Below, piece by piece: positions 1 to 64,000 of a stretch of DNA of 64,000 nt. Under the pieces are notes generated by a model, which was given only the letters and a program-made list of their open reading frames with translations, had not been told where the DNA came from and did no database searches. A program made the position numbers and the translations under genes. Every line of letters starts with the position of its first letter. Position 1 is the stretch's first letter. This DNA is from Methylotenera sp. (lineage in GTDB: Bacteria > Pseudomonadota > Gammaproteobacteria > Burkholderiales > Methylophilaceae), in assembly GCF_029946165.1 (NCBI RefSeq), contig NZ_JAQSDZ010000021.1:1-64000 (forward strand). The letters run 5' to 3'.

Positions 1-33
1 TAAATTGTTAACGTTTAATGCTATTTAGGGCAA

Positions 34-56
34 AATAATGCCCTCGTAGTGAGGGC
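34..56 (-). terminator. Possible terminator of the Crp/Fnr gene
   Basis: A 6-bp GC-rich stem (40-45 with 51-56, loop 46-50) lies downstream of the minus-strand regulator gene. On the minus strand it is followed by an A/T-rich run reading ATTATTTT. A competing hairpin (27-32 with 39-44) overlaps it. The remainder of 1-130 shows no gene. Confidence 0.4.
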
Positions 57-130
57 GGGGTTAGGTTCTGAGTTCCGCATGTGGCTAGTCAAGGGGAATA
101 ATAGCTAGCGATGATGTGAATGGGCGGTAG

Positions 131-799
131 TTAAGAGTTTGCTAACTTTTCTAATGTGCTACGCTGAATTATCTCTACTTGACCCCTACCTAATAATAAG
201 GCTCCTTTTTGTTCAAGTCGTTTCAATTGCCGGCTGACGACCTCGCGCGCTGTACCAAGTTCATCAGCAAGCTGTTGATGAGTACATGTTATTTGTGCCG
301 TGTTGGCATCTAGTAACACTTTTGCTAATCTACCCTGAAGGCTGTGAAATGCCACTTCATCTAGTAGCACAATCAGATCGCTTATCAATGCGCCATAATT
401 TGCCATGACAAATTTTCTGAAAATTGCAGAATTGAGCATTAATTGGTGGAATGCGGTAGCTGGGATTAAGGCATCGCGAATAGGCTCTTCGACTATAGTG
501 GAGGCAGGATAATCACTATTGCCTAATAGACAGGTCGTAGTAATGACACAGGTTTCACCTGCAGTAACTCTATAAAGTAATATTTCCCGACCACTAGTTG
601 ACATCTTAAATACACGTGATTTTCCTTTTAGGCGCATCACATAGGCTCCGCACGGTGTACCTTCACGATATCCAATTGACCCAATCGGGGCTTCAACTAT
701 ACGCACGTACTTTTCAAGTAATTGTTTGGCGGGCAGATCTAGGTCATTAAGATCTGGAAATAATGTTAACCAAGAGAGGTTGTCAGAAGTGCCTTGCAT
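131..799 (-). CDS. Crp/Fnr family transcriptional regulator
   Basis: 222 residues with the standard Crp/Fnr layout: an N-terminal cyclic-nucleotide-binding-like beta-roll (about 30-120), a long dimerisation helix (about 125-160) and a C-terminal winged helix at about 172-199 with recognition-helix residues in AREVVSRQLKRLEQKG. It lacks the N-terminal cysteine cluster of true FNR, so it is unlikely to be a classical oxygen-sensing 4Fe-4S regulator. It does carry Cys50, Cys84, Cys90 and Cys172; the pair in GETCVITTTC is a feature I associate with a widespread uncharacterised Crp/Fnr subgroup. The gene points away from aceE across a 566-bp intergenic region, so control of pyruvate dehydrogenase is possible but only inferred. 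Ligand and regulon are unknown. Confidence 0.85.
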   Translation of the reverse strand: MQGTSDNLSWLTLFPDLNDLDLPAKQLLEKYVRIVEAPIGSIGYREGTPCGAYVMRLKGKSRVFKMSTSGREILLYRVTAGETCVITTTCLLGNSDYPASTIVEEPIRDALIPATAFHQLMLNSAIFRKFVMANYGALISDLIVLLDEVAFHSLQGRLAKVLLDANTAQITCTHQQLADELGTAREVVSRQLKRLEQKGALLLGRGQVEIIQRSTLEKLANS

Positions 800-1365
800 T
801 GGGAGTCTTTCTAAAAAGCCATGTTAATGTGGTAAAGGCAATAAAACTTAGCATAAGTCGAAAGCTTTGGTTTAACACTTGCTAAGCCATTATATTGTCA
901 CAGTATTTATAAATATTGAATAAAATATTAATGAACGTTAAACCCAACAAACTCGAAATACATGTGAACCTGTTAATGTTTCTAGAGAATAATGATTAGA
1001 AGACTTTGGAGTGTATTGACGTTAGTACAAAAATCGCCTGCTTTTGGATAATAGTGAATTTTCACAACAAATCATGAGATTCGAAATAAATTAACGACAT
1101 TCATTTTCTTTTAGATCATGTAAGTAAAGTGATGCAATCGTAGCAAATGCCGTTATTTCTCGGGGTATTGAATACAGTTTAACTTGACCAAAATGGCTAA
1201 AAAAGACACACTATAGCCTCCAAATTAATTTTTTTAAAGTAAGTTCGTCTTTTAGAATATCCTAAACGAATAGAACAATCTAATCACGTTTAGTTGGTGT
1301 GTTTTTTGTACTTTGTTTTAAAAAAACTATACACGCAGCAACTATAACACGGAGAAATCTCACGC
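800..1365. promoter_or_regulatory. Divergent intergenic region upstream of aceE
   Basis: No gene is visible in these 566 AT-rich bases. A possible -35 (TTGACC, 1184-1189) precedes CACTATAGC with a longer than ideal spacing (about 19-20). An imperfect inverted repeat (TTCGT..TTTAG at 1244-1255 against CTAAACGAA at 1262-1270) lies in the probable aceE leader and could be an operator or a leader hairpin. A ribosome-binding sequence GGAG sits at 1351-1354. A weak sigma54-like match (GG 869-870, GC 881-882) is also present. None is decisive. Confidence 0.35.
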
Positions 1366-4050
1366 ATGGCAACGAATCAAAACGCTAGTATTGAAGACAA
1401 AAGCTTCACTGAAACTGACCCGCTGGAAACACAGGAGTGGTTGGATGCTCTAACGGCGGTCATTGAAAATGAAGGTACGGAACGCGCACACTTTTTGCTT
1501 GAAGCAATGATTGATAAAGCGCGTCGTTCGGGCAGCAATTTGCCATACAAAGCAACAACTGCTTACGTCAATACTATCCCAACACATTTGCAGTCTAAAT
1601 TACCAGGTGAGCCTGAGATGGAGCGTCGAGTGCGAGCACTTGTACGCTGGAACGCAATTATGACTGTATTGCGCGCAAACGAAAAATCCCCTGGTGTTGG
1701 TGGTCACATTGCCAGCTTCCAGTCTGCAGCAACATTGTATGATATTGGTTTCAACCATTTCTTTCGCGCACCAACTGAAAACTTTGGCGGAGACTGTGTA
1801 TATTTCCAAGGTCACTCGTCACCAGGTGTTTATGCTCGTGCTTTCTTAGAAGGTCGCTTTACTGAAGAGCAAATGGATAATTTCCGCCAAGAAACTGGCG
1901 GTAATGGTTTATCCAGCTACCCGCATCCTTGGTTGATGCCTGATTTTTGGCAGTTCCCAACAGTCTCAATGGGTTTAGGCCCTTTGGCAGGTATTTATCA
2001 GGCGCGCTTTTTAAAGTACATGCATAACCGTGGCATTGCTGATACCAGCGATCGTAAAGTTTGGGTGTTTTGTGGCGATGGCGAAATGGACGAACCAGAA
2101 TCACAAGGCGCGATTTCATTGGCTGCGCGTGAAGGTTTAGATAACCTAATTTTTGTCATTAACTGTAACTTACAACGCCTAGACGGCCCTGTGCGCGGTA
2201 ATGGCAAAATCATTCAAGAACTTGAGTCTAACTTCCGTGGTGCGGGCTGGAATGCATTGAAAGTGGTTTGGGGCTCATATTGGGATCCATTGCTTGCTAT
2301 GGATAAAGATGGTTTGCTCAAAAAACGCATGGAAGAGTGCGTGGATGGGGAATATCAAAACTTTAAACAAAAAGGAGGTGCGTATACACGTGAACACTTC
2401 TTTGGCAAATATCCTGAGCTAAAAGAAATGGTTGCCGCCATGTCTGATGCGGATATTTGGCGCTTAAACCGTGGGGGACATGACCCTCACAAAGTGTATG
2501 CAGCTTATCATTCAGCGGTAAACCATAAAGGTCAGCCTACTGTTATTCTAGCCAAAACTGTTAAAGGTTACGGCATGGGTGACGCTGGTGAAGGTCAAAA
2601 TACCACGCATCAACAAAAAAGCATGGATATCGAGTCACTTAAAAAATTCCGTGATCGATTTGACTTGGCATTAACTGATGAGCAGGTGGAAAATTTATCA
2701 TTCTACAAACCGGCAGATGATAGCCCGGAGATGAAATACTTGGCTGAACGTCGTAATGCGATGGGTGGTTTTGTGCCGCAACGTCGTCGGAAGGGTAATG
2801 AGCTTAAAGTACCTGAACTTTCAGCATTTGAGAATATGCTAGTTGCGACAGGCGAGCGTGAAATTTCAACGACGATGGCATTTGTTCGTATTCTCTCAAC
2901 TTTGGTACGAGACAAAGAAATTGGTAAATTTGTAGTGCCTATTGTGCCAGATGAAGCGCGTACGTTCGGCATGGAAGGCATGTTCCGTCAACTAGGTATT
3001 TACTCTTCAGTCGGCCAGCTATACGATCCACAAGATTCTGACCAAGTGATGTATTACAAAGAATCAAAAACTGGTCAGATTTTAGAAGAGGGTATTAACG
3101 AAGCAGGTTCCTTCGCGAGTTGGTTAGCTGCCGCTACGTCATACAGCGTCACAGGCACGCAAATGATTCCGTTCTATATCTACTACTCAATGTTTGGTTT
3201 CCAACGTATTGGTGACTTTGCATGGGCTGCCGGAGATAGCCGTGCACGTGGCTTCTTGCTCGGCGCTACTGCAGGTCGTACAACATTGAATGGTGAAGGT
3301 TTACAACATGAAGATGGTCATAGCCACTTGATGTCTGCAACGATTCCTAACTGCGTGTCTTATGACCCAACATTTGCTTATGAATTGGCTGTAATTATTC
3401 AAGAAGGTTTGCGTCGCATGGTGCAAAATCAGGAAGATGTATATTACTACATCACCTTAATGAATGAAAACTACACGCATCCTGAAATGCCAAAAAATTC
3501 TGCTGAAGGTATTTTGAAAGGCATGTATAGCTTTAGCAAATCAGCAGCAAAAGGCCCTAAAGTACAATTGATGGGTTCAGGCGTAATCTTACGCGAAGTG
3601 ATTGCTGCGGGTGAGTTGCTGGAAAAAGACTGGGGTGTATCCGCTGACGTTTGGAGTGTAACTAGCTTTACCGAGTTACGCCGCGAAGGTATTGATGCAG
3701 AACGCCAAAACTTGTTGAATCCAGAAGCTAAACCTAGACTAAGCTATGTGGCTCAGTGTTTACAAAAGGCTGAAGGTCCTGTGATTGCATCAACAGATTA
3801 CATGCGCTCATTTGCCGACCAAATTCAAAACTTTGTACCACAACGTTTTGTTGCCTTGGGTACTGATGGCTACGGCCGCTCAGATAGTCGCGAAGCATTA
3901 CGTAGCTTCTTTGAAGTGGATAGATACTACGTGGTATTAGCAGCACTTAAAGCTTTGGCAGACGATGGTAAATTGCCAGCAAGCAAAGCATCAGAAGCGA
4001 TTAAAAAATACAAGTTAGATGCTAATAAGCCTAACCCAACGACAGTTTAA
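1366..4050 (+). CDS. aceE: Pyruvate dehydrogenase E1 component, homodimeric type
   Basis: 894 residues, close to the usual 885-900 of homodimeric AceE. It performs thiamine-diphosphate-dependent decarboxylation of pyruvate and reductive acetylation of the E2 lipoyl group, feeding acetyl-CoA. The thiamine-diphosphate motif is clear: GDGEMDE from Gly237, followed about 27 residues later by the asparagine pair region around Asn266-Asn268 (NCN). The N-terminal stretch around residues 20-90 (QEWLDAL, then the NTIP region) matches the AceE segment that docks onto E2. GGAG lies 11 bases before the ATG. aceF follows after 12 bp, so the two are cotranscribed; lpdA is about 11.5 kb away. No frameshift or missing catalytic segment is apparent. 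Confidence 0.97.
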   Translation: MATNQNASIEDKSFTETDPLETQEWLDALTAVIENEGTERAHFLLEAMIDKARRSGSNLPYKATTAYVNTIPTHLQSKLPGEPEMERRVRALVRWNAIMTVLRANEKSPGVGGHIASFQSAATLYDIGFNHFFRAPTENFGGDCVYFQGHSSPGVYARAFLEGRFTEEQMDNFRQETGGNGLSSYPHPWLMPDFWQFPTVSMGLGPLAGIYQARFLKYMHNRGIADTSDRKVWVFCGDGEMDEPESQGAISLAAREGLDNLIFVINCNLQRLDGPVRGNGKIIQELESNFRGAGWNALKVVWGSYWDPLLAMDKDGLLKKRMEECVDGEYQNFKQKGGAYTREHFFGKYPELKEMVAAMSDADIWRLNRGGHDPHKVYAAYHSAVNHKGQPTVILAKTVKGYGMGDAGEGQNTTHQQKSMDIESLKKFRDRFDLALTDEQVENLSFYKPADDSPEMKYLAERRNAMGGFVPQRRRKGNELKVPELSAFENMLVATGEREISTTMAFVRILSTLVRDKEIGKFVVPIVPDEARTFGMEGMFRQLGIYSSVGQLYDPQDSDQVMYYKESKTGQILEEGINEAGSFASWLAAATSYSVTGTQMIPFYIYYSMFGFQRIGDFAWAAGDSRARGFLLGATAGRTTLNGEGLQHEDGHSHLMSATIPNCVSYDPTFAYELAVIIQEGLRRMVQNQEDVYYYITLMNENYTHPEMPKNSAEGILKGMYSFSKSAAKGPKVQLMGSGVILREVIAAGELLEKDWGVSADVWSVTSFTELRREGIDAERQNLLNPEAKPRLSYVAQCLQKAEGPVIASTDYMRSFADQIQNFVPQRFVALGTDGYGRSDSREALRSFFEVDRYYVVLAALKALADDGKLPASKASEAIKKYKLDANKPNPTTV

Positions 4051-4062
4051 GGACACGCAGAC

Positions 4063-5403
4063 ATGGCAATTCAAGACATACTTGTCCCCGATATCGGCAA
4101 TTTTGACAGTGTTGACGTTATTGAAATATTAGTAAAAGTGGGCGACACCGTTGCTAAAGAAGACTCACTCATGACAGTTGAGTCTGACAAAGCTTCGATG
4201 GATATTCCATCACCTTTTGCAGGTGTGGTAAAAGAGTTGAAAATGAAAGTCGGCGATAAAGCCGCTCAAGGTGGTTTAATTTTAACGATGGATGTGACTG
4301 ACTCTGCTTCTGCGCCAGTAGAAGCGGTGAAAGCTGCCGCACCGCAACCAGCTGCAGAAAAACCAGTGGCTGCTGCATTGGCGATTCCTGAACCTAGCCG
4401 CCCAGCGCCAGAACCACCAAAAACAATTGCACCAGTTCAACAGCCTGTGCCAGTGGCTGCAAGTGCAGTTATTGATGCTGGCAAGTTATCGCATGCTAGC
4501 CCATCAGTACGTAAATTTGCACGTGAGTTAGGGGTTAATTTAGCTTTTGTTAAAGGCAGTGCGCCTAAAAATCGTATTGTTCAAGCTGATGTGCAGGCGT
4601 TTGTAAAAGGTGAGCTGGCTAAACCGCGTACAGAAAACATGGGTGCAGGTGTCAGCGGTTTCTCTACGTTACCAATGCCTGTCATTGATTTCAGCCAGTT
4701 TGGTGCGATTGAAAATAAACCACTATCACGCATTAAAAAACTATCAGGTGCAAATTTGCATCGTAACTGGGTGACTGCTCCTCACGTGACTCAGTTTGAT
4801 GAAGCGGATATTACCGATTTGGAAGATTTCCGTAAGTCTATGCAGGCAGACGCTGAAAAGCGCGGCGTTAAGCTGACTATGTTAGCATTTTTGATTAAAG
4901 CTTCTGTGAACGCACTTAAAGCGTATCCAAACTTTAACTCATCACTTTCACCAGATGGCGATAGCTTAATCTTAAAAAACTATTACAACATCGGCTTCGC
5001 TTGCGACACGCCAGATGGTTTGGTAGTGCCAGTAGTTAAAGATGTGCAACAAAAAGACGTACTAGATATTGCTCGTGATTTAGGTGAGCTTTCAACCAAG
5101 GCGCGTGAGCGTAAGCTTAAAGTTGAAGAGATGCAAGGTGGTTGCTTTACCATTTCTAGCTTAGGCGGTATCGGCGGTACGATGTTTACGCCTATTATAA
5201 ACTGCCCAGAGGTGGCTATTTTAGGCGTTTCACGCTCAAGTATGCAGCCTGTGTATGATCCTAAAACTAAAGCTTTCGAGCCACGCTTGATGTTGCCTAT
5301 GTCATTGTCTTATGACCATCGCGTGGTTGATGGTGCTGATGGGGCACGCTTTACTAGTCATATGCGCATGATGTTGAGCGATGTACGTAGGTTGTTGCTG
5401 TAA
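4063..5403 (+). CDS. aceF: Pyruvate dehydrogenase E2, dihydrolipoamide acetyltransferase
   Basis: 446 residues with one N-terminal lipoyl domain (1-75, lipoylated Lys43 in ESDKASMD), an Ala/Pro-rich linker (about 85-145), a peripheral subunit-binding domain (about 147-185, ASPSVRKFARELG) and the C-terminal acetyltransferase domain. The catalytic DHRVVDG is at residues 418-424 with His419 as the active-site base. It transfers the acetyl group from lipoamide to CoA and forms the core of the complex. E. coli AceF has three lipoyl domains; a single one is common in betaproteobacteria. The lipoyl domain is strikingly similar to the one fused to Lpd in this window. It is the second gene of the aceE-aceF unit and is followed by a strong terminator. 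Confidence 0.97.
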   Translation: MAIQDILVPDIGNFDSVDVIEILVKVGDTVAKEDSLMTVESDKASMDIPSPFAGVVKELKMKVGDKAAQGGLILTMDVTDSASAPVEAVKAAAPQPAAEKPVAAALAIPEPSRPAPEPPKTIAPVQQPVPVAASAVIDAGKLSHASPSVRKFARELGVNLAFVKGSAPKNRIVQADVQAFVKGELAKPRTENMGAGVSGFSTLPMPVIDFSQFGAIENKPLSRIKKLSGANLHRNWVTAPHVTQFDEADITDLEDFRKSMQADAEKRGVKLTMLAFLIKASVNALKAYPNFNSSLSPDGDSLILKNYYNIGFACDTPDGLVVPVVKDVQQKDVLDIARDLGELSTKARERKLKVEEMQGGCFTISSLGGIGGTMFTPIINCPEVAILGVSRSSMQPVYDPKTKAFEPRLMLPMSLSYDHRVVDGADGARFTSHMRMMLSDVRRLLL

Positions 5404-5415
5404 AGATAAAAAAAC

Positions 5416-5448
5416 AAATTAAAGGGCGCAATCTGCGCCCTTTAATTT
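5416..5448. terminator. Bidirectional intrinsic terminator between aceF and the SDR gene
   Basis: A perfect 15-bp stem (5416-5430 with 5434-5448) with a 3-base loop has a GC core (GGGCGCA/TGCGCCC) flanked by A-rich and T-rich tracts on its two sides. It therefore works on either strand and separates the convergent aceEF and SDR transcripts. Confidence 0.9.
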
Positions 5449-5481
5449 TATAGCTGATACTTTCTTACCAATTCTCAAGAC

Positions 5482-6234
5482 TTAGCGTAAGCCGCCTGAA
5501 ATAAGTAAAGTTTCACCGGTCACATATGCAGCATCACTCGACGCCAGAAATGCTACTACAGATGCAATCTCATCAACGGTACCAATTCGTTTCATTGGTG
5601 TAATTGATTCAATCCAATTGCGCATTTCCCCTTCGTTGAAACCGGACGCAACAACACCTTCCGTTTCAATCATACCTGGATTCACTGCATTAACTCGAAT
5701 ATTGCGCTCAGCAAGTTCCTTTGCTAACACCATGGTGATTGAGTCTACAGCCGCCTTAGTCGCGCTATACACTGAGCCACCTGGTGGCGTGCTGGTCGAA
5801 ACCACAGAACTTATGTTCACAATGCTACCGCCTTTTTCATTAAACGCACGTACTGCTTCTTGTGTCACTAGCAACAAACCTAATACATTTAGGTTGAATT
5901 GTTTGTGGAAGTGTTCTGGTGTAATAGCATCAAGTGGGCTAAATTCATAAACCCCCGCGTTATTAACTAGAATATCAATCGCACCTAATGAGATTGTTGT
6001 TTCATCGATAACGCTTTTAATTTCTTCAGGTTTTGAAAGATTGCCATATACAGCAATTGCTTTACCGCCCCTGCTAACAATCTCAGTCACTACACGGTCA
6101 GCACCTTCTTTGCTGCTATTATAGTTTACGGCAACTAATGCACCTTCATCTGCCAATCGTAGCGCTGTTGCAGCGCCAATCCCTTTAGAAGCACCAGTAA
6201 CTAGTGCAACTTTACCTGCTAGTCTTTTAGACAT
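5482..6234 (-). CDS. Short-chain dehydrogenase/reductase (FabG-like)
   Basis: 250 residues of a classical SDR: cofactor glycine motif TGASKGIG at residues 13-20, NNAG near 90-93, the catalytic Ser around 140 and YSATK near 154-158. The fold and the C-terminal GETLLISGGL resemble FabG/glucose-dehydrogenase-like oxidoreductases. Substrate cannot be told from sequence; fatty-acid synthesis is unlikely because no fab gene is near. I start at the ATG at 6234 rather than an in-frame ATG four codons upstream, because GGAG lies correctly spaced before 6234 and within the upstream codons. The gene diverges from an ArsR-type regulator across a perfect palindrome, which suggests it is the regulator's main target. 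Confidence 0.88.
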   Translation of the reverse strand: MSKRLAGKVALVTGASKGIGAATALRLADEGALVAVNYNSSKEGADRVVTEIVSRGGKAIAVYGNLSKPEEIKSVIDETTISLGAIDILVNNAGVYEFSPLDAITPEHFHKQFNLNVLGLLLVTQEAVRAFNEKGGSIVNISSVVSTSTPPGGSVYSATKAAVDSITMVLAKELAERNIRVNAVNPGMIETEGVVASGFNEGEMRNWIESITPMKRIGTVDEIASVVAFLASSDAAYVTGETLLISGGLR

Positions 6235-6280
6235 AATAATCTCCATTTTAATGTGTATTTAAAGTTTGAATGTGTAATTG

Positions 6281-6310
6281 CTTATATTGTTGAAACTAGT
6301 TTTTTATCAA
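6281..6310 (-). promoter_or_regulatory. Candidate sigma70 promoter of the SDR gene
   Basis: On the minus strand, TTGATA (6310-6305) and TATAAG (6286-6281) are separated by 18 bases. The palindromic operator candidate begins 10 bp upstream of this -35 box. The resulting leader to the ATG at 6234 would be about 40 bases. Confidence 0.5.
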
Positions 6311-6320
6311 ATAAAAATAT

Positions 6321-6357
6321 CGGTTCAATAGTTCATTATTAATGAACTATTGAACCG
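6321..6357. promoter_or_regulatory. Perfect 18-bp inverted repeat, probable ArsR operator
   Basis: Arms 6321-6338 and 6340-6357 are exact reverse complements around a single central base, beginning CGGTTCAATAG. The site lies between the divergent SDR and ArsR-type genes, covers the -35 box of the ArsR promoter and sits next to that of the SDR gene. Such a position would let one bound dimer control both directions. Confidence 0.8.
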
Positions 6358-6378
6358 TGTCAACTCTTACTGTATAAT
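6350..6378 (+). promoter_or_regulatory. Sigma70 promoter of the ArsR-type gene
   Basis: TTGAAC (6350-6355) and a perfect TATAAT (6373-6378) are spaced by 17 bases. The -35 box is part of the right arm of the palindrome. Seven bases after the -10 box lies the ATG at 6385, so the transcript is predicted to be leaderless. Confidence 0.8.
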
Positions 6379-6384
6379 TATTTT

Positions 6385-6699
6385 ATGGTTCAATTTGTTC
6401 ATCCGTCCACTGAAGATATTACCTTGGCAGGCTTGCTTGGCGCGCTTGCGGATCCAATGCGTCTGCGTATTGTCAGTAGCATGCTTCAGAGAGATGGCTG
6501 TATGTCGTGTTCTGAAGCGGCGCCTTGTCCAAATATGGCAAAATCTACGCTATCCCATCACTTTCGCATCTTGCGAGAAGCGGGCATTATCAATACTGCT
6601 AAAGTTGGGGTGGAAAATCGCAACATTTTGCGTATAGACGATATCAATAGCCGTTTTCCTGGCCTGTTAGAGCAAATTCTTAAATTTGGCGGTTATTAA
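6385..6699 (+). CDS. ArsR-family winged-helix repressor
   Basis: 104 residues, typical for ArsR proteins. ALADPMRLRIV (20-30) is the family's conserved first helices, and the recognition region is at about 48-69 (MAKSTLSHHFRILREAG). The metal-binding ELCVCDL motif of ArsR/SmtB is absent. Instead Cys39, Cys42 and Cys48 cluster just ahead of the recognition helix, which may allow thiol or redox sensing; that is an inference. The start is fixed by the family N-terminus and by the lack of a nearby downstream Met. No Shine-Dalgarno is visible, which fits a leaderless mRNA. Autoregulation and repression of the divergent SDR gene are the likely roles. Confidence 0.88.
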   Translation: MVQFVHPSTEDITLAGLLGALADPMRLRIVSSMLQRDGCMSCSEAAPCPNMAKSTLSHHFRILREAGIINTAKVGVENRNILRIDDINSRFPGLLEQILKFGGY

Positions 6700-6706
6700 G
6701 GCGCGT

Positions 6707-6727
6707 TTTGCACCAATATTGTGCAAA
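6707..6727 (+). terminator. Weak hairpin after the ArsR-type gene
   Basis: A perfect 7-bp stem TTTGCAC/GTGCAAA with a 7-base loop is followed by TATTTCC. It is short and AT-rich, so it is only a possible terminator. Confidence 0.35.
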
Positions 6728-7132
6728 TATTTCCTTAAGTAATTACAAATAAATTATTTAGACATTTCGAAAGTGCATTTCAAAAGATTTTTTTAAAATC
6801 ATTAAAGCCGAACTAAGTTTAAGAGTTATCTAGTTAAGTAAATTTGATTTTATAGTCGCCATCCTTATTCCACAGCATCTCTGGCGCAATAAAGAAATTA
6901 TAGATGGCTTTAGAGCCTCGAGTTTTCATTGAAAAATACGCTTTATTCGACGGTTAAATAAGCATTTCATTTCTTAAATTTCACATTATTTCATATTGGA
7001 ATCAGTCACTTGGTATGTTAATTGCTTGTGTTAAACCAAGTAATGCAGGCTCTTAGGTCTGCTTGTTGTTAATAATTCATATAAGGTTTTTTACTAAATT
7101 ATGTAACATTCAATTCGATATTGGAGTTCATC
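6728..7132. other. Gene-free intergenic stretch upstream of the protease gene
   Basis: About 400 AT-rich bases show no convincing open frame on either strand. The only notable elements are the sigma54-like promoter at 7010-7026 and a GGAG ribosome-binding site at 7123-7126 before the protease ATG. Confidence 0.6.
7010..7026 (+). promoter_or_regulatory. Candidate sigma54 promoter of the protease gene
   Basis: TTGGTATG-N4-TTGCT keeps the invariant GG (7012-7013) and GC (7024-7025) exactly 12 bp apart. It matches the -24/-12 consensus TGGCACG-N4-TTGC except for two C-to-T changes. A leader of about 95 bases to the ATG at 7133 would result. No enhancer-binding site was identified. Confidence 0.45.
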
Positions 7133-8143
7133 ATGACTAGATTAATGTTTGCTTTACTTTATATGTGTGGTGCAACTAATAGTTGGGCAATGCCAACGGA
7201 TGAGTTAGTGCAAAACATTAGTGAACATGTCGTGAAAGTTCAAGTTGGGTTAGCTAATGGCGGCTATGGCTTAGGCTCTGGCGTAGTAATTGCCAAAGAC
7301 CAGGTAGTCACAAATTGTCATGTTGTGGCAAACGCAACTTCTGTGACGATTAATGCAAAGGGCGAAAATTATAGCGCTAGCGCCCTTAAGCCAGATTGGC
7401 ATCATGATTTATGTATTCTTAAGGTTGAAGGCCTAAATCTGCCCATCGCTAATATCGGCTCAAGTCAAAATCTTAAATACGAACAACCTGTTTATTCTGT
7501 CGGATTTGCAGGTTTCTCACCACGCGCTAATGCGACATCAGGCTTTGTCAAAGGCTTATATCCTATGGATGATAGTGTGGTTGTAAGAGCCAGCAACACT
7601 TTTAGGCTTGGCGATAGTGGCGGAGGGGTCTTTGATGAGTCTGGTAATTTAGTGGCTATCATTACAGTTAAAAGCCCAGGCCATAATGCCTTTTATTACA
7701 ACATGTCTGTTGAATGGGTAAAGGAATTACTTAATCAACCTGAGCAAAGCATTGTTGGTGTAAGCGAGTTACCTTTTTGGGCAGAATCTGAGGACAAATG
7801 GCCTTTCTTTATGCGAATTGTTCAGCCATTTAAAACTGAAAATTGGGAGATACTGAATAAGATTGCCTCAGCATGGTACGAGAAAGAGCCGAACACTTCA
7901 GAAGCCTTGTTTTATCGCGCTGTTGCTGAGTTTAGTTTGAAAAATGAAGCTAGGGCTGAGCAATATTTCAATCAAGTGGTCGCAAGGAATGGCAATAACA
8001 GTAGCGCGATTTATTATTTGGGCTTAATCGCGGAGAATACTGGTAAGCACATGGAGGCATTAAACTTGGTTGCCATGCTAGATAATTTGGATCAAACGAC
8101 TGCTGGTGAGTTAAAGGTGGCAATGGGCATAGACGAGAATTGA
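7133..8143 (+). CDS. Secreted trypsin-like serine protease with TPR-like C-terminal tail
   Basis: 336 residues. A short signal peptide (about 1-19) is followed by a chymotrypsin-fold domain with all three catalytic residues: His63 (TNCHVV), Asp92 (HDLCIL) and Ser162 (GDSGGG). The domain resembles the S1C/HtrA group but no PDZ domain follows. Instead the C-terminal third (about 225-330) has helical repeats typical of TPR (EALFYRAVAEFSLKNEARAE, then AIYYLGLIAENTGKH). A periplasmic or outer-surface location is expected. I start at the ATG at 7133, preceded by GGAG, rather than at an in-frame TTG at 7121. The gene stands alone between an ArsR gene and the convergent pbpC. Substrates are unknown. 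Confidence 0.85.
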   Translation: MTRLMFALLYMCGATNSWAMPTDELVQNISEHVVKVQVGLANGGYGLGSGVVIAKDQVVTNCHVVANATSVTINAKGENYSASALKPDWHHDLCILKVEGLNLPIANIGSSQNLKYEQPVYSVGFAGFSPRANATSGFVKGLYPMDDSVVVRASNTFRLGDSGGGVFDESGNLVAIITVKSPGHNAFYYNMSVEWVKELLNQPEQSIVGVSELPFWAESEDKWPFFMRIVQPFKTENWEILNKIASAWYEKEPNTSEALFYRAVAEFSLKNEARAEQYFNQVVARNGNNSSAIYYLGLIAENTGKHMEALNLVAMLDNLDQTTAGELKVAMGIDEN

Positions 8144-8174
8144 ATAGTTAAGTCATTAACTGCGACTCAATACG

Positions 8175-8209
8175 TTGTGCCTTAGGCTTAATAATAGCCT
8201 AAGGCACAA
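8175..8209. terminator. Perfect 14-bp hairpin shared by the protease gene and pbpC
   Basis: Arms 8175-8188 and 8196-8209 are exact reverse complements with a 7-base AT loop. The pbpC stop codon (8199-8201) lies inside one arm. It separates convergent genes and probably ends both transcripts, though neither side has a long T-run. Confidence 0.65.
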
Positions 8210-10568
8210 ATTCTACAACGACTTCACGGCTATCGGATTGTCCCGCATTATCTACCGCACGTAACAAATAATGCCCCGCTTTTTGGGGTGACCATGCGAT
8301 GCCCGCACCAGCCTCACTTTTAGCAATAAAAGAATTGTTAGCAAACCAGTAAATGGCCCCTTGACCGCCACGACTAGCTTTAAGAGCGATAGTTTCTGGC
8401 TTGCTTAAACGTATGGTGTAAGTTACACCCCTAAGTGGCGATGTAATTTGCGGTTTATCGTCAGTTGCTTGGCTAATATTGTTGTTACATTCCGCTGGCA
8501 GCGTTGGCGGTACGCGGCGGGGCATACCCGCTTCACGGAATAGCCGCAACATATCCGAGCTCCAAAACTCAATAATTTCTTCTCGCGTATTTGCACCCGC
8601 ACCACAGGCAACTTGGTTGGTCGTGTTATCAAAATACACAGGTCTATGCAGGGTGCTAATTTTTATGGGTGATTTGCCTGGAATAAACCAAGTTTCACTG
8701 AGATTTTTACAGTATTGATTGGGCAAGTCTCCGCTTGCAGTGCACACCTTTACCTTGGTTAAAGTATGCGGTGGCATCGCTTCGACTTCAGTTTTGGGGT
8801 TTAATAAACGCTGATGGCGGAGACTATCTAAAATCTGAAAAAATAAAGGCGCTGCAGTTTTGATGCCGATAAATGCTGGATTAGGTTTGCCGTCGAAATT
8901 ACCCACCCACACCGCTAATACATTGTTACCGCTTACGCCTACCGTCCATGCATCATGGAAGCCCCAAGAGGTGCCAGTTTTCCAAGCGGTTTTGTATGGG
9001 TCAGGTTCGCCAGTGTCTGGTCGAGGGTTTTGCCGTAACATGTTTAAAGTGATATACGCCGACTCTTCACTTAACAATGGAAAAGTGGCTGAATCTTGTT
9101 TTGTTAAGCGATAAGGGTCGAAGCGACCATTGTTGGCTAACATGGCGTATAAGCTGACGAGTTCTTCCATCGTTAGCTCGCCACCACCTAATGCGAGGGC
9201 TAGCCCATAATGAGATTCACTTTTTAAATTGCTTACGCCTACATTCTTCAAAAAGTCGTACAAACTAGGCTGAGTGAGTTTAGAGGCTAAACTCACCGCA
9301 GGTACATTGCGTGAGCGTATCAGCGCATCACTCGCGGTAATTGGGCCGATAAAACGACCATCGAAATTTTCTGGGCTGTATGGGCCAAAACTAGTCGGCG
9401 CATCTTTTAAAATGCTGGCAGGATGAATTAAACTTTGATCCATTGCCAAGCCATATATAAATGGTTTTAAGGTAGAGCCTGGCGAGCGTTTGGCGGATGT
9501 TCCATTTACCTGCCCGTCTATCACCGCGCTAAAATAATCAGCCGAGCCGACTAATGCTTTGACTTGCATGTTTTTTGCATCGTACAAAACAGCACTCACA
9601 TTGCTGATTCCTACGTTTTTATTATTCTCAATGTAACTAGCAATCATGCGTTCGAGTGTGGCTTGAGCGTGAATGTTTAAGCCCGTGTGTATGGTTACTT
9701 GATTGCGGTGCTCGGCAAGCAATGCGTCAGTAAAGTGCGGGGCTAGAAAAGGTAAGTTTTGGTTGCTTAAACGTTTGGCTTCTTTCAATGATTGCGCTGG
9801 CAAGCGCATGTCAGCCGTATATTTAGCATCTTCTGGATGTTGAGCTAACCAGTCTTGCCATAAGTGGCTTCTAGCTTCATTTAATTGTGCGTTTTTGTTA
9901 CTAATGCTTAGGCGTTTGTTAGGATTTTGTGGAATTACTGCCAGCGTCATCATTTCGGGCAAGTTTAATCGGCTTGCGGGTTTGTTGAAGTAAAACAGGC
10001 TAGCGGTAGCGATGCCTTTAATGTTGCCACCATAGGGCGCAATATTCACATAAGCTTCGAGAATGTCGTGCTTGGAGTAACGTGACTCTAACCAAATTGC
10101 CGCCAGTATTTGCTTTAGCTTGCCGCCTACTGTGCGAGAGTCAATGCCGTATAAGCCGCGAGCCAACTGCATGGTGATGGTTGAAGCCCCTTGGCGAGAG
10201 CTGCCAGAATAAGTACGCGCCATGCCACGTAACAACGCGATAGGATTAACGCCAAAATGCCAGTCAAAATAACGGTCTTCATATAATTTAACTGCTTCAG
10301 CTGCGTTAGCGTGAATATCTTTTAACGGCATCCAAAGCTGGTATTGCTCATCTGAGGCTAAGGTGAGTCGTAGCAAGGTACCATCGGCTGCATAAATGGC
10401 GGTGGAGTGAGGGATTAAGCTTGAAAGCGAAGGTTTAGGACTCAGACGGAGTCCAGCAAGCACTAAACCTAAGACTGCCGCGACGATTAGCGGCTTTTTG
10501 ATTAAGCGAATAGTTTGCTTAAATGCTAACCAAAACCTTACGAGTCGTCGTTGTTTAATTTCATTCAA
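8199..10568 (-). CDS. pbpC: Penicillin-binding protein 1C, bifunctional peptidoglycan synthase
   Basis: 789 residues, the usual size. After a cytoplasmic basic tail and one membrane anchor (about 26-44) comes a family-51 transglycosylase domain with EDRYFDWHFG, GASTITMQLARG and the ESRYSKHDILEAY segment. The transpeptidase domain has the SxxK serine in SPGSTLKP, an SRN motif and KTGTSWG. The C-terminal 90 residues form the PBP1C-specific extension. It polymerises and crosslinks peptidoglycan in the periplasm. The start is a TTG at 10568 with AGTAGG six bases upstream; no in-frame ATG is near. It lies downstream of the alpha-2-macroglobulin gene, the conserved pairing (as pbpC with yfhM in E. 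coli) thought to protect and repair a breached envelope. Confidence 0.95.
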   Translation of the reverse strand: MNEIKQRRLVRFWLAFKQTIRLIKKPLIVAAVLGLVLAGLRLSPKPSLSSLIPHSTAIYAADGTLLRLTLASDEQYQLWMPLKDIHANAAEAVKLYEDRYFDWHFGVNPIALLRGMARTYSGSSRQGASTITMQLARGLYGIDSRTVGGKLKQILAAIWLESRYSKHDILEAYVNIAPYGGNIKGIATASLFYFNKPASRLNLPEMMTLAVIPQNPNKRLSISNKNAQLNEARSHLWQDWLAQHPEDAKYTADMRLPAQSLKEAKRLSNQNLPFLAPHFTDALLAEHRNQVTIHTGLNIHAQATLERMIASYIENNKNVGISNVSAVLYDAKNMQVKALVGSADYFSAVIDGQVNGTSAKRSPGSTLKPFIYGLAMDQSLIHPASILKDAPTSFGPYSPENFDGRFIGPITASDALIRSRNVPAVSLASKLTQPSLYDFLKNVGVSNLKSESHYGLALALGGGELTMEELVSLYAMLANNGRFDPYRLTKQDSATFPLLSEESAYITLNMLRQNPRPDTGEPDPYKTAWKTGTSWGFHDAWTVGVSGNNVLAVWVGNFDGKPNPAFIGIKTAAPLFFQILDSLRHQRLLNPKTEVEAMPPHTLTKVKVCTASGDLPNQYCKNLSETWFIPGKSPIKISTLHRPVYFDNTTNQVACGAGANTREEIIEFWSSDMLRLFREAGMPRRVPPTLPAECNNNISQATDDKPQITSPLRGVTYTIRLSKPETIALKASRGGQGAIYWFANNSFIAKSEAGAGIAWSPQKAGHYLLRAVDNAGQSDSREVVVEFVP

Positions 10569-10641
10569 TTGATGCCTACTATTAAGTGTGGTTTTATCAG
10601 TTCAAACTTTGTAAGTAAAGAGCAGCAAACATCCGCTAAAC

Positions 10642-10749
10642 CGTCATTCCCGCGTAGGCGGGAATTCAGACAGAAAGCACCACTAAAGTATTTAATGACT
10701 ATCACTGATATTGAACCCTAACTGGATTCCCGCCTGCGCGGGAATGACG
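10642..10749. repeat. Pair of inverted dRS3-like repeats between pbpC and the macroglobulin gene
   Basis: Arms 10642-10665 and 10726-10749 (24 bp each) are almost exact reverse complements. Each contains the 20-bp pattern ATTCCC-N8-GGGAAT, itself palindromic, and ends in CGTCATT/AATGACG. The pattern matches the small dRS3 repeat described in Neisseria. Sixty bases separate the arms, so the whole has the form of a small non-coding mobile or palindromic element. Related single copies are at 21263-21289 and near 30945-30970. Confidence 0.75.
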
Positions 10750-10809
10750 AGCTTAAGAGAAGTTGATAAAAATTACACCATTAAATTAATTGATAGTAGT
10801 GCGCTTAAT

Positions 10810-13800
10810 TTATTTTCCAGCACGTCCTACAGTTAGGTTAGCAGGCAATGAGCGTGCCTGCAGTAAGCGGTTATACATAGACTCAGCATAAGCAGGCGGC
10901 ACTACAAATTGGCCGCTATTTGTTGCTTTGATTTTGTAAGTGAACTCCGTAATCGTGTTGGTCACTGCGCCGTAAAACACGACTCGGTCTTCACGAATGT
11001 CTGCATAGCTTGGTTGCCAGCCACCGCCAATGCCCAGCGGGCTTGTCCAGCTTGACGTTTCTGGTGCATAACCTTCTTCGTTGTATTCGCCACCTTGGCT
11101 AATCGAACTGTCCGTTTCGCTTACCGCAGCTTGTAGCACTGGCTCGAAGCCGCCTGGTAACAAATCTACAATCGCTACGTCATCTACATTACCGTCAATT
11201 GAGCGAATTTTGATGTGCACAGTGATTTCGTCGCCCATGGTGATTGATTTTAATGCAGCGCCTTTATCATCGGTATATTCACGGATGATTTCCATGCCTT
11301 GTTTTAAGGCAGTGTTTGGCGGTTTCATATCAAAACCAGACTCTGTTACTGCATAAAATAACGGCAAGCCACTTGGTCCTTGTAACTTCAAGCGCGCGGT
11401 ATTTGGCGAGAAATTTACAAGTGGAGCAATGCTATTCTCTGGCAGTTTAAGCGCGGTGACTTTACCTTGCTTGTCTATTGCGCTAATGCCCATTTGCCCT
11501 GCGACCTTTGTGCCAGCAACGTTCGCATAAGCGTCAAAACCAAGCAGTGCATAAGACGATGACAAGGTGTTAACGCGCCCCTCAGATATAGGCTGCATGA
11601 TGTTGTTTAACGCGCCGCTTGATATATCTTTAACCTTTTCTGGAAAGTGGCGTGACACTAAGTAAAGCGTTTGTGCATTTCGCACCACGTCATCGTAATA
11701 ATGCCCGTAGATAGGTTTTTGGCTGCTGACATTTAACAATTTAACGGGTTTAGCTATTAAGTCACTGGCTACGGCATGCTGTTGCAATAGCTGATAGCAA
11801 GCTGCAAGGTAGGCCGCAGTTAAGTCTGAGCGCCACTCTTTGAAGCTGTTGTCAGTTAAAGATTTAGCATCTAAGGTACTGCGCAAGCTTGCTAACAATG
11901 GAGTGCTGACTGTGCCCTCGCGAGTCAGCAGATAAGTTGCGTAGGCGCGTACACGCACCGCATCCAAGTTTTCTGCTGGGCTGGCGGCTAAGGTTTGTAA
12001 ATACTCCAAGCCTTTTTTCAGCATGTCGGCAGGTACTTCTTCGCCAACATTTGCATGGTCGCGAGCTTCCAGCATCATGTGTACTGCATAAACGCTGGCG
12101 AACTCGTCTGCACCTACGCTGGCATCCCACAAACCAAAGCCACCTTCAGCATTTTGGCGTGTGCGAAGTACGTTCAAGGCATTTTCGAAATTACCTTTTT
12201 TAGTGCTGACACTTGCCAATAGTTCTGGGCGTTTTCTAAGCACGATGATAGGCATGACTTGGCTGACCAATTGCTCGGTACAGCTATGCTCATAGTTGGC
12301 TAAGTATTCAAGTAAGCCGCCAGAAGCCACTAATGGCAACGGTGAAACGCTGGCCTGTTGTTTGCGATATTCTGCAAACATGCTGCGCTTCACGTTGACT
12401 TGTGTATCACCTTTAAAGCTGCCAGTTTGCATAAGGGTCATGTGCGGCGTCGATGGACGCACACTAATTTCAGTGCCCAATTTTGCAAACTTATTACCGA
12501 TGTTTGCCGTGAATTCAATTCTTGCTGAGCTTAACTTAGCGGCTGCGCCTTCTTTGACTTTCAGTTTATAAAGACCAGTACTCTCATGCATTTCACTGAT
12601 TTTTAGTACTTGTTTCGCTGTACCAACCAACTCAAAGGCAGGCGAAGCGACAAGATTCAGTGTGACTGCGGCATCTTTGCCTGAACCTTTGACATTATTC
12701 GCCACGCCAACACTCACATCAAATGTATCACCTGGCGTGACGGTGAGCGGTGCGTTTGGTGACAATACAAAGTCGCCACGTACTAAGGCGTCACTGGTGG
12801 TAATGCCAATGCTGGCATCGTTAACCATCACTGCGATGATGCGCATTTTGCCATTGAAGGTTTCTGGCACCGTGTAGCTAAACTCTTTGCTACCAGACAC
12901 ATCGACAATGCCAGACCAATAGACTGCGGGCTTGTCAGTTTTACGTTTGAACGGATTCAAATGTTTGCCTAAAGCGCCATCGGCATCGCCGCCCGGTGCG
13001 GTTGCAGCCATGATTTTTTTGAATTCAGGTAAGATTAAATCCAAAATCTGCGAAGTTGAAACTTCCAATTGTCTTTTTTGGAAAAAGAAACCAAGCGCAT
13101 CGGGATTTTTATATCTTGCGACTTGCAATATGCCTTCATCTACCGCAAACACCACAGCACGGCCAGGTTTAGCTGCATCTAGTTTCATTTTCAGTACTTG
13201 GCCAGGTTTGATGAGTGGCTGACTACTGAGTTTAAGCGTATTGGTGCGCTGTGCTAGACTTGTTACAAATGGCACAACCCCATAAGAAAGCGGGCTGGTG
13301 AAAATTTCATCCGAACTAGGATCGCGCACAAACTGCACGCTCACATAACCGTTGCCTTCAAAGTCTGCGGGCAACTTGATTTTTTGTACCGAAGATTGGG
13401 AGTCAGCTTTAAACCATTGTTGAGCATACACTTTGTCACGTTCAATGGTAATCAAACCAGCACCCACATAAGGCGCGCGAATGCTGACGCTAATCTCTTG
13501 GCCTGGCGCATAGTCTTTTTTATCTAGCACCAGTTGTAGCTCAGCATTACGCTCTAATGAGCGGCTGACATTGCCTAGACCTGCCACGCTATATTCCACG
13601 CGATTAAGCTCCAAGCCGTCTTTGTTTTTAAGTACGTAAGCGAAATCGCCGGGTGTTTCGGTGGCAAGTGCTAGGCTGTTACCTGCAGCTTTGATGCTAT
13701 AAGGTGACTCTTTGATTAGTACCTCTTTTTTGCGTGATTCATACTTGAATGTACCGCTGCCTTGCTTGGTTAACACTGAAACGTATTTGCGCTCAATGAG

Positions 13801-16800
13801 ATTCAAGCTTAAGCCTTCGGCAGCCACTTTTTGCAAGGTTGAGTTAACTGCAATCAAATTAACGCCACGTTTGCTAGCTTTGCTAACGTAGTTCAAATCA
13901 CCGTCGGCTTTAAAGCCTATCAAATAAGGTTGTTCTGAAATCAGCGTGGCGACTTCCGCAGAAACGCTGCGTCCACCGCCAGCTTCATAGGCTTGCGCGA
14001 CGATATTGAGTCTGTAAGTCGCTTTGGTGTACTTCTCTAAACCTAGGGGAAATTCAGCCACACCTTGCGCGTTACTTGTGGCATCGCTTAACTTCTCGCT
14101 ATAACCTTCTTTAGCGCGTAATGGGTCGTAGAATGCAAAGTCCGCATATTGGCTAAAGGCAGGGTAAGCTGGGCTAAGCGTCATTGTGGCAGTCACACGT
14201 CTGTTTTCAGCAGGCGTACCAAATAAGTTCTGCACATTAATGTTAGCTTTTAAATCTTTAGGATTCAGCCAGCCTTCAGTATTTTCAGGGTATAACGTTG
14301 CATCTTTCGCAAATAAGGCTTTTACCTTCATGCGATCAGGTTGGAATTCCTGCACTTTTACGCTGACAGAGCCTAATTGCTGATAAGCATTGCCATCTTT
14401 AACCGAGTAAAGATTAATATTGTAAGTACCTGTGGGCGAGGTTTCTAGGGTTTTATATTCCAGCTCGTTAAAGCCGCCTGCACCAAGCTTAACCATTTGG
14501 GTTTTCACCACTAAACCGCGCGCATCTAAGACTTCGGCCTGCAATGGCAAGCCATCTAATGCTTTAGCCCAAGTGGCCGTTTTGACGATCATGCCGATAT
14601 GCATGGTGTCACCAGGACGGTAAATACCACGGTCTGAGAATAGGTAAGCATTTAAGCTATCTGAACTGGCGGCATTCGCAATGCCGCCTACATCAAAACG
14701 TGAGTAGTCTAGATTTCTGTCATAGTGATTAATCGGTAGGAAGCTTAAGTCGCCTGCTTTTTTCACGATGTACAAAATAGGTGAGCGCTCACGCTGTAAG
14801 CCATCTAGCTTAGTAAAGTTAACGCGGCCGTTTGTATCAGTGGTTTGGCTGAATATAGCCTGACCATTTTTTGCAATGACCTCTACCGTGGCGCCAGCCA
14901 CTGGCAAACCTGTATGAATAGACTGAACGTAAACTACTTGGCTACCATCGAGTTCTTTCTTGGCGATTAAGCCTAAGTCAGTGACAAGAATCAGGCGTTT
15001 ATCAACAAATGCTTCGGGGTTTTGATTCTCTGATGGGTTGTAATCACTACGATCATCAGCTTGTTCGCTTGCTTGTTCACTCTCTTCAGCATTTGCTTCT
15101 TTTTTAGGTTTGTACCCACGAACAGTGAGTAAAAATACACCACGTTTATTGTGATTAGAATCTAAGCCTTCACCCTTGCTTAGATAGTCACTCAAATCTA
15201 GTGCTTCGTAATGCGCTTTGCCAGCTTCTAAATGTAAGGGAATGTTTTTCTCAAAACGCTCACTCAAGTTATCACCATCAAGATAGTAATTGAACGATGG
15301 ATCGCTGAAGTTGCCACTAGATTGTGTAATGAGATGTTGCAATTGACCTGGCAGAATACGACCAATTTCCATCTTAATGCCAGGTAAGTCGCGTGCTAAT
15401 ACCGCTACTTTTCGTTCACCACTTAAAGCTAGTAATGAGCCTTGGCTGAGAATTTTCACCTCTGCTGGAAAGACTGGTACTTGCATTATGTGCCGCTGTG
15501 TTGCACCTAATTGGTAGCCGCCAAATGATTTTAAGCCTTTGTCGATTTGCACATAAATATAGCTGCCAACATCTGCCTTATACTTAAACGAATGGACTTC
15601 AATATTCTCGCGCTCGGCAGGAATGGCTTCTAAGGCAAGCGGTTTGCCAGCAGCAAGTACAGCCTCGGTAATTTCTTTGGTGTAAGACCACGCATGCGGA
15701 TACTTTAACTCCTCTGGCGTGCTGACCAATTTGTTGCGTGGTAATACCCATGCCTTAATATGGCTCGCCATGTCTTTTTCATTCACCGCAGCAGAGGCAT
15801 TAAGCAATAGAATTTGCTCAGGCTCGTTCTGGTCATTGGAAACCACAATTGGGCTAAGCTCGTTAATTAGCAGGCTATATAAACCTGGCACATTCACGCT
15901 TTGCGTTAAAGCCGTTTCAAAGGGTTTGCCTCCGGTTACGGCTTTTAAACCTTCATCAACAGTCACTTCTAGCACGCTATCATCTTTAGGAATGGCAAGT
16001 GGTGCTGAGTGGATATAGGCATTGAGTTTTAACTTATCATAGCTTACGACGAATGGAATCTTGTCAGAACCAAAGTTTAATAAGCTGTTTTTATTACTAC
16101 GTATTTTTAGCGTAATACTTTTTTCTAGTTTTACCGTATCTACTGGGTGCGTAAAGTTAAGGTTAACCACCACTTTTTTCATGGCGGCATTGATAGGGTC
16201 TTGATAGAACTCGCTATTGCTAATGCTTGCGATAAACAATGGCGAAGTGAACTCTATGTCCCATTTGTCTAGCAATGTTTTAGGTGTCAATGCTTGGGCA
16301 TTCAAACTTACTTTGTAGTCAGTGCCCACTGGCCAGTCAGCTTTTGGTTGAAATGACAACTCATTTTCAGACTCCCATTTCCACGCACCTTCTATTTTAG
16401 GCATGATATTCACGCCATTAGAAATCACTTTTCCAACTTGTTCAAGAGGCGCAACTGAGCTATCAAAGCTTATTTTGAGTGGGTTTGGCGGTAAATTATC
16501 TTCGATTTGCGTTCTGGTCGGTACTGTCACAGTCACTTTTACGGTCACTGGTTGAGGTCTAGATTTATACCACTCCCAGCCATACCAGCCGCCTGTACCA
16601 AGGGCTGCAATTAAAGCAATAATGCCTAAACCTTTGAGTGGTTTTTGAATGAAGGCTAAGCGTAGGTGATTAAGCTTGTCGCCGCACCACTTAATCCACG
16701 CAGGTGCTTGATAATTGAATGAGCCAAAGAAAAAACTTAGTAAGGTGCTGACTATCAGCCATAATTTAGCGAAAATTATTTGAGTGAAACTTAAGCCAGC

Positions 16801-16815
16801 ACGGATGAATGACAT
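10810..16815 (-). CDS. Giant bacterial alpha-2-macroglobulin, membrane-anchored
   Basis: 2001 residues, longer than the roughly 1530-1650 of E. coli YfaS/YfhM-type proteins. The thioester motif is intact: Cys1512 in CTEQ, which traps attacking proteases covalently after cleavage of a bait region. Several MG-type beta domains fill residues about 100-1400, including MG2-like stretches such as FSDRGIYRPGDT, with the thiol-ester alpha/alpha domain near 1490-1800. There is no lipobox. Instead an N-terminal amphipathic stretch and a hydrophobic segment (about 62-78, GLGIIALIAALGTGGW) predict an inner-membrane anchor with the bulk in the periplasm. A low-complexity acidic insert (EEANAEESEQASEQ type) lies near residue 570. 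AAAGGG precedes the ATG. pbpC follows about 240 bp downstream, the usual partnership. Confidence 0.93.
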   Translation of the reverse strand: MSFIRAGLSFTQIIFAKLWLIVSTLLSFFFGSFNYQAPAWIKWCGDKLNHLRLAFIQKPLKGLGIIALIAALGTGGWYGWEWYKSRPQPVTVKVTVTVPTRTQIEDNLPPNPLKISFDSSVAPLEQVGKVISNGVNIMPKIEGAWKWESENELSFQPKADWPVGTDYKVSLNAQALTPKTLLDKWDIEFTSPLFIASISNSEFYQDPINAAMKKVVVNLNFTHPVDTVKLEKSITLKIRSNKNSLLNFGSDKIPFVVSYDKLKLNAYIHSAPLAIPKDDSVLEVTVDEGLKAVTGGKPFETALTQSVNVPGLYSLLINELSPIVVSNDQNEPEQILLLNASAAVNEKDMASHIKAWVLPRNKLVSTPEELKYPHAWSYTKEITEAVLAAGKPLALEAIPAERENIEVHSFKYKADVGSYIYVQIDKGLKSFGGYQLGATQRHIMQVPVFPAEVKILSQGSLLALSGERKVAVLARDLPGIKMEIGRILPGQLQHLITQSSGNFSDPSFNYYLDGDNLSERFEKNIPLHLEAGKAHYEALDLSDYLSKGEGLDSNHNKRGVFLLTVRGYKPKKEANAEESEQASEQADDRSDYNPSENQNPEAFVDKRLILVTDLGLIAKKELDGSQVVYVQSIHTGLPVAGATVEVIAKNGQAIFSQTTDTNGRVNFTKLDGLQRERSPILYIVKKAGDLSFLPINHYDRNLDYSRFDVGGIANAASSDSLNAYLFSDRGIYRPGDTMHIGMIVKTATWAKALDGLPLQAEVLDARGLVVKTQMVKLGAGGFNELEYKTLETSPTGTYNINLYSVKDGNAYQQLGSVSVKVQEFQPDRMKVKALFAKDATLYPENTEGWLNPKDLKANINVQNLFGTPAENRRVTATMTLSPAYPAFSQYADFAFYDPLRAKEGYSEKLSDATSNAQGVAEFPLGLEKYTKATYRLNIVAQAYEAGGGRSVSAEVATLISEQPYLIGFKADGDLNYVSKASKRGVNLIAVNSTLQKVAAEGLSLNLIERKYVSVLTKQGSGTFKYESRKKEVLIKESPYSIKAAGNSLALATETPGDFAYVLKNKDGLELNRVEYSVAGLGNVSRSLERNAELQLVLDKKDYAPGQEISVSIRAPYVGAGLITIERDKVYAQQWFKADSQSSVQKIKLPADFEGNGYVSVQFVRDPSSDEIFTSPLSYGVVPFVTSLAQRTNTLKLSSQPLIKPGQVLKMKLDAAKPGRAVVFAVDEGILQVARYKNPDALGFFFQKRQLEVSTSQILDLILPEFKKIMAATAPGGDADGALGKHLNPFKRKTDKPAVYWSGIVDVSGSKEFSYTVPETFNGKMRIIAVMVNDASIGITTSDALVRGDFVLSPNAPLTVTPGDTFDVSVGVANNVKGSGKDAAVTLNLVASPAFELVGTAKQVLKISEMHESTGLYKLKVKEGAAAKLSSARIEFTANIGNKFAKLGTEISVRPSTPHMTLMQTGSFKGDTQVNVKRSMFAEYRKQQASVSPLPLVASGGLLEYLANYEHSCTEQLVSQVMPIIVLRKRPELLASVSTKKGNFENALNVLRTRQNAEGGFGLWDASVGADEFASVYAVHMMLEARDHANVGEEVPADMLKKGLEYLQTLAASPAENLDAVRVRAYATYLLTREGTVSTPLLASLRSTLDAKSLTDNSFKEWRSDLTAAYLAACYQLLQQHAVASDLIAKPVKLLNVSSQKPIYGHYYDDVVRNAQTLYLVSRHFPEKVKDISSGALNNIMQPISEGRVNTLSSSYALLGFDAYANVAGTKVAGQMGISAIDKQGKVTALKLPENSIAPLVNFSPNTARLKLQGPSGLPLFYAVTESGFDMKPPNTALKQGMEIIREYTDDKGAALKSITMGDEITVHIKIRSIDGNVDDVAIVDLLPGGFEPVLQAAVSETDSSISQGGEYNEEGYAPETSSWTSPLGIGGGWQPSYADIREDRVVFYGAVTNTITEFTYKIKATNSGQFVVPPAYAESMYNRLLQARSLPANLTVGRAGK

Positions 16816-16887
16816 GAAAACCCTTTTTTTGAAAAGCCCTTTTTGGTAAAACCCTACCTTAAACAGGCTTAAATTTTTAGTGTGTAA

Positions 16888-16915
16888 ATCATACTACTGA
16901 CTCATATATTTTGAA
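16888..16915 (-). promoter_or_regulatory. Possible promoter of the macroglobulin-pbpC unit
   Basis: On the minus strand TTCAAA (16915-16910) and TATGAT (16893-16888) are spaced by 16 bases, about 70 bases ahead of the macroglobulin ATG. The match is moderate. The same 165-bp region must also hold the lpdA promoter, which I could not pin down. Confidence 0.35.
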
Positions 16916-16980
16916 GGCCTTTAAGGTCTTTTTGATGATAAAATCACGATAAATAACTGAAGATTTAACAAAGGGCTGGC

Positions 16981-18753
16981 ATGAGTAATTTATTAGAAGT
17001 TTTGGTTCCAGATATTGGTAACTTTGATAGTGTGGATGTGATTGAAGTCCTTGTAAAAGCAGGTGATATTATTGCTAAAGAAGACTCGCTGATGACAGTT
17101 GAATCTGATAAAGCATCCATGGACATTCCGTCTTCAGTTGCCGGTACCGTAAAAGAGTTAAAGGTCAAAGTTGGCGATAAAGTGGCTAAAGGTAGCTTGA
17201 TTTTACTGGTTGAGGCTGCCGCAAATGCTGAAGCGCCAGCTAAAAAGGAAGTGGCTGTAGAGACTGCCGCCGTTGTGGTTAAATCAGTCGCAACGCCAGT
17301 TGCAGCGGCTGTTAACTTAGGTGATGCAGATTTACATGCGGAAGTTGTTGTTTTGGGTTCAGGCCCAGGCGGCTATACCGCAGCTTTCCGCGCTGCAGAT
17401 TTAGGCAAAAAAGTTGTTCTGATTGAACGCTACTCAACGCTTGGTGGAGTTTGCCTGAATGTAGGCTGTATTCCTTCAAAAGCTTTGTTGCATACAGCAA
17501 AAGTTATTACTGAAGCTGAAGAAACTGCGCATCACGGCGTGACTTTTGGCGCACCACAAGTTGATTTAGAACAGTTGCGTAACTGGAAAGCGAATGACGT
17601 AGTTGGTAAGCTAACAGGTGGTTTAGCGGCGATGGCTAAACAGCGCAACGTCACTACCGTGCAAGGCGTGGGTAAGTTTACTAGCCCTAATCAAATGGCC
17701 GTAACCACAGCAGATGGCACTGTGACCACCATTTCATTTGATAATGCAATTATTGCTGCTGGTTCACAAGCTACTAAATTCCCAGGTGTAGCTGCCGATG
17801 AGCGCATTATGGACTCTACTGGCGCGTTAGCATTGGCTGATGTACCAAAACGCATGTTGGTGATTGGTGGCGGTATTATTGGTTTAGAAATGGGTACGGT
17901 TTATGACGCGTTAGGCTCTAAAGTAAGCGTGGTAGAGTTTACTGATGGCCTAATTCAAGGTTGTGACCGTGACTTGGTACGCCCACTACAAAAACGCATG
18001 GAAAAACGTTTTGAAAGCATTATGCTTAATACCAAAGTGGCTAGCATGGAACCTAAAAAAGACGGTATTCATGTCTCGTTTGAAGGCGTTAACGGTAATG
18101 CAGACGCACCGAAAGGCGTTGAAGTGTATGACCGCGTCTTGGTGTCTATCGGTCGCCGTCCAAACGGTAAAAATATCGGTGCTGAGAACGCAGGTGTGGC
18201 TGTAGATGATTATGGTTTTATCTCGGTAGATAAACAAATGCGCACCAATGTGCCACATATTTTTGCGATTGGCGACATTGTCGGTCAACCAATGCTGGCG
18301 CATAAAGCCACGCATGAAGCTAAAGTAGCCGCAGAAGTTATTGCTGGTGAAAAAGTAGAATTCGTTGCCTCAGTGATTCCGTCAGTGGCATACACAGATC
18401 CAGAAGTGGCTTGGGTTGGCGTGACAGAAATAGAAGCTAAAGCCAAAGGCCTTGAGATTGAAAAAGCCTCATTCCCTTGGGCGGCTAGTGGTCGCGCACT
18501 ATCAATCGCACGTACAGAGGGTACGACCAAGTTGATCTTTGATAAAAATACGCATCGCGTAATTGGTGCTGGTATTGTGGGCGTAAACGCAGGTGAGTTA
18601 TTGGCTGAAGCCGTGTTAGCTATTGAAATGGGCGCAGATGCCCATGACTTAGGTTTAACCATTCATGCACACCCAACGTTATCTGAAACTATCTGTTTTG
18701 CAGCCGAGATGAAAGAGGGCACGATTACTGACCTCTATATCAAAAAACGCTAG
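16981..18753 (+). CDS. lpdA: Dihydrolipoamide dehydrogenase (E3) with fused lipoyl domain
   Basis: 590 residues: a lipoyl domain (1-80, Lys44 in ESDKASMD), an Ala/Val linker and a full E3 flavoprotein. The FAD motif [10 protein letters not shown], the redox-active pair in GGVCLNVGC, the NAD motif [11 protein letters not shown] and the C-terminal His-Glu pair in HAHPTLSET are all present. It reoxidises the dihydrolipoyl arm of E2, producing NADH. A lipoyl-bearing E3 is known from Neisseria, Cupriavidus and relatives. AAAGGG lies five bases before the ATG. It is separated from aceEF by unrelated genes and is followed 22 bp later by a GlcD-type flavoprotein gene. It could also serve other lipoyl complexes, but none is in the window. 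Confidence 0.96.
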
Positions 18754-18775
18754 ATTTTTATACTAAAGAACCTAC

Positions 18776-20146
18776 ATGTCATCTGCTAATTTTTTATCTA
18801 AGCTAGTGCAGCTTCTGCCTACAGCGCAGGTCTATACCGACCCTGTGGATTGCTATGCTTACGCTTACGATAACTCACGTATCTTTCATGCACCAATTGC
18901 CGTGGTATTTCCACTCAATGTTGAAGAAGTGCAAGCGGTGATTAAGCTTTGTAATGTGCATAAAGTACCAGTGGTGCCACGTGGTCGAGGTACTGGCACT
19001 GCGGGCGGCAGTGTGCCAGAAGCTGGTGGTGTGGCACTATCTTTAGAGCGCATGAATAAAATTATCAGTGTAGACCCCGATAACCGCATGGCGATTATTG
19101 AGCCTGGCGTGCTCAATCAAGAGCTACAAGATGCGATTAAAGGCGTTGGTTTCTTTTGGCCGCCAGATCCATCTAGTGCGGCTTATTGCAGTATTGGTGG
19201 AAATCTCGCCACTTGTGCCGCAGGTCCGCATGCCGTGAAGTACGGCGTGGCGCGTGACCATGTACTTGGCTTAAAAGCAGTGACAGGTAATGGCGACATT
19301 ATTAAAACGGGCTGTTATACAAGTAAAGGCGTAGTTGGTTACGATTTAACTCGATTATTAGTTGGCTCAGAAGGCACGCTGGCTGTGATTGTAGAAGCAA
19401 CGCTTAAACTCACCCCTTTGCCAAAACATACAGGCGGCATCACCGCAGAGTTTGCCGACACGGCAAGCTGCGCGCGCGCGATTGCAGCGATTATGGCGCA
19501 ACCTTACACGCCAAGTGCTTTGGAGTTTTTAGATAATGGTGCCCTGAATTTAATTCGCGGTCGTCATAAAAACTTGTTGCCTGAAAATGCCCGTGCTTAT
19601 TTGATGATAGAAGTCGATGGCGCGCAGCAAGAGATTGTTGAAGCCACACAGGCCATTTTGCAAGCTTGCCAAGTGGATGGTCTGATTGAAGCAAAACCTG
19701 CAGAAGACACCAAGGCTTTATGGGCTGCACGTAAGGCTTTATCGCCATTACTTAAAGATATTGCGCCTAAAAAAATCAATGAAGATATCGCCGTGCCAGT
19801 GTCGCATCTACCTGAATTGTTAACAGGTTTAGAAAAGTTGGCGGCGCAATACAAGATTTCTAACGTGAATTTTGGTCACGCAGGCAATGGCAATATACAT
19901 GTGAATCTACTAGTGAACCCAGATAATGCCGATGAAATGAAACGTGCTTATGAATGTTTGGATGAGGTCTTCAGCTTGGTGCTTTCTCTACAGGGAACAT
20001 TATCTGGCGAACATGGTGTAGGCATGGCGAAACGCCCATTTATTTCGCGCGAGATTGATGAAACAACCATTAATTTAATGAAAGCCGTTAAGTTAACGTT
20101 TGACCCGAATAATATTTTAAATCCGGGTAAGTTGTTTCCAAAATAG
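18776..20146 (+). CDS. FAD-linked 2-hydroxyacid oxidoreductase (GlcD/D-lactate dehydrogenase type)
   Basis: 456 residues with the PCMH-type FAD domain (residues about 40-215; PRGRGTGTAGGSVP, then GSEGTLAVI near 200) and a C-terminal FAD-oxidase domain ending with NFGHAGNGNIH and LSGEHGVG motifs. Such enzymes oxidise D-lactate, glycolate or D-2-hydroxyglutarate at the membrane or pass electrons to partner subunits. The partner genes glcE and glcF are absent here. The length (450-470) suits a stand-alone D-lactate or glycolate dehydrogenase. Placement directly behind lpdA suggests cotranscription, which could link lactate oxidation to pyruvate use; that is inference. Substrate remains open between lactate and glycolate. 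Confidence 0.85.
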   Translation: MSSANFLSKLVQLLPTAQVYTDPVDCYAYAYDNSRIFHAPIAVVFPLNVEEVQAVIKLCNVHKVPVVPRGRGTGTAGGSVPEAGGVALSLERMNKIISVDPDNRMAIIEPGVLNQELQDAIKGVGFFWPPDPSSAAYCSIGGNLATCAAGPHAVKYGVARDHVLGLKAVTGNGDIIKTGCYTSKGVVGYDLTRLLVGSEGTLAVIVEATLKLTPLPKHTGGITAEFADTASCARAIAAIMAQPYTPSALEFLDNGALNLIRGRHKNLLPENARAYLMIEVDGAQQEIVEATQAILQACQVDGLIEAKPAEDTKALWAARKALSPLLKDIAPKKINEDIAVPVSHLPELLTGLEKLAAQYKISNVNFGHAGNGNIHVNLLVNPDNADEMKRAYECLDEVFSLVLSLQGTLSGEHGVGMAKRPFISREIDETTINLMKAVKLTFDPNNILNPGKLFPK

Positions 20147-20157
20147 TTGGTTCTTGT

Positions 20158-20511
20158 CTATTTTGCGCGGGTAAACTTTGCATAATAAACAGCGCAGCCA
20201 AAAAATATTACCGTGAGTAAAACTTCAATCAGCGCTAATTTTGCTGAAAGCCCAACGTCTGACCAAGCACGCACAACACCCTCGGTAAAATATAGCAAAA
20301 TAAACATACTTGCCCATTTATAGGTATAACGTTTGCCGTGCAGAATGCCGAATAAAGGCAGTAATAATGGTACCGTTTTTAGCATAAGTAATGAGCCGCC
20401 TGGCTTAAACGGAGCAAGCACTGTTTCCCATGCTAAACAAAGTAGGATGAGTGCGATTAAGCTCACGCTAGCGCCTAGTTGAAGTTGCTGTATGCTAGGT
20501 TTTTGCATCAT
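20158..20511 (-). CDS. DUF2069 membrane protein
   Basis: 117 residues with four predicted membrane segments (about 14-30, 40-56, 64-80, 88-106) and the family signature FTEGVVRAWSD. It belongs to DUF2069, small inner-membrane proteins of unknown function that often lie beside wrbA in proteobacteria, as here. Its ATG overlaps the stop of the HugZ-like gene by four bases (ATGA), so it is translationally coupled and last in the unit. Confidence 0.8.
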   Translation of the reverse strand: MMQKPSIQQLQLGASVSLIALILLCLAWETVLAPFKPGGSLLMLKTVPLLLPLFGILHGKRYTYKWASMFILLYFTEGVVRAWSDVGLSAKLALIEVLLTVIFFGCAVYYAKFTRAK

Positions 20512-21233
20512 ACGTTTGCCGCTTTCGACATATTGACTAACGCCATTCTGGCAGATTGTGCATCGTGAATAGGTTGTTCAAAATTGAATCGTAGAGTCTG
20601 TGTTTTGCCATCGGCAATATTCACTTTCGCATCAAAACCATCAGCATCTATGCCTAGCATTTCCGCTTGGGTAGCGTTTATATTATGAAAGTGTTTGCTG
20701 TAAGCAATTAGGCTATGTACATGGTCTGCGTTCATATGTTCGATGATGGAGGTTTCTTGTGCGGCAAGTGGGGAGTTTTCTGTAAGTTCTGCAGACTGCA
20801 TGGCGTCTCCTGAAATCCAGCCCATTTTACCAAACCCTGCAATATAGCGTGCTTGAGCGATTTCTATACGGTAAAAACTGAAGTCATGCATTTCAAAATA
20901 ACTAGCGGCTTGCGGTAGGTAGCGCAAATAACGTGCGCGTAAATCAGCATCTTCCTTATCTATTTTTTTTGCTTCACCCATGAGCGTGAGGCGTCCGCTG
21001 GCTTGCATATCTTCATCGCCAGCAAATACGAGTAATGATACTTTTGGATTAGCAATAATGTTATGCGTGTGTTCAGCAATTGTGCTGATCAGGATAATCG
21101 GCTGGCCGCTATGATCCAATACAAATGGTGCAACTGAGCCAAATGGATAGCCTGAAAACTTGGCAGACAGCGTAGAAAGAATGCCGCTGCGGGTAGAGCG
21201 TAAGAACTGTAAGGCTTCTTTTGCTAAGGTCAT
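20508..21233 (-). CDS. HugZ-like heme-utilisation/pyridoxamine-phosphate-oxidase-fold protein
   Basis: 241 residues. The N-terminal 150 form a split-barrel flavin or heme-binding fold (STRSGILSTLSAKFSGYPFG at the start). The C-terminal 80 are a DUF2470 domain with EHMNADHVHS. This combination is typical of HugZ-type heme-degrading proteins and of uncharacterised PPOX-family proteins. Cytoplasmic. No heme-uptake gene is near, so heme oxygenase activity is only possible. A four-base overlap couples it to DUF2069. Confidence 0.8.
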   Translation of the reverse strand: MTLAKEALQFLRSTRSGILSTLSAKFSGYPFGSVAPFVLDHSGQPIILISTIAEHTHNIIANPKVSLLVFAGDEDMQASGRLTLMGEAKKIDKEDADLRARYLRYLPQAASYFEMHDFSFYRIEIAQARYIAGFGKMGWISGDAMQSAELTENSPLAAQETSIIEHMNADHVHSLIAYSKHFHNINATQAEMLGIDADGFDAKVNIADGKTQTLRFNFEQPIHDAQSARMALVNMSKAANV

Positions 21234-21262
21234 TTTTATATTCTCAATTAATTACTTTAGTT

Positions 21263-21289
21263 CGTCATTCCACCTGCGCGGGAATGACG
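21263..21289. repeat. Single dRS3-like palindrome
   Basis: CGTCATTCC and GGAATGACG (9 bp each) flank a 9-base centre between wrbA and the HugZ-like gene. It is a degenerate relative of the arms at 10642-10749: one C of the left ATTCCC is changed to A. Confidence 0.65.
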
Positions 21290-21327
21290 TGCGATTTTTT
21301 ATGAAATAGAGTAGGAGATATTAAGGC

Positions 21328-22757
<1,430 letters not shown>

Positions 22758-22775
22758 TTTTATTGAATCCAAATA

Positions 22776-25700
22776 TTATTTGAAGCTAAAAGTATACAGC
22801 ACATCCACAGCGCTTTCTGTGCCTGCTTCTCCGCGCAATGACCAGCGTGAAGTCATGTTATAGGTGAGTCTTGCGACATCTAAAAGTCCGCTGATACTTT
22901 TCTGGTAACTGAGGTATAGCCTCGATGAAAGTCGTTTGCCAAATACCACGGCGGCGCTGTCTGCATCTCCCCCAGAAAAACCAAACTCGTCTAAGCCCGC
23001 TGCGCGCGCCAGCTTTGTTTGCAGTGGCACGGAATCCCCTTGTGAGAGTAATACGCCAGCTGCCAAAGACAATAAGCCATAGTCACTTTTGGGAGTTTGG
23101 TCCATGCCGTGCCCTAATACTAGCCAAGATAATTTCTCGCTATCAGTTACGTTGGGATCAGAAACTAATTTTGTGATGGGAATAAGCGCAGTGCCTGTTA
23201 CTTCGATACCCGCGTTCACTGGTGTGCTATTGCGCATAGCTCGGATGTTTATACCTGGATTGCCTACGGTACCGTTAAAGTTAATAATGCCGCGTTCTAT
23301 GATTAATTTTTGACCATAAGCGGAAAATGAACCTTCTTTCACTTCGATGATACCTTCGGTGTGCGGCTGATACTGTGTTAAACCCGTTAAGGTTAGTGCC
23401 CCAGAGAGTTTTGCATCTAGTCCACGGCCACGCAAGGTGAAGTCGTTTCCTAAGTCTATTCGCAAACCGTTAAGTAAAATTTTTAGTGCAGGTTCAGGCG
23501 TGCTGTCAGTTTGCCCAATAATGACAACGTCGTCTCCCAGTACTGGCGTATCTTCGTTTGATAATTCAACGAGACCTTTCGCTACATTGAAATTGCCTGT
23601 AATCATGAGCAAGCCATTGGTCAGTGTAGTTTTTCCTGTGCCATTCAAGGTTAGAAGGCGATCCGTACGTGAAAGTGCTGTGAAGTTTTGCGCGGACCAA
23701 TCTAGGTCAATTTGTGGCTTTGATTTGTCTAAACTAGCTGTGTTTAGCAGTAAAAACCCTGTTGTTTGCAAATGGCCATCGCCGCCTTGCCATGTGGCTT
23801 TAGTAATAAGTAGTTTGTTATGCTCAAAACTTGCTTGTAGTTCACCATTACTAAAGTTAACACCTTCTGTTGGTAGCGAAAATTGTAGATCTTTACCATC
23901 CACACTACCGTTTAAATTTGGCTCTGCCAGTGTACCGTTCGCGCTTACGTTAATATTCAAATGGCCATCAAAGTTGGCATCCATTAGTGAAGGGGGCATT
24001 GGCAGCCATGCCAGTGTTTGTAATTGAGCCTTGCCGTTTAATGTTAGCGGTGCGTTGGCGAGTAGGGCGAAGCCAGCATTTACTTTGGTAAAAGTAGTGC
24101 TTAAATTAGCCTCTAATAAGCCAATATTTTGTCCTTTAAGGCTAGTGCTAATCTCGGCCTGATTATTCACAAACTTCGCGTCGAATTTTGCTTCTTGCAA
24201 ACCAAGTGGTTTTTTTGTGCCATCTGGTGTGGTTAAGGTGAAATCGCCAGCATCGTGCCATATATTGAAATTGCCATTTAAGCTATCCGTTGCTTTTATG
24301 TCCCATTTAGCTGAAAAAACAGGGCTGCCTTGTAATGTCGAGGGCAGTATGAAAAACTCTGCGGGTAAATCTTCTAGCGCTAATTGATCTGCATGACCAG
24401 TGCTTGCAAATCCATTAGAATCAAATTTCATAAGGTCAACAAACACATTACCTTTATTTAATTTGATATGCGCTTGTTCAAGTGTGGCGCCTTTTGTATC
24501 GAATGATAATGGTGCTGGCGCGGTGAGTTTGATTGGAGAAGTTCCTTCTAAAGTTAAGTTCTGCAATAATCCTTGCCAGCGGTTTGTTGCAGTGATTAAG
24601 CCGCCTTGAAGTGTGCTTTCAAATTTAAACTCTTTGTCTTTGCTTTGGGCGGTTAGATTTAACTGATGTTTCGTACGAGTGCCTTGTAAGGTCAGTTTGC
24701 CATCCATTACAGGATGCTTATTGTATTGGAGGTTGCTGGCTGTAAACTCCCCGTTAACCTGTCCATTTTCATCAGCCATTATCGATGCCTGACCTGCTAG
24801 TTTTTCTACTTTTAATCCGCTTGGCAGGCTTATGTTATTTGCGAGCAACTTGAGTTGCAGCGCTAAATTTTCAAAAGTACCGGTTACAGTACCGCTCACA
24901 TTTGCCTGACCCGAATAGCCTGCACCAAACTTTCTCAATTCTGCCAAATCGGCTTGCCAATCAAGTTTACTATCGGCTTGCCCCAGGCTGCCATTGGCTT
25001 TAATGATGTTGTTGGCAATGCTCGCTTGTAGGTCAATATTGCGGATTTGTTTGTCATCAATAATAATTTTGCCGCTGCTAATAAAGGCTTGATCTTGCCA
25101 TTGGCTATCTCTGGCGGCAAATTGGATGTTGGTCGCGAAGGTGGGTAAAAGCTTACCTTGTACGGCTATATCAAAATTAAGCTTTGCCGCAGGATAGCTG
25201 CCAAAATTTTCAGACCTGAGCTCATTAATAGCGATATTCGCTGAGAGTGGATAATCATTCGTTAAACCAAGTTGACCTTTGATATTCACTAGGGCGACCA
25301 ACGGAGCATTCGCCTGTTGCGTTTGCAGAATGGCTAATTGATTGTTAAGGTTTGCGAGTACTAAATTACTATCAAAATGTAAGGTTTCCAGATCGCCAGC
25401 GAGTTCTATTGCCACATCGTAAGGCGTACCAGCGTCAGTTTTTTTAAGGCTAGCTAAGCCATTGAGCAGAAAAGGTTTTGTGGTACTCATCTCTAATGTT
25501 GTTTCAACTTCACCCCAAGGTGTGCCAGCAGTTAAGCTATTGATTTTTATAGTTTTGGCATCGGCCTCGAGGTTGAGTTTTAAGTGGCTAAACGTTTGTG
25601 TTTCGCCATTCTTAATCACTAACACTTCGGCAATTTCAGCCTGTTTAATCTGAATGGGAAATGGCGGTTTAATCTTCTCAGGTAAGCCTGCGTCTTTGGT

Positions 25701-25964
25701 TTTAGCGGTGCCGTCGCCTACGGTAATAATTAGCCGTTTTGCACGCACTTTATCTACTAACAATTTTCCGTCACCAAATGGCGAAAACTGCCAATTAGCG
25801 TCTAGCTTTTCAAGTTTCAGGTGAATGTTATCAAGATCGTAACTGAAAGTATCAAGGCTGGTTTGGGAGTTAATCGACATTGCACTGTGTGCTGAACTTA
25901 CCAGCAAAGTAAGACCAATCAGCATTAACATTAAGTAACGCGTAGAGAAGTAGCGTTGTAACAT
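22776..25964 (-). CDS. tamB: Translocation and assembly module subunit TamB
   Basis: 1062 residues. An N-terminal signal anchor (about 10-28) precedes a long beta-helical body rich in repeated strands and the conserved C-terminal DUF490 domain (about 730-1062, with GxINFNGTVGNPGI and LSWLVLGHGM). TamB spans the periplasm and works with TamA in outer-membrane protein insertion and phospholipid transport. It is shorter than E. coli TamB (1259), within the range for betaproteobacteria. Its start overlaps the tamA stop by one base, the usual tamA-tamB order. Confidence 0.93.
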   Translation of the reverse strand: MLQRYFSTRYLMLMLIGLTLLVSSAHSAMSINSQTSLDTFSYDLDNIHLKLEKLDANWQFSPFGDGKLLVDKVRAKRLIITVGDGTAKTKDAGLPEKIKPPFPIQIKQAEIAEVLVIKNGETQTFSHLKLNLEADAKTIKINSLTAGTPWGEVETTLEMSTTKPFLLNGLASLKKTDAGTPYDVAIELAGDLETLHFDSNLVLANLNNQLAILQTQQANAPLVALVNIKGQLGLTNDYPLSANIAINELRSENFGSYPAAKLNFDIAVQGKLLPTFATNIQFAARDSQWQDQAFISSGKIIIDDKQIRNIDLQASIANNIIKANGSLGQADSKLDWQADLAELRKFGAGYSGQANVSGTVTGTFENLALQLKLLANNISLPSGLKVEKLAGQASIMADENGQVNGEFTASNLQYNKHPVMDGKLTLQGTRTKHQLNLTAQSKDKEFKFESTLQGGLITATNRWQGLLQNLTLEGTSPIKLTAPAPLSFDTKGATLEQAHIKLNKGNVFVDLMKFDSNGFASTGHADQLALEDLPAEFFILPSTLQGSPVFSAKWDIKATDSLNGNFNIWHDAGDFTLTTPDGTKKPLGLQEAKFDAKFVNNQAEISTSLKGQNIGLLEANLSTTFTKVNAGFALLANAPLTLNGKAQLQTLAWLPMPPSLMDANFDGHLNINVSANGTLAEPNLNGSVDGKDLQFSLPTEGVNFSNGELQASFEHNKLLITKATWQGGDGHLQTTGFLLLNTASLDKSKPQIDLDWSAQNFTALSRTDRLLTLNGTGKTTLTNGLLMITGNFNVAKGLVELSNEDTPVLGDDVVIIGQTDSTPEPALKILLNGLRIDLGNDFTLRGRGLDAKLSGALTLTGLTQYQPHTEGIIEVKEGSFSAYGQKLIIERGIINFNGTVGNPGINIRAMRNSTPVNAGIEVTGTALIPITKLVSDPNVTDSEKLSWLVLGHGMDQTPKSDYGLLSLAAGVLLSQGDSVPLQTKLARAAGLDEFGFSGGDADSAAVVFGKRLSSRLYLSYQKSISGLLDVARLTYNMTSRWSLRGEAGTESAVDVLYTFSFK

Positions 25965-27715
25965 CAGAAAGCTACTCCTATATTAAAGTGGAATCGATAT
26001 TCGCCAGTACTCTCGCCATAAGCAATATCAGCACCAATAGGTCCTAAAGGGCTTTTCCAGCGTGCGCCTAAGCCATAGCCATACACTGGTGATAAATCTT
26101 GTAGGGAGTTTCCAGCATTCCCTGCATCTACAAACACTGCCGCACCCCATTGACTGGTGAGCCACTGTACGACTTCAACGCTACCCGTTGCAATGTAACG
26201 CCCACCCACGATTGCATCGCCTTCTGTGACTCCTAAGCTTTGATAGGCGTAACCGCGCACTGATTGGTCACCGCCAGCACGAAATAAATATAATTCTGGG
26301 GCGCTGTTTTTGCCGTTCACCATGCCAACTTCGGCTCGCGCGATGAGCTGCGTGCTTGAGGTGATTGGGTAATAGGCTTGAGTTTTAACATGACTTTGCA
26401 AAAAACTGCCATTGTCCGTAGAGGTGAATGGTGCGCCGGTAAACTGCACATTCAGTAAATAACCACGCGTTGGACTGAGGTCGTTATCTGTGCGTCTAAG
26501 TATAATGCCATAGCCAAGTGTGGCGGCGTAAGTGCTATCATCAGAGCTCGCACCCTCAACCTCTGAACTTTCCGTGAGTAAGTTTGCACTCACATATTGT
26601 TCTCGTTTCCTATCGCCCCATGCTCGTTTAACGCCCGCTCGAGCGACGGTTAAGTCTAAGCCTTCAACCAGCGTATGAGATGCATTTGCATTTATGCTAT
26701 CTCGGTAGCCAGATTTAGTAGTTGGCAAATGAATTTCACTGGTAAGCACTTGCGCGTTATTTTCTAGTTTAAGATTGCTACTTAATTTCCAACCCTTGTT
26801 AAACAAATTTAAGTGCTCTACAGATAATTGTAAACGCGGCCCAGTATTTGTACTATAGCCTGCACCTATGCCCATTTTAATACTGCGATTTTCGATAACT
26901 TTGACTTTGATCGGAGCGATGTTGGGTTCAGCACTGTTAGTTGAATTGAGTGTGTCAGCGGTCACTTCTACGGTTTGAAAGTATCCACTTTCTTGTAAAC
27001 GTGTTTGAAAGGTCACCAAGTCTGACTGGTTATAAATGTCACCTGGCTTAATGGGGTTAAGATTTTCAACCACTTTTGATCTGTAGCGCTCTAAGCCAAT
27101 GATCGTTGTATCGCCAAACCTAATTGCATTGCCGCTATTCACCTCAACAGTTAATGTGATGGTCTGTGTTTCTAGGTTAACTTCAGCTTTACTATTGCTG
27201 ATGCTGGCATTGGGATAACGCTCGACTAAAAATTCAGTCAACAACTTGCGTTTAGCTTGATTCCAACTTTCCTGACGAAAGGGTGCGCCTTTTTGTAAAA
27301 ACCATGATTCACGTAGCTTTTCTGCATTAGGTTTGGCATCTGCTGCTTGCGTGCTAATGTCACCTGTAAAGCTCAATGCCACATCGCTTACTAAAACAGG
27401 CGCACCAGCTTCAACCACAAATTTAGCGATATAAGTGCCATTTTGGCTTTCAAGAGTTTGATAGATTTTGGCGGCGAAATAACCTTCAGTGGCGATTAAA
27501 TCTTTGATGTTTTGCTGCGCTAGTGAGAATAAACGCTTCCATTCTGCGGGGCTCATGCGTGGGTTATCACGCCATTTCACCATGTCTAGGTGTTTTTTCA
27601 GCAAGTCTTTAAGTGGGACGGGTGCGGTAATCTCAACCTGATATTGTGCGGGCTCTGCCTGCGCAGGCAGAGCCCAAAGTAGCCACAAAATGCAGATTAA
27701 AAGTATTTTTCTCAA
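25964..27715 (-). CDS. tamA: Translocation and assembly module subunit TamA (BamA/Omp85 family)
   Basis: 583 residues with a signal peptide (1-20, cleaved after ALPAQA), three POTRA-like domains (about 25-275) and a 16-strand beta-barrel that ends in an aromatic residue (NIGVAF). The Omp85 lid-lock motif region VRGYAYQ (about 475-485) is present. It resides in the outer membrane and helps insert autotransporter-type proteins with TamB. The start is a TTG at 27715 with AAGGTGG upstream; an in-frame stop just ahead rules out an earlier start, and the next Met would delete the signal peptide. Confidence 0.94.
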   Translation of the reverse strand: MRKILLICILWLLWALPAQAEPAQYQVEITAPVPLKDLLKKHLDMVKWRDNPRMSPAEWKRLFSLAQQNIKDLIATEGYFAAKIYQTLESQNGTYIAKFVVEAGAPVLVSDVALSFTGDISTQAADAKPNAEKLRESWFLQKGAPFRQESWNQAKRKLLTEFLVERYPNASISNSKAEVNLETQTITLTVEVNSGNAIRFGDTTIIGLERYRSKVVENLNPIKPGDIYNQSDLVTFQTRLQESGYFQTVEVTADTLNSTNSAEPNIAPIKVKVIENRSIKMGIGAGYSTNTGPRLQLSVEHLNLFNKGWKLSSNLKLENNAQVLTSEIHLPTTKSGYRDSINANASHTLVEGLDLTVARAGVKRAWGDRKREQYVSANLLTESSEVEGASSDDSTYAATLGYGIILRRTDNDLSPTRGYLLNVQFTGAPFTSTDNGSFLQSHVKTQAYYPITSSTQLIARAEVGMVNGKNSAPELYLFRAGGDQSVRGYAYQSLGVTEGDAIVGGRYIATGSVEVVQWLTSQWGAAVFVDAGNAGNSLQDLSPVYGYGLGARWKSPLGPIGADIAYGESTGEYRFHFNIGVAF

Positions 27716-27775
27716 GTGTTAGGCCACCTTATTTAATTGCCCGACTTGGGGATGCCTACCGACGGAGAATCACAG

Positions 27776-29273
<1,498 letters not shown>

Positions 29274-29281
29274 TATAAGAA

Positions 29282-29322
29282 AACGACCTGCAACCCCAAA
29301 ATGATAAGGTTAACAGGCCGTT
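29282..29322 (-). terminator. Intrinsic terminator of the prp operon
   Basis: On the minus strand the arm 29322-29308 (AACGGCCTGTTAACC) pairs imperfectly with 29295-29282 (GGTTGCAGGTCGTT) and is followed by TTCTTAT. It lies 45 bases after the prpD stop and ahead of the purB promoter. Confidence 0.75.
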
Positions 29323-29366
29323 CTTTAGAAAGTAAATATGCTACGTAAATGCTTTGTTTTACGAAT

Positions 29367-30827
29367 TTAAGCCACTAACATATCCACAAACACATTCACT
29401 GGCGTGTTTTCTAGCTTAGTTTGATCTAAACATAACGCTAAAATATCCGCTTGTTTTTTAGCGTCAAAACGGCGTGCTAAGTTCACTTGGAATTTTTTCA
29501 CGAGTTCTGGGATGCCTTGACCGCGACGGCGGCGATGGCCGATCGGGTATTCCACTGCGATGTTGTCTGAGCTTGTGTGGTCTTTAAAGAACACTTGAAT
29601 CGCGTTGGCGATTGAGCGTTTTTCTGGATTTAGGTAGTCAGCCGTATATTCTGCTTTTTCTACGCATACCATTTTTGCGCGAAGTGCGTCGATGCGAGGG
29701 TCTGCTGCGGCGGCATTTTCGTAATCCTGTGCGGTTAAGTTGCCTTTTAACAATCCAATGGCAGACATATATTGAATGCAGTGGTCGCGATCTGCTGGGT
29801 TATCTAACGGGCCTGTTTTATCGATAATACGAATGGCTGATTCGTGCGTTGTAATCACGATTTTATCAATTTGTGCGATTTGTTCTAATGATTGAATTTC
29901 TCTGCCTACTTGTGCGTGTAATTGAATTGCACACTCCACAGCGGTTTGCGCATGGAATTCAGCTGGGAATGAGATTTTGAACAATACTTGTTCCATCACA
30001 TACGAGCCGTAACCACGTTGGAATTTAAAGGCATTGCCTTTAAATAGTACGTCATAGAAGCCCCAAGTTTTGGCTGTAAGTGCCGATGGATAGCCCATTT
30101 CACCTTGCATAGTCATCCATGCAAGCCTCACCGCACGAGAGGTTGCATCACCCGCTGCCCATGATTTACGTGAACCAGTGTTTGGTGAATGACGATAAGT
30201 GCGTAAGCTTTGACCATCGACAAATGCGTTAGAAACTGCGTTGATGATGTCTTCTTTATTGCCGCCTAGTAATTTTGTTACCACCGCAGTTGAAGCGATT
30301 TTTACTAAAATCACGTGGTCTAAACCCACACGGTTAAAGCTGTTTTCTAGCGCTAATACGCCTTGAATTTCATGTGCCTTAATCATCGCTGTCAGCACGT
30401 CTTTAATGGTCAGTGCAGCTTTGCCTTCGGCTACATTCTTACGTGAAATGTAATCAGCCGTTGCTAAAATGCCGCCTAAGTTATCTGATGGATGACCCCA
30501 TTCTGCGGCTAACCATGTGTCGTTAAAGTCTAACCAACGTATCATTGCGCCGATATTGAAGGCGGCTAAAATTGGGTCTAGCTGAAAAGAAGTGCCAGGT
30601 ACTTTTGCACCGTTTGGCACAACCGTACCAGCGATGACTGGGCCTAGTAATTTAGTACAAGCTGGGTAATCTAAAGCTTCAAAGCCGCAACCTAATGTAT
30701 CCATCAAACAATTGCGTGCGGTGTCGAATGCTTCGTCGGATTTGATTTCGTAATCAGCCACATAATTGGCGATATCGACAATCACTTGGTCTGGAGCGGG
30801 GCGTACGTTAGAGATATGGGCTGACAT
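29367..30827 (-). CDS. prpD: 2-methylcitrate dehydratase (MmgE/PrpD family)
   Basis: 486 residues, the size of E. coli PrpD (483). Conserved PrpD stretches include [51 protein letters not shown] and the C-terminal YPIGHRRRR segment. It dehydrates 2-methylcitrate to 2-methyl-cis-aconitate without an iron-sulfur cluster. AAGGA lies seven bases upstream of the ATG. It is the last gene of the operon and is separated from prpC by a 186-bp spacer holding palindromic repeats. With PrpD present there is no need for the alternative AcnD/PrpF pair, and neither is in the window. Confidence 0.94.
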
Positions 30828-30904
30828 TTTTTTCCTTAATTATAGTAAAAAATTTTAACTGCGGCGGCATGGCGTTAGCTGAGATTTTTTCGCTCTGAGT
30901 GTTT

Positions 30905-30970
30905 CCAGCGGAAGTCGGAATCTAGCGACTTAAAAAAGCCGCTGGATTCCGTTTCAAGCACGGAATGACG
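30905..30970. repeat. Cluster of nested palindromes in the prpC-prpD spacer
   Basis: Three nested or adjacent stems are visible: CCAGCGG (30905-30911) with CCGCTGG (30939-30945), AAGTCG (30912-30917) with CGACTT (30926-30931), and ATTCCGT (30946-30952) with ACGGAAT (30960-30966). The last ends in AATGACG like the dRS3-like copies at 10 and 21 kb. Lying inside the operon, the folded RNA could affect prpD message stability or expression. Confidence 0.7.
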
Positions 30971-31013
30971 AGCAAATTTCTTCTAAACGCAGTGTCTCTG
31001 TGGTGAGTTGGGT

Positions 31014-32201
31014 TTATCGATCTTTCAAACTGACAAAGGCTCTATTATCTGGCCCGTTATATTCAGCATTTGGACGAATGATTTTGTTATCAATACGCTG
31101 TTCAATCACATGCGCCACCCAGCCAGTGGTACGTGAGATCACAAAAATAGGGGTGAACATGCCAGTTGGAATGCCCATCATGTGGTAACTAGATGCGCTG
31201 TACCAGTCCAAATTAGGGAACATTTTTTTCTCGCGCCACATTACTTCTTCAATACGGGCTGAAATTTCAAAAAGCGTCATATTGCCTGCATCTTCGCATA
31301 ACTTGCGGCCAACTGCCTTGATTGACTCGTTTCGTGGATCTGCAATTGTGTAAACAGGATGACCAAAACCGATGATGATTTCTTTACGCGCCATGCGCTC
31401 TAAAATATCTGCTTCTGCTTCGTCAGCATTTTTGTAGCGCTCGATAATTTCCATGGCAGCTTCATTCGCACCGCCGTGTTTAGCGCCACGTAAGGCGCCA
31501 ATTGCACCAGTGATACATGAATACATGTCAGACAAGGTGCCAGCGATTACCCGTGCGGTGAAAGTTGAGGCGTTGAACTCATGCTCTGCATATAACACTA
31601 GCGAAGTGTTCATTGCATCAATGTGTAATTGACTTGGTGCTTTGCCGTGCAATACATGTAAAAAGTGTGCGGCAATGCTGTTATCGTCAGTTTCTAAATT
31701 CACACGTTTGCCATTGTGGCTATAGTGATACCAATACAACAAAATGGAGCCAAAGCATGAAATCAGCCGGTCACCTAAATCTTGTGCAGCCTTGGTATTA
31801 CGATCAGCAGCTTCTGGTTGCAATGTGCCTAACATCGCACAACCTGTACGCATTACATCCATGGGGTGAGTATTTTTTGGAATTTGTTCCAGCACGGTTT
31901 TGAGCGCAGCAGGGATGTCGCGTAAATTTTTAAGTTTGGCGTGATAGGTTGCTAATTGCGCTTTATTCGGCAGTTCGCCATGAATCAGTAAATATGCAAC
32001 TTCTTCAAAAGTCGCTTGTTTAGCCAGTTCAGTAATATCGTAACCGCGATAATGTAAATCATTGCCAGTATGACCAACCGTACAAACTGCAGTGGTACCG
32101 GCAGAAATGCCAGCCAACGCTACGCCTTTTTTCTTTTTAGGAGGTTCTGCACCGCTAGCTTGGGTGGTGGTTTGACTTGTGACTTGAATAGTTGCGTTCA
32201 T
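31014..32201 (-). CDS. prpC: 2-methylcitrate synthase
   Basis: 395 residues. Catalytic residues of the citrate synthase family are present in order: His in [10 protein letters not shown] (about 243), His in [14 protein letters not shown] (about 287) and Asp in NLDWYSAS (about 338). The short length and the absence of the N-terminal domain of hexameric GltA (about 430) favour PrpC. It condenses propionyl-CoA with oxaloacetate. A Lys-rich N-terminal segment ([12 protein letters not shown]) is normal. GGGAG precedes the ATG, and prpB ends 14 bp upstream. Since no gltA is present in the window, some citrate synthase activity is conceivable. Confidence 0.93.
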
Positions 32202-32215
32202 GTTACTTTTCTCCC

Positions 32216-33103
32216 TTAAGCTTTATTTTGATTGAATAGAGCGTCTAACTTTTGCTCAAAAGTGTGGTAACCCAAGTGGTCATAAAGGTCCATGCGTGTT
32301 TGCATGATGCCGATTACATTTTTTTGCGTACCATCATTTTTTACTGCTTGGTAAACATTAAGTGCCGCTTGATTCATGGCACGGAAGGCTGAAAGGGGGT
32401 AGAGCACCATGCTCACATCCGCTGTGCGTAACTCATCCACAGTAAACAATGGCGTGCTACCAAATTCGGTGATATTGGCTAACACTGGCACTTTGACAGC
32501 AGCTGCAAATTGTTTATACATGGCAAGTTCAGTAATCGCTTCAGGGAAAATCATGTCTGCACCAGCCTCAGCACAGGCGCAAGCGCGGTCTATGGCGGAT
32601 TGCAAGCCTTCAACGGCGAGCGCATCGGTACGTGCCATGATGACAAAATCATCGTATGGTTTTGCATCAACGGCCGCTTTTACGCGGTCAACCATTTCTT
32701 CTAAGCTAACAATGGCTTTGTTTGGGCGATGTCCGCAGCGTTTTGCTGATACTTGGTCTTCAATATGCACTGCCGCTGCACCAGCTTTAGCAATACTTTT
32801 TACACTGCGAGCAATGTTAAAAGCGCCACCCCAGCCTGTGTCAATATCTACCAATAACGGCGTATCGACGGCATCAGTAATACGGCGCACGTCAATCAGC
32901 ACGTCCTCTAAAGTAGAAATACCTAAATCTGGCAAACCAAGTGAACCTGCAGCAACGCCGCCACCTGATAAGTAAATGGCTTTAAAGCCGCTTTGGGTGG
33001 CGAGCATGGCGTGATAAGCATTGATCGCACCAATGATTTGTAATGGTTTTTCTGCGCTTAGGGCGGCACGAAATCGTGCCCCTGCTGTGGCTGCTTGTGT
33101 CAT
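32216..33103 (-). CDS. prpB: 2-methylisocitrate lyase
   Basis: 295 residues, the E. coli PrpB length. The PEP mutase/isocitrate lyase signature is KRCGHRPNK (around 121-129), with [11 protein letters not shown] supplying Mg-binding aspartates and MARTDAL following. It splits 2-methylisocitrate to pyruvate and succinate, the last step of the methylcitrate cycle; succinate then enters SDH encoded nearby. AGGT precedes the ATG; prpC follows after 14 bp and a CitE-like lyase gene lies upstream in the same operon. Confidence 0.95.
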
Positions 33104-33152
33104 ATTAATTACCTAAATGTGTTTATTTAAAAGAGTATTTTAAATTTAAAAA

Positions 33153-34154
33153 TTAACTGAAAAAGGCTTCAGTTGCCTCAGCAGGAATTGCAACTTTGGT
33201 TAATTTTGCTTTTTGCAAAATCTCCCAGAAATAACGATAAGTCGCTCTATCATGGAGCTCGCCATCATACTGAATTGGGCCCCAATCAGCTTTTTGAGCA
33301 GCAAGTAGAATATTTGCGCCATCTTGCACTTCGTCGAAATTCGGCTTCATGGCATCCACAATCGCTTCGATTTGCGTTGGGTAAATGCTCCACATACGTA
33401 AAAATCCAAATTCGTTGCGCGCACGTGATGCATCTGAACGAGTGGTTTCTACATTTTTAAGATCTAAAGTCACGTTGTGAGCTGGCACTACGCCATTGGC
33501 AAGTGCTGCTGCAACTAACTCTGCTTTTGCACGTGCAAGTAATCGATGATCAAACTGACCTGGGCTGCGCATGGCTGATGCTGGAATTGCGCCATGGTGA
33601 CCACTTACAAAATCCATTAAGCCAAAGTCCAACACTTGAACCCATGGCAATGTCGCGATTTCATGCACGGCTTTTAACGCGCCATGTGTTTCTATTAGAA
33701 TATGCACTGGAATCACACGTTCAATGCCATTAAATGTGGCGATTTTCTGAATGTAGGCGATCATTTCGCTGGCCTGTGCGTAAGTTGTACATTTTGGAAT
33801 GGTGATATAGCTTAAAACTTTGCCAGCACCAGCGACCAAAATATCTACATCTTGCTTCCAGTAGCTATTGGTGTAATCGTGAATACGTGCGCCAGCCATT
33901 TTGTGTTGATTGGCTTCGCTTGTTAAAACGCGCACAATCATTTCTGCATGTTCACGTTCTTGACCTGCCTGTGCGCCATCTTCGCAATCGCAAGTAATAT
34001 CGAAAACAGGGCCAATCGTGTCTTGCATCGATAATGCTTTAAGAATTAACTTTTCGCTTCCAGCAAAATGCTCGCAAGACGGAATGATTGGAAATGATTT
34101 TTCGCCGCCAAATAATGCGTCTTTAGGGTGAACTAGTTGTTGTGTGGTCGCCAT
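33153..34154 (-). CDS. CitE-like CoA-ester lyase (malyl/beta-methylmalyl/citramalyl-CoA lyase type)
   Basis: 333 residues of the HpcH/HpaI-citrate lyase beta superfamily. The expected residues are present: CEDGAQAGQ (about 57-65), the substrate Arg in GARIHDYTN (about 89), the Mg-binding Glu in ILIETHGAL (about 155) and Asp in GLMDFVSG (about 179). The sequence is closer in feel to the beta-methylmalyl/malyl-CoA lyase group than to citrate lyase subunits, and the other citrate lyase subunits are absent. It lies between mch and prpB, so it probably makes or cleaves a branched CoA thioester: beta-methylmalyl-CoA to propionyl-CoA plus glyoxylate, or citramalyl-CoA to acetyl-CoA plus pyruvate. 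AGGAAAAG precedes the ATG. Exact substrate cannot be read from sequence. Confidence 0.82.
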   Translation of the reverse strand: MATTQQLVHPKDALFGGEKSFPIIPSCEHFAGSEKLILKALSMQDTIGPVFDITCDCEDGAQAGQEREHAEMIVRVLTSEANQHKMAGARIHDYTNSYWKQDVDILVAGAGKVLSYITIPKCTTYAQASEMIAYIQKIATFNGIERVIPVHILIETHGALKAVHEIATLPWVQVLDFGLMDFVSGHHGAIPASAMRSPGQFDHRLLARAKAELVAAALANGVVPAHNVTLDLKNVETTRSDASRARNEFGFLRMWSIYPTQIEAIVDAMKPNFDEVQDGANILLAAQKADWGPIQYDGELHDRATYRYFWEILQKAKLTKVAIPAEATEAFFS

Positions 34155-34192
34155 TGTCTTTTCCTAAGTCTTTGAAAATGTTCTACGTTTTG

Positions 34193-35290
34193 TTAATTTG
34201 ATTTGCGTGGCATCAGCACGGTGTAATCTAAATCTAATACTACGTTCGGGTGGTAGTTCTGTTTGCCATCTTTACTGATATGGGTGCTTTCTAGCGCATC
34301 CGCAGGCATATTTTTTATGCCTATCATGCGTAATCTTAATGCGCCTACATCGCTGCGATTTGGCACATCCCATTTATCTAGCACTTCAGTCCATGTGTAG
34401 ATGGTGTCGTCACCAAACGAGGGGTTGCAATGTGTGCCGCCGTTAATCGCTACGATGCAAAGCGCATTTTCTAAGCCATCATTTGATAATGCGCGGCAAA
34501 GGGAAATGATGTGGCCGCCGTACATTAATCGTCTGCCAAATGCAGTTTTTTTCATCATCACATCATCAAAATGCAAGCGGGCATTATTTTGATAAAGCTT
34601 TGTGGCCAGCGTGTGATCGGTGTCGCTAATGGTCATGCCCGCTGGGTGGTTAATGCGCTCACCTACGGCATAGTCATCCCATAAATATTGTCCGCCAGTG
34701 ACCGCTGTATTGAATTTTCTAGCATCTAGAAAGTTTGGCACGCTTAATTCATCTGCTGGCACGTGGTTGGGTAAATCTGGAACTACGGTTTCTGGTGCTG
34801 GCGCATCCAGATTGTTTTTGTGTACCATCACCCAGCGCACCCATGAAAGTACGGGTTGCTGTAATTGGTTGATAGAAACCGAACGTACATAAACCACGCC
34901 AGATTTGCCGTTGGAATTTTGTTTTAAGCCAATCACTGTTGAGCTGGTGCTCAATGTGTCGCCGATATGCACAGGCTGCAAAAAGCGCACGTCTGCATAG
35001 CCTAAGTTTGCGATTGCATTGACGGAAATATCAGGCACGGTTTTACCAAACGCGATATGAAAAGCTAGTAAGTCATCTACAGGTCTGGCGTTATAGCCTA
35101 ATGATTGAGCAACGGTATCTGCCGAGTGCAACACTTGGCGTGCGCCTGTTAACGCAATGTATAAAGCCATTTCGCCTTCTGCAATAGTGCGTGGCGTGGC
35201 GTGATGAATTACTTGATTGAGGTGAAAGTCCTCAAAGAAGTTACCTGCATTGATTTTGCCTGTTTTGATGGTAGTTTCGGTTTTAGACAT
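34193..35290 (-). CDS. mch: Mesaconyl-CoA hydratase (beta-methylmalyl-CoA dehydratase), MaoC type
   Basis: 365 residues forming a double hot-dog MaoC protein. GNFFEDFHLNQVIHHATPRTI at the N-terminus strongly recalls Mch of Rhodobacter sphaeroides (GRFFEDF..Q.I.HATPRTI, about 343 residues). A second hydratase half (about 200-345) begins YLWDDYAVGERINHP. The enzyme interconverts mesaconyl-C1-CoA and beta-methylmalyl-CoA in the ethylmalonyl-CoA, methylaspartate and 3-hydroxypropionate pathways. Its start overlaps the upstream lyase gene by eight bases, with GGAAG inside that gene as ribosome-binding site. The rest of the ethylmalonyl-CoA pathway (ccr, ecm, mcd) is not in the window, so it probably serves a short propionyl-CoA/glyoxylate/mesaconate module. 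Confidence 0.85.
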   Translation of the reverse strand: MSKTETTIKTGKINAGNFFEDFHLNQVIHHATPRTIAEGEMALYIALTGARQVLHSADTVAQSLGYNARPVDDLLAFHIAFGKTVPDISVNAIANLGYADVRFLQPVHIGDTLSTSSTVIGLKQNSNGKSGVVYVRSVSINQLQQPVLSWVRWVMVHKNNLDAPAPETVVPDLPNHVPADELSVPNFLDARKFNTAVTGGQYLWDDYAVGERINHPAGMTISDTDHTLATKLYQNNARLHFDDVMMKKTAFGRRLMYGGHIISLCRALSNDGLENALCIVAINGGTHCNPSFGDDTIYTWTEVLDKWDVPNRSDVGALRLRMIGIKNMPADALESTHISKDGKQNYHPNVVLDLDYTVLMPRKSN

Positions 35291-36164
35291 AGCTTTCTTC
35301 CAAAGTCTTAATCATTTCGCTGAGTTTTAATAATCGCTCAGCCGCTCTCACGTGATGACGTTCAACAAGCTTGTCGTTAACCACAACCGTGCCTTTACCT
35401 TGCTCGTTTGCTTGTTTTAACGCGGCGATGATCTCACGCGCATGCGTCACTTCTGAGGATTGCGGCGTGTAAGCATCATTGCTGTAGGCTAATTGCGCAG
35501 GGTGTACTAATGATTTGCCATCAAAACCCATATCACGCCCCAAGCGGCATGCGTATTCAAAAGAGTGCATATTTTTGAAATCACTTGTAATGCCGTCTAC
35601 CACTGCGTGACCATAAGCGCGCGCAGCTAAAATGACCAAAGAAAGCGAAGTTAAAATTGCAGAGCGCTCATGGGTAACGCGTGCGTGTAATTGGGAAATT
35701 AAATCAGAAGTTGCCATCACAATACATACGATGCGGTCAGAAGCCGCAGCAATTTCTTTTGCGTTCAAAACCGCAATGGGGCTTTCTATCATCACCATAA
35801 TCGGTAAGTGACTGCCGCCAGCAGCATCAAGTAAAGAAAGCGCGGTGAGTACATCCTCGCGAGATTCAATGTTTGGAAATAAAACGGCATCAATTTTGGT
35901 TTTTGCAATGGCTTTAATATCGTCAGGACCCCATTCAGAAGTGAGGTCGTTAACCCGCACAACAACTTCACGTGAGCCATAGCCACCTTCATTCACATAA
36001 CGCACCACATTTTCACGCGACTCTACTTTGCACTCAACTAATATCGGGTCGCCCAAATCTAGTATGACGGAGTCGGCATGTAACGTGCGCGCACGCTCAA
36101 GATAGTGCGTATTGCAACCTGGTACATAAAGCATAGAGCGCCTAGGGCGAAAATATTGAGCCAT
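35283..36164 (-). CDS. CitE-like CoA-ester lyase with altered LDLxD motif
   Basis: 293 residues from the ATG at 36164 (AAGG nine bases upstream). The frame is open for 23 more codons, but these overlap the promoter and operator, so a longer protein is excluded. It is a HpcH/HpaI-CitE family lyase: RPRRSMLYVPG at the N-terminus, Arg in VVRVND, Glu in MIESPIAVLNAKEIAAA, Asp in ATSDLISQL and a C-terminal GFDGKSLVHPAQ. The usual LDLEDA(V) motif reads LDLGDPI, so a nearly invariant Glu is Gly. The metal ligands themselves are kept. It is the first gene of the operon ahead of mch; L-malyl-CoA or beta-methylmalyl-CoA lyase is the best guess. Confidence 0.8.
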   Translation of the reverse strand: MAQYFRPRRSMLYVPGCNTHYLERARTLHADSVILDLGDPILVECKVESRENVVRYVNEGGYGSREVVVRVNDLTSEWGPDDIKAIAKTKIDAVLFPNIESREDVLTALSLLDAAGGSHLPIMVMIESPIAVLNAKEIAAASDRIVCIVMATSDLISQLHARVTHERSAILTSLSLVILAARAYGHAVVDGITSDFKNMHSFEYACRLGRDMGFDGKSLVHPAQLAYSNDAYTPQSSEVTHAREIIAALKQANEQGKGTVVVNDKLVERHHVRAAERLLKLSEMIKTLEESYV

Positions 36165-36203
36165 TTTGTTACCTTTAGTTTTAATTGTTTTAAACCTAGG
36201 CTG

Positions 36204-36233
36204 ATTATATAGAGAGAAAATAAAAAATGTCAA
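36204..36233 (-). promoter_or_regulatory. Consensus sigma70 promoter of the lyase-mch-prp operon
   Basis: On the minus strand TTGACA (36233-36228) and TATAAT (36209-36204) are both perfect and spaced by 18 bases. Transcription would begin near 36197, about 33 bases before the ATG at 36164. This is the strongest promoter I see in the window and argues for high-level expression unless repressed. Confidence 0.88.
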
Positions 36234-36236
36234 TAT

Positions 36237-36261
36237 ATATCTTATGTCTTATATAAGATAT
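36237..36261. promoter_or_regulatory. Palindromic operator candidate for the GntR regulator
   Basis: Outer arms ATATCTTAT (36237-36245) and ATAAGATAT (36253-36261) are exact reverse complements. A perfect inner 12-bp palindrome TCTTATATAAGA covers 36247-36258, so TCTTAT-type half-sites recur. The site lies just upstream of the -35 box of the minus operon and about 8 bp from a possible -35 of gntR, as expected for a GntR operator. Confidence 0.7.
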
Positions 36262-36268
36262 AAAATGC

Positions 36269-36297
36269 TAGACTATTGTAAATACTCGTGCTATAAA
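36269..36297 (+). promoter_or_regulatory. Possible gntR promoter
   Basis: TAGACT (36269-36274) and TATAAA (36292-36297) are spaced by 17 bases, immediately next to the palindromic operator. The leader to the ATG at 36411 would be about 105 bases with no further clear element. Confidence 0.45.
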
Positions 36298-36410
36298 TAT
36301 CGTTAATGGAATTCAACGTTAAAAAGCGACTAAATAAAGCATTCATAAATATAGTCAGCTCAACCTCTTGTTCAGCTGTTAGTGAGATTCAAAAGTGAGA
36401 TGCCAAGACC

Positions 36411-37148
36411 ATGATAGATAAACAATACAATTCGCCAAGCTATAAGCCTTTATATGATCAGATTAAAGTATTGCTGACGCAAAGCTTAATCGGTGGTGAG
36501 TGGCGCCCAGGCGACATGATTCCAAGTGAGATTGAATTGGCTGGTCGTTATAAGGTGAGCCAAGGCACGGTAAGAAAAGCTATAGACGCACTTGCTACCG
36601 AAAATATTCTCATTCGCCGTCAAGGTAAGGGCACGTTTGTAGCTACGCATAGTGCAGAAGGCATGAAGTTACGTTTTTTAAGGCTAACTTCGCAAGATGG
36701 GCAAAAAGAGTTGCTGCAAAATGAATTTATTTCATGTACCAAAGGCAAGGCGGATGTGCGCATGGGGCAAGTGCTAGACCTAAAGGCAGGCGCATCAACT
36801 ATAGAAATAAAGCGCTTACTTACCTTTTCGGGCAGGCCGTTGATATTTGATCATATCGTAGTGCCAGCCGCGCCATTTAAAGGTTTGAATGGAACGCGCG
36901 TAGAAGAAAATAACGGCTCGATGTATAGCATGTACGAGTCAGAATTTGGCGTGCGTATGGTGCGAGCTGAGGAACGCCTGAAAGCAGTGGGCGCTAGAGG
37001 CGAGGTGGCTAAGGCATTGGGTTTAAAAGAAGGTGAACCAATCTTAAGTATAGAACGCGTTTCATTTACTTACGGCGATAAGCCTATGGAATGGCGTTTG
37101 GGACTTTGCGTCACAGATAATCATCACTACATGAATGAGCTCGAATAA
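36411..37148 (+). CDS. GntR-family regulator with UTRA ligand domain (HutC subfamily)
   Basis: 245 residues. The N-terminal winged helix (about 10-75) shows the GntR pattern WRPGDMIPSEIELAGRYKVS followed by GTVRKAIDALATE and RRQGKGTFVA. The rest is a UTRA domain (about 95-240) that would bind a small metabolite. It is divergent from the lyase-mch-prp operon and upstream of malic enzyme and SDH. In many betaproteobacteria a GntR regulator occupies a similar place beside sdh genes, so control of this carbon node is likely. The inducer could be a methylcitrate-cycle or C4/C5 acid; unknown. Confidence 0.9.
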   Translation: MIDKQYNSPSYKPLYDQIKVLLTQSLIGGEWRPGDMIPSEIELAGRYKVSQGTVRKAIDALATENILIRRQGKGTFVATHSAEGMKLRFLRLTSQDGQKELLQNEFISCTKGKADVRMGQVLDLKAGASTIEIKRLLTFSGRPLIFDHIVVPAAPFKGLNGTRVEENNGSMYSMYESEFGVRMVRAEERLKAVGARGEVAKALGLKEGEPILSIERVSFTYGDKPMEWRLGLCVTDNHHYMNELE

Positions 37149-37155
37149 TGCTTTT

Positions 37156-37255
37156 GTGCTTTTCAAAATTGATTTTCGCTGTGTTGAACTTCGCTCGCCG
37201 TACATTAGCACTGTCTTCGCTCGTCCGCCTTGCCAAAATCAATTTTGAAAAGCAC
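37156..37255. repeat. 100-bp element with perfect 21-bp terminal inverted repeats
   Basis: 37156-37176 and 37235-37255 are exact reverse complements, starting GTGCTTTTCAAAATTG, with a 58-base centre that contains two copies of TCGCTCG. It lies between gntR and the malic enzyme gene. The form is that of a small non-autonomous mobile or intergenic repeat, or a long-range hairpin in the gntR message. No target-site duplication is evident and no T-run follows. Confidence 0.75.
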
Positions 37256-37329
37256 GCGAGTACAGAGAGTGTAGTGTTAAGAAAATAATTGCATACTAAA
37301 AACTAAACCCTGAAAAGGTATTGAGAAAA

Positions 37330-38556
37330 ATGGACGATCTAAAAAAACGCGCACTTGATTATCACGAGTTTCCTAAGCCAGGCAAACTTTCTGTGGTGTC
37401 ATCTAAACCCTGTGTTACACAAGATGATTTATCTTTGACTTACACGCCAGGTGTGGCTGTGCCTGTGCGCGAAATCAACCGTGATCCTGCATTAGCTTAT
37501 AAATACACCAATAAGGGTAACTTGGTTGCGGTGATTACTGACGGCACTGCGGTATTGGGTTTGGGGAATATGGGGCCATTGGCAAGTAAGCCCGTGATGG
37601 AGGGTAAAGCCGTTTTATTTAAACACTTTGCTGGTATTGACGTCTTCGACATTGAGGTCAACGCGCCAACTATCGAGGCATTTATCGAAACGGTAGTGAA
37701 TATCGCCCCAACTTTTGGTGGTATTAATTTAGAGGACATTGCAGCGCCGCACTGCTTTCGCATAGAAAAGGAACTGCGCGCACGTTTAGATATTCCGGTT
37801 TTTCATGATGACCAACATGGTACGGCGGTGATTGTGGCTGCAGCATTGTCGAATGCATTGGAGCTACAAGGCAAAACATTACCAACGGCAAAAATTGTGT
37901 TTTTAGGTGCAGGTGCTGCAGGTTGTTCTTGTGCGCGCTTACTTAAATTAATGGGTGCAACCAATATTACGATGGTGGATAAATCAGGCGTTTTGGATAC
38001 TTCACGCTCAGATTTACATGACAATAATCGTCATTTAGCAGTTGCGCCAAGTGATGCAAAAACATTGGCTGATGTGATGCCAAATGCGGATGTTTTTATT
38101 GGCGTTTCAGCGGCGAATGCTTTATCACCAGAACTACTTAAACTAATGGCGCCAAAACCAGTGGTGTTTGCCTTGGCAAATCCGGATCCTGAAATTTTAC
38201 CAAGCTTAGCGCACGCAGTTCGTGATGACATTTTAATGGCAACTGGCCGTTCAGACTTTCCAAATCAAGTGAATAACGCCTTGTGCTTTCCGTATTTATT
38301 CCGCGGCGCATTAGATGCCAAAGCTAAGCAAATTACCGATGAAATGCAAATCGCTGCTGCGCATGCTTTAGCCGCGTTAGCGAGAGAGCCCGTACCAGAA
38401 GATGTATTGGCGGCTTATAACTTGAAGAGCTTAAGTTTTGGTAAAGATTACATCATTCCGAAACCATTCGATAAACGCTTGCTATCAAGAGTATCTGGTG
38501 CAGTGGCTGATGCTGCTCGCTTACAACAAGATAAATTAGCACGATTGGCTAAATAA
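37330..38556 (+). CDS. Malic enzyme (short form, decarboxylating)
   Basis: 408 residues, lacking the C-terminal phosphotransacetylase-like domain of MaeB (about 760). Conserved elements: SLTYTPGVAVP, the Lys-bearing GNMGPLASKPVMEGKA region, metal-site FGGINLEDIAAP and FHDDQHGTA, and a nucleotide-binding FLGAGAAGCSCARL near 198. It converts malate to pyruvate plus CO2 with NADP or NAD; cofactor choice cannot be settled by eye. The ATG at 37330 is preferred over an in-frame TTG three codons upstream because GAAAAGG is better placed for it. sdhC starts 11 bp later, so malic enzyme heads the sdh operon. Confidence 0.93.
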   Translation: MDDLKKRALDYHEFPKPGKLSVVSSKPCVTQDDLSLTYTPGVAVPVREINRDPALAYKYTNKGNLVAVITDGTAVLGLGNMGPLASKPVMEGKAVLFKHFAGIDVFDIEVNAPTIEAFIETVVNIAPTFGGINLEDIAAPHCFRIEKELRARLDIPVFHDDQHGTAVIVAAALSNALELQGKTLPTAKIVFLGAGAAGCSCARLLKLMGATNITMVDKSGVLDTSRSDLHDNNRHLAVAPSDAKTLADVMPNADVFIGVSAANALSPELLKLMAPKPVVFALANPDPEILPSLAHAVRDDILMATGRSDFPNQVNNALCFPYLFRGALDAKAKQITDEMQIAAAHALAALAREPVPEDVLAAYNLKSLSFGKDYIIPKPFDKRLLSRVSGAVADAARLQQDKLARLAK

Positions 38557-38567
38557 GGTATTTGATA

Positions 38568-38981
38568 ATGCAAAAAGATAGTCAAAAAACAAAGTTAAGG
38601 CCTGGTCAATTGAGCCGACCAAAAAACCTGAATTTATTCACGATTCGCCTACCAATCAATGCATTGGTGTCGATATTGCATAGAGCAACAGGTTGCGTAT
38701 TGTTTTTAATTTTGCCTGTTATTTTGTTGTTGTTACAGTTTTCGCTTAGTTCTGCTCAGCACTATGAAACGGTGATTGCGATTTTGCATTCGCCCTTTAT
38801 CAAATTAATGCTTCTTGGCTTGGCATGGGCATTTTTTCATCACTTTTTTGCGGGAATTCGCCACCTTGCAATGGATGTGCATTGGATGACTACGCTGATG
38901 AAAGCGCGTTATACCAGTAAGGTTGTACTCGTGCTAGGGGTGCTTGCTACCCTAGTATTAGCTGTAAAAATATGGATGTAA
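38568..38981 (+). CDS. sdhC: Succinate dehydrogenase cytochrome b556 subunit
   Basis: 137 residues with three membrane segments and the SdhC signature: RPKNLNLFTIRLP at the N-terminus, SILHRATGC entering helix 1, and heme-ligand region HHFFAGIRHLAMD. It anchors the catalytic subunits, binds heme b with SdhD and helps form the quinone site. The ATG at 38568 has AAGG nine bases upstream; an in-frame TTG two codons earlier is less likely. Confidence 0.93.
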   Translation: MQKDSQKTKLRPGQLSRPKNLNLFTIRLPINALVSILHRATGCVLFLILPVILLLLQFSLSSAQHYETVIAILHSPFIKLMLLGLAWAFFHHFFAGIRHLAMDVHWMTTLMKARYTSKVVLVLGVLATLVLAVKIWM

Positions 38982-38987
38982 CAATTT

Positions 38988-39332
38988 ATGCTCATTGAAC
39001 TTTTAACTAAACGATATCCAGGCATGCGTGCTTGGTTAACTCAAAGACTCAGTGCGCTAGTGATGGCGGTTTACAGTGTTTTTGCGGTGGCTAGATTTTT
39101 GATCGTGCAGCCAAATAGTTATGAGGCTTGGGTCGATTTTTTTCAGCCACTGTGGTGGCGTATCGCTACTTTATTATTTTGGATTAGCTTGTGTATTCAT
39201 GCATGGCTAGGCATTCGTGATGTATTTAAAGATTACGTACCAAACCCAAGTGTACGCGACGTGTTAGATAAACTTTTAGTGGTGTCATTATGGGTTTATT
39301 TGGTTTGGGCAACTTGGTTGCTACTGGGTTAA
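38988..39332 (+). CDS. sdhD: Succinate dehydrogenase membrane anchor subunit
   Basis: 114 residues with three membrane helices (about 17-37, 53-75, 90-112). WLTQRLSALVMAVY and HAWLGIRDVFKDYV are typical of SdhD; the His of the latter is the expected heme b ligand. It starts six bases after sdhC and pairs with it in the inner membrane. Confidence 0.92.
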   Translation: MLIELLTKRYPGMRAWLTQRLSALVMAVYSVFAVARFLIVQPNSYEAWVDFFQPLWWRIATLLFWISLCIHAWLGIRDVFKDYVPNPSVRDVLDKLLVVSLWVYLVWATWLLLG

Positions 39333-39402
39333 TTGACCTTGTGTTAATTAACTCAGCCAATGGAATAGTCATTATTTAAAATTTATTGAAGGTTAATTGG
39401 TT

Positions 39403-41178
39403 ATGGCGTTACAAACTCAAATATTTGATGCGTTAGTCGTAGGTGGTGGCGGAGCAGGTTTGCGCGCTTCACTGCAATTAGCACAGTCTGGCTTAAAAGT
39501 AGCTGTATTGTCTAAAGTGTTTCCAACGCGTTCGCATACAGTAGCGGCGCAGGGCGGCATTGCTGCGGCGCTAGGTAACGTGGCGGATGACAAATGGTTA
39601 TGGCATATGTATGACACCATTAAAGGGTCAGACTATTTGGGCGACCAAGATGCGATTGAGTTTATGTGTAAAAACGCCGCTGCGGCGATTTACGAGCTAG
39701 AGCATTTTGGCATGCCGTTTGACCGTTTAGAAAATGGCAAAATATTCCAGCGCCCTTTTGGCGGCATGACGCAAAACTTTGGCGAAAGTGCCATTTCACG
39801 CACCTGCGCGGTGGCTGATAGAACTGGCCACGCCATGTTACACACGCTTTACCAACGCAATATTCAATCGAATACCCAGTTTTTTGTGGAGTGGTTAGCA
39901 CTCGATTTATTAAAAGATGCAGATGGTGATGTATTGGGTGTTTTAGCGCTAGATATTGAAACTGGAGAGGTGCATTGTCTACGCGCTAAAGCCACTATGC
40001 TGGCAACGGGCGGCGCAGGCCGCATATTTAAAGCCAGTACCAATGCATTCATTAATACTGGTGATGGCTTAGGTATGGCAGCACGCGCCAATATTCCCCT
40101 GCAAGATATGGAATTTTGGCAGTTTCACCCGACGGGCGTGTTAAATGCAGGTGTGCTGATTACCGAAGGTGTACGTGGTGAAGGTGGCTATTTGGTGAAT
40201 AGTGAGGGCGAGCGTTTTATGGAGCGCTATGCACCGCATGCAAAAGACTTAGCAAGCCGCGATGTGGTTTCGCGAGCAACGGCTACTGAAATTAAAGAAG
40301 GCCGCGGCGTAGGAAAAAATAAAGATGCTGTGTTCCTAAAATTAGATCATTTAGGTGAAGCGTTAATTAATGACAAATTGCCAGGTATCCGCGAAATTGC
40401 TAAAACTTTTGCCAATGTTGACCCAGTTTATGACCCAATTCCTATCGTGCCAACAGCGCACTATATGATGGGCGGCATTCCTACCAATCTACAAGGTCAA
40501 GTAGTGGTGCCAGATGGCAACGGTGGTCAATCGGTAGTGAATGGCTTATATGCAGTAGGCGAGTGTGCTTGTGTTTCAGTACATGGCGCGAATCGTTTAG
40601 GTTCAAACTCGCTGTTAGATTTGGTCGTATTTGGTCGTGCCGCAGGCGACAAAATGGTTGAGGAAGTCCGAAAAGATAACTTAATACATTCTGGTCACAA
40701 ACCATTACCAGCAGATGCCTTCGATAAGACTTTAGCCAGATTAAATCGCTTAGACACTCAAACACAAGGTGAAAGCGTAAAAGATGTGGGTGCGGCATTG
40801 CGTGAAACCATGCAAACGCATTGTGGCGTGTTCCGTTTCCCTGATTTGTTGCAAGAGGGTGTAGGGCAAATCGACCAAATCGCTGAACGCGCTAAAAACA
40901 CTGTGATTAAAGACAAAAGCCAAGTATTTAACACCGCAAGAGTTGAGGCATTAGAACTGGATAACTTGGTGGAAGTCGCTTTAGCCACCATGCATGCTGC
41001 TGAAGCAAGAACGGAGAGCCGCGGTGCACATGCACGGGAAGATTTTAGCGAGCGCGATGATAAAAATTGGCTCACTCACTCACTCTACTATCGTGAAGGC
41101 AATCGCTTGGCATACAAACCAGTGCGCCTAAAACCGCAAACAGTAGAAAGCTTTGAGCCTAAAGCGCGTGTTTATTAA
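39403..41178 (+). CDS. sdhA: Succinate dehydrogenase flavoprotein subunit
   Basis: 591 residues. The FAD-binding [10 protein letters not shown], the covalent-FAD His in [10 protein letters not shown] (about 44), [21 protein letters not shown] around the active site and the C-terminal RGAHAREDF are all present. It oxidises succinate to fumarate and passes electrons to SdhB. GAAGG lies ten bases before the ATG at 39403; an in-frame TTG at 39397 is disfavoured. Many Methylophilaceae are reported to have incomplete TCA cycles, so a complete SDH supports an active methylcitrate cycle; this is inference from family knowledge. Confidence 0.97.
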
Positions 41179-41216
41179 ACGCATCACAGAATTAATTACA
41201 AATTAGAGACGACAAC

Positions 41217-41957
41217 ATGAAATTCTCAATTTATAGATTCAACCCTGACGTAGACAAAAAACCTTACATGCAAGATTACGATGTAGTGCTGGAAGACAGC
41301 GACCAAATGTTGTTGGATGCATTGTTACGCATCAAAGATTTGGACGATAGTTTGAGCCTGCGTAAATCATGCCGCGAAGGTGTTTGTGGTTCTGACAGCA
41401 TGAATATCAACGGTAAAAATGGCTTGGCTTGTATTACTAAACTGTCTGATTTAGAAGAGCCTGTGGTGCTTCGCCCCATGCCGGGTTTGCCTGTGATTCG
41501 CGACTTAGTTGTAGATATGACGCAGTTTTTCGAGAACTATAATTCGGTTAAGCCTTATTTGGTAAACAACGACCCTGTTCCTGAAACTGAGCGTTTACAG
41601 TCGCCTGAAGACCGCGCCAAGCTTGATGGTTTGTATGAATGTATTTTGTGTGGCGCATGCACTACTTCTTGCCCCTCTTTTTGGTGGAACCCAGATGAAT
41701 TTGTCGGCCCAGCAGGTTTAATGCAAGCCTATCGCTTTATGGTAGATAGCCGCGATCAGGCGTTAGATGAGCGTTTAGAAAACTTAGAAGAGCCTGAGCG
41801 TTTGTACCGTTGCCACAACATTATGAACTGTGTGGAAGTTTGCCCTAAGAAACTTAACCCAAATGCTGCCATTGCGAAAATCAAAGATCTGAAGTTTGAG
41901 CAGGCTCGTGAGCATAAAAACAAAGCAAAAAAACACATTGAAATTAAGTCCGTTTAG
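41217..41957 (+). CDS. sdhB: Succinate dehydrogenase iron-sulfur subunit
   Basis: 246 residues with the three cluster motifs: 2Fe-2S in SCREGVCGSDSM and GLAC (third position Asp, as in E. coli), 4Fe-4S in CILCGACTTSCP and 3Fe-4S in CHNIMNCVEVCP. It carries electrons from FAD to the quinone site. It lies 38 bp after sdhA and 20 bp before sdhE. Confidence 0.97.
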   Translation: MKFSIYRFNPDVDKKPYMQDYDVVLEDSDQMLLDALLRIKDLDDSLSLRKSCREGVCGSDSMNINGKNGLACITKLSDLEEPVVLRPMPGLPVIRDLVVDMTQFFENYNSVKPYLVNNDPVPETERLQSPEDRAKLDGLYECILCGACTTSCPSFWWNPDEFVGPAGLMQAYRFMVDSRDQALDERLENLEEPERLYRCHNIMNCVEVCPKKLNPNAAIAKIKDLKFEQAREHKNKAKKHIEIKSV

Positions 41958-41977
41958 CTAATTAAGGGGATATGGCG

Positions 41978-42298
41978 ATGTTTTTAGATGAGCTTCAGAC
42001 TGATAAACAAATAGGTAAGCGAAATATGACTGATGAAGAAGTCCGTCGCCTAAGCTGGCGTTGTCGTCGAGGCTTGCTGGAGCTAGATATTGTATTGCAG
42101 CGTTTTTCTGAGAAGCATCTTGCAATGCTCACTGAGGCCGAATTATTGGCGTTTGATAGTTTGCTAGATTTACCTGATAACGAGTTTTTAGATGTGGTGA
42201 CCTCAAGAATTAAGATTGCAGAGGTTGTAGCGTTTAAGGCTAAGCAAATCGATGCAGAAGCGATGCAATCCGTTATCAATAAACTGAGTGCTCATTAA
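41978..42298 (+). CDS. sdhE: SDH flavinylation/assembly factor SdhE
   Basis: 106 residues including an extended N-terminus. The family motif RRGLLELD (RGxxE) is present, followed by the acidic helical segment FDSLLDLPDNEFLDVV. SdhE promotes covalent FAD attachment to SdhA. I prefer the ATG at 41978 over that at 41972, because the AAGGGGA ribosome-binding site is eight bases from the former and only two from the latter. Directly behind sdhB, as usual; but the next gene is a CitE-like lyase and not gltA. Confidence 0.92.
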   Translation: MFLDELQTDKQIGKRNMTDEEVRRLSWRCRRGLLELDIVLQRFSEKHLAMLTEAELLAFDSLLDLPDNEFLDVVTSRIKIAEVVAFKAKQIDAEAMQSVINKLSAH

Positions 42299-42366
42299 GA
42301 GCATAGAGTAAAAGTACTGTTTAAAAATACTATTTAAAAATAATTGAAATTATTGGAAGACTTAAC

Positions 42367-43494
42367 ATGAATAGTCCTGGAAAAATCAAGTGTTATACCA
42401 ACAGCAATATGCTGGGTGAGAATTGGCCTGGCATACAGCTTTACTATCCACCTGTTAAGTATTCGCCAGCGCAGGGCATTTACGAAGATGTCACGCAAGC
42501 TGCAGCGCGTATGAAAAAACATGCGCATCACACTAATGCACATACTTTGATTTTTGATTTGGAAGATGGCTGTCGTCAAAAAGAAATGAGTCGCGATTTA
42601 CTGCGCCAAGAGTTGCCTGAGCTACGCAAAGTTAACCCAAGTGTCACTATTGCCATTCGATCAAACTCATTCCGAACCGATGAATATGAGTTAGACATGC
42701 AACTCGTTAGCGACATGTCTGATTGCATTGACGTGGTAATGCTTGCCAAAGCCGGCGAAGCCTATGGTGCTGCCGAAGTGCGCGACTTATCTAGCTTGTT
42801 ACTCGAGTTAAATCCGAATATTACGATTCAGCCAATTATCGAGCATCCAAAGTCGTTGAAAATCGCCCCAGAGTTAATGCAATACAGCACAGTGAAACAT
42901 GTGGTATTTGGTATTCATGATTTTTCAAAAGCGATGGGTATACACATCACACCAGAACACTGGATTGAAGAATTGCAGTTCTATATGAATCAACTTATGT
43001 TTGAGGCTCGTATCGCGGGTAAGGGCGTGATTGGTGGTGTTGAAACACTCATTGGTGCGAATATCATGCCTGAAAAATTCGTCGAGCCGCATGATGTGCG
43101 CCGCTGGTTGGATTTACATGGCGATTATGAGTCACGCATTGTTTATAAACACGCTTGCCAAGAGGCTGCTATGGGTTTAACTGGTAAACAGGTGATTCAC
43201 CCAGGCCACATTCATTTATGTAAAACGGCTTATACGCCCTCACCCACTGAAGTGAATCAAAAAGTGCGCATCTTAAAAGCGGCAATTGAGGCAGATGCTT
43301 TACATGGCGGAGCAATTAAGTTTGAAGGTGAAATGTTAGATCCGCCAATGTTTGGTAAAGCATTGCAGACATTGCTCAGAGCGCATGCCTTGCGGGCGCT
43401 TAACCCAGGTGATATGGATTTTGCGCTGCAAGTGCTTGAGTTGTTGCCTGCTCAAGTGATACGTCAAAACTGGCCGTATGGTGTGTTGCTGTAA
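42367..43494 (+). CDS. Divergent CitE/HpcH-family CoA-ester lyase
   Basis: 375 residues, longer than the other two lyases. Core residues of the superfamily are retained: FDLEDGCRQKEMSR (about 64-77), Arg in IAIRSNSF, Glu in PIIEHPKSL and Asp in FGIHDFSKAMG, then a C-terminal GLTGKQVIHPGHI. About 60 extra residues at the end (FGKALQTLLRAHALRALNPG onward) have no assignment. It sits between sdhE and an acyl-CoA ligase gene, with GGAAGA before the ATG. A lyase or a thioesterase-like malyl/citramalyl-CoA enzyme acting on the ligase product is plausible. I do not recognise a characterised orthologue. Confidence 0.75.
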   Translation: MNSPGKIKCYTNSNMLGENWPGIQLYYPPVKYSPAQGIYEDVTQAAARMKKHAHHTNAHTLIFDLEDGCRQKEMSRDLLRQELPELRKVNPSVTIAIRSNSFRTDEYELDMQLVSDMSDCIDVVMLAKAGEAYGAAEVRDLSSLLLELNPNITIQPIIEHPKSLKIAPELMQYSTVKHVVFGIHDFSKAMGIHITPEHWIEELQFYMNQLMFEARIAGKGVIGGVETLIGANIMPEKFVEPHDVRRWLDLHGDYESRIVYKHACQEAAMGLTGKQVIHPGHIHLCKTAYTPSPTEVNQKVRILKAAIEADALHGGAIKFEGEMLDPPMFGKALQTLLRAHALRALNPGDMDFALQVLELLPAQVIRQNWPYGVLL

Positions 43495-43552
43495 ATTTTA
43501 GTTCCATTGCACTAGATTAATTATACATATCGAATTTAAAGAGAGTCGAATA

Positions 43553-45202
43553 ATGCAAAAACTAGAACAATTTACCAAATTTGAACCATCTGCAGAATGG
43601 AAATGGAGCGTTCCAACACACTTCAATATTGGCGCGGCATGTACTGATAAGCACTTGAATACGCCAGCGGCCTCATTGATTGCGATGATTGTAGAGGATG
43701 ACGCTCAAGGTACTTCACAAATCACCTTTGAGCAATTAGCCAAACGCACCGATCAATTTGCTCAGTTACTTAGAAATTTGAAAGTGGAGGCGGGTGAGCG
43801 CGTGCTGATACGCTTACCGAATAGCTTGGATTATCCGACTGCATTTTTAGGCGCGATGAAGCGTGGTGCGATTTCAGTGCCAACCTCAACCTTGCTAACT
43901 GCTGAAGAGGTCGCTTATTTAGCAAAAGATTCAACAGCTACGGTGCTGGTGACAGATAAAGCGGCGTGGCCATCATTGCAAGACCATTTAACAGGGTTGC
44001 CTAATTTAAAACACGTATTGTTATCAGGCATTGGCGAAATAATAACGCATGCAAGCCTAAATGTTTGCGATTTAGACGCACAACTTTCTGCAATTCAAAC
44101 CTCTGAGCCAGCGCATTTAACGGCCGCAGATGACCCTGCTTATTTGGTTTATACCTCAGGCACGACAGGCTACCCTAAAGGCGTGCTACATGCACACCGT
44201 GCCTTGATTGGTCGTGAACCAGCCTCTAAGTATTGGTTCAATTTCGATGCAAATTCGCAAGATCGAATCATGCACTCAGGCAAGTTTAATTGGACTTATG
44301 TCTTAGGTTCAGGCTTGATGGATCCGCTCTATTTAGGCAAAACCGTCATTGTGCATGAAGGCAAAAATGACGCTGATTTATGGACACGCTTAATTGCAAA
44401 ACATTCAGCGACGATTTTTGTGGGCGTGCCAACGATTTATCGCCAAATCATCCAAAAATCTACAGCTAAGCAAACTGATGTGCCAAGCTTGCGCCACTGC
44501 ATGAGCGCGGGTGAGCATCTGTCAGATGAAGTATTGCAACAATGGCGCGAGCGTTTTGGTGCAGATATTTATGAAGCGGTTGGCATGAGTGAGTTTTCGT
44601 ACTATTTAAGCCAAAGTATATTCCGTCCGATACGTGCTGGTTCTGCAGGTTTTCCGCAACCTGGTCATGCCATTAAGTTGCTTAATCCTGAAACCTTAGA
44701 AGAGGTTCCGCAAGGCGAAGAGGGCATGATTAGCGTGCCAGATAGCGACCCAGGTTTATTCTTGCGTTATTGGAATCTAGACGAAGAAACAGCAAAATAT
44801 AAGCACGACGGTTGGTTCTTCTCAGGTGACTATGCCCGTTATGATGAAGATGGCTATATCTGGTTCTTAGGCCGTAAAGACGACATTATTAAGAGCTTTG
44901 GCTACCGTGTGTCACCCTATGAAATTGAGCGCGTGTATAAATCACACCCTGCCGTGGCAGATTGTGCAGCAGTGGGTGAAGAGCTTGAGAAAGACAAACT
45001 ATTAGTCGTAACTTATGTGATTTTGCAACCAAATTCAGAAGTTACTGCGGATGAGTTAATGGCTTTTGGTAAACAGCATTTAGCCGCATATAAAGCACCA
45101 AAAACGGTTTACTTAACCAAGGATTTTCCACGTACTAAAAATGGTAAAATTTTGCGTAAAGATATTAACAACAAAATTGCTTACGCAAAATCAGCTAGAT
45201 AG
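43553..45202 (+). CDS. Acyl-CoA synthetase, AMP-forming (benzoate-CoA ligase-like)
   Basis: 549 residues of the ANL superfamily: the P-loop YTSGTTGYPKG (near 200-212), the adenylate motif YEAVGMSEFSYYLSQ (about 340-354), GDYARYDEDGYIWFLGRKDD (about 422-441) and the catalytic Lys in RTKNGKILRKDI near the C-terminus. It activates a carboxylic acid to its CoA thioester with ATP. The substrate is not evident; the setting between a CitE-like lyase and a class I fumarase suggests propionate or a C4/C5 dicarboxylate such as mesaconate or citramalate, but acetate is also possible. The fumarase ATG is 14 bp downstream, so they are cotranscribed. Confidence 0.88.
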   Translation: MQKLEQFTKFEPSAEWKWSVPTHFNIGAACTDKHLNTPAASLIAMIVEDDAQGTSQITFEQLAKRTDQFAQLLRNLKVEAGERVLIRLPNSLDYPTAFLGAMKRGAISVPTSTLLTAEEVAYLAKDSTATVLVTDKAAWPSLQDHLTGLPNLKHVLLSGIGEIITHASLNVCDLDAQLSAIQTSEPAHLTAADDPAYLVYTSGTTGYPKGVLHAHRALIGREPASKYWFNFDANSQDRIMHSGKFNWTYVLGSGLMDPLYLGKTVIVHEGKNDADLWTRLIAKHSATIFVGVPTIYRQIIQKSTAKQTDVPSLRHCMSAGEHLSDEVLQQWRERFGADIYEAVGMSEFSYYLSQSIFRPIRAGSAGFPQPGHAIKLLNPETLEEVPQGEEGMISVPDSDPGLFLRYWNLDEETAKYKHDGWFFSGDYARYDEDGYIWFLGRKDDIIKSFGYRVSPYEIERVYKSHPAVADCAAVGEELEKDKLLVVTYVILQPNSEVTADELMAFGKQHLAAYKAPKTVYLTKDFPRTKNGKILRKDINNKIAYAKSAR

Positions 45203-45216
45203 TGATAGTAGACAAA

Positions 45217-46746
45217 ATGACAACGATACGCCAAGAAGACTTTATTCAAAGCATCGCCGATGCCCTGCAATATATTTCTTACTACCATCCTGTTGATTAT
45301 ATTCAGGCATTAGGTCGTGCTTATGAGGCAGAGCAATCACCTGCCGCTAAAGATGCTATTGCGCAGATTTTAACTAACTCGCGTATGTGTGCAGAAGGTA
45401 AGCGTCCGCTTTGCCAAGATACTGGCATTGTTGTTGCTTTCGTTAAAGTAGGCATGAATGTGCAATGGGATGCCGTGCTTGATGTTGAGCAAATGGTGAA
45501 TGAAGGCGTGCGCCGTGCTTACTTGCTTCCAGAGAATAAATTGCGCGCTTCTATTGTGAGTGAACCTGCTGGAAAGCGCCCTAATACTAAGGATAATACG
45601 CCAGCTGTGGTGCATGTTTCATTGGTTGCTGGTGATAAAGTTGATGTGCAAATTGCAGCAAAAGGCGGAGGTTCTGAGAACAAAGCTAAGTTGGCAATGC
45701 TTAACCCGAACGACAGTATCGTTGATTGGATTTTGGAAGTCGTGCCCCAAATGGGTGCGGGTTGGTGTCCGCCGGGCATGTTAGGCATCGGTATCGGTGG
45801 TAGTGCAGAAAAAGCCATGTTGTTGGCAAAAGAGTCTTTGATGGCGCCGATTGATATGCACGAACTTAAAGCTAGTGGTGCTAAAAATAGAATTGAAGAA
45901 TTGCGCTTAGAGATTTTTGAAAAAGTGAATAACTTAGGCATAGGTGCGCAAGGTTTAGGTGGCTTGGCAACAGTGTTGGATGTGAAGATTTTAGATTACC
46001 CAACGCATGCGGCCAGTTTGCCAGTAGCGATTATTCCCAACTGCGCGGCTACACGCCATGTGCATTTTGAGCTGGATGGTAGTGGTGCGGCAGAGCTAGA
46101 AGCGCCTAACTTAAGTGATTGGCCGAATGTACATTGGGCACCAAGTGAAGCGTCATTAAGAGTGAATTTAGACGAGATTACGCAAGCCAATATTCAGACT
46201 TGGAAACCAGGCCAAACTTTATTATTAAACGGAAAATTGCTCACAGGTCGCGATGCCGCTCATAAGCGTATTGCAACCATGTTGGCAAAAGGTGAGAAAT
46301 TGCCAGTAGATTTTAAAAACCGTTTTATTTATTACGTCGGCCCAGTTGATGCAGTACGAGATGAAGCGGTGGGTCCTGCAGGCCCCACTACAGCAACACG
46401 TATGGATAGCTTTACAGAAATGATGTTAAGTGACGTTGGTTTGCTGGGCATGGTTGGTAAAGCTGAGCGTGGTGATGAAACGATAGCGTCGATTGCAAAA
46501 CACAAATCAGTTTATTTAACTGCTGTAGGCGGCGCGGCTTATTTAGTGAGTAAAGCCATTAAAAAAGCTGAAGTGTTGGCGTTTGAAGATTTGGGTATGG
46601 AAGCGATTTATGAGTTCACGGTGCAAGATATGCCTGTGACCGTGGCCGTGGATAGCCAAGGTAATTCAGTACACACCACTGGCCCTGCTGAATGGAAAGA
46701 AAAGATTGCGCAGCATAAAACGATAGAAATTCACTCTGTGCCTTAA
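45217..46746 (+). CDS. fumA: Fumarate hydratase, class I (iron-sulfur)
   Basis: 509 residues in one chain. The cluster cysteines are seen in LCQDTGIVV (about 62-70), GAGWCPPGM and PNCAATRHVHF. C-terminal KGEKLP..NRFIYYVGPVD and VGPAGPTTATRMD match the beta part. It hydrates fumarate to malate after SDH. Class I fumarases of some proteobacteria also hydrate mesaconate to citramalate (mesaconase), which would fit this neighbourhood. The ATG at 45217 gives the normal family N-terminus (TTIRQEDFIQSIADALQYIS); an in-frame GTG at 45202 is disfavoured. Confidence 0.94.
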   Translation: MTTIRQEDFIQSIADALQYISYYHPVDYIQALGRAYEAEQSPAAKDAIAQILTNSRMCAEGKRPLCQDTGIVVAFVKVGMNVQWDAVLDVEQMVNEGVRRAYLLPENKLRASIVSEPAGKRPNTKDNTPAVVHVSLVAGDKVDVQIAAKGGGSENKAKLAMLNPNDSIVDWILEVVPQMGAGWCPPGMLGIGIGGSAEKAMLLAKESLMAPIDMHELKASGAKNRIEELRLEIFEKVNNLGIGAQGLGGLATVLDVKILDYPTHAASLPVAIIPNCAATRHVHFELDGSGAAELEAPNLSDWPNVHWAPSEASLRVNLDEITQANIQTWKPGQTLLLNGKLLTGRDAAHKRIATMLAKGEKLPVDFKNRFIYYVGPVDAVRDEAVGPAGPTTATRMDSFTEMMLSDVGLLGMVGKAERGDETIASIAKHKSVYLTAVGGAAYLVSKAIKKAEVLAFEDLGMEAIYEFTVQDMPVTVAVDSQGNSVHTTGPAEWKEKIAQHKTIEIHSVP

Positions 46747-46820
46747 GTCACATGTGTAAAGCACTATTTGCGTTAAACTCTGTCAAAATTGACGATATAT
46801 ACTCAGAGAGCGCAGATAAA

Positions 46821-47126
46821 ATGCTAAAACTTTTGTTACGAAGTACTGTTTTGCTAGGCTTGTTTTTGAATGTAGCCATCGCCAATGCAGATGATGTACT
46901 GGGCTATTTAACCGATAGTGATGGTCGATATGCTGGCCCAACAGTAGAAGACAATGTAGTTGCGATGGATACTGATAAAAACGGCTTTGCCGATGTCACT
47001 GAAGTACGCGCGTTTTTAGCACTTAAAAACGGATCTGAATATGAAAAAGAGATTCTGGATAGATGGCAATTACGTAGCCAAGGTAAAAGTTGCACGCTGC
47101 CGCCAGACGACAAACTATTTAACTAA
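46821..47126 (+). CDS. Small secreted EF-hand-like protein
   Basis: 101 residues after a signal peptide start (MLKLLLRSTVLLGLFLNVAIANA, cleaved near residue 23). The mature part contains one EF-hand-like loop, DTDKNGFADVTE, followed by a helix, so calcium binding is possible. A lone Cys lies near the C-terminus. The frame is open upstream to 46752, but the ATG at 46821 is the one followed by the signal peptide. It lies between fumarase and aconitase; no functional link is evident and I do not recognise the family. Confidence 0.7.
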   Translation: MLKLLLRSTVLLGLFLNVAIANADDVLGYLTDSDGRYAGPTVEDNVVAMDTDKNGFADVTEVRAFLALKNGSEYEKEILDRWQLRSQGKSCTLPPDDKLFN

Positions 47127-47187
47127 AAGAAATTGACTTAAATCTAAAAATTTACAAATGTGAAATTTTTCATAATTTAGCTTAGTT

Positions 47188-47193
47188 TATAAT
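47188..47193 (+). promoter_or_regulatory. Possible -10 box of acnB
   Basis: A perfect TATAAT about 90 bases ahead of the acnB ATG suggests a separate promoter for aconitase, but the matching -35 region (near 47165) is only T-rich. The 154-bp spacer between the EF-hand gene and acnB holds nothing else clear. Confidence 0.3.
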
Positions 47194-47280
47194 TTAATCT
47201 TGGTTGAGAAATAACAAGCTCAACGACAACAGTTTCAAAAAAGCATTTTTAAACAGTCACTATTTATTAAAAGAGCCACT

Positions 47281-49869
47281 ATGTTAAAAGCCTATCAAGC
47301 CCATGTTGCTGAACGCAGCGCTATTCAACTTCCACCATTACCGTTGTCAGCTGAGCAAGTTGCGCAAGTGGTTGAGCTACTTAAAGCCCCACCAGCTGGT
47401 GACGCTGAAACATTACTTGATTTAATAGCTAATCGTACGCCAGCAGGGGTTGACCAAGCGGCTTATGTTAAAGCAGCTTTTTTAGCAGATGTTGCTAAAG
47501 GCATCGCTAAGTCACCCGTAATTTCACCTGAAAAAGCGGTGGAATTACTTGGCACCATGCTTGGCGGTTATAACGTGCAAGCCTTAGTGAGCTTGCTTGA
47601 AACTCCGATGGCGGCAAATGCAGTAACTGCATTAAGCAGTACAATTTTGATGTTCGACGCATTTCACGATGTAGATGTATTAATGAAAGCTGGTAACGCG
47701 CATGCTAAAAAGTTGATAGAAAGCTGGGCGAATGCCGAATGGTTTACCAATGCGTCAGTCCTTGCAAATGAAATCAAAATGGTCGTTTTCAAAGTGGATG
47801 GCGAAACCAACACCGATGACTTAAGCCCAGCGCAAGATGCGTGGAGTCGCCCAGATATTCCTTTGCATGCCAAAGCCATGCTTATAAATAAAATGCCTGA
47901 TGGCCTTAAACTAATCGATACCTTAAAACAAAAAGGTTTGCCGCTCGCTTATGTTGGCGATGTGGTGGGTACAGGTTCATCACGTAAATCTGCCATTAAC
48001 TCAGTGCAATGGTTTATGGGTAATGATATTCCTAACATCCCAAACAAACGCACTGGCGGCGTGATTTTGGGCGCTAAAATTGCACCGATTTTCTTTAACA
48101 CAGCGGAAGATTCAGGCGCACTACCAATTCAATGTGATGTATCAAAACTGAATATGGGCGATGTGATTGTGATTAAGCCTTATGAAGGCAAAGTGCTAAA
48201 TGAAGCGGGCGAGGTGCTTTCTACTTTTGAACTCAACCCAGTCACTATGCCAGACGAAGTGCGCGCTGGTGGCCGTATTCCGTTGATTATTGGTCGCGGT
48301 TTAACCTCAAATGCACGTAAGTCATTAGGCTTGCCAGATACAACGGCGTTTATTAAAGCGACTCCAGCGGTTGCCTCAACCAAAGGCTTTACGCTTGCAC
48401 AAAAAATGGTCGGTCGTGCTTGTGGTTTGCCAGAAGGCACAGGGGTTCGCCCGAATACTTATTGTGAGCCAAAAGCCACAACGGTTGGTTCGCAAGATAC
48501 TACTGGCGGTATGACACGCGATGAATTAAAAGAGTTGGCATGTTTGGGTTTCAGTGCCGATTTAGTTATGCAAAGTTTCTGCCACACAGCCGCTTACCCA
48601 AAACCAGTCGATATTAAATTACAACACAGCTTGCCTGAGTTTATGTCTAGCCGTGGCGGCGTTTCATTACGCCCGGGCGATGGCGTGATTCACTCATGGT
48701 TAAACCGCTTAGTGTTGCCTGATACCGTTGGTACAGGCGGAGACTCTCATACGCGTTTTCCAATCGGTATTTCATTCCCCGCGGGCTCTGGTTTAGTCGC
48801 TTTTGCCGCGGCAACAGGCGCAATGCCATTGGATATGCCTGAATCAGTACTGGTGCGCTTTAAAGGCACCATGCAACCTGGTATTACCCTGCGCGACTTA
48901 GTCAATGCGATTCCTTATGCAGCAATTCAAGAAGGTACTTTAACCGTTGGTAAATCAGGCAAAAAGAACGTGTTTAACGGCCGTGTGTTAGAAATTGAAG
49001 GCTTGCCAGATTTAAAAGTGGAGCAAGCGTTTGAACTTGCTGATGCCTCAGCTGAACGTTCGGCCAATGGTTGTACTGTGCTTTTAAATGAAGCACCTGT
49101 GATTGAGTTTTTAAGATCAAACATCGTGTTGATGCAAAACATGATTGAAAATGGCTACGAAGATGCACGCACATTACAACGCCGCATTGAGAGCATGCAA
49201 GCGTGGTTAGCAAAACCAGAGTTACTCAAACCAGATACGGATGCGGAATATGCGCATGTGATTGAAATTGATTTAAACACCATTAAAGAGCCACTCGTGG
49301 CTTGCCCTAACGACCCTGATGACATCAAGACATTGTCAGCTGTAGAGGGTGACAAAATTGACGAAGTTTTTATTGGTAGCTGTATGACCAATATTGGCCA
49401 TTATCGTGCTGCGGCTAAAGTATTAGAAGGCTCGGGCGGTATTCCAACAAGGCTTTGGATTGCGCCGCCAACCCGTATGGACGAAGCACAATTGCGTGAT
49501 GAAGGCGTTTATTCAACTTTTGGTGTAGTGGGTGCGCGTACTGAGATTCCAGGTTGTTCATTGTGCATGGGTAACCAAGCACGCGTGGCAGATAAAGCGA
49601 CAGTGTTCTCAACCAGCACACGTAACTTTGATAACCGTATGGGTAAAGATGCGCGTGTTTACTTAGGTTCAGCTGAATTAGCGGCAGTTTGCGCTAAACT
49701 TGGCCGCATGCCAACGCATGCTGAGTACTTGGAAACAGTGGGTAACAAACTTGCTAATACGGCTGAAATTTATAAATATCTAAATTTCGACCAAATGACT
49801 GAGTATAAAGCTGCTTTAGATACCTTAAGTTCTGGTAAAAAGGTGATATCAATTGCTGAAGTGGTTTAG
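47281..49869 (+). CDS. acnB: Aconitate hydratase B / 2-methylisocitrate dehydratase
   Basis: 862 residues, as in E. coli AcnB (865). The N-terminal HEAT-like domain (1-155), the swivel domain ([21 protein letters not shown]) and the catalytic domains ([29 protein letters not shown] with the three cluster cysteines) are in the AcnB order. It interconverts citrate and isocitrate and also hydrates 2-methyl-cis-aconitate to 2-methylisocitrate, the step between PrpD and PrpB. Its presence in this neighbourhood completes the methylcitrate cycle without AcnD. A strong terminator follows. Confidence 0.96.
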
Positions 49870-49904
49870 TTAACCAATTAACAATAGCGCATAAGTGCTT
49901 ATTT

Positions 49905-49941
49905 AACCTCATTGCCGTTTGCGCGGTAATGAGGTTTTTTT
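49905..49941 (+). terminator. Intrinsic terminator after acnB
   Basis: Stem AACCTCATTGCCG (49905-49917) with CGGTAATGAGGTT (49924-49936), one G-T pair, loop of six bases, then a run of seven T. It closes the sdh-fum-acnB block. Confidence 0.92.
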
Positions 49942-50021
49942 ATGAACTTGAAGCATCAGCACGACTCAATCGAATAGGCACAAAAGCGCTAGAAGTTAAA
50001 TTTTACTGATATTATCTATTT

Positions 50022-50450
50022 ATGAAATCAAAACAAAAACCAGATAATCTTCATATATTTGATCCTAAAGAAATCACGCAGCCAGCAAAGCGCGGCGCTT
50101 GGAAGTGGATGCTACCGTTATCCATAGTACTTTCCATTGTGGTTTTTGCTGCATGGCATTTCGGCTGGCACGCTGAAGCAGTGACCACGGGTGTGGTGAT
50201 GTTTGCGACTATTTCTCACGTGTTTGCTTGGGTTGTCGGCTTAATTGGGCTGATACCCATTATTGGTCCAATCATTGTAAAAGTATTATCGATTGGTGTC
50301 ATTTGGCTGTTGAACGCCATCGGCTATTTAGTTTCCTATGTTGCCATTAAGCGAGGTTATTCCAAAGATGTATTAACCTATCGCGCAGTGACCATTGCGC
50401 TAATCATTGGCATTGTGATTGGCTATATTCTATGTAGTCTTATTGAATAA
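50022..50450 (+). CDS. Small integral membrane protein of unknown function
   Basis: 142 residues. A charged N-terminus (about 1-28) is followed by three or four hydrophobic segments (about 30-47, 54-72, 74-101, 122-140). No family is recognised. The segment VVGLIGLIPIIGPIIVKVLSIG is Gly/Ile rich, suggestive of tightly packed helices. The next gene, 60 bp on, also encodes a membrane protein, so the two may form a unit. Confidence 0.65.
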   Translation: MKSKQKPDNLHIFDPKEITQPAKRGAWKWMLPLSIVLSIVVFAAWHFGWHAEAVTTGVVMFATISHVFAWVVGLIGLIPIIGPIIVKVLSIGVIWLLNAIGYLVSYVAIKRGYSKDVLTYRAVTIALIIGIVIGYILCSLIE

Positions 50451-50510
50451 CGATACGATTGATCAGAAGATACTCCCAAACTTAATGTTGTTTTTCTAAA
50501 AGTTAGCAAG

Positions 50511-51611
50511 ATGATATTCGCAAAAATTAAACAAACACGCTTGTATCACCATGTATTAAAGCTAGGTGATTTCTTTCCTGTAATCTTCTTTTTTGGCGGA
50601 TTCTTATGGGATGAGCTCACCATAGGTCGCAATGTTGCCTACTCAGATTTAATTACTTTTTTTATATATTTAGGTATTGCTGCCGCCATTCTGTTTACTA
50701 TAGGCAGTCCAAGATACATCTTGGCGGATGCTTCTAAATTGTCTCCATGGGCTGCAAAAATTCATAAGCGTTTGTATTGGGAGAATTTACCTTACTTTTT
50801 ATTGCAATTTTTATTTGGCAATTTATTGAGCTCTTTATTCATTTTGTACTTCAAAAGTTCAAATCACTGGCTGGCTTGGGCAATGTCTATAATTTTAGGC
50901 ATTATGTTGGTAGCTAACGAATATCTAGAAGACAAATATAAACGATTCACGCTTAGTTGGGCGCTGTTTGGGTTTTGCTCCATGTTGTTATTTAATTTTG
51001 CTTTGCCCTATTTAATGGGGAGCATTCATGCGGTGTGGTTTTATTCAAGTACATTGTTAGGTGCAGGTGCAGCTTATTTACTCTACAAAAAAACGCCTAC
51101 TCATGATGGTAGCATTTGGCCAGTAGGGGTAATTGCAGCTTTATTAATGCTCGCTTATGCGTTTGATATGATTCCGCCTGTGCCGCTAGTGAAGCGCGAT
51201 ATTGCGGTCGGTTATTCCATTCATAAGGTCGATGGTAATTATCAATTAAGCCAGCAACCAGCCAGCTGGTGGGTATTTTGGCGCAATGCTAGTAATGATT
51301 TATATGTTGCACCTAGCCAGCGGGTGTATTGTTTCTCTTCTATTTTTGCACCCAATGGATTGAAAACGCGCTTGTATCATGTGTGGCAATTCCATGATAA
51401 GAAAAAAGGTTGGCTAACGACATCACGTGTTGGATTTAACTTATCTGGTGGCCGTTACAATGGCTATCGTGGCTATACTTATAAAACCGATTTGCAAGCA
51501 GGTGAGTGGAGAGTTAACGTAGTAACAGAAAACGATAAAACTGTAGCTGTGCAAGAATTTAGCGTTAAAGCTGAATCATCAACTTCAACGCCGTACGTAC
51601 AAGTTTATTAG
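50511..51611 (+). CDS. Multi-pass membrane protein with C-terminal DUF2914 domain
   Basis: 366 residues. Six or seven hydrophobic segments fill residues about 15-225 (DUF5924-like). The C-terminal 115 residues, predicted periplasmic, are a DUF2914 domain: RVYCFSSIFA, then YHVWQFHDKKKGW, SGGRYNGYRGYTYK and GEWRVNVVTE. DUF2914 proteins are found in proteobacterial envelopes but have no known function. Nothing nearby suggests a pathway. Confidence 0.75.
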   Translation: MIFAKIKQTRLYHHVLKLGDFFPVIFFFGGFLWDELTIGRNVAYSDLITFFIYLGIAAAILFTIGSPRYILADASKLSPWAAKIHKRLYWENLPYFLLQFLFGNLLSSLFILYFKSSNHWLAWAMSIILGIMLVANEYLEDKYKRFTLSWALFGFCSMLLFNFALPYLMGSIHAVWFYSSTLLGAGAAYLLYKKTPTHDGSIWPVGVIAALLMLAYAFDMIPPVPLVKRDIAVGYSIHKVDGNYQLSQQPASWWVFWRNASNDLYVAPSQRVYCFSSIFAPNGLKTRLYHVWQFHDKKKGWLTTSRVGFNLSGGRYNGYRGYTYKTDLQAGEWRVNVVTENDKTVAVQEFSVKAESSTSTPYVQVY

Positions 51612-51622
51612 AAGTAAATTTA

Positions 51623-52162
51623 TTAATGCTTATTTTCTACACGCATTAATTTATCAATATAAGCAATCGCAATGGCAGAAAATACAAACGTCATGTGAAT
51701 GACAGTTTGCGCTATTAAAACTTTGTTGCTTAAATTTTCTGCATTGATAAATGTTTTTAGCAGATGAATCGATGAAATGCCAATGATAGCCGTGGCTAAT
51801 TTAACTTTAAGTAAATTGGCATTTACATGAGATAACCAATCTGGCTCATCGGGGTGGCCGGCTAGATTAAGTCGTGAAACAAATGTTTCGTAGCCACCAA
51901 CAATCACCATGATTAGTAAGTTGGAAATCATCACCACATCAATTAAACCCAATACAATCAACATGATGTCTGCTTCAATAAGGTGAGCGGCCTTACCGAC
52001 TAAATGGACTAGTTCAAGTCCGAAAAAGTAAACATAAACGGCCTGTGCAACAATCAAGCCTAAGTAAAGTGGGAGTTGCAACCAGCGACTACCAAATAAA
52101 ATGTTGGTCATTAAATTTTTTTGTTTATATTCGATAGATGAAGGGGTTTTGTGCTCTTGCAT
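51623..52162 (-). CDS. YqhA-like (UPF0114) membrane protein
   Basis: 179 residues with about four membrane segments and the UPF0114 family stretches FGSRWLQLPLYLGLI, IVLGLIDVVMISNLLIMVIVGGYE and KLATAIIGISSIHLLKTF. The role of the family is not established. It is convergent with the DUF2914 gene with only 11 bp between the stop codons. Confidence 0.82.
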   Translation of the reverse strand: MQEHKTPSSIEYKQKNLMTNILFGSRWLQLPLYLGLIVAQAVYVYFFGLELVHLVGKAAHLIEADIMLIVLGLIDVVMISNLLIMVIVGGYETFVSRLNLAGHPDEPDWLSHVNANLLKVKLATAIIGISSIHLLKTFINAENLSNKVLIAQTVIHMTFVFSAIAIAYIDKLMRVENKH

Positions 52163-52226
52163 GTGTGTAAAGCCTTTAATTTTGAGTGCAGATTGTTATT
52201 GTAACAGGTTGAAGCGCTAACTTTAT

Positions 52227-53069
52227 TTAGACTATTTGACTATCTATGGCGTAACTTGCGGTTCTATCCAGAGCTAATAGTTCGGTTAAAGCCGGCATAG
52301 TTTCATCTAATATTTTCGGTAATGTCCAAGGCGGATTCACAATAAACAAACCGCTGCCATGCATACCAAATCCTTCTGCCGAAGGCTCATGAATAGTCAT
52401 TTCAACATTTAGCCAATTAGGTAAACCTAAATCTATTAAATCCTCGATCATTTCAACAGGTTCTGGGCGTTGCAAAATGGGGTACCAAATTATATAAGTG
52501 CCAGTCGCAAAACGCGTCACGCTATCTTTAATCATGTTTACCACGTGCAGGTAATCTTGCTTGTCTTCATAAGGCGGATCTATTAACGCCACAGCGCGGC
52601 GTGATGGCGGAGGTAAGCAGGCTTTGATGCCAGCAAAGCCATTTAGCATTTCAATTTTAACTTGCTTGCCTTGGCCACTAAAGTTTTCGATAAGTAGTTT
52701 GTAGTCGCTAGGATGTAGCTCAAACAGACGCATTTTGTCATCTGCACGCAAATAGTCTTGTGCCACCATAGGTGAGCCAGGGTAAAACTCAAGAGAATTT
52801 GTATTAAAACGCTTAATCTGTGCAACAAAATCGGCTAGTGGTTTGGGTAGATTGTCCGCTGATATCAGTTTAGCAATCCCTTGCTCGAACTCTGCATTCT
52901 GCGTTGCATAACCATCACTTAGGCTATACAAGCCAGCTCCAGCGTGGGTATCGATGTAATAATAGGGCTTATCTTTTTGATTCATATAATCAAGCACTAA
53001 ACCTAGCACATAGTGTTTAAGCACATCGGCATGGTTGCCTGCATGAAAGGCGTGTCGGTAACTCAGCAT
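52227..53069 (-). CDS. rlmJ: 23S rRNA (adenine-2030-N6)-methyltransferase
   Basis: 280 residues, the E. coli RlmJ length. MLSYRHAFHAGNHADVLKH is the highly conserved start, DTHAGAGLY the SAM-binding loop and LIDPPYE the N6-adenine methyltransferase catalytic motif (about 164-170). It methylates A2030 of 23S rRNA. It stands alone, divergent from the cation transporter gene. Confidence 0.94.
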   Translation of the reverse strand: MLSYRHAFHAGNHADVLKHYVLGLVLDYMNQKDKPYYYIDTHAGAGLYSLSDGYATQNAEFEQGIAKLISADNLPKPLADFVAQIKRFNTNSLEFYPGSPMVAQDYLRADDKMRLFELHPSDYKLLIENFSGQGKQVKIEMLNGFAGIKACLPPPSRRAVALIDPPYEDKQDYLHVVNMIKDSVTRFATGTYIIWYPILQRPEPVEMIEDLIDLGLPNWLNVEMTIHEPSAEGFGMHGSGLFIVNPPWTLPKILDETMPALTELLALDRTASYAIDSQIV

Positions 53070-53181
53070 AAAGTCTAACTAAAAATATGGAATAACCACA
53101 TTATAGCTTTCTCAAACCTAGCAATAAATTTTTAGCCATAAAAATGCTAAATAAAACGACTTTTCGGTTAGCATTTCAACT

Positions 53182-53886
53182 ATGACAAATCCACCTCAAT
53201 TCCCCCTTAATGATTCTGACCATCATCACGATGATCATGAGGATCATGACCATTATTTGATTCCATTTTTATTGATTTTCACTTTCGCAATTGTGGAAGC
53301 CATTGGTAGCTGGTACACAGGATCACTCGCTTTATTAAGTGATGCTGGGCATATGTTCACCGATGTTGCAGCGCTTGGGCTGGCTTGGATGGCTGGAACC
53401 ATGTCTAAAAAGCCCAATATTGCGCGTCACCATTCAGGGGTGACTTATGTAGAACTAGGCGTTTCAATTTTTAATGCTATTTCTTTATTAGTTGTGATTA
53501 TATTTGTGGTGGTAGAAGCGATTGCGCGCTTTAAGGAGCCGCATCATGTGCAAGGATTAGGGCTCACTATCATTGCTACTTTAGGTTTAATTGTAAATAT
53601 TGTGGTGGCTAAACAATTACATCACCAAGTAGCCCATCATGCAGAAACCTTAAATAATCGGGCGGCATTCTTGCATGTAATCGGGGATTTATTAGGTTCC
53701 TTGGCTGCAGTTGCGGCGGGTCTGGTGATTTACTTAACCGGTTGGATGCCGATTGACCCGATTTTATCTTTACTAATCTCTGTATTATTATTTGTCTTTA
53801 CGCTGAATCTAATCCGCGACATTTGGAAAACACTGCATTTAAAACCAGGTCAAGTTGCACCAAGCCTAGGTCAGCATGACCATTAA
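53182..53886 (+). CDS. Short cation-diffusion-facilitator (CDF) metal transporter
   Basis: 234 residues against about 300 for typical CDF proteins. A His/Asp-rich N-terminus (HHHDDHEDHDH) precedes six membrane helices. The metal-site motifs of helices 2 and 5 are intact (SDAGHMFTD and HVIGDLLGS). The chain ends soon after helix 6 with LKPGQVAPSLGQHDH and so lacks the cytoplasmic C-terminal domain that binds regulatory metal and supports dimers. The sequence resembles the ZitB/CzcD (zinc/cobalt) group. No frameshifted remainder of the missing domain is visible downstream, so it is probably a natural short form. No metal-responsive regulator is adjacent. Confidence 0.87.
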   Translation: MTNPPQFPLNDSDHHHDDHEDHDHYLIPFLLIFTFAIVEAIGSWYTGSLALLSDAGHMFTDVAALGLAWMAGTMSKKPNIARHHSGVTYVELGVSIFNAISLLVVIIFVVVEAIARFKEPHHVQGLGLTIIATLGLIVNIVVAKQLHHQVAHHAETLNNRAAFLHVIGDLLGSLAAVAAGLVIYLTGWMPIDPILSLLISVLLFVFTLNLIRDIWKTLHLKPGQVAPSLGQHDH

Positions 53887-53923
53887 GCAAGCCTATCATT
53901 ACCCATACTAAAGGAGATTCAAA

Positions 53924-54106
53924 ATGCCATACGTGAATATCAAATTAGCTGGTTCTGTGACTAAAGAACAAAAAGCGCAAATCGCAAAAGAGTTTACCGA
54001 AACTCTAGAGCGTGTTGCGCACAAGCCAAAGTCATATACCTATATCACTTTTGAAGAAGTCGCTTATGAGGATTGGGCGATAGGCGGGAAGTTGCTTAGT
54101 GAGTAA
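53924..54106 (+). CDS. 4-oxalocrotonate tautomerase-like protein
   Basis: 60 residues. After Met removal Pro1 is the predicted catalytic base (PYVNIKLAG) and Trp50 matches the conserved Trp of the family. The two arginines of 4-oxalocrotonate tautomerase (positions 11 and 39) are replaced by Val and Tyr, so the substrate is probably different. AAGGAG lies eight bases before the ATG. No aromatic degradation gene is near. Confidence 0.85.
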   Translation: MPYVNIKLAGSVTKEQKAQIAKEFTETLERVAHKPKSYTYITFEEVAYEDWAIGGKLLSE

Positions 54107-54158
54107 CAGCCATGCGAATAAGTGCGAAGTGTTAGAATAGCGCCATGAGAACATTCCT

Positions 54159-55013
54159 ATGAAAACTCCCCAAAGACTAGAGCCTCTCCTAGAAGATGGC
54201 TTGATTGATGATGTTGTCCGTCAACTCATGAGCGGTAAAGAAGCAACGGTATATGTTGTGCGTTGTGGCGATGATGTGCGCTGCGCTAAGGTATATAAAG
54301 AGGCGAATAAGCGTAGCTTTCGTCAGAGCGTAGACTATACCGAAGGCCGTAAAACTAAAAATAGCCGCCAAAGTCGTGCGATGGCTAAAGGTTCAAAGTT
54401 CGGTCGCGAATCACAAGAGGCCGCTTGGCAAAGTGCAGAGGTGGATGCATTGTATCGGCTTGCTAACGCAGGCGTACGAGTGCCAGAGCCGTATAACTTC
54501 TACGAAGGTGTGTTGTTAATGGAGTTGGTGACCGATGCCAATGGTAACGCCGCGCCACGTTTAAACGATGTAACTTTTACTGCAGAAGACGCTCGTATTC
54601 ACCACGCTGCTTTAATTAAAGAAGTGGTGCGCATGCTTTGTGCGGGAATCGTGCATGGCGATTTGTCAGAGTTTAATATTTTAATGAGTGCAGATGGCCC
54701 CGTGATTATTGATTTACCGCAGGCGGTGGATGCCGTAGGTAACAATAACGCAAGTGAAATGCTAGAGCGCGATGTTAGAAACTTAAGTGATTACTTTGGC
54801 CGTTTTGCACCTGAACTCTTGACTACGCAATACGGCAAAGAGATTTGGGCGCTTTATGCACATGGTGATTTAACGCTGGAAACGCCACTCACAGGGCGCT
54901 TCAGGCAAAGCACTAAAGCGGTTGATTTAAAAAGTGTGATGCGTGAAATCGAAGACACAAAGAAAGCCGAAGAGGCTAGGTTGTTGCGCATCGCTGAAGC
55001 TAAGTTGGAATAA
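54159..55013 (+). CDS. RIO-type serine protein kinase
   Basis: 284 residues. The RIO fold motifs are present: a GKEATVYVV nucleotide loop with Lys at CAKVYKE, the catalytic loop HGDLSEFNIL (His-Gly-Asp) and the metal-binding IIDLPQAV in place of DFG. RIO1-like kinases in bacteria are poorly understood; the eukaryotic and archaeal relatives act in ribosome maturation. A five-codon leader frame MRTFL starts at 54145 and its TGA overlaps the kinase ATG, hinting at translational coupling. uvrC follows after 22 bp. Confidence 0.9.
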   Translation: MKTPQRLEPLLEDGLIDDVVRQLMSGKEATVYVVRCGDDVRCAKVYKEANKRSFRQSVDYTEGRKTKNSRQSRAMAKGSKFGRESQEAAWQSAEVDALYRLANAGVRVPEPYNFYEGVLLMELVTDANGNAAPRLNDVTFTAEDARIHHAALIKEVVRMLCAGIVHGDLSEFNILMSADGPVIIDLPQAVDAVGNNNASEMLERDVRNLSDYFGRFAPELLTTQYGKEIWALYAHGDLTLETPLTGRFRQSTKAVDLKSVMREIEDTKKAEEARLLRIAEAKLE

Positions 55014-55035
55014 CAAGCTCTAGCTATATAAGCCC

Positions 55036-56835
55036 ATGTTCGACCCTAAACCCATATTAAAGAACCTTCCTAATCTACCAGGTGTTTATCGCATGATAAA
55101 CAGCATGGATGAAGTAATTTACGTGGGTAAAGCCAAAGACCTCAAAAAGCGGGTTTCGTCGTATTTCAATAAAAACTTAGCTAGTCCGCGCACGCGCATG
55201 ATGGTGAGTCATATTGTTAAAATTGAAACAACGGTCACTCACAATGAAGCTGAGGCTTTGTTGCTGGAAAATAATCTGATTAAAGGGTTAATGCCGCGTT
55301 ACAACGTCGTGTTTCGCGACGATAAATCTTATCCTTATATAGTATTGACTGGCGATGACGTAGCCCGTTTGGCGTTTCATCGAGGTGCTCAGCGTAAAGG
55401 CAATCAATACTTTGGCCCTTTTCCTAACTCGGTAGCGGTGCGCGAAAGTATTCAACTTTTGCAAAAGGTATTTAAGCTGCGTACTTGTGAAAACACAGTG
55501 TTTGCTAACCGTAGTCGACCCTGTTTACAGCACCAAATCGAGCGTTGTACCGCACCTTGCGTGGGTTTGATTTCTACCGAAGATTACAATAATGACGTGC
55601 ATCAAGCCGCAATGTTTTTGCAGGGCAAGACCAATGAGGTGATTGATGCGCTTGGCGCGAGGATGAACACAGCCGCAGCCAATCAGCAATATGAAATGGC
55701 TGTAGTGTTTCGCGATCGCATGCAAGCCCTGCGGCAAGTGCAAGCCAAGCAATTTGTCAGTGACTTTAATGTTTCAGACGCAGATGTGATTGCTTGCGCC
55801 GAATTGCAAGGCCAGCATTGCATTAACTTAGTGATGATTCGAGGCGGTCGGCATTTGGGCGATAGAAGCTATATGCCTAAGAACACGGACGGCGAAACAT
55901 TGGAAACGAGTATGGAGGCGTTTCTTGCGCAGCATTATGTCGCGCAAAATACGCCGCCGCTGATTGTGGTAGGCGTGAAAATTGAAACGAGTTTACTCGA
56001 GGAAGTGTTGAGTGAACAAGCTGGACGCAAAGTAAAAATCAATACCAATCCAATTGGTGACAAACGCGTTTGGCTGAAGATGGCGCAAACCAATGCCGAA
56101 CTGGCGCTGGGTCAGCGTGCTGCGACTTCAGCGAACCAAACCGCTAAATTGCTGGCTTTACGTGAAGCGCTACATTTACCCGATAATACCGAGCGCATTG
56201 AATGTTTTGATATTAGCCACACGATGGGTGAGGCTACCGTAGGTAGTTGCGTGGTGTTTGACCGTGGAGATATGCAAAATAGCGAATATCGGCGATACAA
56301 CGTCACAGGCATCACCCCCGGGGATGATTATGCAGCAATGCGAGATGTGTTAACGCGTCGCTATAAAAAAGTAGCGGCAGGTGAGGGCGTGCGCCCTGAC
56401 TTAATCTTTATTGATGGCGGTAAAGGGCAATTGGGCGTTGCTGTTGAAGTTATGGCAGAGGTGGGGCTGGAAGATATTTTACTGGTCGGTATCGCTAAAG
56501 GTGAAGAGCGTAGGCCTGGGTTAGAAACCATGATTTTTTCAGACACAGGCGAGATGCTTAACTTAGAAAAAGACAACAAAGGCTTACATTTGCTCCAGCA
56601 AATACGCGATGAGGCGCATAGATTCGCCATTACGGGGCATAGAGCCAAACGTGCCAAGGCGCGGCTACATTCCAGCTTGGAGGATATTGAAGGCATAGGC
56701 GCAAAACGTCGTAAGGCGCTACTCACGCGCTTTGGTGGATTAGATGGTGTAAAGGGTGCTAGTATTGACGAAATCGCCCAAGTTGAAGGCATTAGCCAGA
56801 GCTTGGCAGAAAAAATTTACGGAGAGTTGCACTAA
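55036..56835 (+). CDS. uvrC: Excinuclease ABC subunit C
   Basis: 599 residues, normal for UvrC. GIY-YIG nuclease at the N-terminus (GVYRM, IYVGKAKDLKKR), UVR domain near 200-235, RNase H-like second nuclease with DISHTMGEATVGS (about 391-403) and LIFIDGGKGQL, and a C-terminal helix-hairpin-helix pair. It makes both incisions in nucleotide excision repair. pgsA lies 47 bp downstream, a common order in beta- and gammaproteobacteria. Confidence 0.97.
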   Translation: MFDPKPILKNLPNLPGVYRMINSMDEVIYVGKAKDLKKRVSSYFNKNLASPRTRMMVSHIVKIETTVTHNEAEALLLENNLIKGLMPRYNVVFRDDKSYPYIVLTGDDVARLAFHRGAQRKGNQYFGPFPNSVAVRESIQLLQKVFKLRTCENTVFANRSRPCLQHQIERCTAPCVGLISTEDYNNDVHQAAMFLQGKTNEVIDALGARMNTAAANQQYEMAVVFRDRMQALRQVQAKQFVSDFNVSDADVIACAELQGQHCINLVMIRGGRHLGDRSYMPKNTDGETLETSMEAFLAQHYVAQNTPPLIVVGVKIETSLLEEVLSEQAGRKVKINTNPIGDKRVWLKMAQTNAELALGQRAATSANQTAKLLALREALHLPDNTERIECFDISHTMGEATVGSCVVFDRGDMQNSEYRRYNVTGITPGDDYAAMRDVLTRRYKKVAAGEGVRPDLIFIDGGKGQLGVAVEVMAEVGLEDILLVGIAKGEERRPGLETMIFSDTGEMLNLEKDNKGLHLLQQIRDEAHRFAITGHRAKRAKARLHSSLEDIEGIGAKRRKALLTRFGGLDGVKGASIDEIAQVEGISQSLAEKIYGELH

Positions 56836-56882
56836 TGTACGGTAATCTTATTGGTATGCAGTACCCAAAAAGGGAATGCTAA

Positions 56883-57479
56883 ATGCAATTTAATATTCCT
56901 ACCATGCTGACATGGTTACGTATTTTGCTGATCCCTGTGTTTGTAGGGGCATTCTATTGGCCAGAAAATCTCCACAAACTAAGTGAAATGCCTTCACATT
57001 CGGTCAATATCTTTATTACCGTGATATTCGCGATTGCTTCATTTACCGATTGGCTCGATGGATACTTGGCACGACGCTGGAATCAAACCTCATCGTTTGG
57101 TGCTTTTTTAGATCCTGTTGCCGATAAGCTCATGGTGGCCGCTGCGTTGATTGTGCTAGTTGAATTTGGTCGGGTCGGTGCAATTGTTTCCTTGATTATT
57201 ATCGGCCGTGAAATAGCGGTTAGCGCACTTCGTGAATGGATGGCAGGCGAGGGGCAACGCAGTAGCGTAGGCGTTGCGATGATAGGAAAAGTAAAAACTG
57301 CCGCACAAATGCTCGCGATTCTGTTCTTATTATATTGGGATGAAATTGACTTGGGCAGCTTAGGTATTTTTCCAACTCAACTGTTTGGACATGCTTTAAT
57401 TGTGCTGGCGGCATTTTTAACATTGCTTTCAATGGCTTATTATCTAAAGGCTGCATGGCCAAAATTAAAAGGGAAATAA
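56883..57479 (+). CDS. pgsA: CDP-diacylglycerol-glycerol-3-phosphate 3-phosphatidyltransferase
   Basis: 198 residues with four to six membrane helices and the CDP-alcohol phosphatidyltransferase motif: DWLDGYLARRW followed by GAFLDPVADK (DG-x2-AR-x8-G-x3-D-x3-D). It makes phosphatidylglycerophosphate in the inner membrane. The tRNA-Gly gene with its own promoter follows, as in E. coli where uvrC-pgsA is followed by tRNA genes. Confidence 0.95.
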   Translation: MQFNIPTMLTWLRILLIPVFVGAFYWPENLHKLSEMPSHSVNIFITVIFAIASFTDWLDGYLARRWNQTSSFGAFLDPVADKLMVAAALIVLVEFGRVGAIVSLIIIGREIAVSALREWMAGEGQRSSVGVAMIGKVKTAAQMLAILFLLYWDEIDLGSLGIFPTQLFGHALIVLAAFLTLLSMAYYLKAAWPKLKGK

Positions 57480-57516
57480 AATTTTAATAAAGTAGCAAAT
57501 TGAGTGTCGATTGGTC

Positions 57517-57544
57517 TTGACGACATTCTGAAAGTCGCTATAAT
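57517..57544 (+). promoter_or_regulatory. tRNA-Gly promoter
   Basis: TTGACG (57517-57522) and a perfect TATAAT (57539-57544) are spaced by 16 bases, ending 18 bases before the mature tRNA. Confidence 0.85.
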
Positions 57545-57562
57545 GGCGCCTGTCTTAACGAC

Positions 57563-57638
<76 letters not shown>

Positions 57639-57658
57639 CGAATTTGGTAGTAGTACAT

Positions 57659-57692
57659 AAAACGGCGAATGCTAATAAGCTTTCGCCGTTTT
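57659..57692 (+). terminator. Terminator between the two tRNA genes
   Basis: Perfect 11-bp stem AAAACGGCGAA (57659-57669) with TTCGCCGTTTT (57682-57692) and a 12-base loop. The T-run of the 3' arm and A-run of the 5' arm make it function-like on both strands. Confidence 0.8.
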
Positions 57693-57742
57693 AGTTTCAG
57701 CTTTTAATGTAGAATTGTTTATTCAAATAGTTCTCACAATAA

Positions 57743-57816
57743 GGCGCGATAGCAAAGCGGTTATGCCGCGGCCTGCAAAGCCGTTTAGACCAGTTCGACT
57801 CTGGTTCGCGCCTCCA
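57743..57816 (+). tRNA. tRNA-Cys (GCA)
   Basis: 74 bases including an encoded CCA. Acceptor GGCGCGA/TCGCGCC, anticodon arm with loop CTGCAAA giving GCA at 57775-57777, T loop TTCGACT. The upstream promoter is not obvious. Confidence 0.97.
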
Positions 57817-58179
57817 AAATCCATCCCACGTAATATCCAGCACTTAACCTTTTATATTAGAGCACCTTAATTAGCCTATAAAAGCAGTTCAAACTCGAAC
57901 TTTCATATTTAAGTTCCTGAGTTATATTTATTCTATTCATCCTAAATTAATATTATTGATATCGACTTTAAGTAGATTTAAGTTGGTGGTTTGCAAATAT
58001 CTAAAGCTATGCAAATTTTCATTCATTAAGTCGACATTGCCGTTCATTTTTATACAGTTTTTGCTTATTTGGCATTAAACTTGCTGCTCACTTTAGATTA
58101 GTCAATTTTTTTGAAAAATCTGATTTATTTGTGCGAGAACTACAATCACTTTTGGATGTAAGGATTAACAGGGAAAAAC
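57817..58179. other. Gene-free region upstream of the Lap-type operon
   Basis: 363 AT-rich bases with no coding frame. The notable elements are the sigma54-like site at 58069-58085 and two TGCAAAT direct repeats (57992-57998 and 58010-58016) about 60-75 bases upstream of it, a position suited to activator binding. Confidence 0.55.
58069..58085 (+). promoter_or_regulatory. Candidate sigma54 promoter of the Lap-type operon
   Basis: TTGGCATT-N4-TTGCT has the invariant GG (58071-58072) and GC (58083-58084) 12 bp apart and a good match to TGGCACG-N4-TTGC. It lies about 95 bases before the LapB-like ATG. Confidence 0.55.
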
Positions 58180-60348
58180 ATGAGTGCTGAGAATTTAACT
58201 CAAATTGAAAATACTAAGGGTGAAAATATAGGTGTCGTCGATACCTTGTTAGATAGCCTTGTCCTTATTTGTCGCATTCAAAATGTTACGACCTCCAAAG
58301 ATGCCTTAATTTCTGGGTTGCCGTTACGTGACGGTAAAATGACACCTGCGCTGGTGAAACGTTCCGCTGAACGCGTTAACTTAGCGGTCACCATGTTAAA
58401 AAAACCACTTGATAAAATTCGTTCAGAATTTTTGCCTGCGATTTTATTATTGAAAGATGAAGAAGCTTGTGTTTTAACCAAGCTGGATTTCAATGAAAAT
58501 AAAGCGCATGTCATTTTTTCTGAGTTAGGCGATGCTGAAATAGCAATTTCTATCAATGAGTTAGAAGAGCGTTGCTCAGGCTATTACATAGTAGCAAAAG
58601 CTAAATATTCATTTGATCAACGCGCGCCTATTGTTGGCAAAATTAGATTGCGTCATTGGTTTTGGGGTACGTTGGCAGAGAATAGTCGTATTTATCGCGA
58701 CATTATGGTGGCTGCTTTTGTGGTGAATATGTTCGCTTTGGCAATGCCCTTATTTACGATGAATGTTTATGACCGTGTTGTGCCGAATCGAGCTGTTGAG
58801 ACTTTGTGGGTGATGGCGATTGGTATTTCGCTAATGATTATTGGTGATTTAATTCTTAGAACTTTACGTGGTTATTTTCTTGATTGGGCCAGTACACGTG
58901 TCGATGTGAAGCTTACCGCCCGCATCATGGAGCAAGTGTTAGGCATACGTCTTGAGCAAAGACCTAACTCTGTAGGTTCCTTTGCCTCCAATTTACGCTC
59001 GTTTGAGACTGTTCGAGATTTCATCACATCTGCCACAATTACAACGCTAATTGATATTCCGTTTGGCCTGATTTTTATTGTGGTGATGGCCTGGATATCT
59101 CCCTATATGATTATTCCCGTAATTTTAGGAGCGATTTTAATTTTAGTGTATTCATTTAGTGTGCAAACTAAAATGCATGAACTTTCAGAAACTATGTATC
59201 GCGCAAGTGCTATTAGAAACGCTACGCTGATTGAAAGTTTGGTTGGTCTTGAAACGGTTAAGGCTTTAGGTATTGAAGGACAAATGCAGCGTAAATGGGA
59301 ACATAGCGCGCATTTTCTTACTGAAGTGTCGAGCAAATTAAGACTGTTATCCTCGTCTATTAATAATGGCGCAAGTACGATTCAGCAGTTGATAAATATT
59401 TCACTGGTGGTGCTAGGTGTTTATTTAGTGGTGAATGGCGATTTAACGATGGGGGGATTGATTGCCTGCACCATGCTGGCTTCACGTGCCCTAGTGCCAA
59501 TTGCGCAAACAGCAGGTTTGTTAACACAATATCATAACGCAGCAACAGCGCTGACTTCATTGGATGAAATTATGAAGCGCCCACTAGAGCGACCATTGGA
59601 TGCTAAATTCTTATCGCGCCCAGCTTTTACTGGCAACATTGAATTCAGGGAGGTGAGTTTTAGTTACCCAGGCACTGAACAAGACGCGCTGACTAAAGTG
59701 TCATTCAAAATTAAAGCGGGTGAGCATGTGGCTTTACTTGGCCGCATGGGGTCAGGTAAATCCACCATCCATAAGTTAATGCTGGGTTTATATCAACCTA
59801 CCGCAGGTGCAATTTTGGTGGACGGCATTGATGCACGCCAAATTGATCCTGCTGAATTAAGGCGTTGTGTGGGCTATGTTCAGCAAGATACCCATTTATT
59901 TTATGGCACGATGCGCGATAACTTAACCATTTCAGCGCAACATGTTGATGATGCAGCGGTGCTTGCAGCAGCGCATGTTGGCGGCATTGATGAGTTCATC
60001 AATGCACATCCTAAAGGATTTGATATGCCGATTGGGGAGCGTGGTGAAACCTTATCTGGCGGGCAGCGCCAAGGTGTTGGCATTGCTAGGGCGCTGATTG
60101 GTAATCCTGCAATATTGTTGTTAGATGAACCAACAAGCGCGATGGATCATTCGGGAGAAGATGCAATTAAACGCCGTCTTGTCGAGGCTACAAAGAATAA
60201 GACATTAGTGTTGGTTTCTCACCGTTCCGCTTTATATGATTTAGTAGATCGGATTATTGTGATTGATTCAGGCAGAATCGTGGCGGATGGTGCTAAAGAA
60301 CAAGTGACGGAAGCGTTACGCAGTGGCAAAGTAGGTAAAGCACTATGA
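58180..60348 (+). CDS. Type I secretion ABC transporter, LapB-like
   Basis: 722 residues. The first 140 or so are a C39-peptidase-like domain without the catalytic Cys, as in exporters of RTX adhesins. Five or six membrane helices follow (about 175-470), then an ABC domain: Walker A in GRMGSGKST (about 522-530), signature LSGGQRQG at 625-632 and Walker B ILLLDEPT at 645-652. It is the inner-membrane ATPase of a type I secretion system. The adaptor gene overlaps by four bases (ATGA), and with the LapD-like receptor nearby it is expected to export a LapA-like giant adhesin, whose gene is not in the window. Confidence 0.92.
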   Translation: MSAENLTQIENTKGENIGVVDTLLDSLVLICRIQNVTTSKDALISGLPLRDGKMTPALVKRSAERVNLAVTMLKKPLDKIRSEFLPAILLLKDEEACVLTKLDFNENKAHVIFSELGDAEIAISINELEERCSGYYIVAKAKYSFDQRAPIVGKIRLRHWFWGTLAENSRIYRDIMVAAFVVNMFALAMPLFTMNVYDRVVPNRAVETLWVMAIGISLMIIGDLILRTLRGYFLDWASTRVDVKLTARIMEQVLGIRLEQRPNSVGSFASNLRSFETVRDFITSATITTLIDIPFGLIFIVVMAWISPYMIIPVILGAILILVYSFSVQTKMHELSETMYRASAIRNATLIESLVGLETVKALGIEGQMQRKWEHSAHFLTEVSSKLRLLSSSINNGASTIQQLINISLVVLGVYLVVNGDLTMGGLIACTMLASRALVPIAQTAGLLTQYHNAATALTSLDEIMKRPLERPLDAKFLSRPAFTGNIEFREVSFSYPGTEQDALTKVSFKIKAGEHVALLGRMGSGKSTIHKLMLGLYQPTAGAILVDGIDARQIDPAELRRCVGYVQQDTHLFYGTMRDNLTISAQHVDDAAVLAAAHVGGIDEFINAHPKGFDMPIGERGETLSGGQRQGVGIARALIGNPAILLLDEPTSAMDHSGEDAIKRRLVEATKNKTLVLVSHRSALYDLVDRIIVIDSGRIVADGAKEQVTEALRSGKVGKAL

Positions 60349-61757
60349 GTGAAAATCTATTTAAAAAAATCGGTCAGCTAAACGAGGCTTTTAAAAAGCA
60401 AACTTGGCTTACCAAACCTATTTATCATCTTCTTGATAAAATGGCGCCACCTGAAACCAGAGAAGATTTGCGTTGGGATGATGAGGCGGATTTAGCGATT
60501 TTAGAGCAAACATCTCTAAGAGCAAAGGTGCTGCTTTATAGCATTGCGGCTGCTTTGGCGGTGTTAATCACTTGGGCATTTTTTGCAAAAGTAGATGAAG
60601 TTACGCGCGGCGAAGGTCGGGTGATTCCTTCTAAGCAAGTACAAGTGATTCAGTCTTTGGATGGCGGTATTGTGTCTGAAATATTAGTGGCTGAAGGGCA
60701 AACCGTTAAAGTAGGTACGCCACTGATTAAGATTGATGAAACGCGCGCAGCTTCTTCATTAAGAGAAAATCAAACGCAGTATTTAGCATTGTTAGCAAAG
60801 CAATCTAGATTGACTGCTTTGGCTGAAGGCACTGCTTTTAATCCACCCAAACAAGTGCAACTGAATGCACCGCAAACCTATGACCAAGAATATGCTTTGT
60901 ATATTTCTAGTAAAGACGAGTTGCAATCCTCTATCAGTATAGCTCGCGATCAAATGGACCAAAGAGAGAAGGAGTTAATCGAAGTTCAGTTTCGTAAAGA
61001 GGTCGCAGAAAAAAATTATGAATCTGCGACCAAAGAATTGGCTGCCAATAGACCTTTATTGGCAAGCGGTGCAGTTTCTGAAATCGATATACTTAAACTA
61101 GAGAGAGAATCTACAAAAGCTAAAGGCGATATTGACCAAGCACGTGCGCAAATTAGCCGTATTCAATCTTCAATCGGCGAGGCGAGACGTAAGGTGACGG
61201 AGGTTGAACAAACCTTTAAAAACAAGGTGCGTACTGAGCTAAATGACATTACTGCACGTCTCAATAGCATTAATGAAACGAGTGTAGGGCTGACCGATAA
61301 GGTTAATCAGGCAGTTTTAAAGTCACCTGTTAACGGCAAAGTTAGTCGCTTATTCTTCAACACGGTGGGTGGAGTGATACAGCCAGGTAAAGAAGTGCTG
61401 GAAGTGGTGCCCACTGATGATGCCTTGGTATTGGAAACCAAAATTCAAATCAAAGACATTGCGTTTATTCGGCTAGAACAACCCGCAGTGGTTAAGTTAA
61501 CCGCTTATGATTACAGCGTTTACGGTGCGCTAGATGCTAAAGTGGAAGGCATTTCAGCCAACTCAATTGTTGATGAAAAAGGCAATGCCTATTATGTCGT
61601 GAGAGTGCGGACTCTAGAATCTAGCTTAGGTAAAGGTTTGCCAATTATTCCAGGTATGGTGGCTCAGGTTGATATTATGACAGGTAAAAAAACGGTTCTT
61701 TCATACTTGCTTAAGCCAGTATTAAAGGCAAAATCATACGCCTTCAGTGAGAGATAA
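60345..61757 (+). CDS. Type I secretion membrane-fusion protein, LapC/HlyD-like
   Basis: 470 residues. A cytoplasmic N-terminus, one membrane segment (about 62-80), a biotinyl-lipoyl-like strand region (VTRGEGRVIPS, DGGIVSEILVAEGQTVKVG), a long coiled coil (about 175-310) and a closing beta domain with the family motif GKEVLEVVPTDDALVLE. It bridges the LapB-like ATPase and an outer-membrane TolC/LapE-type channel, which is not encoded here. Confidence 0.92.
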   Translation: MSENLFKKIGQLNEAFKKQTWLTKPIYHLLDKMAPPETREDLRWDDEADLAILEQTSLRAKVLLYSIAAALAVLITWAFFAKVDEVTRGEGRVIPSKQVQVIQSLDGGIVSEILVAEGQTVKVGTPLIKIDETRAASSLRENQTQYLALLAKQSRLTALAEGTAFNPPKQVQLNAPQTYDQEYALYISSKDELQSSISIARDQMDQREKELIEVQFRKEVAEKNYESATKELAANRPLLASGAVSEIDILKLERESTKAKGDIDQARAQISRIQSSIGEARRKVTEVEQTFKNKVRTELNDITARLNSINETSVGLTDKVNQAVLKSPVNGKVSRLFFNTVGGVIQPGKEVLEVVPTDDALVLETKIQIKDIAFIRLEQPAVVKLTAYDYSVYGALDAKVEGISANSIVDEKGNAYYVVRVRTLESSLGKGLPIIPGMVAQVDIMTGKKTVLSYLLKPVLKAKSYAFSER

Positions 61758-61758
61758 A

Positions 61759-62406
61759 ATGCCTGATATTTTTATTACTAAATTACCTGCCGCAATAAAT
61801 AGTTGGACTAACGCATTTCCCCAATCTACATTAGCTGCCAGCGTACCAGAAGTACTTGAACGCGGAGGCGCGGAGATTAAAGCCTCTGAAGTTTGTATCT
61901 TTTGGCTGCATATGAATGAAGATCGCCAGCAATGGATGGAAAATACCATTGCGGCTATTATGAAAAACCATCAAGGTGCAAAGATTGTGGTGCTTGCCAA
62001 CGTGCCAAATCACGCTGAGTCTATTCATGCCTTAAAATTAGGTGCAATGGGCTATTGTCATGCGCACATAGCGCCAGAGGTGCTGAAAGAGGTTAGAGAA
62101 GTTGTTAGCCACGGCGGCTTATGGGTAGGGCAAGATATTCTTCAAGCCTTAATAGCAACCTCTGCAAAATTAGTCACTACACGTCCTGAGCAAGTCAATA
62201 GCTTGCTAGAAAAGCTGACAAAGCGTGAAAAAGAAGTGGCGCTAGAAGCGGCAAAAGGCTCTAGTAATAAAGAGATTGCAAGAGTTTTGAGCATTACCGA
62301 CCGCACGGTTAAAGCACATCTGGCTTCAACTTTCGAACGTTTAGGCGCTAAAGACAGGCTGCAATTAGCGTTGATGCTTAACAGTAATTACAAACATCAA
62401 GTTTGA
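61759..62406 (+). CDS. LuxR/NarL-type regulator with degenerate receiver
   Basis: 215 residues. The C-terminal GerE-type helix-turn-helix (about 150-210) is canonical: LTKREKEVALEAAKGSSNKEIA and ITDRTVKAHLASTFERLG. The N-terminal 120 residues look like a receiver fold, but the segment where the phosphoacceptor Asp should lie reads CIFWLHMNED with no Asp in the strand, and the usual N-terminal acidic pair is missing. It is therefore probably phosphorylation-independent. It starts one base after the adaptor stop, so it belongs to the Lap operon and may control the operon or the adhesin. Confidence 0.85.
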   Translation: MPDIFITKLPAAINSWTNAFPQSTLAASVPEVLERGGAEIKASEVCIFWLHMNEDRQQWMENTIAAIMKNHQGAKIVVLANVPNHAESIHALKLGAMGYCHAHIAPEVLKEVREVVSHGGLWVGQDILQALIATSAKLVTTRPEQVNSLLEKLTKREKEVALEAAKGSSNKEIARVLSITDRTVKAHLASTFERLGAKDRLQLALMLNSNYKHQV

Positions 62407-62414
62407 GTGCTGAA

Positions 62415-62444
62415 GTTAATTCGTACGGAGTTGTACGAACTAAC
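62415..62444. terminator. Hairpin between the convergent LuxR-type and LapD-like genes
   Basis: GTTA-A-TTCGTAC pairs with GTACGAA-C-TAAC around a six-base loop (core 62420-62426 with 62433-62439; one mismatch). It may end one or both transcripts; no T-run follows. Confidence 0.5.
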
Positions 62445-62502
62445 ATGTAAGAATTGGCTGATTAGACCATTACTGCTAAATGTTTTGTAACTGAATAAAT
62501 GC

Positions 62503-64000
62503 TTAAGAGATATGAATGCCTGGCCCAGTCATACCATCTACACCAATTTGTTTTAATGTCATTTGTTCCTCAATGGTTTGCACGCCCTCGGCAATTGCCA
62601 TCACGCCTATAGAGTGAGCAATCATGCATAAGCCTCGTAATAGCGTTTTATTGTCTTCATTGCTATCAATATTTTTAATGATGGATACATCGATTTTAAT
62701 GTAATCTAAACCTACATCATGCAGTTCACCAAGGCGGGAAATCTGCGTGCCCACGTGTTCAATGCCCACTTTACAACCTAATGGTTTGACTTGATTGCAA
62801 AAGTGACGAAATTCCGTTGAATATTCAAAAGCACTTTTTTCAGGAACTTCAAAATATAAGCGGTTAGCTACACTTATATTTAACTTAATAAGCTTGCAGG
62901 TTTTTTCAATAAATTCAGGTTTGCAAATAGAGCTGGCTGAAAGATTCAGTCCAATAGATTCTGTGCCTATAGCAAGTTTACCTAGCGCGGTTTCTAAAAC
63001 TAATTCATCTACGCGGCTCATTAAATTAAGCTGAGTTGCCCAAGTGATAAATTCGCCCGCAGAATACCATTTGCCGTTAGGCTCTAACTGGAGTCGAACG
63101 GGGCTTTCATTGTGAATGAGCTGACCCTTCTGATTGATGACAGGATAAGGCTCAAGCTTGATTCTTCTGTTATCTAGCGCAGAGGTGAGCAATATTTGCC
63201 AATTCCCTAAGTCATTTTGTTGATATTGCATAAGGTCGTTATGATTAATGATATGCAATGTATTTCTGTGATTTGTATTCGCGGTATCGACGATGCTGCC
63301 AATAAACGAGATGAACTCTTCTGCTGCTTCTAAAATAGAAACAATATTCTCTGCTGTGTCTGATTTTGTGACATTAATCGCAACAGTTAAGAAGTTAGCA
63401 CTCAAGAGCTCTTGCTGGGTTTGGCTTAGATTGATGAGGAGTTCTTTTATTTTTAAGCCAAGTGCATCTATATCCAATGGTCGAGTGCAGAATATGCCAA
63501 AATCGGTACCCGTTAAACGCGCGGCATACAGATGAGGTTGATTTTTACATTCATTATCTAAAGCATCACCGACTTTTTTCAATAGTGCATTCGTTTCTTG
63601 ATGACCAAGGGTGTGATCAATCAAGGCTAAATTGGCGAGTCTTGTTATAATCAAAATGCCTGAGCTGAAAGTTTCTTCATGACTAATGCTGGCATTGACT
63701 CTGCGAATAAAATAATCAAAATTCATCAAGCCGGTAATTGGCTCAAAGTTAGCTTGGTAGCGCAACTCTTCTAAACGAGACGACTCTTCAGTGACGGTAT
63801 TTTTAATGCGATTGGATAGGCCATTCATGGCATTGACAACTGCTTTGAATTCAGTGGTTTTTGGTTCGGCGATGCTAATGAAGCGATTCTCACCAATCGC
63901 TTTGGCTTGATTAACCACATCATCCAACGGACTGAGGATTTTTTCTAAAATCTTGCCGCCGCCATAACAAGCAAGCAAGCCTATAAGCGATGCCCAAAGC
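62503..64000 (-). CDS. LapD-like c-di-GMP receptor (degenerate GGDEF-EAL), 5' part outside the window
   Basis: About 498 residues are visible; the reading frame stays open to the window end and the N-terminus with its periplasmic domain is missing. The visible part begins in the second membrane helix (LWASLIGLL), continues through a HAMP-like region (LSPLDDVV), a GGDEF-fold domain whose signature reads GTDFG, and an EAL-fold domain whose first motif is ESP in place of EAL. Both enzyme sites are thus lost, as in LapD of Pseudomonas fluorescens, which binds c-di-GMP and restrains the LapG protease. The C-terminus has the LapD-like VDGMTGPGI. Next to the LapB/LapC-like genes this role is strongly supported. 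Confidence 0.9.
   Translation of the reverse strand, partial: LWASLIGLLACYGGGKILEKILSPLDDVVNQAKAIGENRFISIAEPKTTEFKAVVNAMNGLSNRIKNTVTEESSRLEELRYQANFEPITGLMNFDYFIRRVNASISHEETFSSGILIITRLANLALIDHTLGHQETNALLKKVGDALDNECKNQPHLYAARLTGTDFGIFCTRPLDIDALGLKIKELLINLSQTQQELLSANFLTVAINVTKSDTAENIVSILEAAEEFISFIGSIVDTANTNHRNTLHIINHNDLMQYQQNDLGNWQILLTSALDNRRIKLEPYPVINQKGQLIHNESPVRLQLEPNGKWYSAGEFITWATQLNLMSRVDELVLETALGKLAIGTESIGLNLSASSICKPEFIEKTCKLIKLNISVANRLYFEVPEKSAFEYSTEFRHFCNQVKPLGCKVGIEHVGTQISRLGELHDVGLDYIKIDVSIIKNIDSNEDNKTLLRGLCMIAHSIGVMAIAEGVQTIEEQMTLKQIGVDGMTGPGIHIS

Follow-up and report, generated by a model that had tools for sequence, protein, structure and literature searches.

Methylophilaceae carry a published 'methylcitric acid cycle' (MCC) gene cluster that comprises, in the excerpts describing it (PMC4109929, PMC3728764), prpCBD, cyl1, maoC, cyl2, gntR, mdh, sdhABCD, cyl3, prpE, fum and can. 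In 2013 its role was called unknown, although in situ expression of its genes generally exceeded that of the genes for the main carbon pathway of these bacteria (excerpt of PMC3728764). Our literature search found no mutant work on the Methylotenera cluster. The window, a 64,000-nucleotide stretch of Methylotenera sp. DNA, contains a further member of this cluster with identical content and the same gene order. The original prediction did not know the combination as a characterised pathway; the excerpts agree as to the role, but the cluster and its order had already been published.

ORF and family scans of the window confirmed that the 20 kb island is real and that all named enzymes are encoded by intact ORFs:

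29367 to 30827, minus strand: prpD, 2-methylcitrate dehydratase (NF006943, 882.8 bits, and TIGR02330, 851.8 bits, both above cut-off)
31014 to 32201, minus strand: prpC, 2-methylcitrate synthase (NF009006, 671.9 bits; cut-off 550)
32216 to 33103, minus strand: prpB, methylisocitrate lyase (TIGR02317, 426.3 bits; cut-off 354.4)
33153 to 34154, minus strand: cyl1, CitE-like protein of the 3QQW/3R4I group, probable beta-methylmalyl-CoA lyase (519.7 bits to 3qqw)
34193 to 35290, minus strand: maoC, predicted mesaconyl-C1-CoA hydratase (Mch; homology to solved Mch and conserved pocket)
35283 to 36233, minus strand: cyl2, CitE-like protein, malyl-CoA-thioesterase type by active-site residues; start probably ATG at 36161
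36204 to 36233, minus strand: promoter-like site (TTGACA-18-TATAAT) before cyl2-maoC-cyl1-prpB-prpC-prpD
36238 to 36260, minus strand: putative operator TATCTTATATAAGACATAAGATA, a conserved 23-bp site proposed to bind GntR
36411 to 37148, plus strand: gntR, GntR/UTRA regulator (PF00392 and PF07702)
37321 to 38556, plus strand: mae, short malic enzyme of 411 aa (PF00390 and PF03949)
38562 to 38981, plus strand: sdhC (TIGR02970, 122.8 bits; cut-off 52.3)
38988 to 39332, plus strand: putative sdhD, 114 aa (from its hydrophobic sequence and position between sdhC and sdhA)
39397 to 41178, plus strand: sdhA (TIGR01816, 947.2 bits, above cut-off)
41217 to 41957, plus strand: sdhB (NF004616, 358.6 bits, above cut-off)
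42367 to 43494, plus strand: cyl3, divergent CitE-like protein, possibly a malyl-CoA or citramalyl-CoA lyase (PF03328)
43553 to 45202, plus strand: acs, AMP-forming acyl-CoA ligase, proposed mesaconate:CoA ligase (PF00501 and PF13193)
45202 to 46746, plus strand: fum, class I fumarase with fused alpha and beta parts, possible mesaconase (TIGR00722 and TIGR00723, above cut-off)
47281 to 49869, plus strand: acnB, aconitase B/2-methylisocitrate dehydratase (TIGR00117, 1472.9 bits, above cut-off)

The methylcitrate cycle gene set is complete in the island, with PrpC, PrpD, aconitase B and PrpB all above curated cut-offs. These enzymes, together with SDH and fumarase, had been predicted to lie within 20 kb, and they do, as do the predicted malic enzyme, Mch, AMP-forming ligase and CitE-like genes. 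The malic enzyme matched subfamily model NF009501 with a score below that model's full-length cut-off. The predicted lack of an oxaloacetate-forming step is correct for the island; the step is supplied elsewhere in the genome by malate:quinone oxidoreductase (Mqo), which scored above cut-off on contig C19. A profile search of the source genome returned no class II fumarase above cut-off.

A core separable from the prp and sdh genes

Loci were retrieved through Mch and the best 80 of 211 were fetched, of which 49 had flanks long enough for gene content to be counted; the 31 with short flanks were dropped. In all 38 full-flank Methylophilaceae-type loci, cyl1, maoC, cyl2, gntR, cyl3, acs, mae, prpBCD, sdhA and sdhB occurred together, which argues that their association is not due to chance. 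fum was seen in nine of the 38 and acnB was left out of the count, as most of the 10 kb flanks stop short of these two genes.

Other lineages show that the island is not one indivisible unit. A core of cyl1-maoC-cyl2, gntR and cyl3-acs stands in Gallionellales without adjoining prpBCD or sdh (0 of 6 full-flank loci), and Thiobacillus/Sedimenticola-type loci lack gntR as well. The cluster is therefore a composite of this core and a prp/sdh add-on, and this separability is a new finding. A long malic enzyme adjoins the core in three Gallionellales loci. Two methylotroph lineages have prpBCD and the short malic enzyme attached to the core, and none of their 12 genomes encodes 2-oxoglutarate dehydrogenase. 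The same-strand run in Methylophaga continues past acs into a PEP-synthase-regulator-type protein and then PEP synthase. Within the window the core genes are neighbours as cyl1-maoC-cyl2 and cyl3-acs-fum, and fum also lies near the core in loci L056 and L059. No C5-acid transporter was found among the conserved module genes of any lineage, the neighbouring genes having been family-scanned in part. Eight ORFs of the GC-rich loci L139–L141 had no Pfam match and are probably wrong frames.

Two sequence features mark the divergent promoter between gntR and cyl2. The promoter-like site at 36233–36204 on the minus strand matched 12 of 12 consensus positions, the sole such match among 34 sites in the scan. 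As called, the cyl2 ORF is probably 24 codons too long; the likely ATG at 36161 lies downstream of this site. The 23-bp putative operator occurred once in the window and in none of 100 shuffles, and it was found in 25 of 30 module-bearing genomes, its place being beside gntR and cyl2; this candidate site thus travels with the core. GntR may pair with it, and would then control the divergent promoter through a single operator.

Hydratase, CitE-like proteins and ligase

MaoC aligned with the solved Mch enzymes of Chloroflexus (4e3e, 443.3 bits) and Methylorubrum (8hgn, 375.1 bits) over 352–353 residues. All eight substrate-pocket residues taken from the relevant excerpt of PMC10164722 (Phe71, Ser79, Asn85, Arg142, Asn226, His231, Tyr248 and Gly249, 8HGN numbering) are present in the window protein, and each is kept in 76–80 of 80 MaoC sequences from the best 80 of 211 loci. 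Scores to the halophile-type Mch models of NCBIfam and Pfam were far lower (50 and 53.7 bits) because MaoC is of the other Mch type. By homology and pocket, and supported by this comparison, MaoC is predicted to be a mesaconyl-C1-CoA hydratase, in agreement with the mesaconyl-CoA hydratase originally proposed.

The three CitE-like proteins were compared at the catalytic positions of Rhodobacter Mcl (Asp42, Glu44, Asp45, Arg76, Glu141, Asp168 and Asp299; excerpt of PMC3832036). For all residue counts, loci were dropped if query coverage was at most 70%, identity at most 35% or the ORF at most 80% of the query length, leaving 75 of the 80 for cyl1, 79 for maoC, 61 for cyl2, 61 for cyl3, 58 for acs and 64 for gntR, to each of which the window row was added. 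The seven Mcl residues mark the superfamily and not the substrate. Among the best 80 of 211 loci, all seven were kept in 75–76 of 76 Cyl1 and 61–62 of 62 Cyl3 sequences, whereas 60 of 62 Cyl2 sequences have Glu for the catalytic lid Asp and 58 of 62 have Gly for the Mg-water Glu (Glu44); the Asp that follows was kept in 50 of 62. The comparison supports two active-site classes and suggests that Cyl2 is probably not a lyase. The claim of three lyases thus fails for Cyl2 and is consistent with the complete sites of Cyl1 and Cyl3. Since the remaining metal-site residues are not kept, we file Cyl2 as thioesterase-like only. Our protein search with Cyl2 covered the best 120 relatives among the matches listed; a 40% relative in Ruegeria, located near a MaoC dehydratase, sdh and mdh, has the lid Glu and also the Glu that most Cyl2 proteins have lost. 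Both Glu residues are lost in L065 and L068 and kept in L056 and L059, so that some Cyl2 proteins may lack catalytic activity.

The identity of the ligase bears on whether the cluster is, as published, a methylcitrate cycle for the oxidation of propionate or of propionyl-CoA from other sources, with PrpE as the ligase and the CitE-like proteins and MaoC as accessories. The excerpt of PMC4109929 names the cluster MCC with prpE, the genes prpBCD, acnB, sdh and fum lie together, and prpB exceeded its cut-off in 28 of the 30 module-bearing genomes. Acs, however, has Gly in 59 of 59 sequences (best 80 of 211 loci) at a position where all six 615–640 aa ligases of separate prp loci have Trp (three read YWQTE and three WWQTE), and the 25 top-scoring families listed for Acs included no PrpE model; we reject Acs as PrpE. 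Six of eight separate prpB stretches carry their own ligase, three above the PrpE cut-off and three below it with PrpE as best model, which shows that propionate activation in those genomes does not fall to the ligase of the module. The Gallionellales core without adjoining prp or sdh also argues against the published reading, and propionate requires neither a true Mch nor two lyase-competent proteins. We consider this reading unlikely.

Among solved proteins, Acs matches benzoate-CoA ligases best, while Cyl3 is divergent and uncommon, with hits in 6 of 369 class genomes at E<=1e-60. Both observations could mean that Acs activates a branched or aromatic acid that is cut by Cyl3, with Mch and Cyl1 handling a by-product. 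A single shared substrate is simpler, given that all 49 full-flank loci carry Acs and Cyl3 along with Mch and Cyl1, although a count over loci found through Mch cannot reveal Acs or Cyl3 living without it. Use of such another acid appears to us improbable.

Possible routes through the island

Profile searches narrowed the routes by which mesaconyl-CoA could arise. No ccr scored above cut-off in any of the 30 module-bearing genomes and no B12-dependent acyl-CoA mutase was found in the 12 methylotrophs, so the ethylmalonyl-CoA pathway is rejected, in line with the original prediction of a route without its genes. Glutamate mutase was absent from all 30, hence from the 12 methylotrophs, which eliminates the methylaspartate degradation once offered as an option. 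A family-III CoA-transferase (the family of Mct) was missing from 27 of 30 genomes, including all 12 methylotrophs, and Mct-type isomerisation is thereby rejected in most genomes. None of the known mesaconyl-CoA sources searched for was present in the 12 methylotrophs. Canonical malate synthase was absent from 25 of 30 genomes, including all 12.

We tentatively favour a reading in which the island breaks mesaconate down to propionyl-CoA and glyoxylate and converts both to pyruvate, with Acs as the activating enzyme. Of the original proposal this retains mesaconate feeding the methylcitrate cycle and gives up methylaspartate as its source. The Acs substrate, the Cyl1 reaction, the division of work between Cyl1 and Cyl3, the activity of Cyl2 and the direction of the route are as we infer them. 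The input would be a branched C5-dicarboxylate, namely mesaconate, plus citramalate if Fum also acts as mesaconase. Acs would use ATP to form mesaconyl-CoA, taking the place of the CoA-transferase that heterotrophs encode next to Mch; MaoC would hydrate mesaconyl-C1-CoA to beta-methylmalyl-CoA, and Cyl1 would cleave the latter to propionyl-CoA and glyoxylate. Propionyl-CoA would pass through PrpC, PrpD, AcnB and PrpB to pyruvate and succinate, and SDH and Fum would convert succinate to malate. Cyl3 would condense glyoxylate with acetyl-CoA to malyl-CoA, which Cyl2 would hydrolyse to malate as a stand-in for malate synthase. Malate could then yield pyruvate through malic enzyme or oxaloacetate through Mqo.

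Several observations point toward mesaconate. Besides the homology and pocket of Mch, an Mch gene adjoins a Cyl1-type gene in Cupriavidus oxalaticus, C. metallidurans and Sphingobium, and both Cupriavidus loci encode a CoA-transferase homologue, an MmgE/PrpD protein and an acyl-CoA dehydrogenase, types that serve methylsuccinate and C5-acid use in Cupriavidus necator (excerpt of PMC12290011). The best model for the C. oxalaticus transferase is succinyl-CoA:mesaconate CoA-transferase. Where the family-III transferase is missing, activation of the acid must fall to a different enzyme, for which Acs is available; the absence of malate synthase fits a Cyl3 and Cyl2 substitute; and the malic enzyme, together with the Methylophaga run into PEP synthase, makes the output look like pyruvate. 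In OM43 strain NB0046, two adjacent cyl3-like and acs-like genes rose about tenfold in dissolved-organic-matter cultures relative to nutrient-depleted methanol, a rise that partly tracks nutrient and vitamin addition and is weakened as support to that extent (PMC5120137). Other points also weaken the mesaconate reading: the module lacks a C5-acid transporter whereas transporter genes lie near the C. oxalaticus cluster, the C. oxalaticus transferase scored 458.6 against a cut-off of 700, and the methylsuccinate enzymes of PMC12290011 use C4-CoA esters leading to citramalyl-CoA lyase, whereas Mch uses the C1 ester. The variable Glu residues of Cyl2 count against it too, and the lyase and hydratase steps are all reversible in principle.

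This reversibility admits a glyoxylate-assimilation loop that runs the same enzymes the other way without Mct and Meh. Cyl1 would join propionyl-CoA and glyoxylate to beta-methylmalyl-CoA, MaoC would dehydrate it to mesaconyl-CoA and Cyl2 would release mesaconate as a thioesterase; Fum as mesaconase would then give (S)-citramalate, Acs citramalyl-CoA, and Cyl3 acetyl-CoA and pyruvate. Such a loop uses each core gene once and keeps cyl1-maoC-cyl2 and cyl3-acs-fum together, the latter in keeping with fum near the core in L056 and L059. A transporter-free module is expected for an internal substrate, the Mct family is mostly missing, and the thioesterase and ligase steps would render the direction irreversible. 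The loop needs hydrolysis of mesaconyl-CoA by Cyl2 and activation of citramalate by Acs, and to our knowledge neither has a precedent. It would also compete with the methylcitrate cycle for propionyl-CoA, though prpBCD follow cyl1 on the same strand, and would leave malic enzyme with less to do. We regard it as quite unlikely. More doubtful still is the broader proposal that C1 specialists (RuMP methylotrophs and iron/sulfur oxidisers) share an undescribed glyoxylate-propionyl-CoA loop in which a thioesterase, class I fumarase and AMP ligase replace Mct and Meh, and which, in methylotrophs lacking 2-oxoglutarate dehydrogenase, links up with the methylcitrate cycle, SDH and malic enzyme to complete an alternative respiratory cycle.

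Comparison with known C5-CoA systems

With the core/add-on split, the named residues and the candidate operator, a cluster of unknown role is reduced to a short list of enzyme assays, and its role is testable because the core is found alone in relatives of iron- and sulfur-oxidising bacteria. The answer would bear on why bacteria considered obligate methylotrophs or lithoautotrophs retain a multicarbon-acid pathway.

With the lower half of the ethylmalonyl-CoA pathway (Rhodobacter Mcl1, Mch and Mcl2) the island shares Mch, a CoA-ester lyase and a malyl-CoA-thioesterase-type protein, and the neighbourhood of the Ruegeria Cyl2 relative adds to the likeness. It differs in that its genomes lack ccr and, in the methylotrophs, the B12-dependent mutase, in its entry through a proposed ligase, and in a Cyl1 close to 3QQW/3R4I and not to Mcl1. 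The second loop of the 3-hydroxypropionate bi-cycle (Mcl, Mch, Mct and Meh) has the same C5-CoA chemistry and the closest solved relative of MaoC cited above (4e3e), but uses one trifunctional Mcl where the island has separate CitE-like proteins, and includes a transferase family missing from most island genomes. In the haloarchaeal methylaspartate cycle, mesaconate is activated, hydrated and cleaved to propionyl-CoA and glyoxylate, and malate is formed in a CitE-like step (excerpt of PMC3832036). The proposed island route would share all of these steps, but without glutamate mutase, and its propionyl-CoA would exit through the methylcitrate cycle. The Cupriavidus clusters (L096 and L101) likewise have Mch adjoining a Cyl1-type gene, together with the transferase homologue, MmgE/PrpD and acyl-CoA dehydrogenase, and transporters lie near in L096; the island instead has a ligase and is transporter-free. 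The published MCC cluster matches the island gene for gene in the excerpts, but its ligase is named prpE there, whereas here the ligase is not PrpE-like, Cyl2 is thioesterase-like and the core is separable.

Composite make-up of the island

The original prediction placed the methylcitrate cycle genes, malic enzyme, three CitE-like lyases, a mesaconyl-CoA hydratase and an acyl-CoA ligase in one island, and open reading frames (ORFs) together with family scans of 29367-49869 bore out this gene list.

Features of the island (ORFs and family scans; operator, pattern)
Between 29367 and 49869, minus strand: prpD, prpC, prpB, cyl1, maoC, cyl2
Between 29367 and 49869, plus strand: gntR, mae (malic enzyme), sdhC, (sdhD), sdhA, sdhB, cyl3, acs, fum, acnB
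36238-36260, minus strand: putative operator TATCTTATATAAGACATAAGATA

The genome (27 contigs, 2.94 Mb) has Methylotenera MAGs as its closest named relatives (maoC 97% identical). It encodes malate:quinone oxidoreductase (Mqo), and a PrpC search returned one further match, a second citrate-synthase homologue on contig C8 (32% identity). Between fum and acnB (46752-47126) lies a 124-aa ORF without Pfam match, in which an EF-hand-like stretch (DTDKNGFADVTE) was seen by eye. Elsewhere in the window are a 2001-aa ORF (10810-16815) and, towards the window's end (60345-63978), a LapD-like protein and an HlyD-type secretion adaptor, which may belong to a system that secretes a large adhesin.

The cluster is composite. 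We mapped the window proteins onto the best 80 of 211 relatives from one MaoC search of genome contigs, assigned locus types by hand from layout and record titles, and counted presence in the 49 loci with long enough flanks. The core genes cyl1, maoC, cyl2, cyl3 and acs occurred in 49/49 of these loci, which were found through MaoC. prpBCD accompanied them in Methylophilaceae-type (38/38) and Methylophaga-type loci (2/2) and in none of the Gallionellales (0/6) or Thiobacillus/Sedimenticola-type loci (0/3); for a malic enzyme of >50% identity the counts were 38/38, 2/2, 1/6 and 0/3. The Gallionellales malic enzyme is a long form (756-762 aa versus 411 aa in methylotrophs) and adjoins acs in three of 14 drawn loci (L024, L031, L034). 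Only the Methylophilaceae type carried sdhA and sdhB with the core (38/38), and gntR was found in 46/46 loci of the Methylophilaceae, Methylophaga and Gallionellales types and in 0/3 of the Thiobacillus/Sedimenticola type. Genes beyond the core vary between Gallionellales loci, and in Sedimenticola and Chromatiales loci cyl1 is separate from cyl3-acs-cyl2-maoC. Gallionella, Sideroxydans and Thiobacillus live by oxidising iron or sulfur. Cyl3 is rare: of 369 genomes in the class, 6 had matches at E<=1e-60, including this genome and, apparently, that of the Methylophaga locus L039. Three cyl1 neighbours were noted in passing: a DUF2889 protein adjoining cyl1 in a Gallionellaceae genome (L024:9430-10020), another near a cyl1-type gene in Cupriavidus pinatubonensis, with pyruvate carboxylase (L100:329-910), and, adjoining cyl1 in Sedimenticola (L068:3897-4721), a protein of the same similarity group as a Methylophaga PEP-synthase-regulator-type protein. 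Two-piece cyl1 matches in L011 and L029 suggest a frameshift or assembly error.

Putative operator and enzyme identities

A sigma-70-like promoter matching 12/12 consensus positions precedes cyl2; since the scan gave 34 sites against 36.4 expected, only its perfect score stands out. The putative operator lies four bases upstream. Its pattern was searched in 30 module-bearing genomes (this one, 11 other methylotrophs, 14 Gallionellales and four others). At up to three mismatches it occurred 32 times in 25/30 genomes, some of these being a single site counted on both strands, and the reversed pattern occurred once. Surroundings were retrieved for 30 of the 32 occurrences: gntR and cyl2 were present at 29, and the remaining one, close to the end of a contig, had gntR. 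The match was exact in this genome, five other Methylophilaceae and 3/3 Methylophaga-type genomes, and had one to three mismatches in 13/14 Gallionellales. The pattern was not found at this threshold in one Sideroxyarcus genome and four Thiobacillus/Sedimenticola-type genomes, among whose full-flank loci three lack gntR. We infer that GntR binds this site. One Methylophaga genome has a second copy with two mismatches, 164 bases from the first and nearer gntR (L040, G009:C2:346788-346810).

MaoC closely resembles 4e3e from Chloroflexus and 8hgn from Methylorubrum. Excerpted text of PMC10164722 names Mch pocket residues; all 8/8 are present in the window MaoC, each kept in 76-80 of 80 aligned sequences. 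An excerpt of PMC3832036 gives the catalytic residue set of CitE-like enzymes and places Glu for the catalytic Asp only in the group that contains the malyl-CoA thioesterase of R. sphaeroides. Cyl1 and Cyl3 retain the set. Cyl2 has this Glu in 60/62 aligned sequences; in 58/62 Gly replaces the metal-water Glu, and the next Asp is retained in 50/62. The ligases differ in a motif: 59/59 Acs have [VI]GMSE at the position of [WY]WQTE in six prp-locus ligases. According to acetyl-CoA synthetase studies, the second Trp of the latter motif shuts the pocket around acetate and propionate.

Gene content and direction of the proposed pathway

Pyruvate is a product in both directions, that is, degradation of mesaconate through propionyl-CoA and glyoxylate, or a glyoxylate-assimilation loop. 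Three features speak for degradation: prpBCD lie downstream of cyl1 on the same strand, the island has a malic enzyme, and in Methylophaga acs is followed by genes for a PEP-synthase-regulator-type protein and PEP synthase. The lack of a transporter in the conserved module speaks against it. Excerpts of PMC5120137 report higher prpBCD transcripts under dissolved-organic-matter (DOM) treatment in OM43 strain NB0046, with an HpcH/HpaI aldolase gene rising from 101 (depleted) to 1,055 (DOM) and a long-chain fatty acid-CoA ligase gene from 104 to 1,045, both intermediate under nutrient and vitamin treatments. From annotation and adjacency we take these two genes to be cyl3 and acs. According to a portion of PMC4682846, fumarases of class I can also work as mesaconases.

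Among the 30 module-bearing genomes, prpB was over cut-off in 28. Seven of eight stretches around prpB held prpB and prpC together; the eighth (L088) had prpD, with prpB by family search only. A 628-634-aa ligase was present in six of the eight, three over the PrpE cut-off and three below it with PrpE as best model, and AcnD and PrpF were over cut-offs in one scanned prp locus. 2-Oxoglutarate dehydrogenase E1 was found in 0/12 methylotrophs, 14/14 Gallionellales and three of the four others. Canonical malate synthase occurred in 5/30 genomes, all Gallionellales, B12-dependent acyl-CoA mutase in 4/30 and family-III CoA-transferase in 3/30, the last two in no methylotroph. Crotonyl-CoA carboxylase/reductase (ccr) was over cut-off in 0/30; glutamate mutase was found in 0/30 and over cut-off in 0/14 control genomes, a search without positive control. 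Class II fumarase was over cut-off in 4/30, this genome not among them, with strong sub-cut-off matches in two Methylophaga and one Gallionellales genome. Single absences are weak because most of these genomes are MAGs of unstated completeness; the 12/12 methylotroph patterns are stronger, yet come from two lineages only.

Comparison with known clusters

The top Cyl2 match among plasmids is from Rhodococcus (44%, record without annotation); the top match in an annotated plasmid record is a Ruegeria protein (40%) with the same Glu, near sdh genes and a MaoC dehydratase (52% to the window's). R. sphaeroides mcl2 and mch are arranged like these Ruegeria genes. Mch adjoins a Cyl1-type gene in plasmid records of Cupriavidus oxalaticus, C. 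metallidurans (record without annotation) and Sphingobium. The divergent genes in C. oxalaticus encode an acyl-CoA dehydrogenase, an MmgE/PrpD protein and a CoA-transferase. The last of these matches the succinyl-CoA:mesaconate CoA-transferase model best (458.6 bits, below the cut-off of 700). C. metallidurans has matches to the same three, the CoA-transferase truncated by the stretch end; its MmgE/PrpD match is in two pieces about 3.5 kb apart (L101, 529-5409), as if split by an insertion. For the Sphingobium CoA-transferase-like neighbour the mesaconate model was no closer than others. In Marinobacter M3C the Mch homologue follows a protein with mesaconyl-CoA isomerase as best model (417.5 bits, cut-off 725) and is followed by an IS element; no Cyl1 match was found within that stretch. 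Cyl1 is not everywhere tied to Mch, because Cyl1-type genes of Azoarcus, C. pinatubonensis and Variovorax have no annotated MaoC gene within 6 kb.

Among the papers listed by searches of open-licence PMC full text, no title or abstract connected the module with mesaconate, whether in methylotrophs or in Gallionellaceae; such a proposal may stand in older papers reportedly dealing with the cluster (Kalyuzhnaya 2010, Lapidus 2011, Chistoserdova 2011). An excerpt of PMC6794327 describes Ca. Methylopumilus strains without the cluster, yet L078, a MAG so labelled, carries it by our mapping, which may be a question of naming. The cluster is already published as methylcitric acid cycle genes: a table row of that name in the available part of PMC4109929 lists prpCBD, cyl1, maoC, cyl2, gntR, mdh, sdhABCD, cyl3, prpE, fum and can, with score 1 in 9/9 columns, and the text calls the cluster's structure identical to the earlier description.
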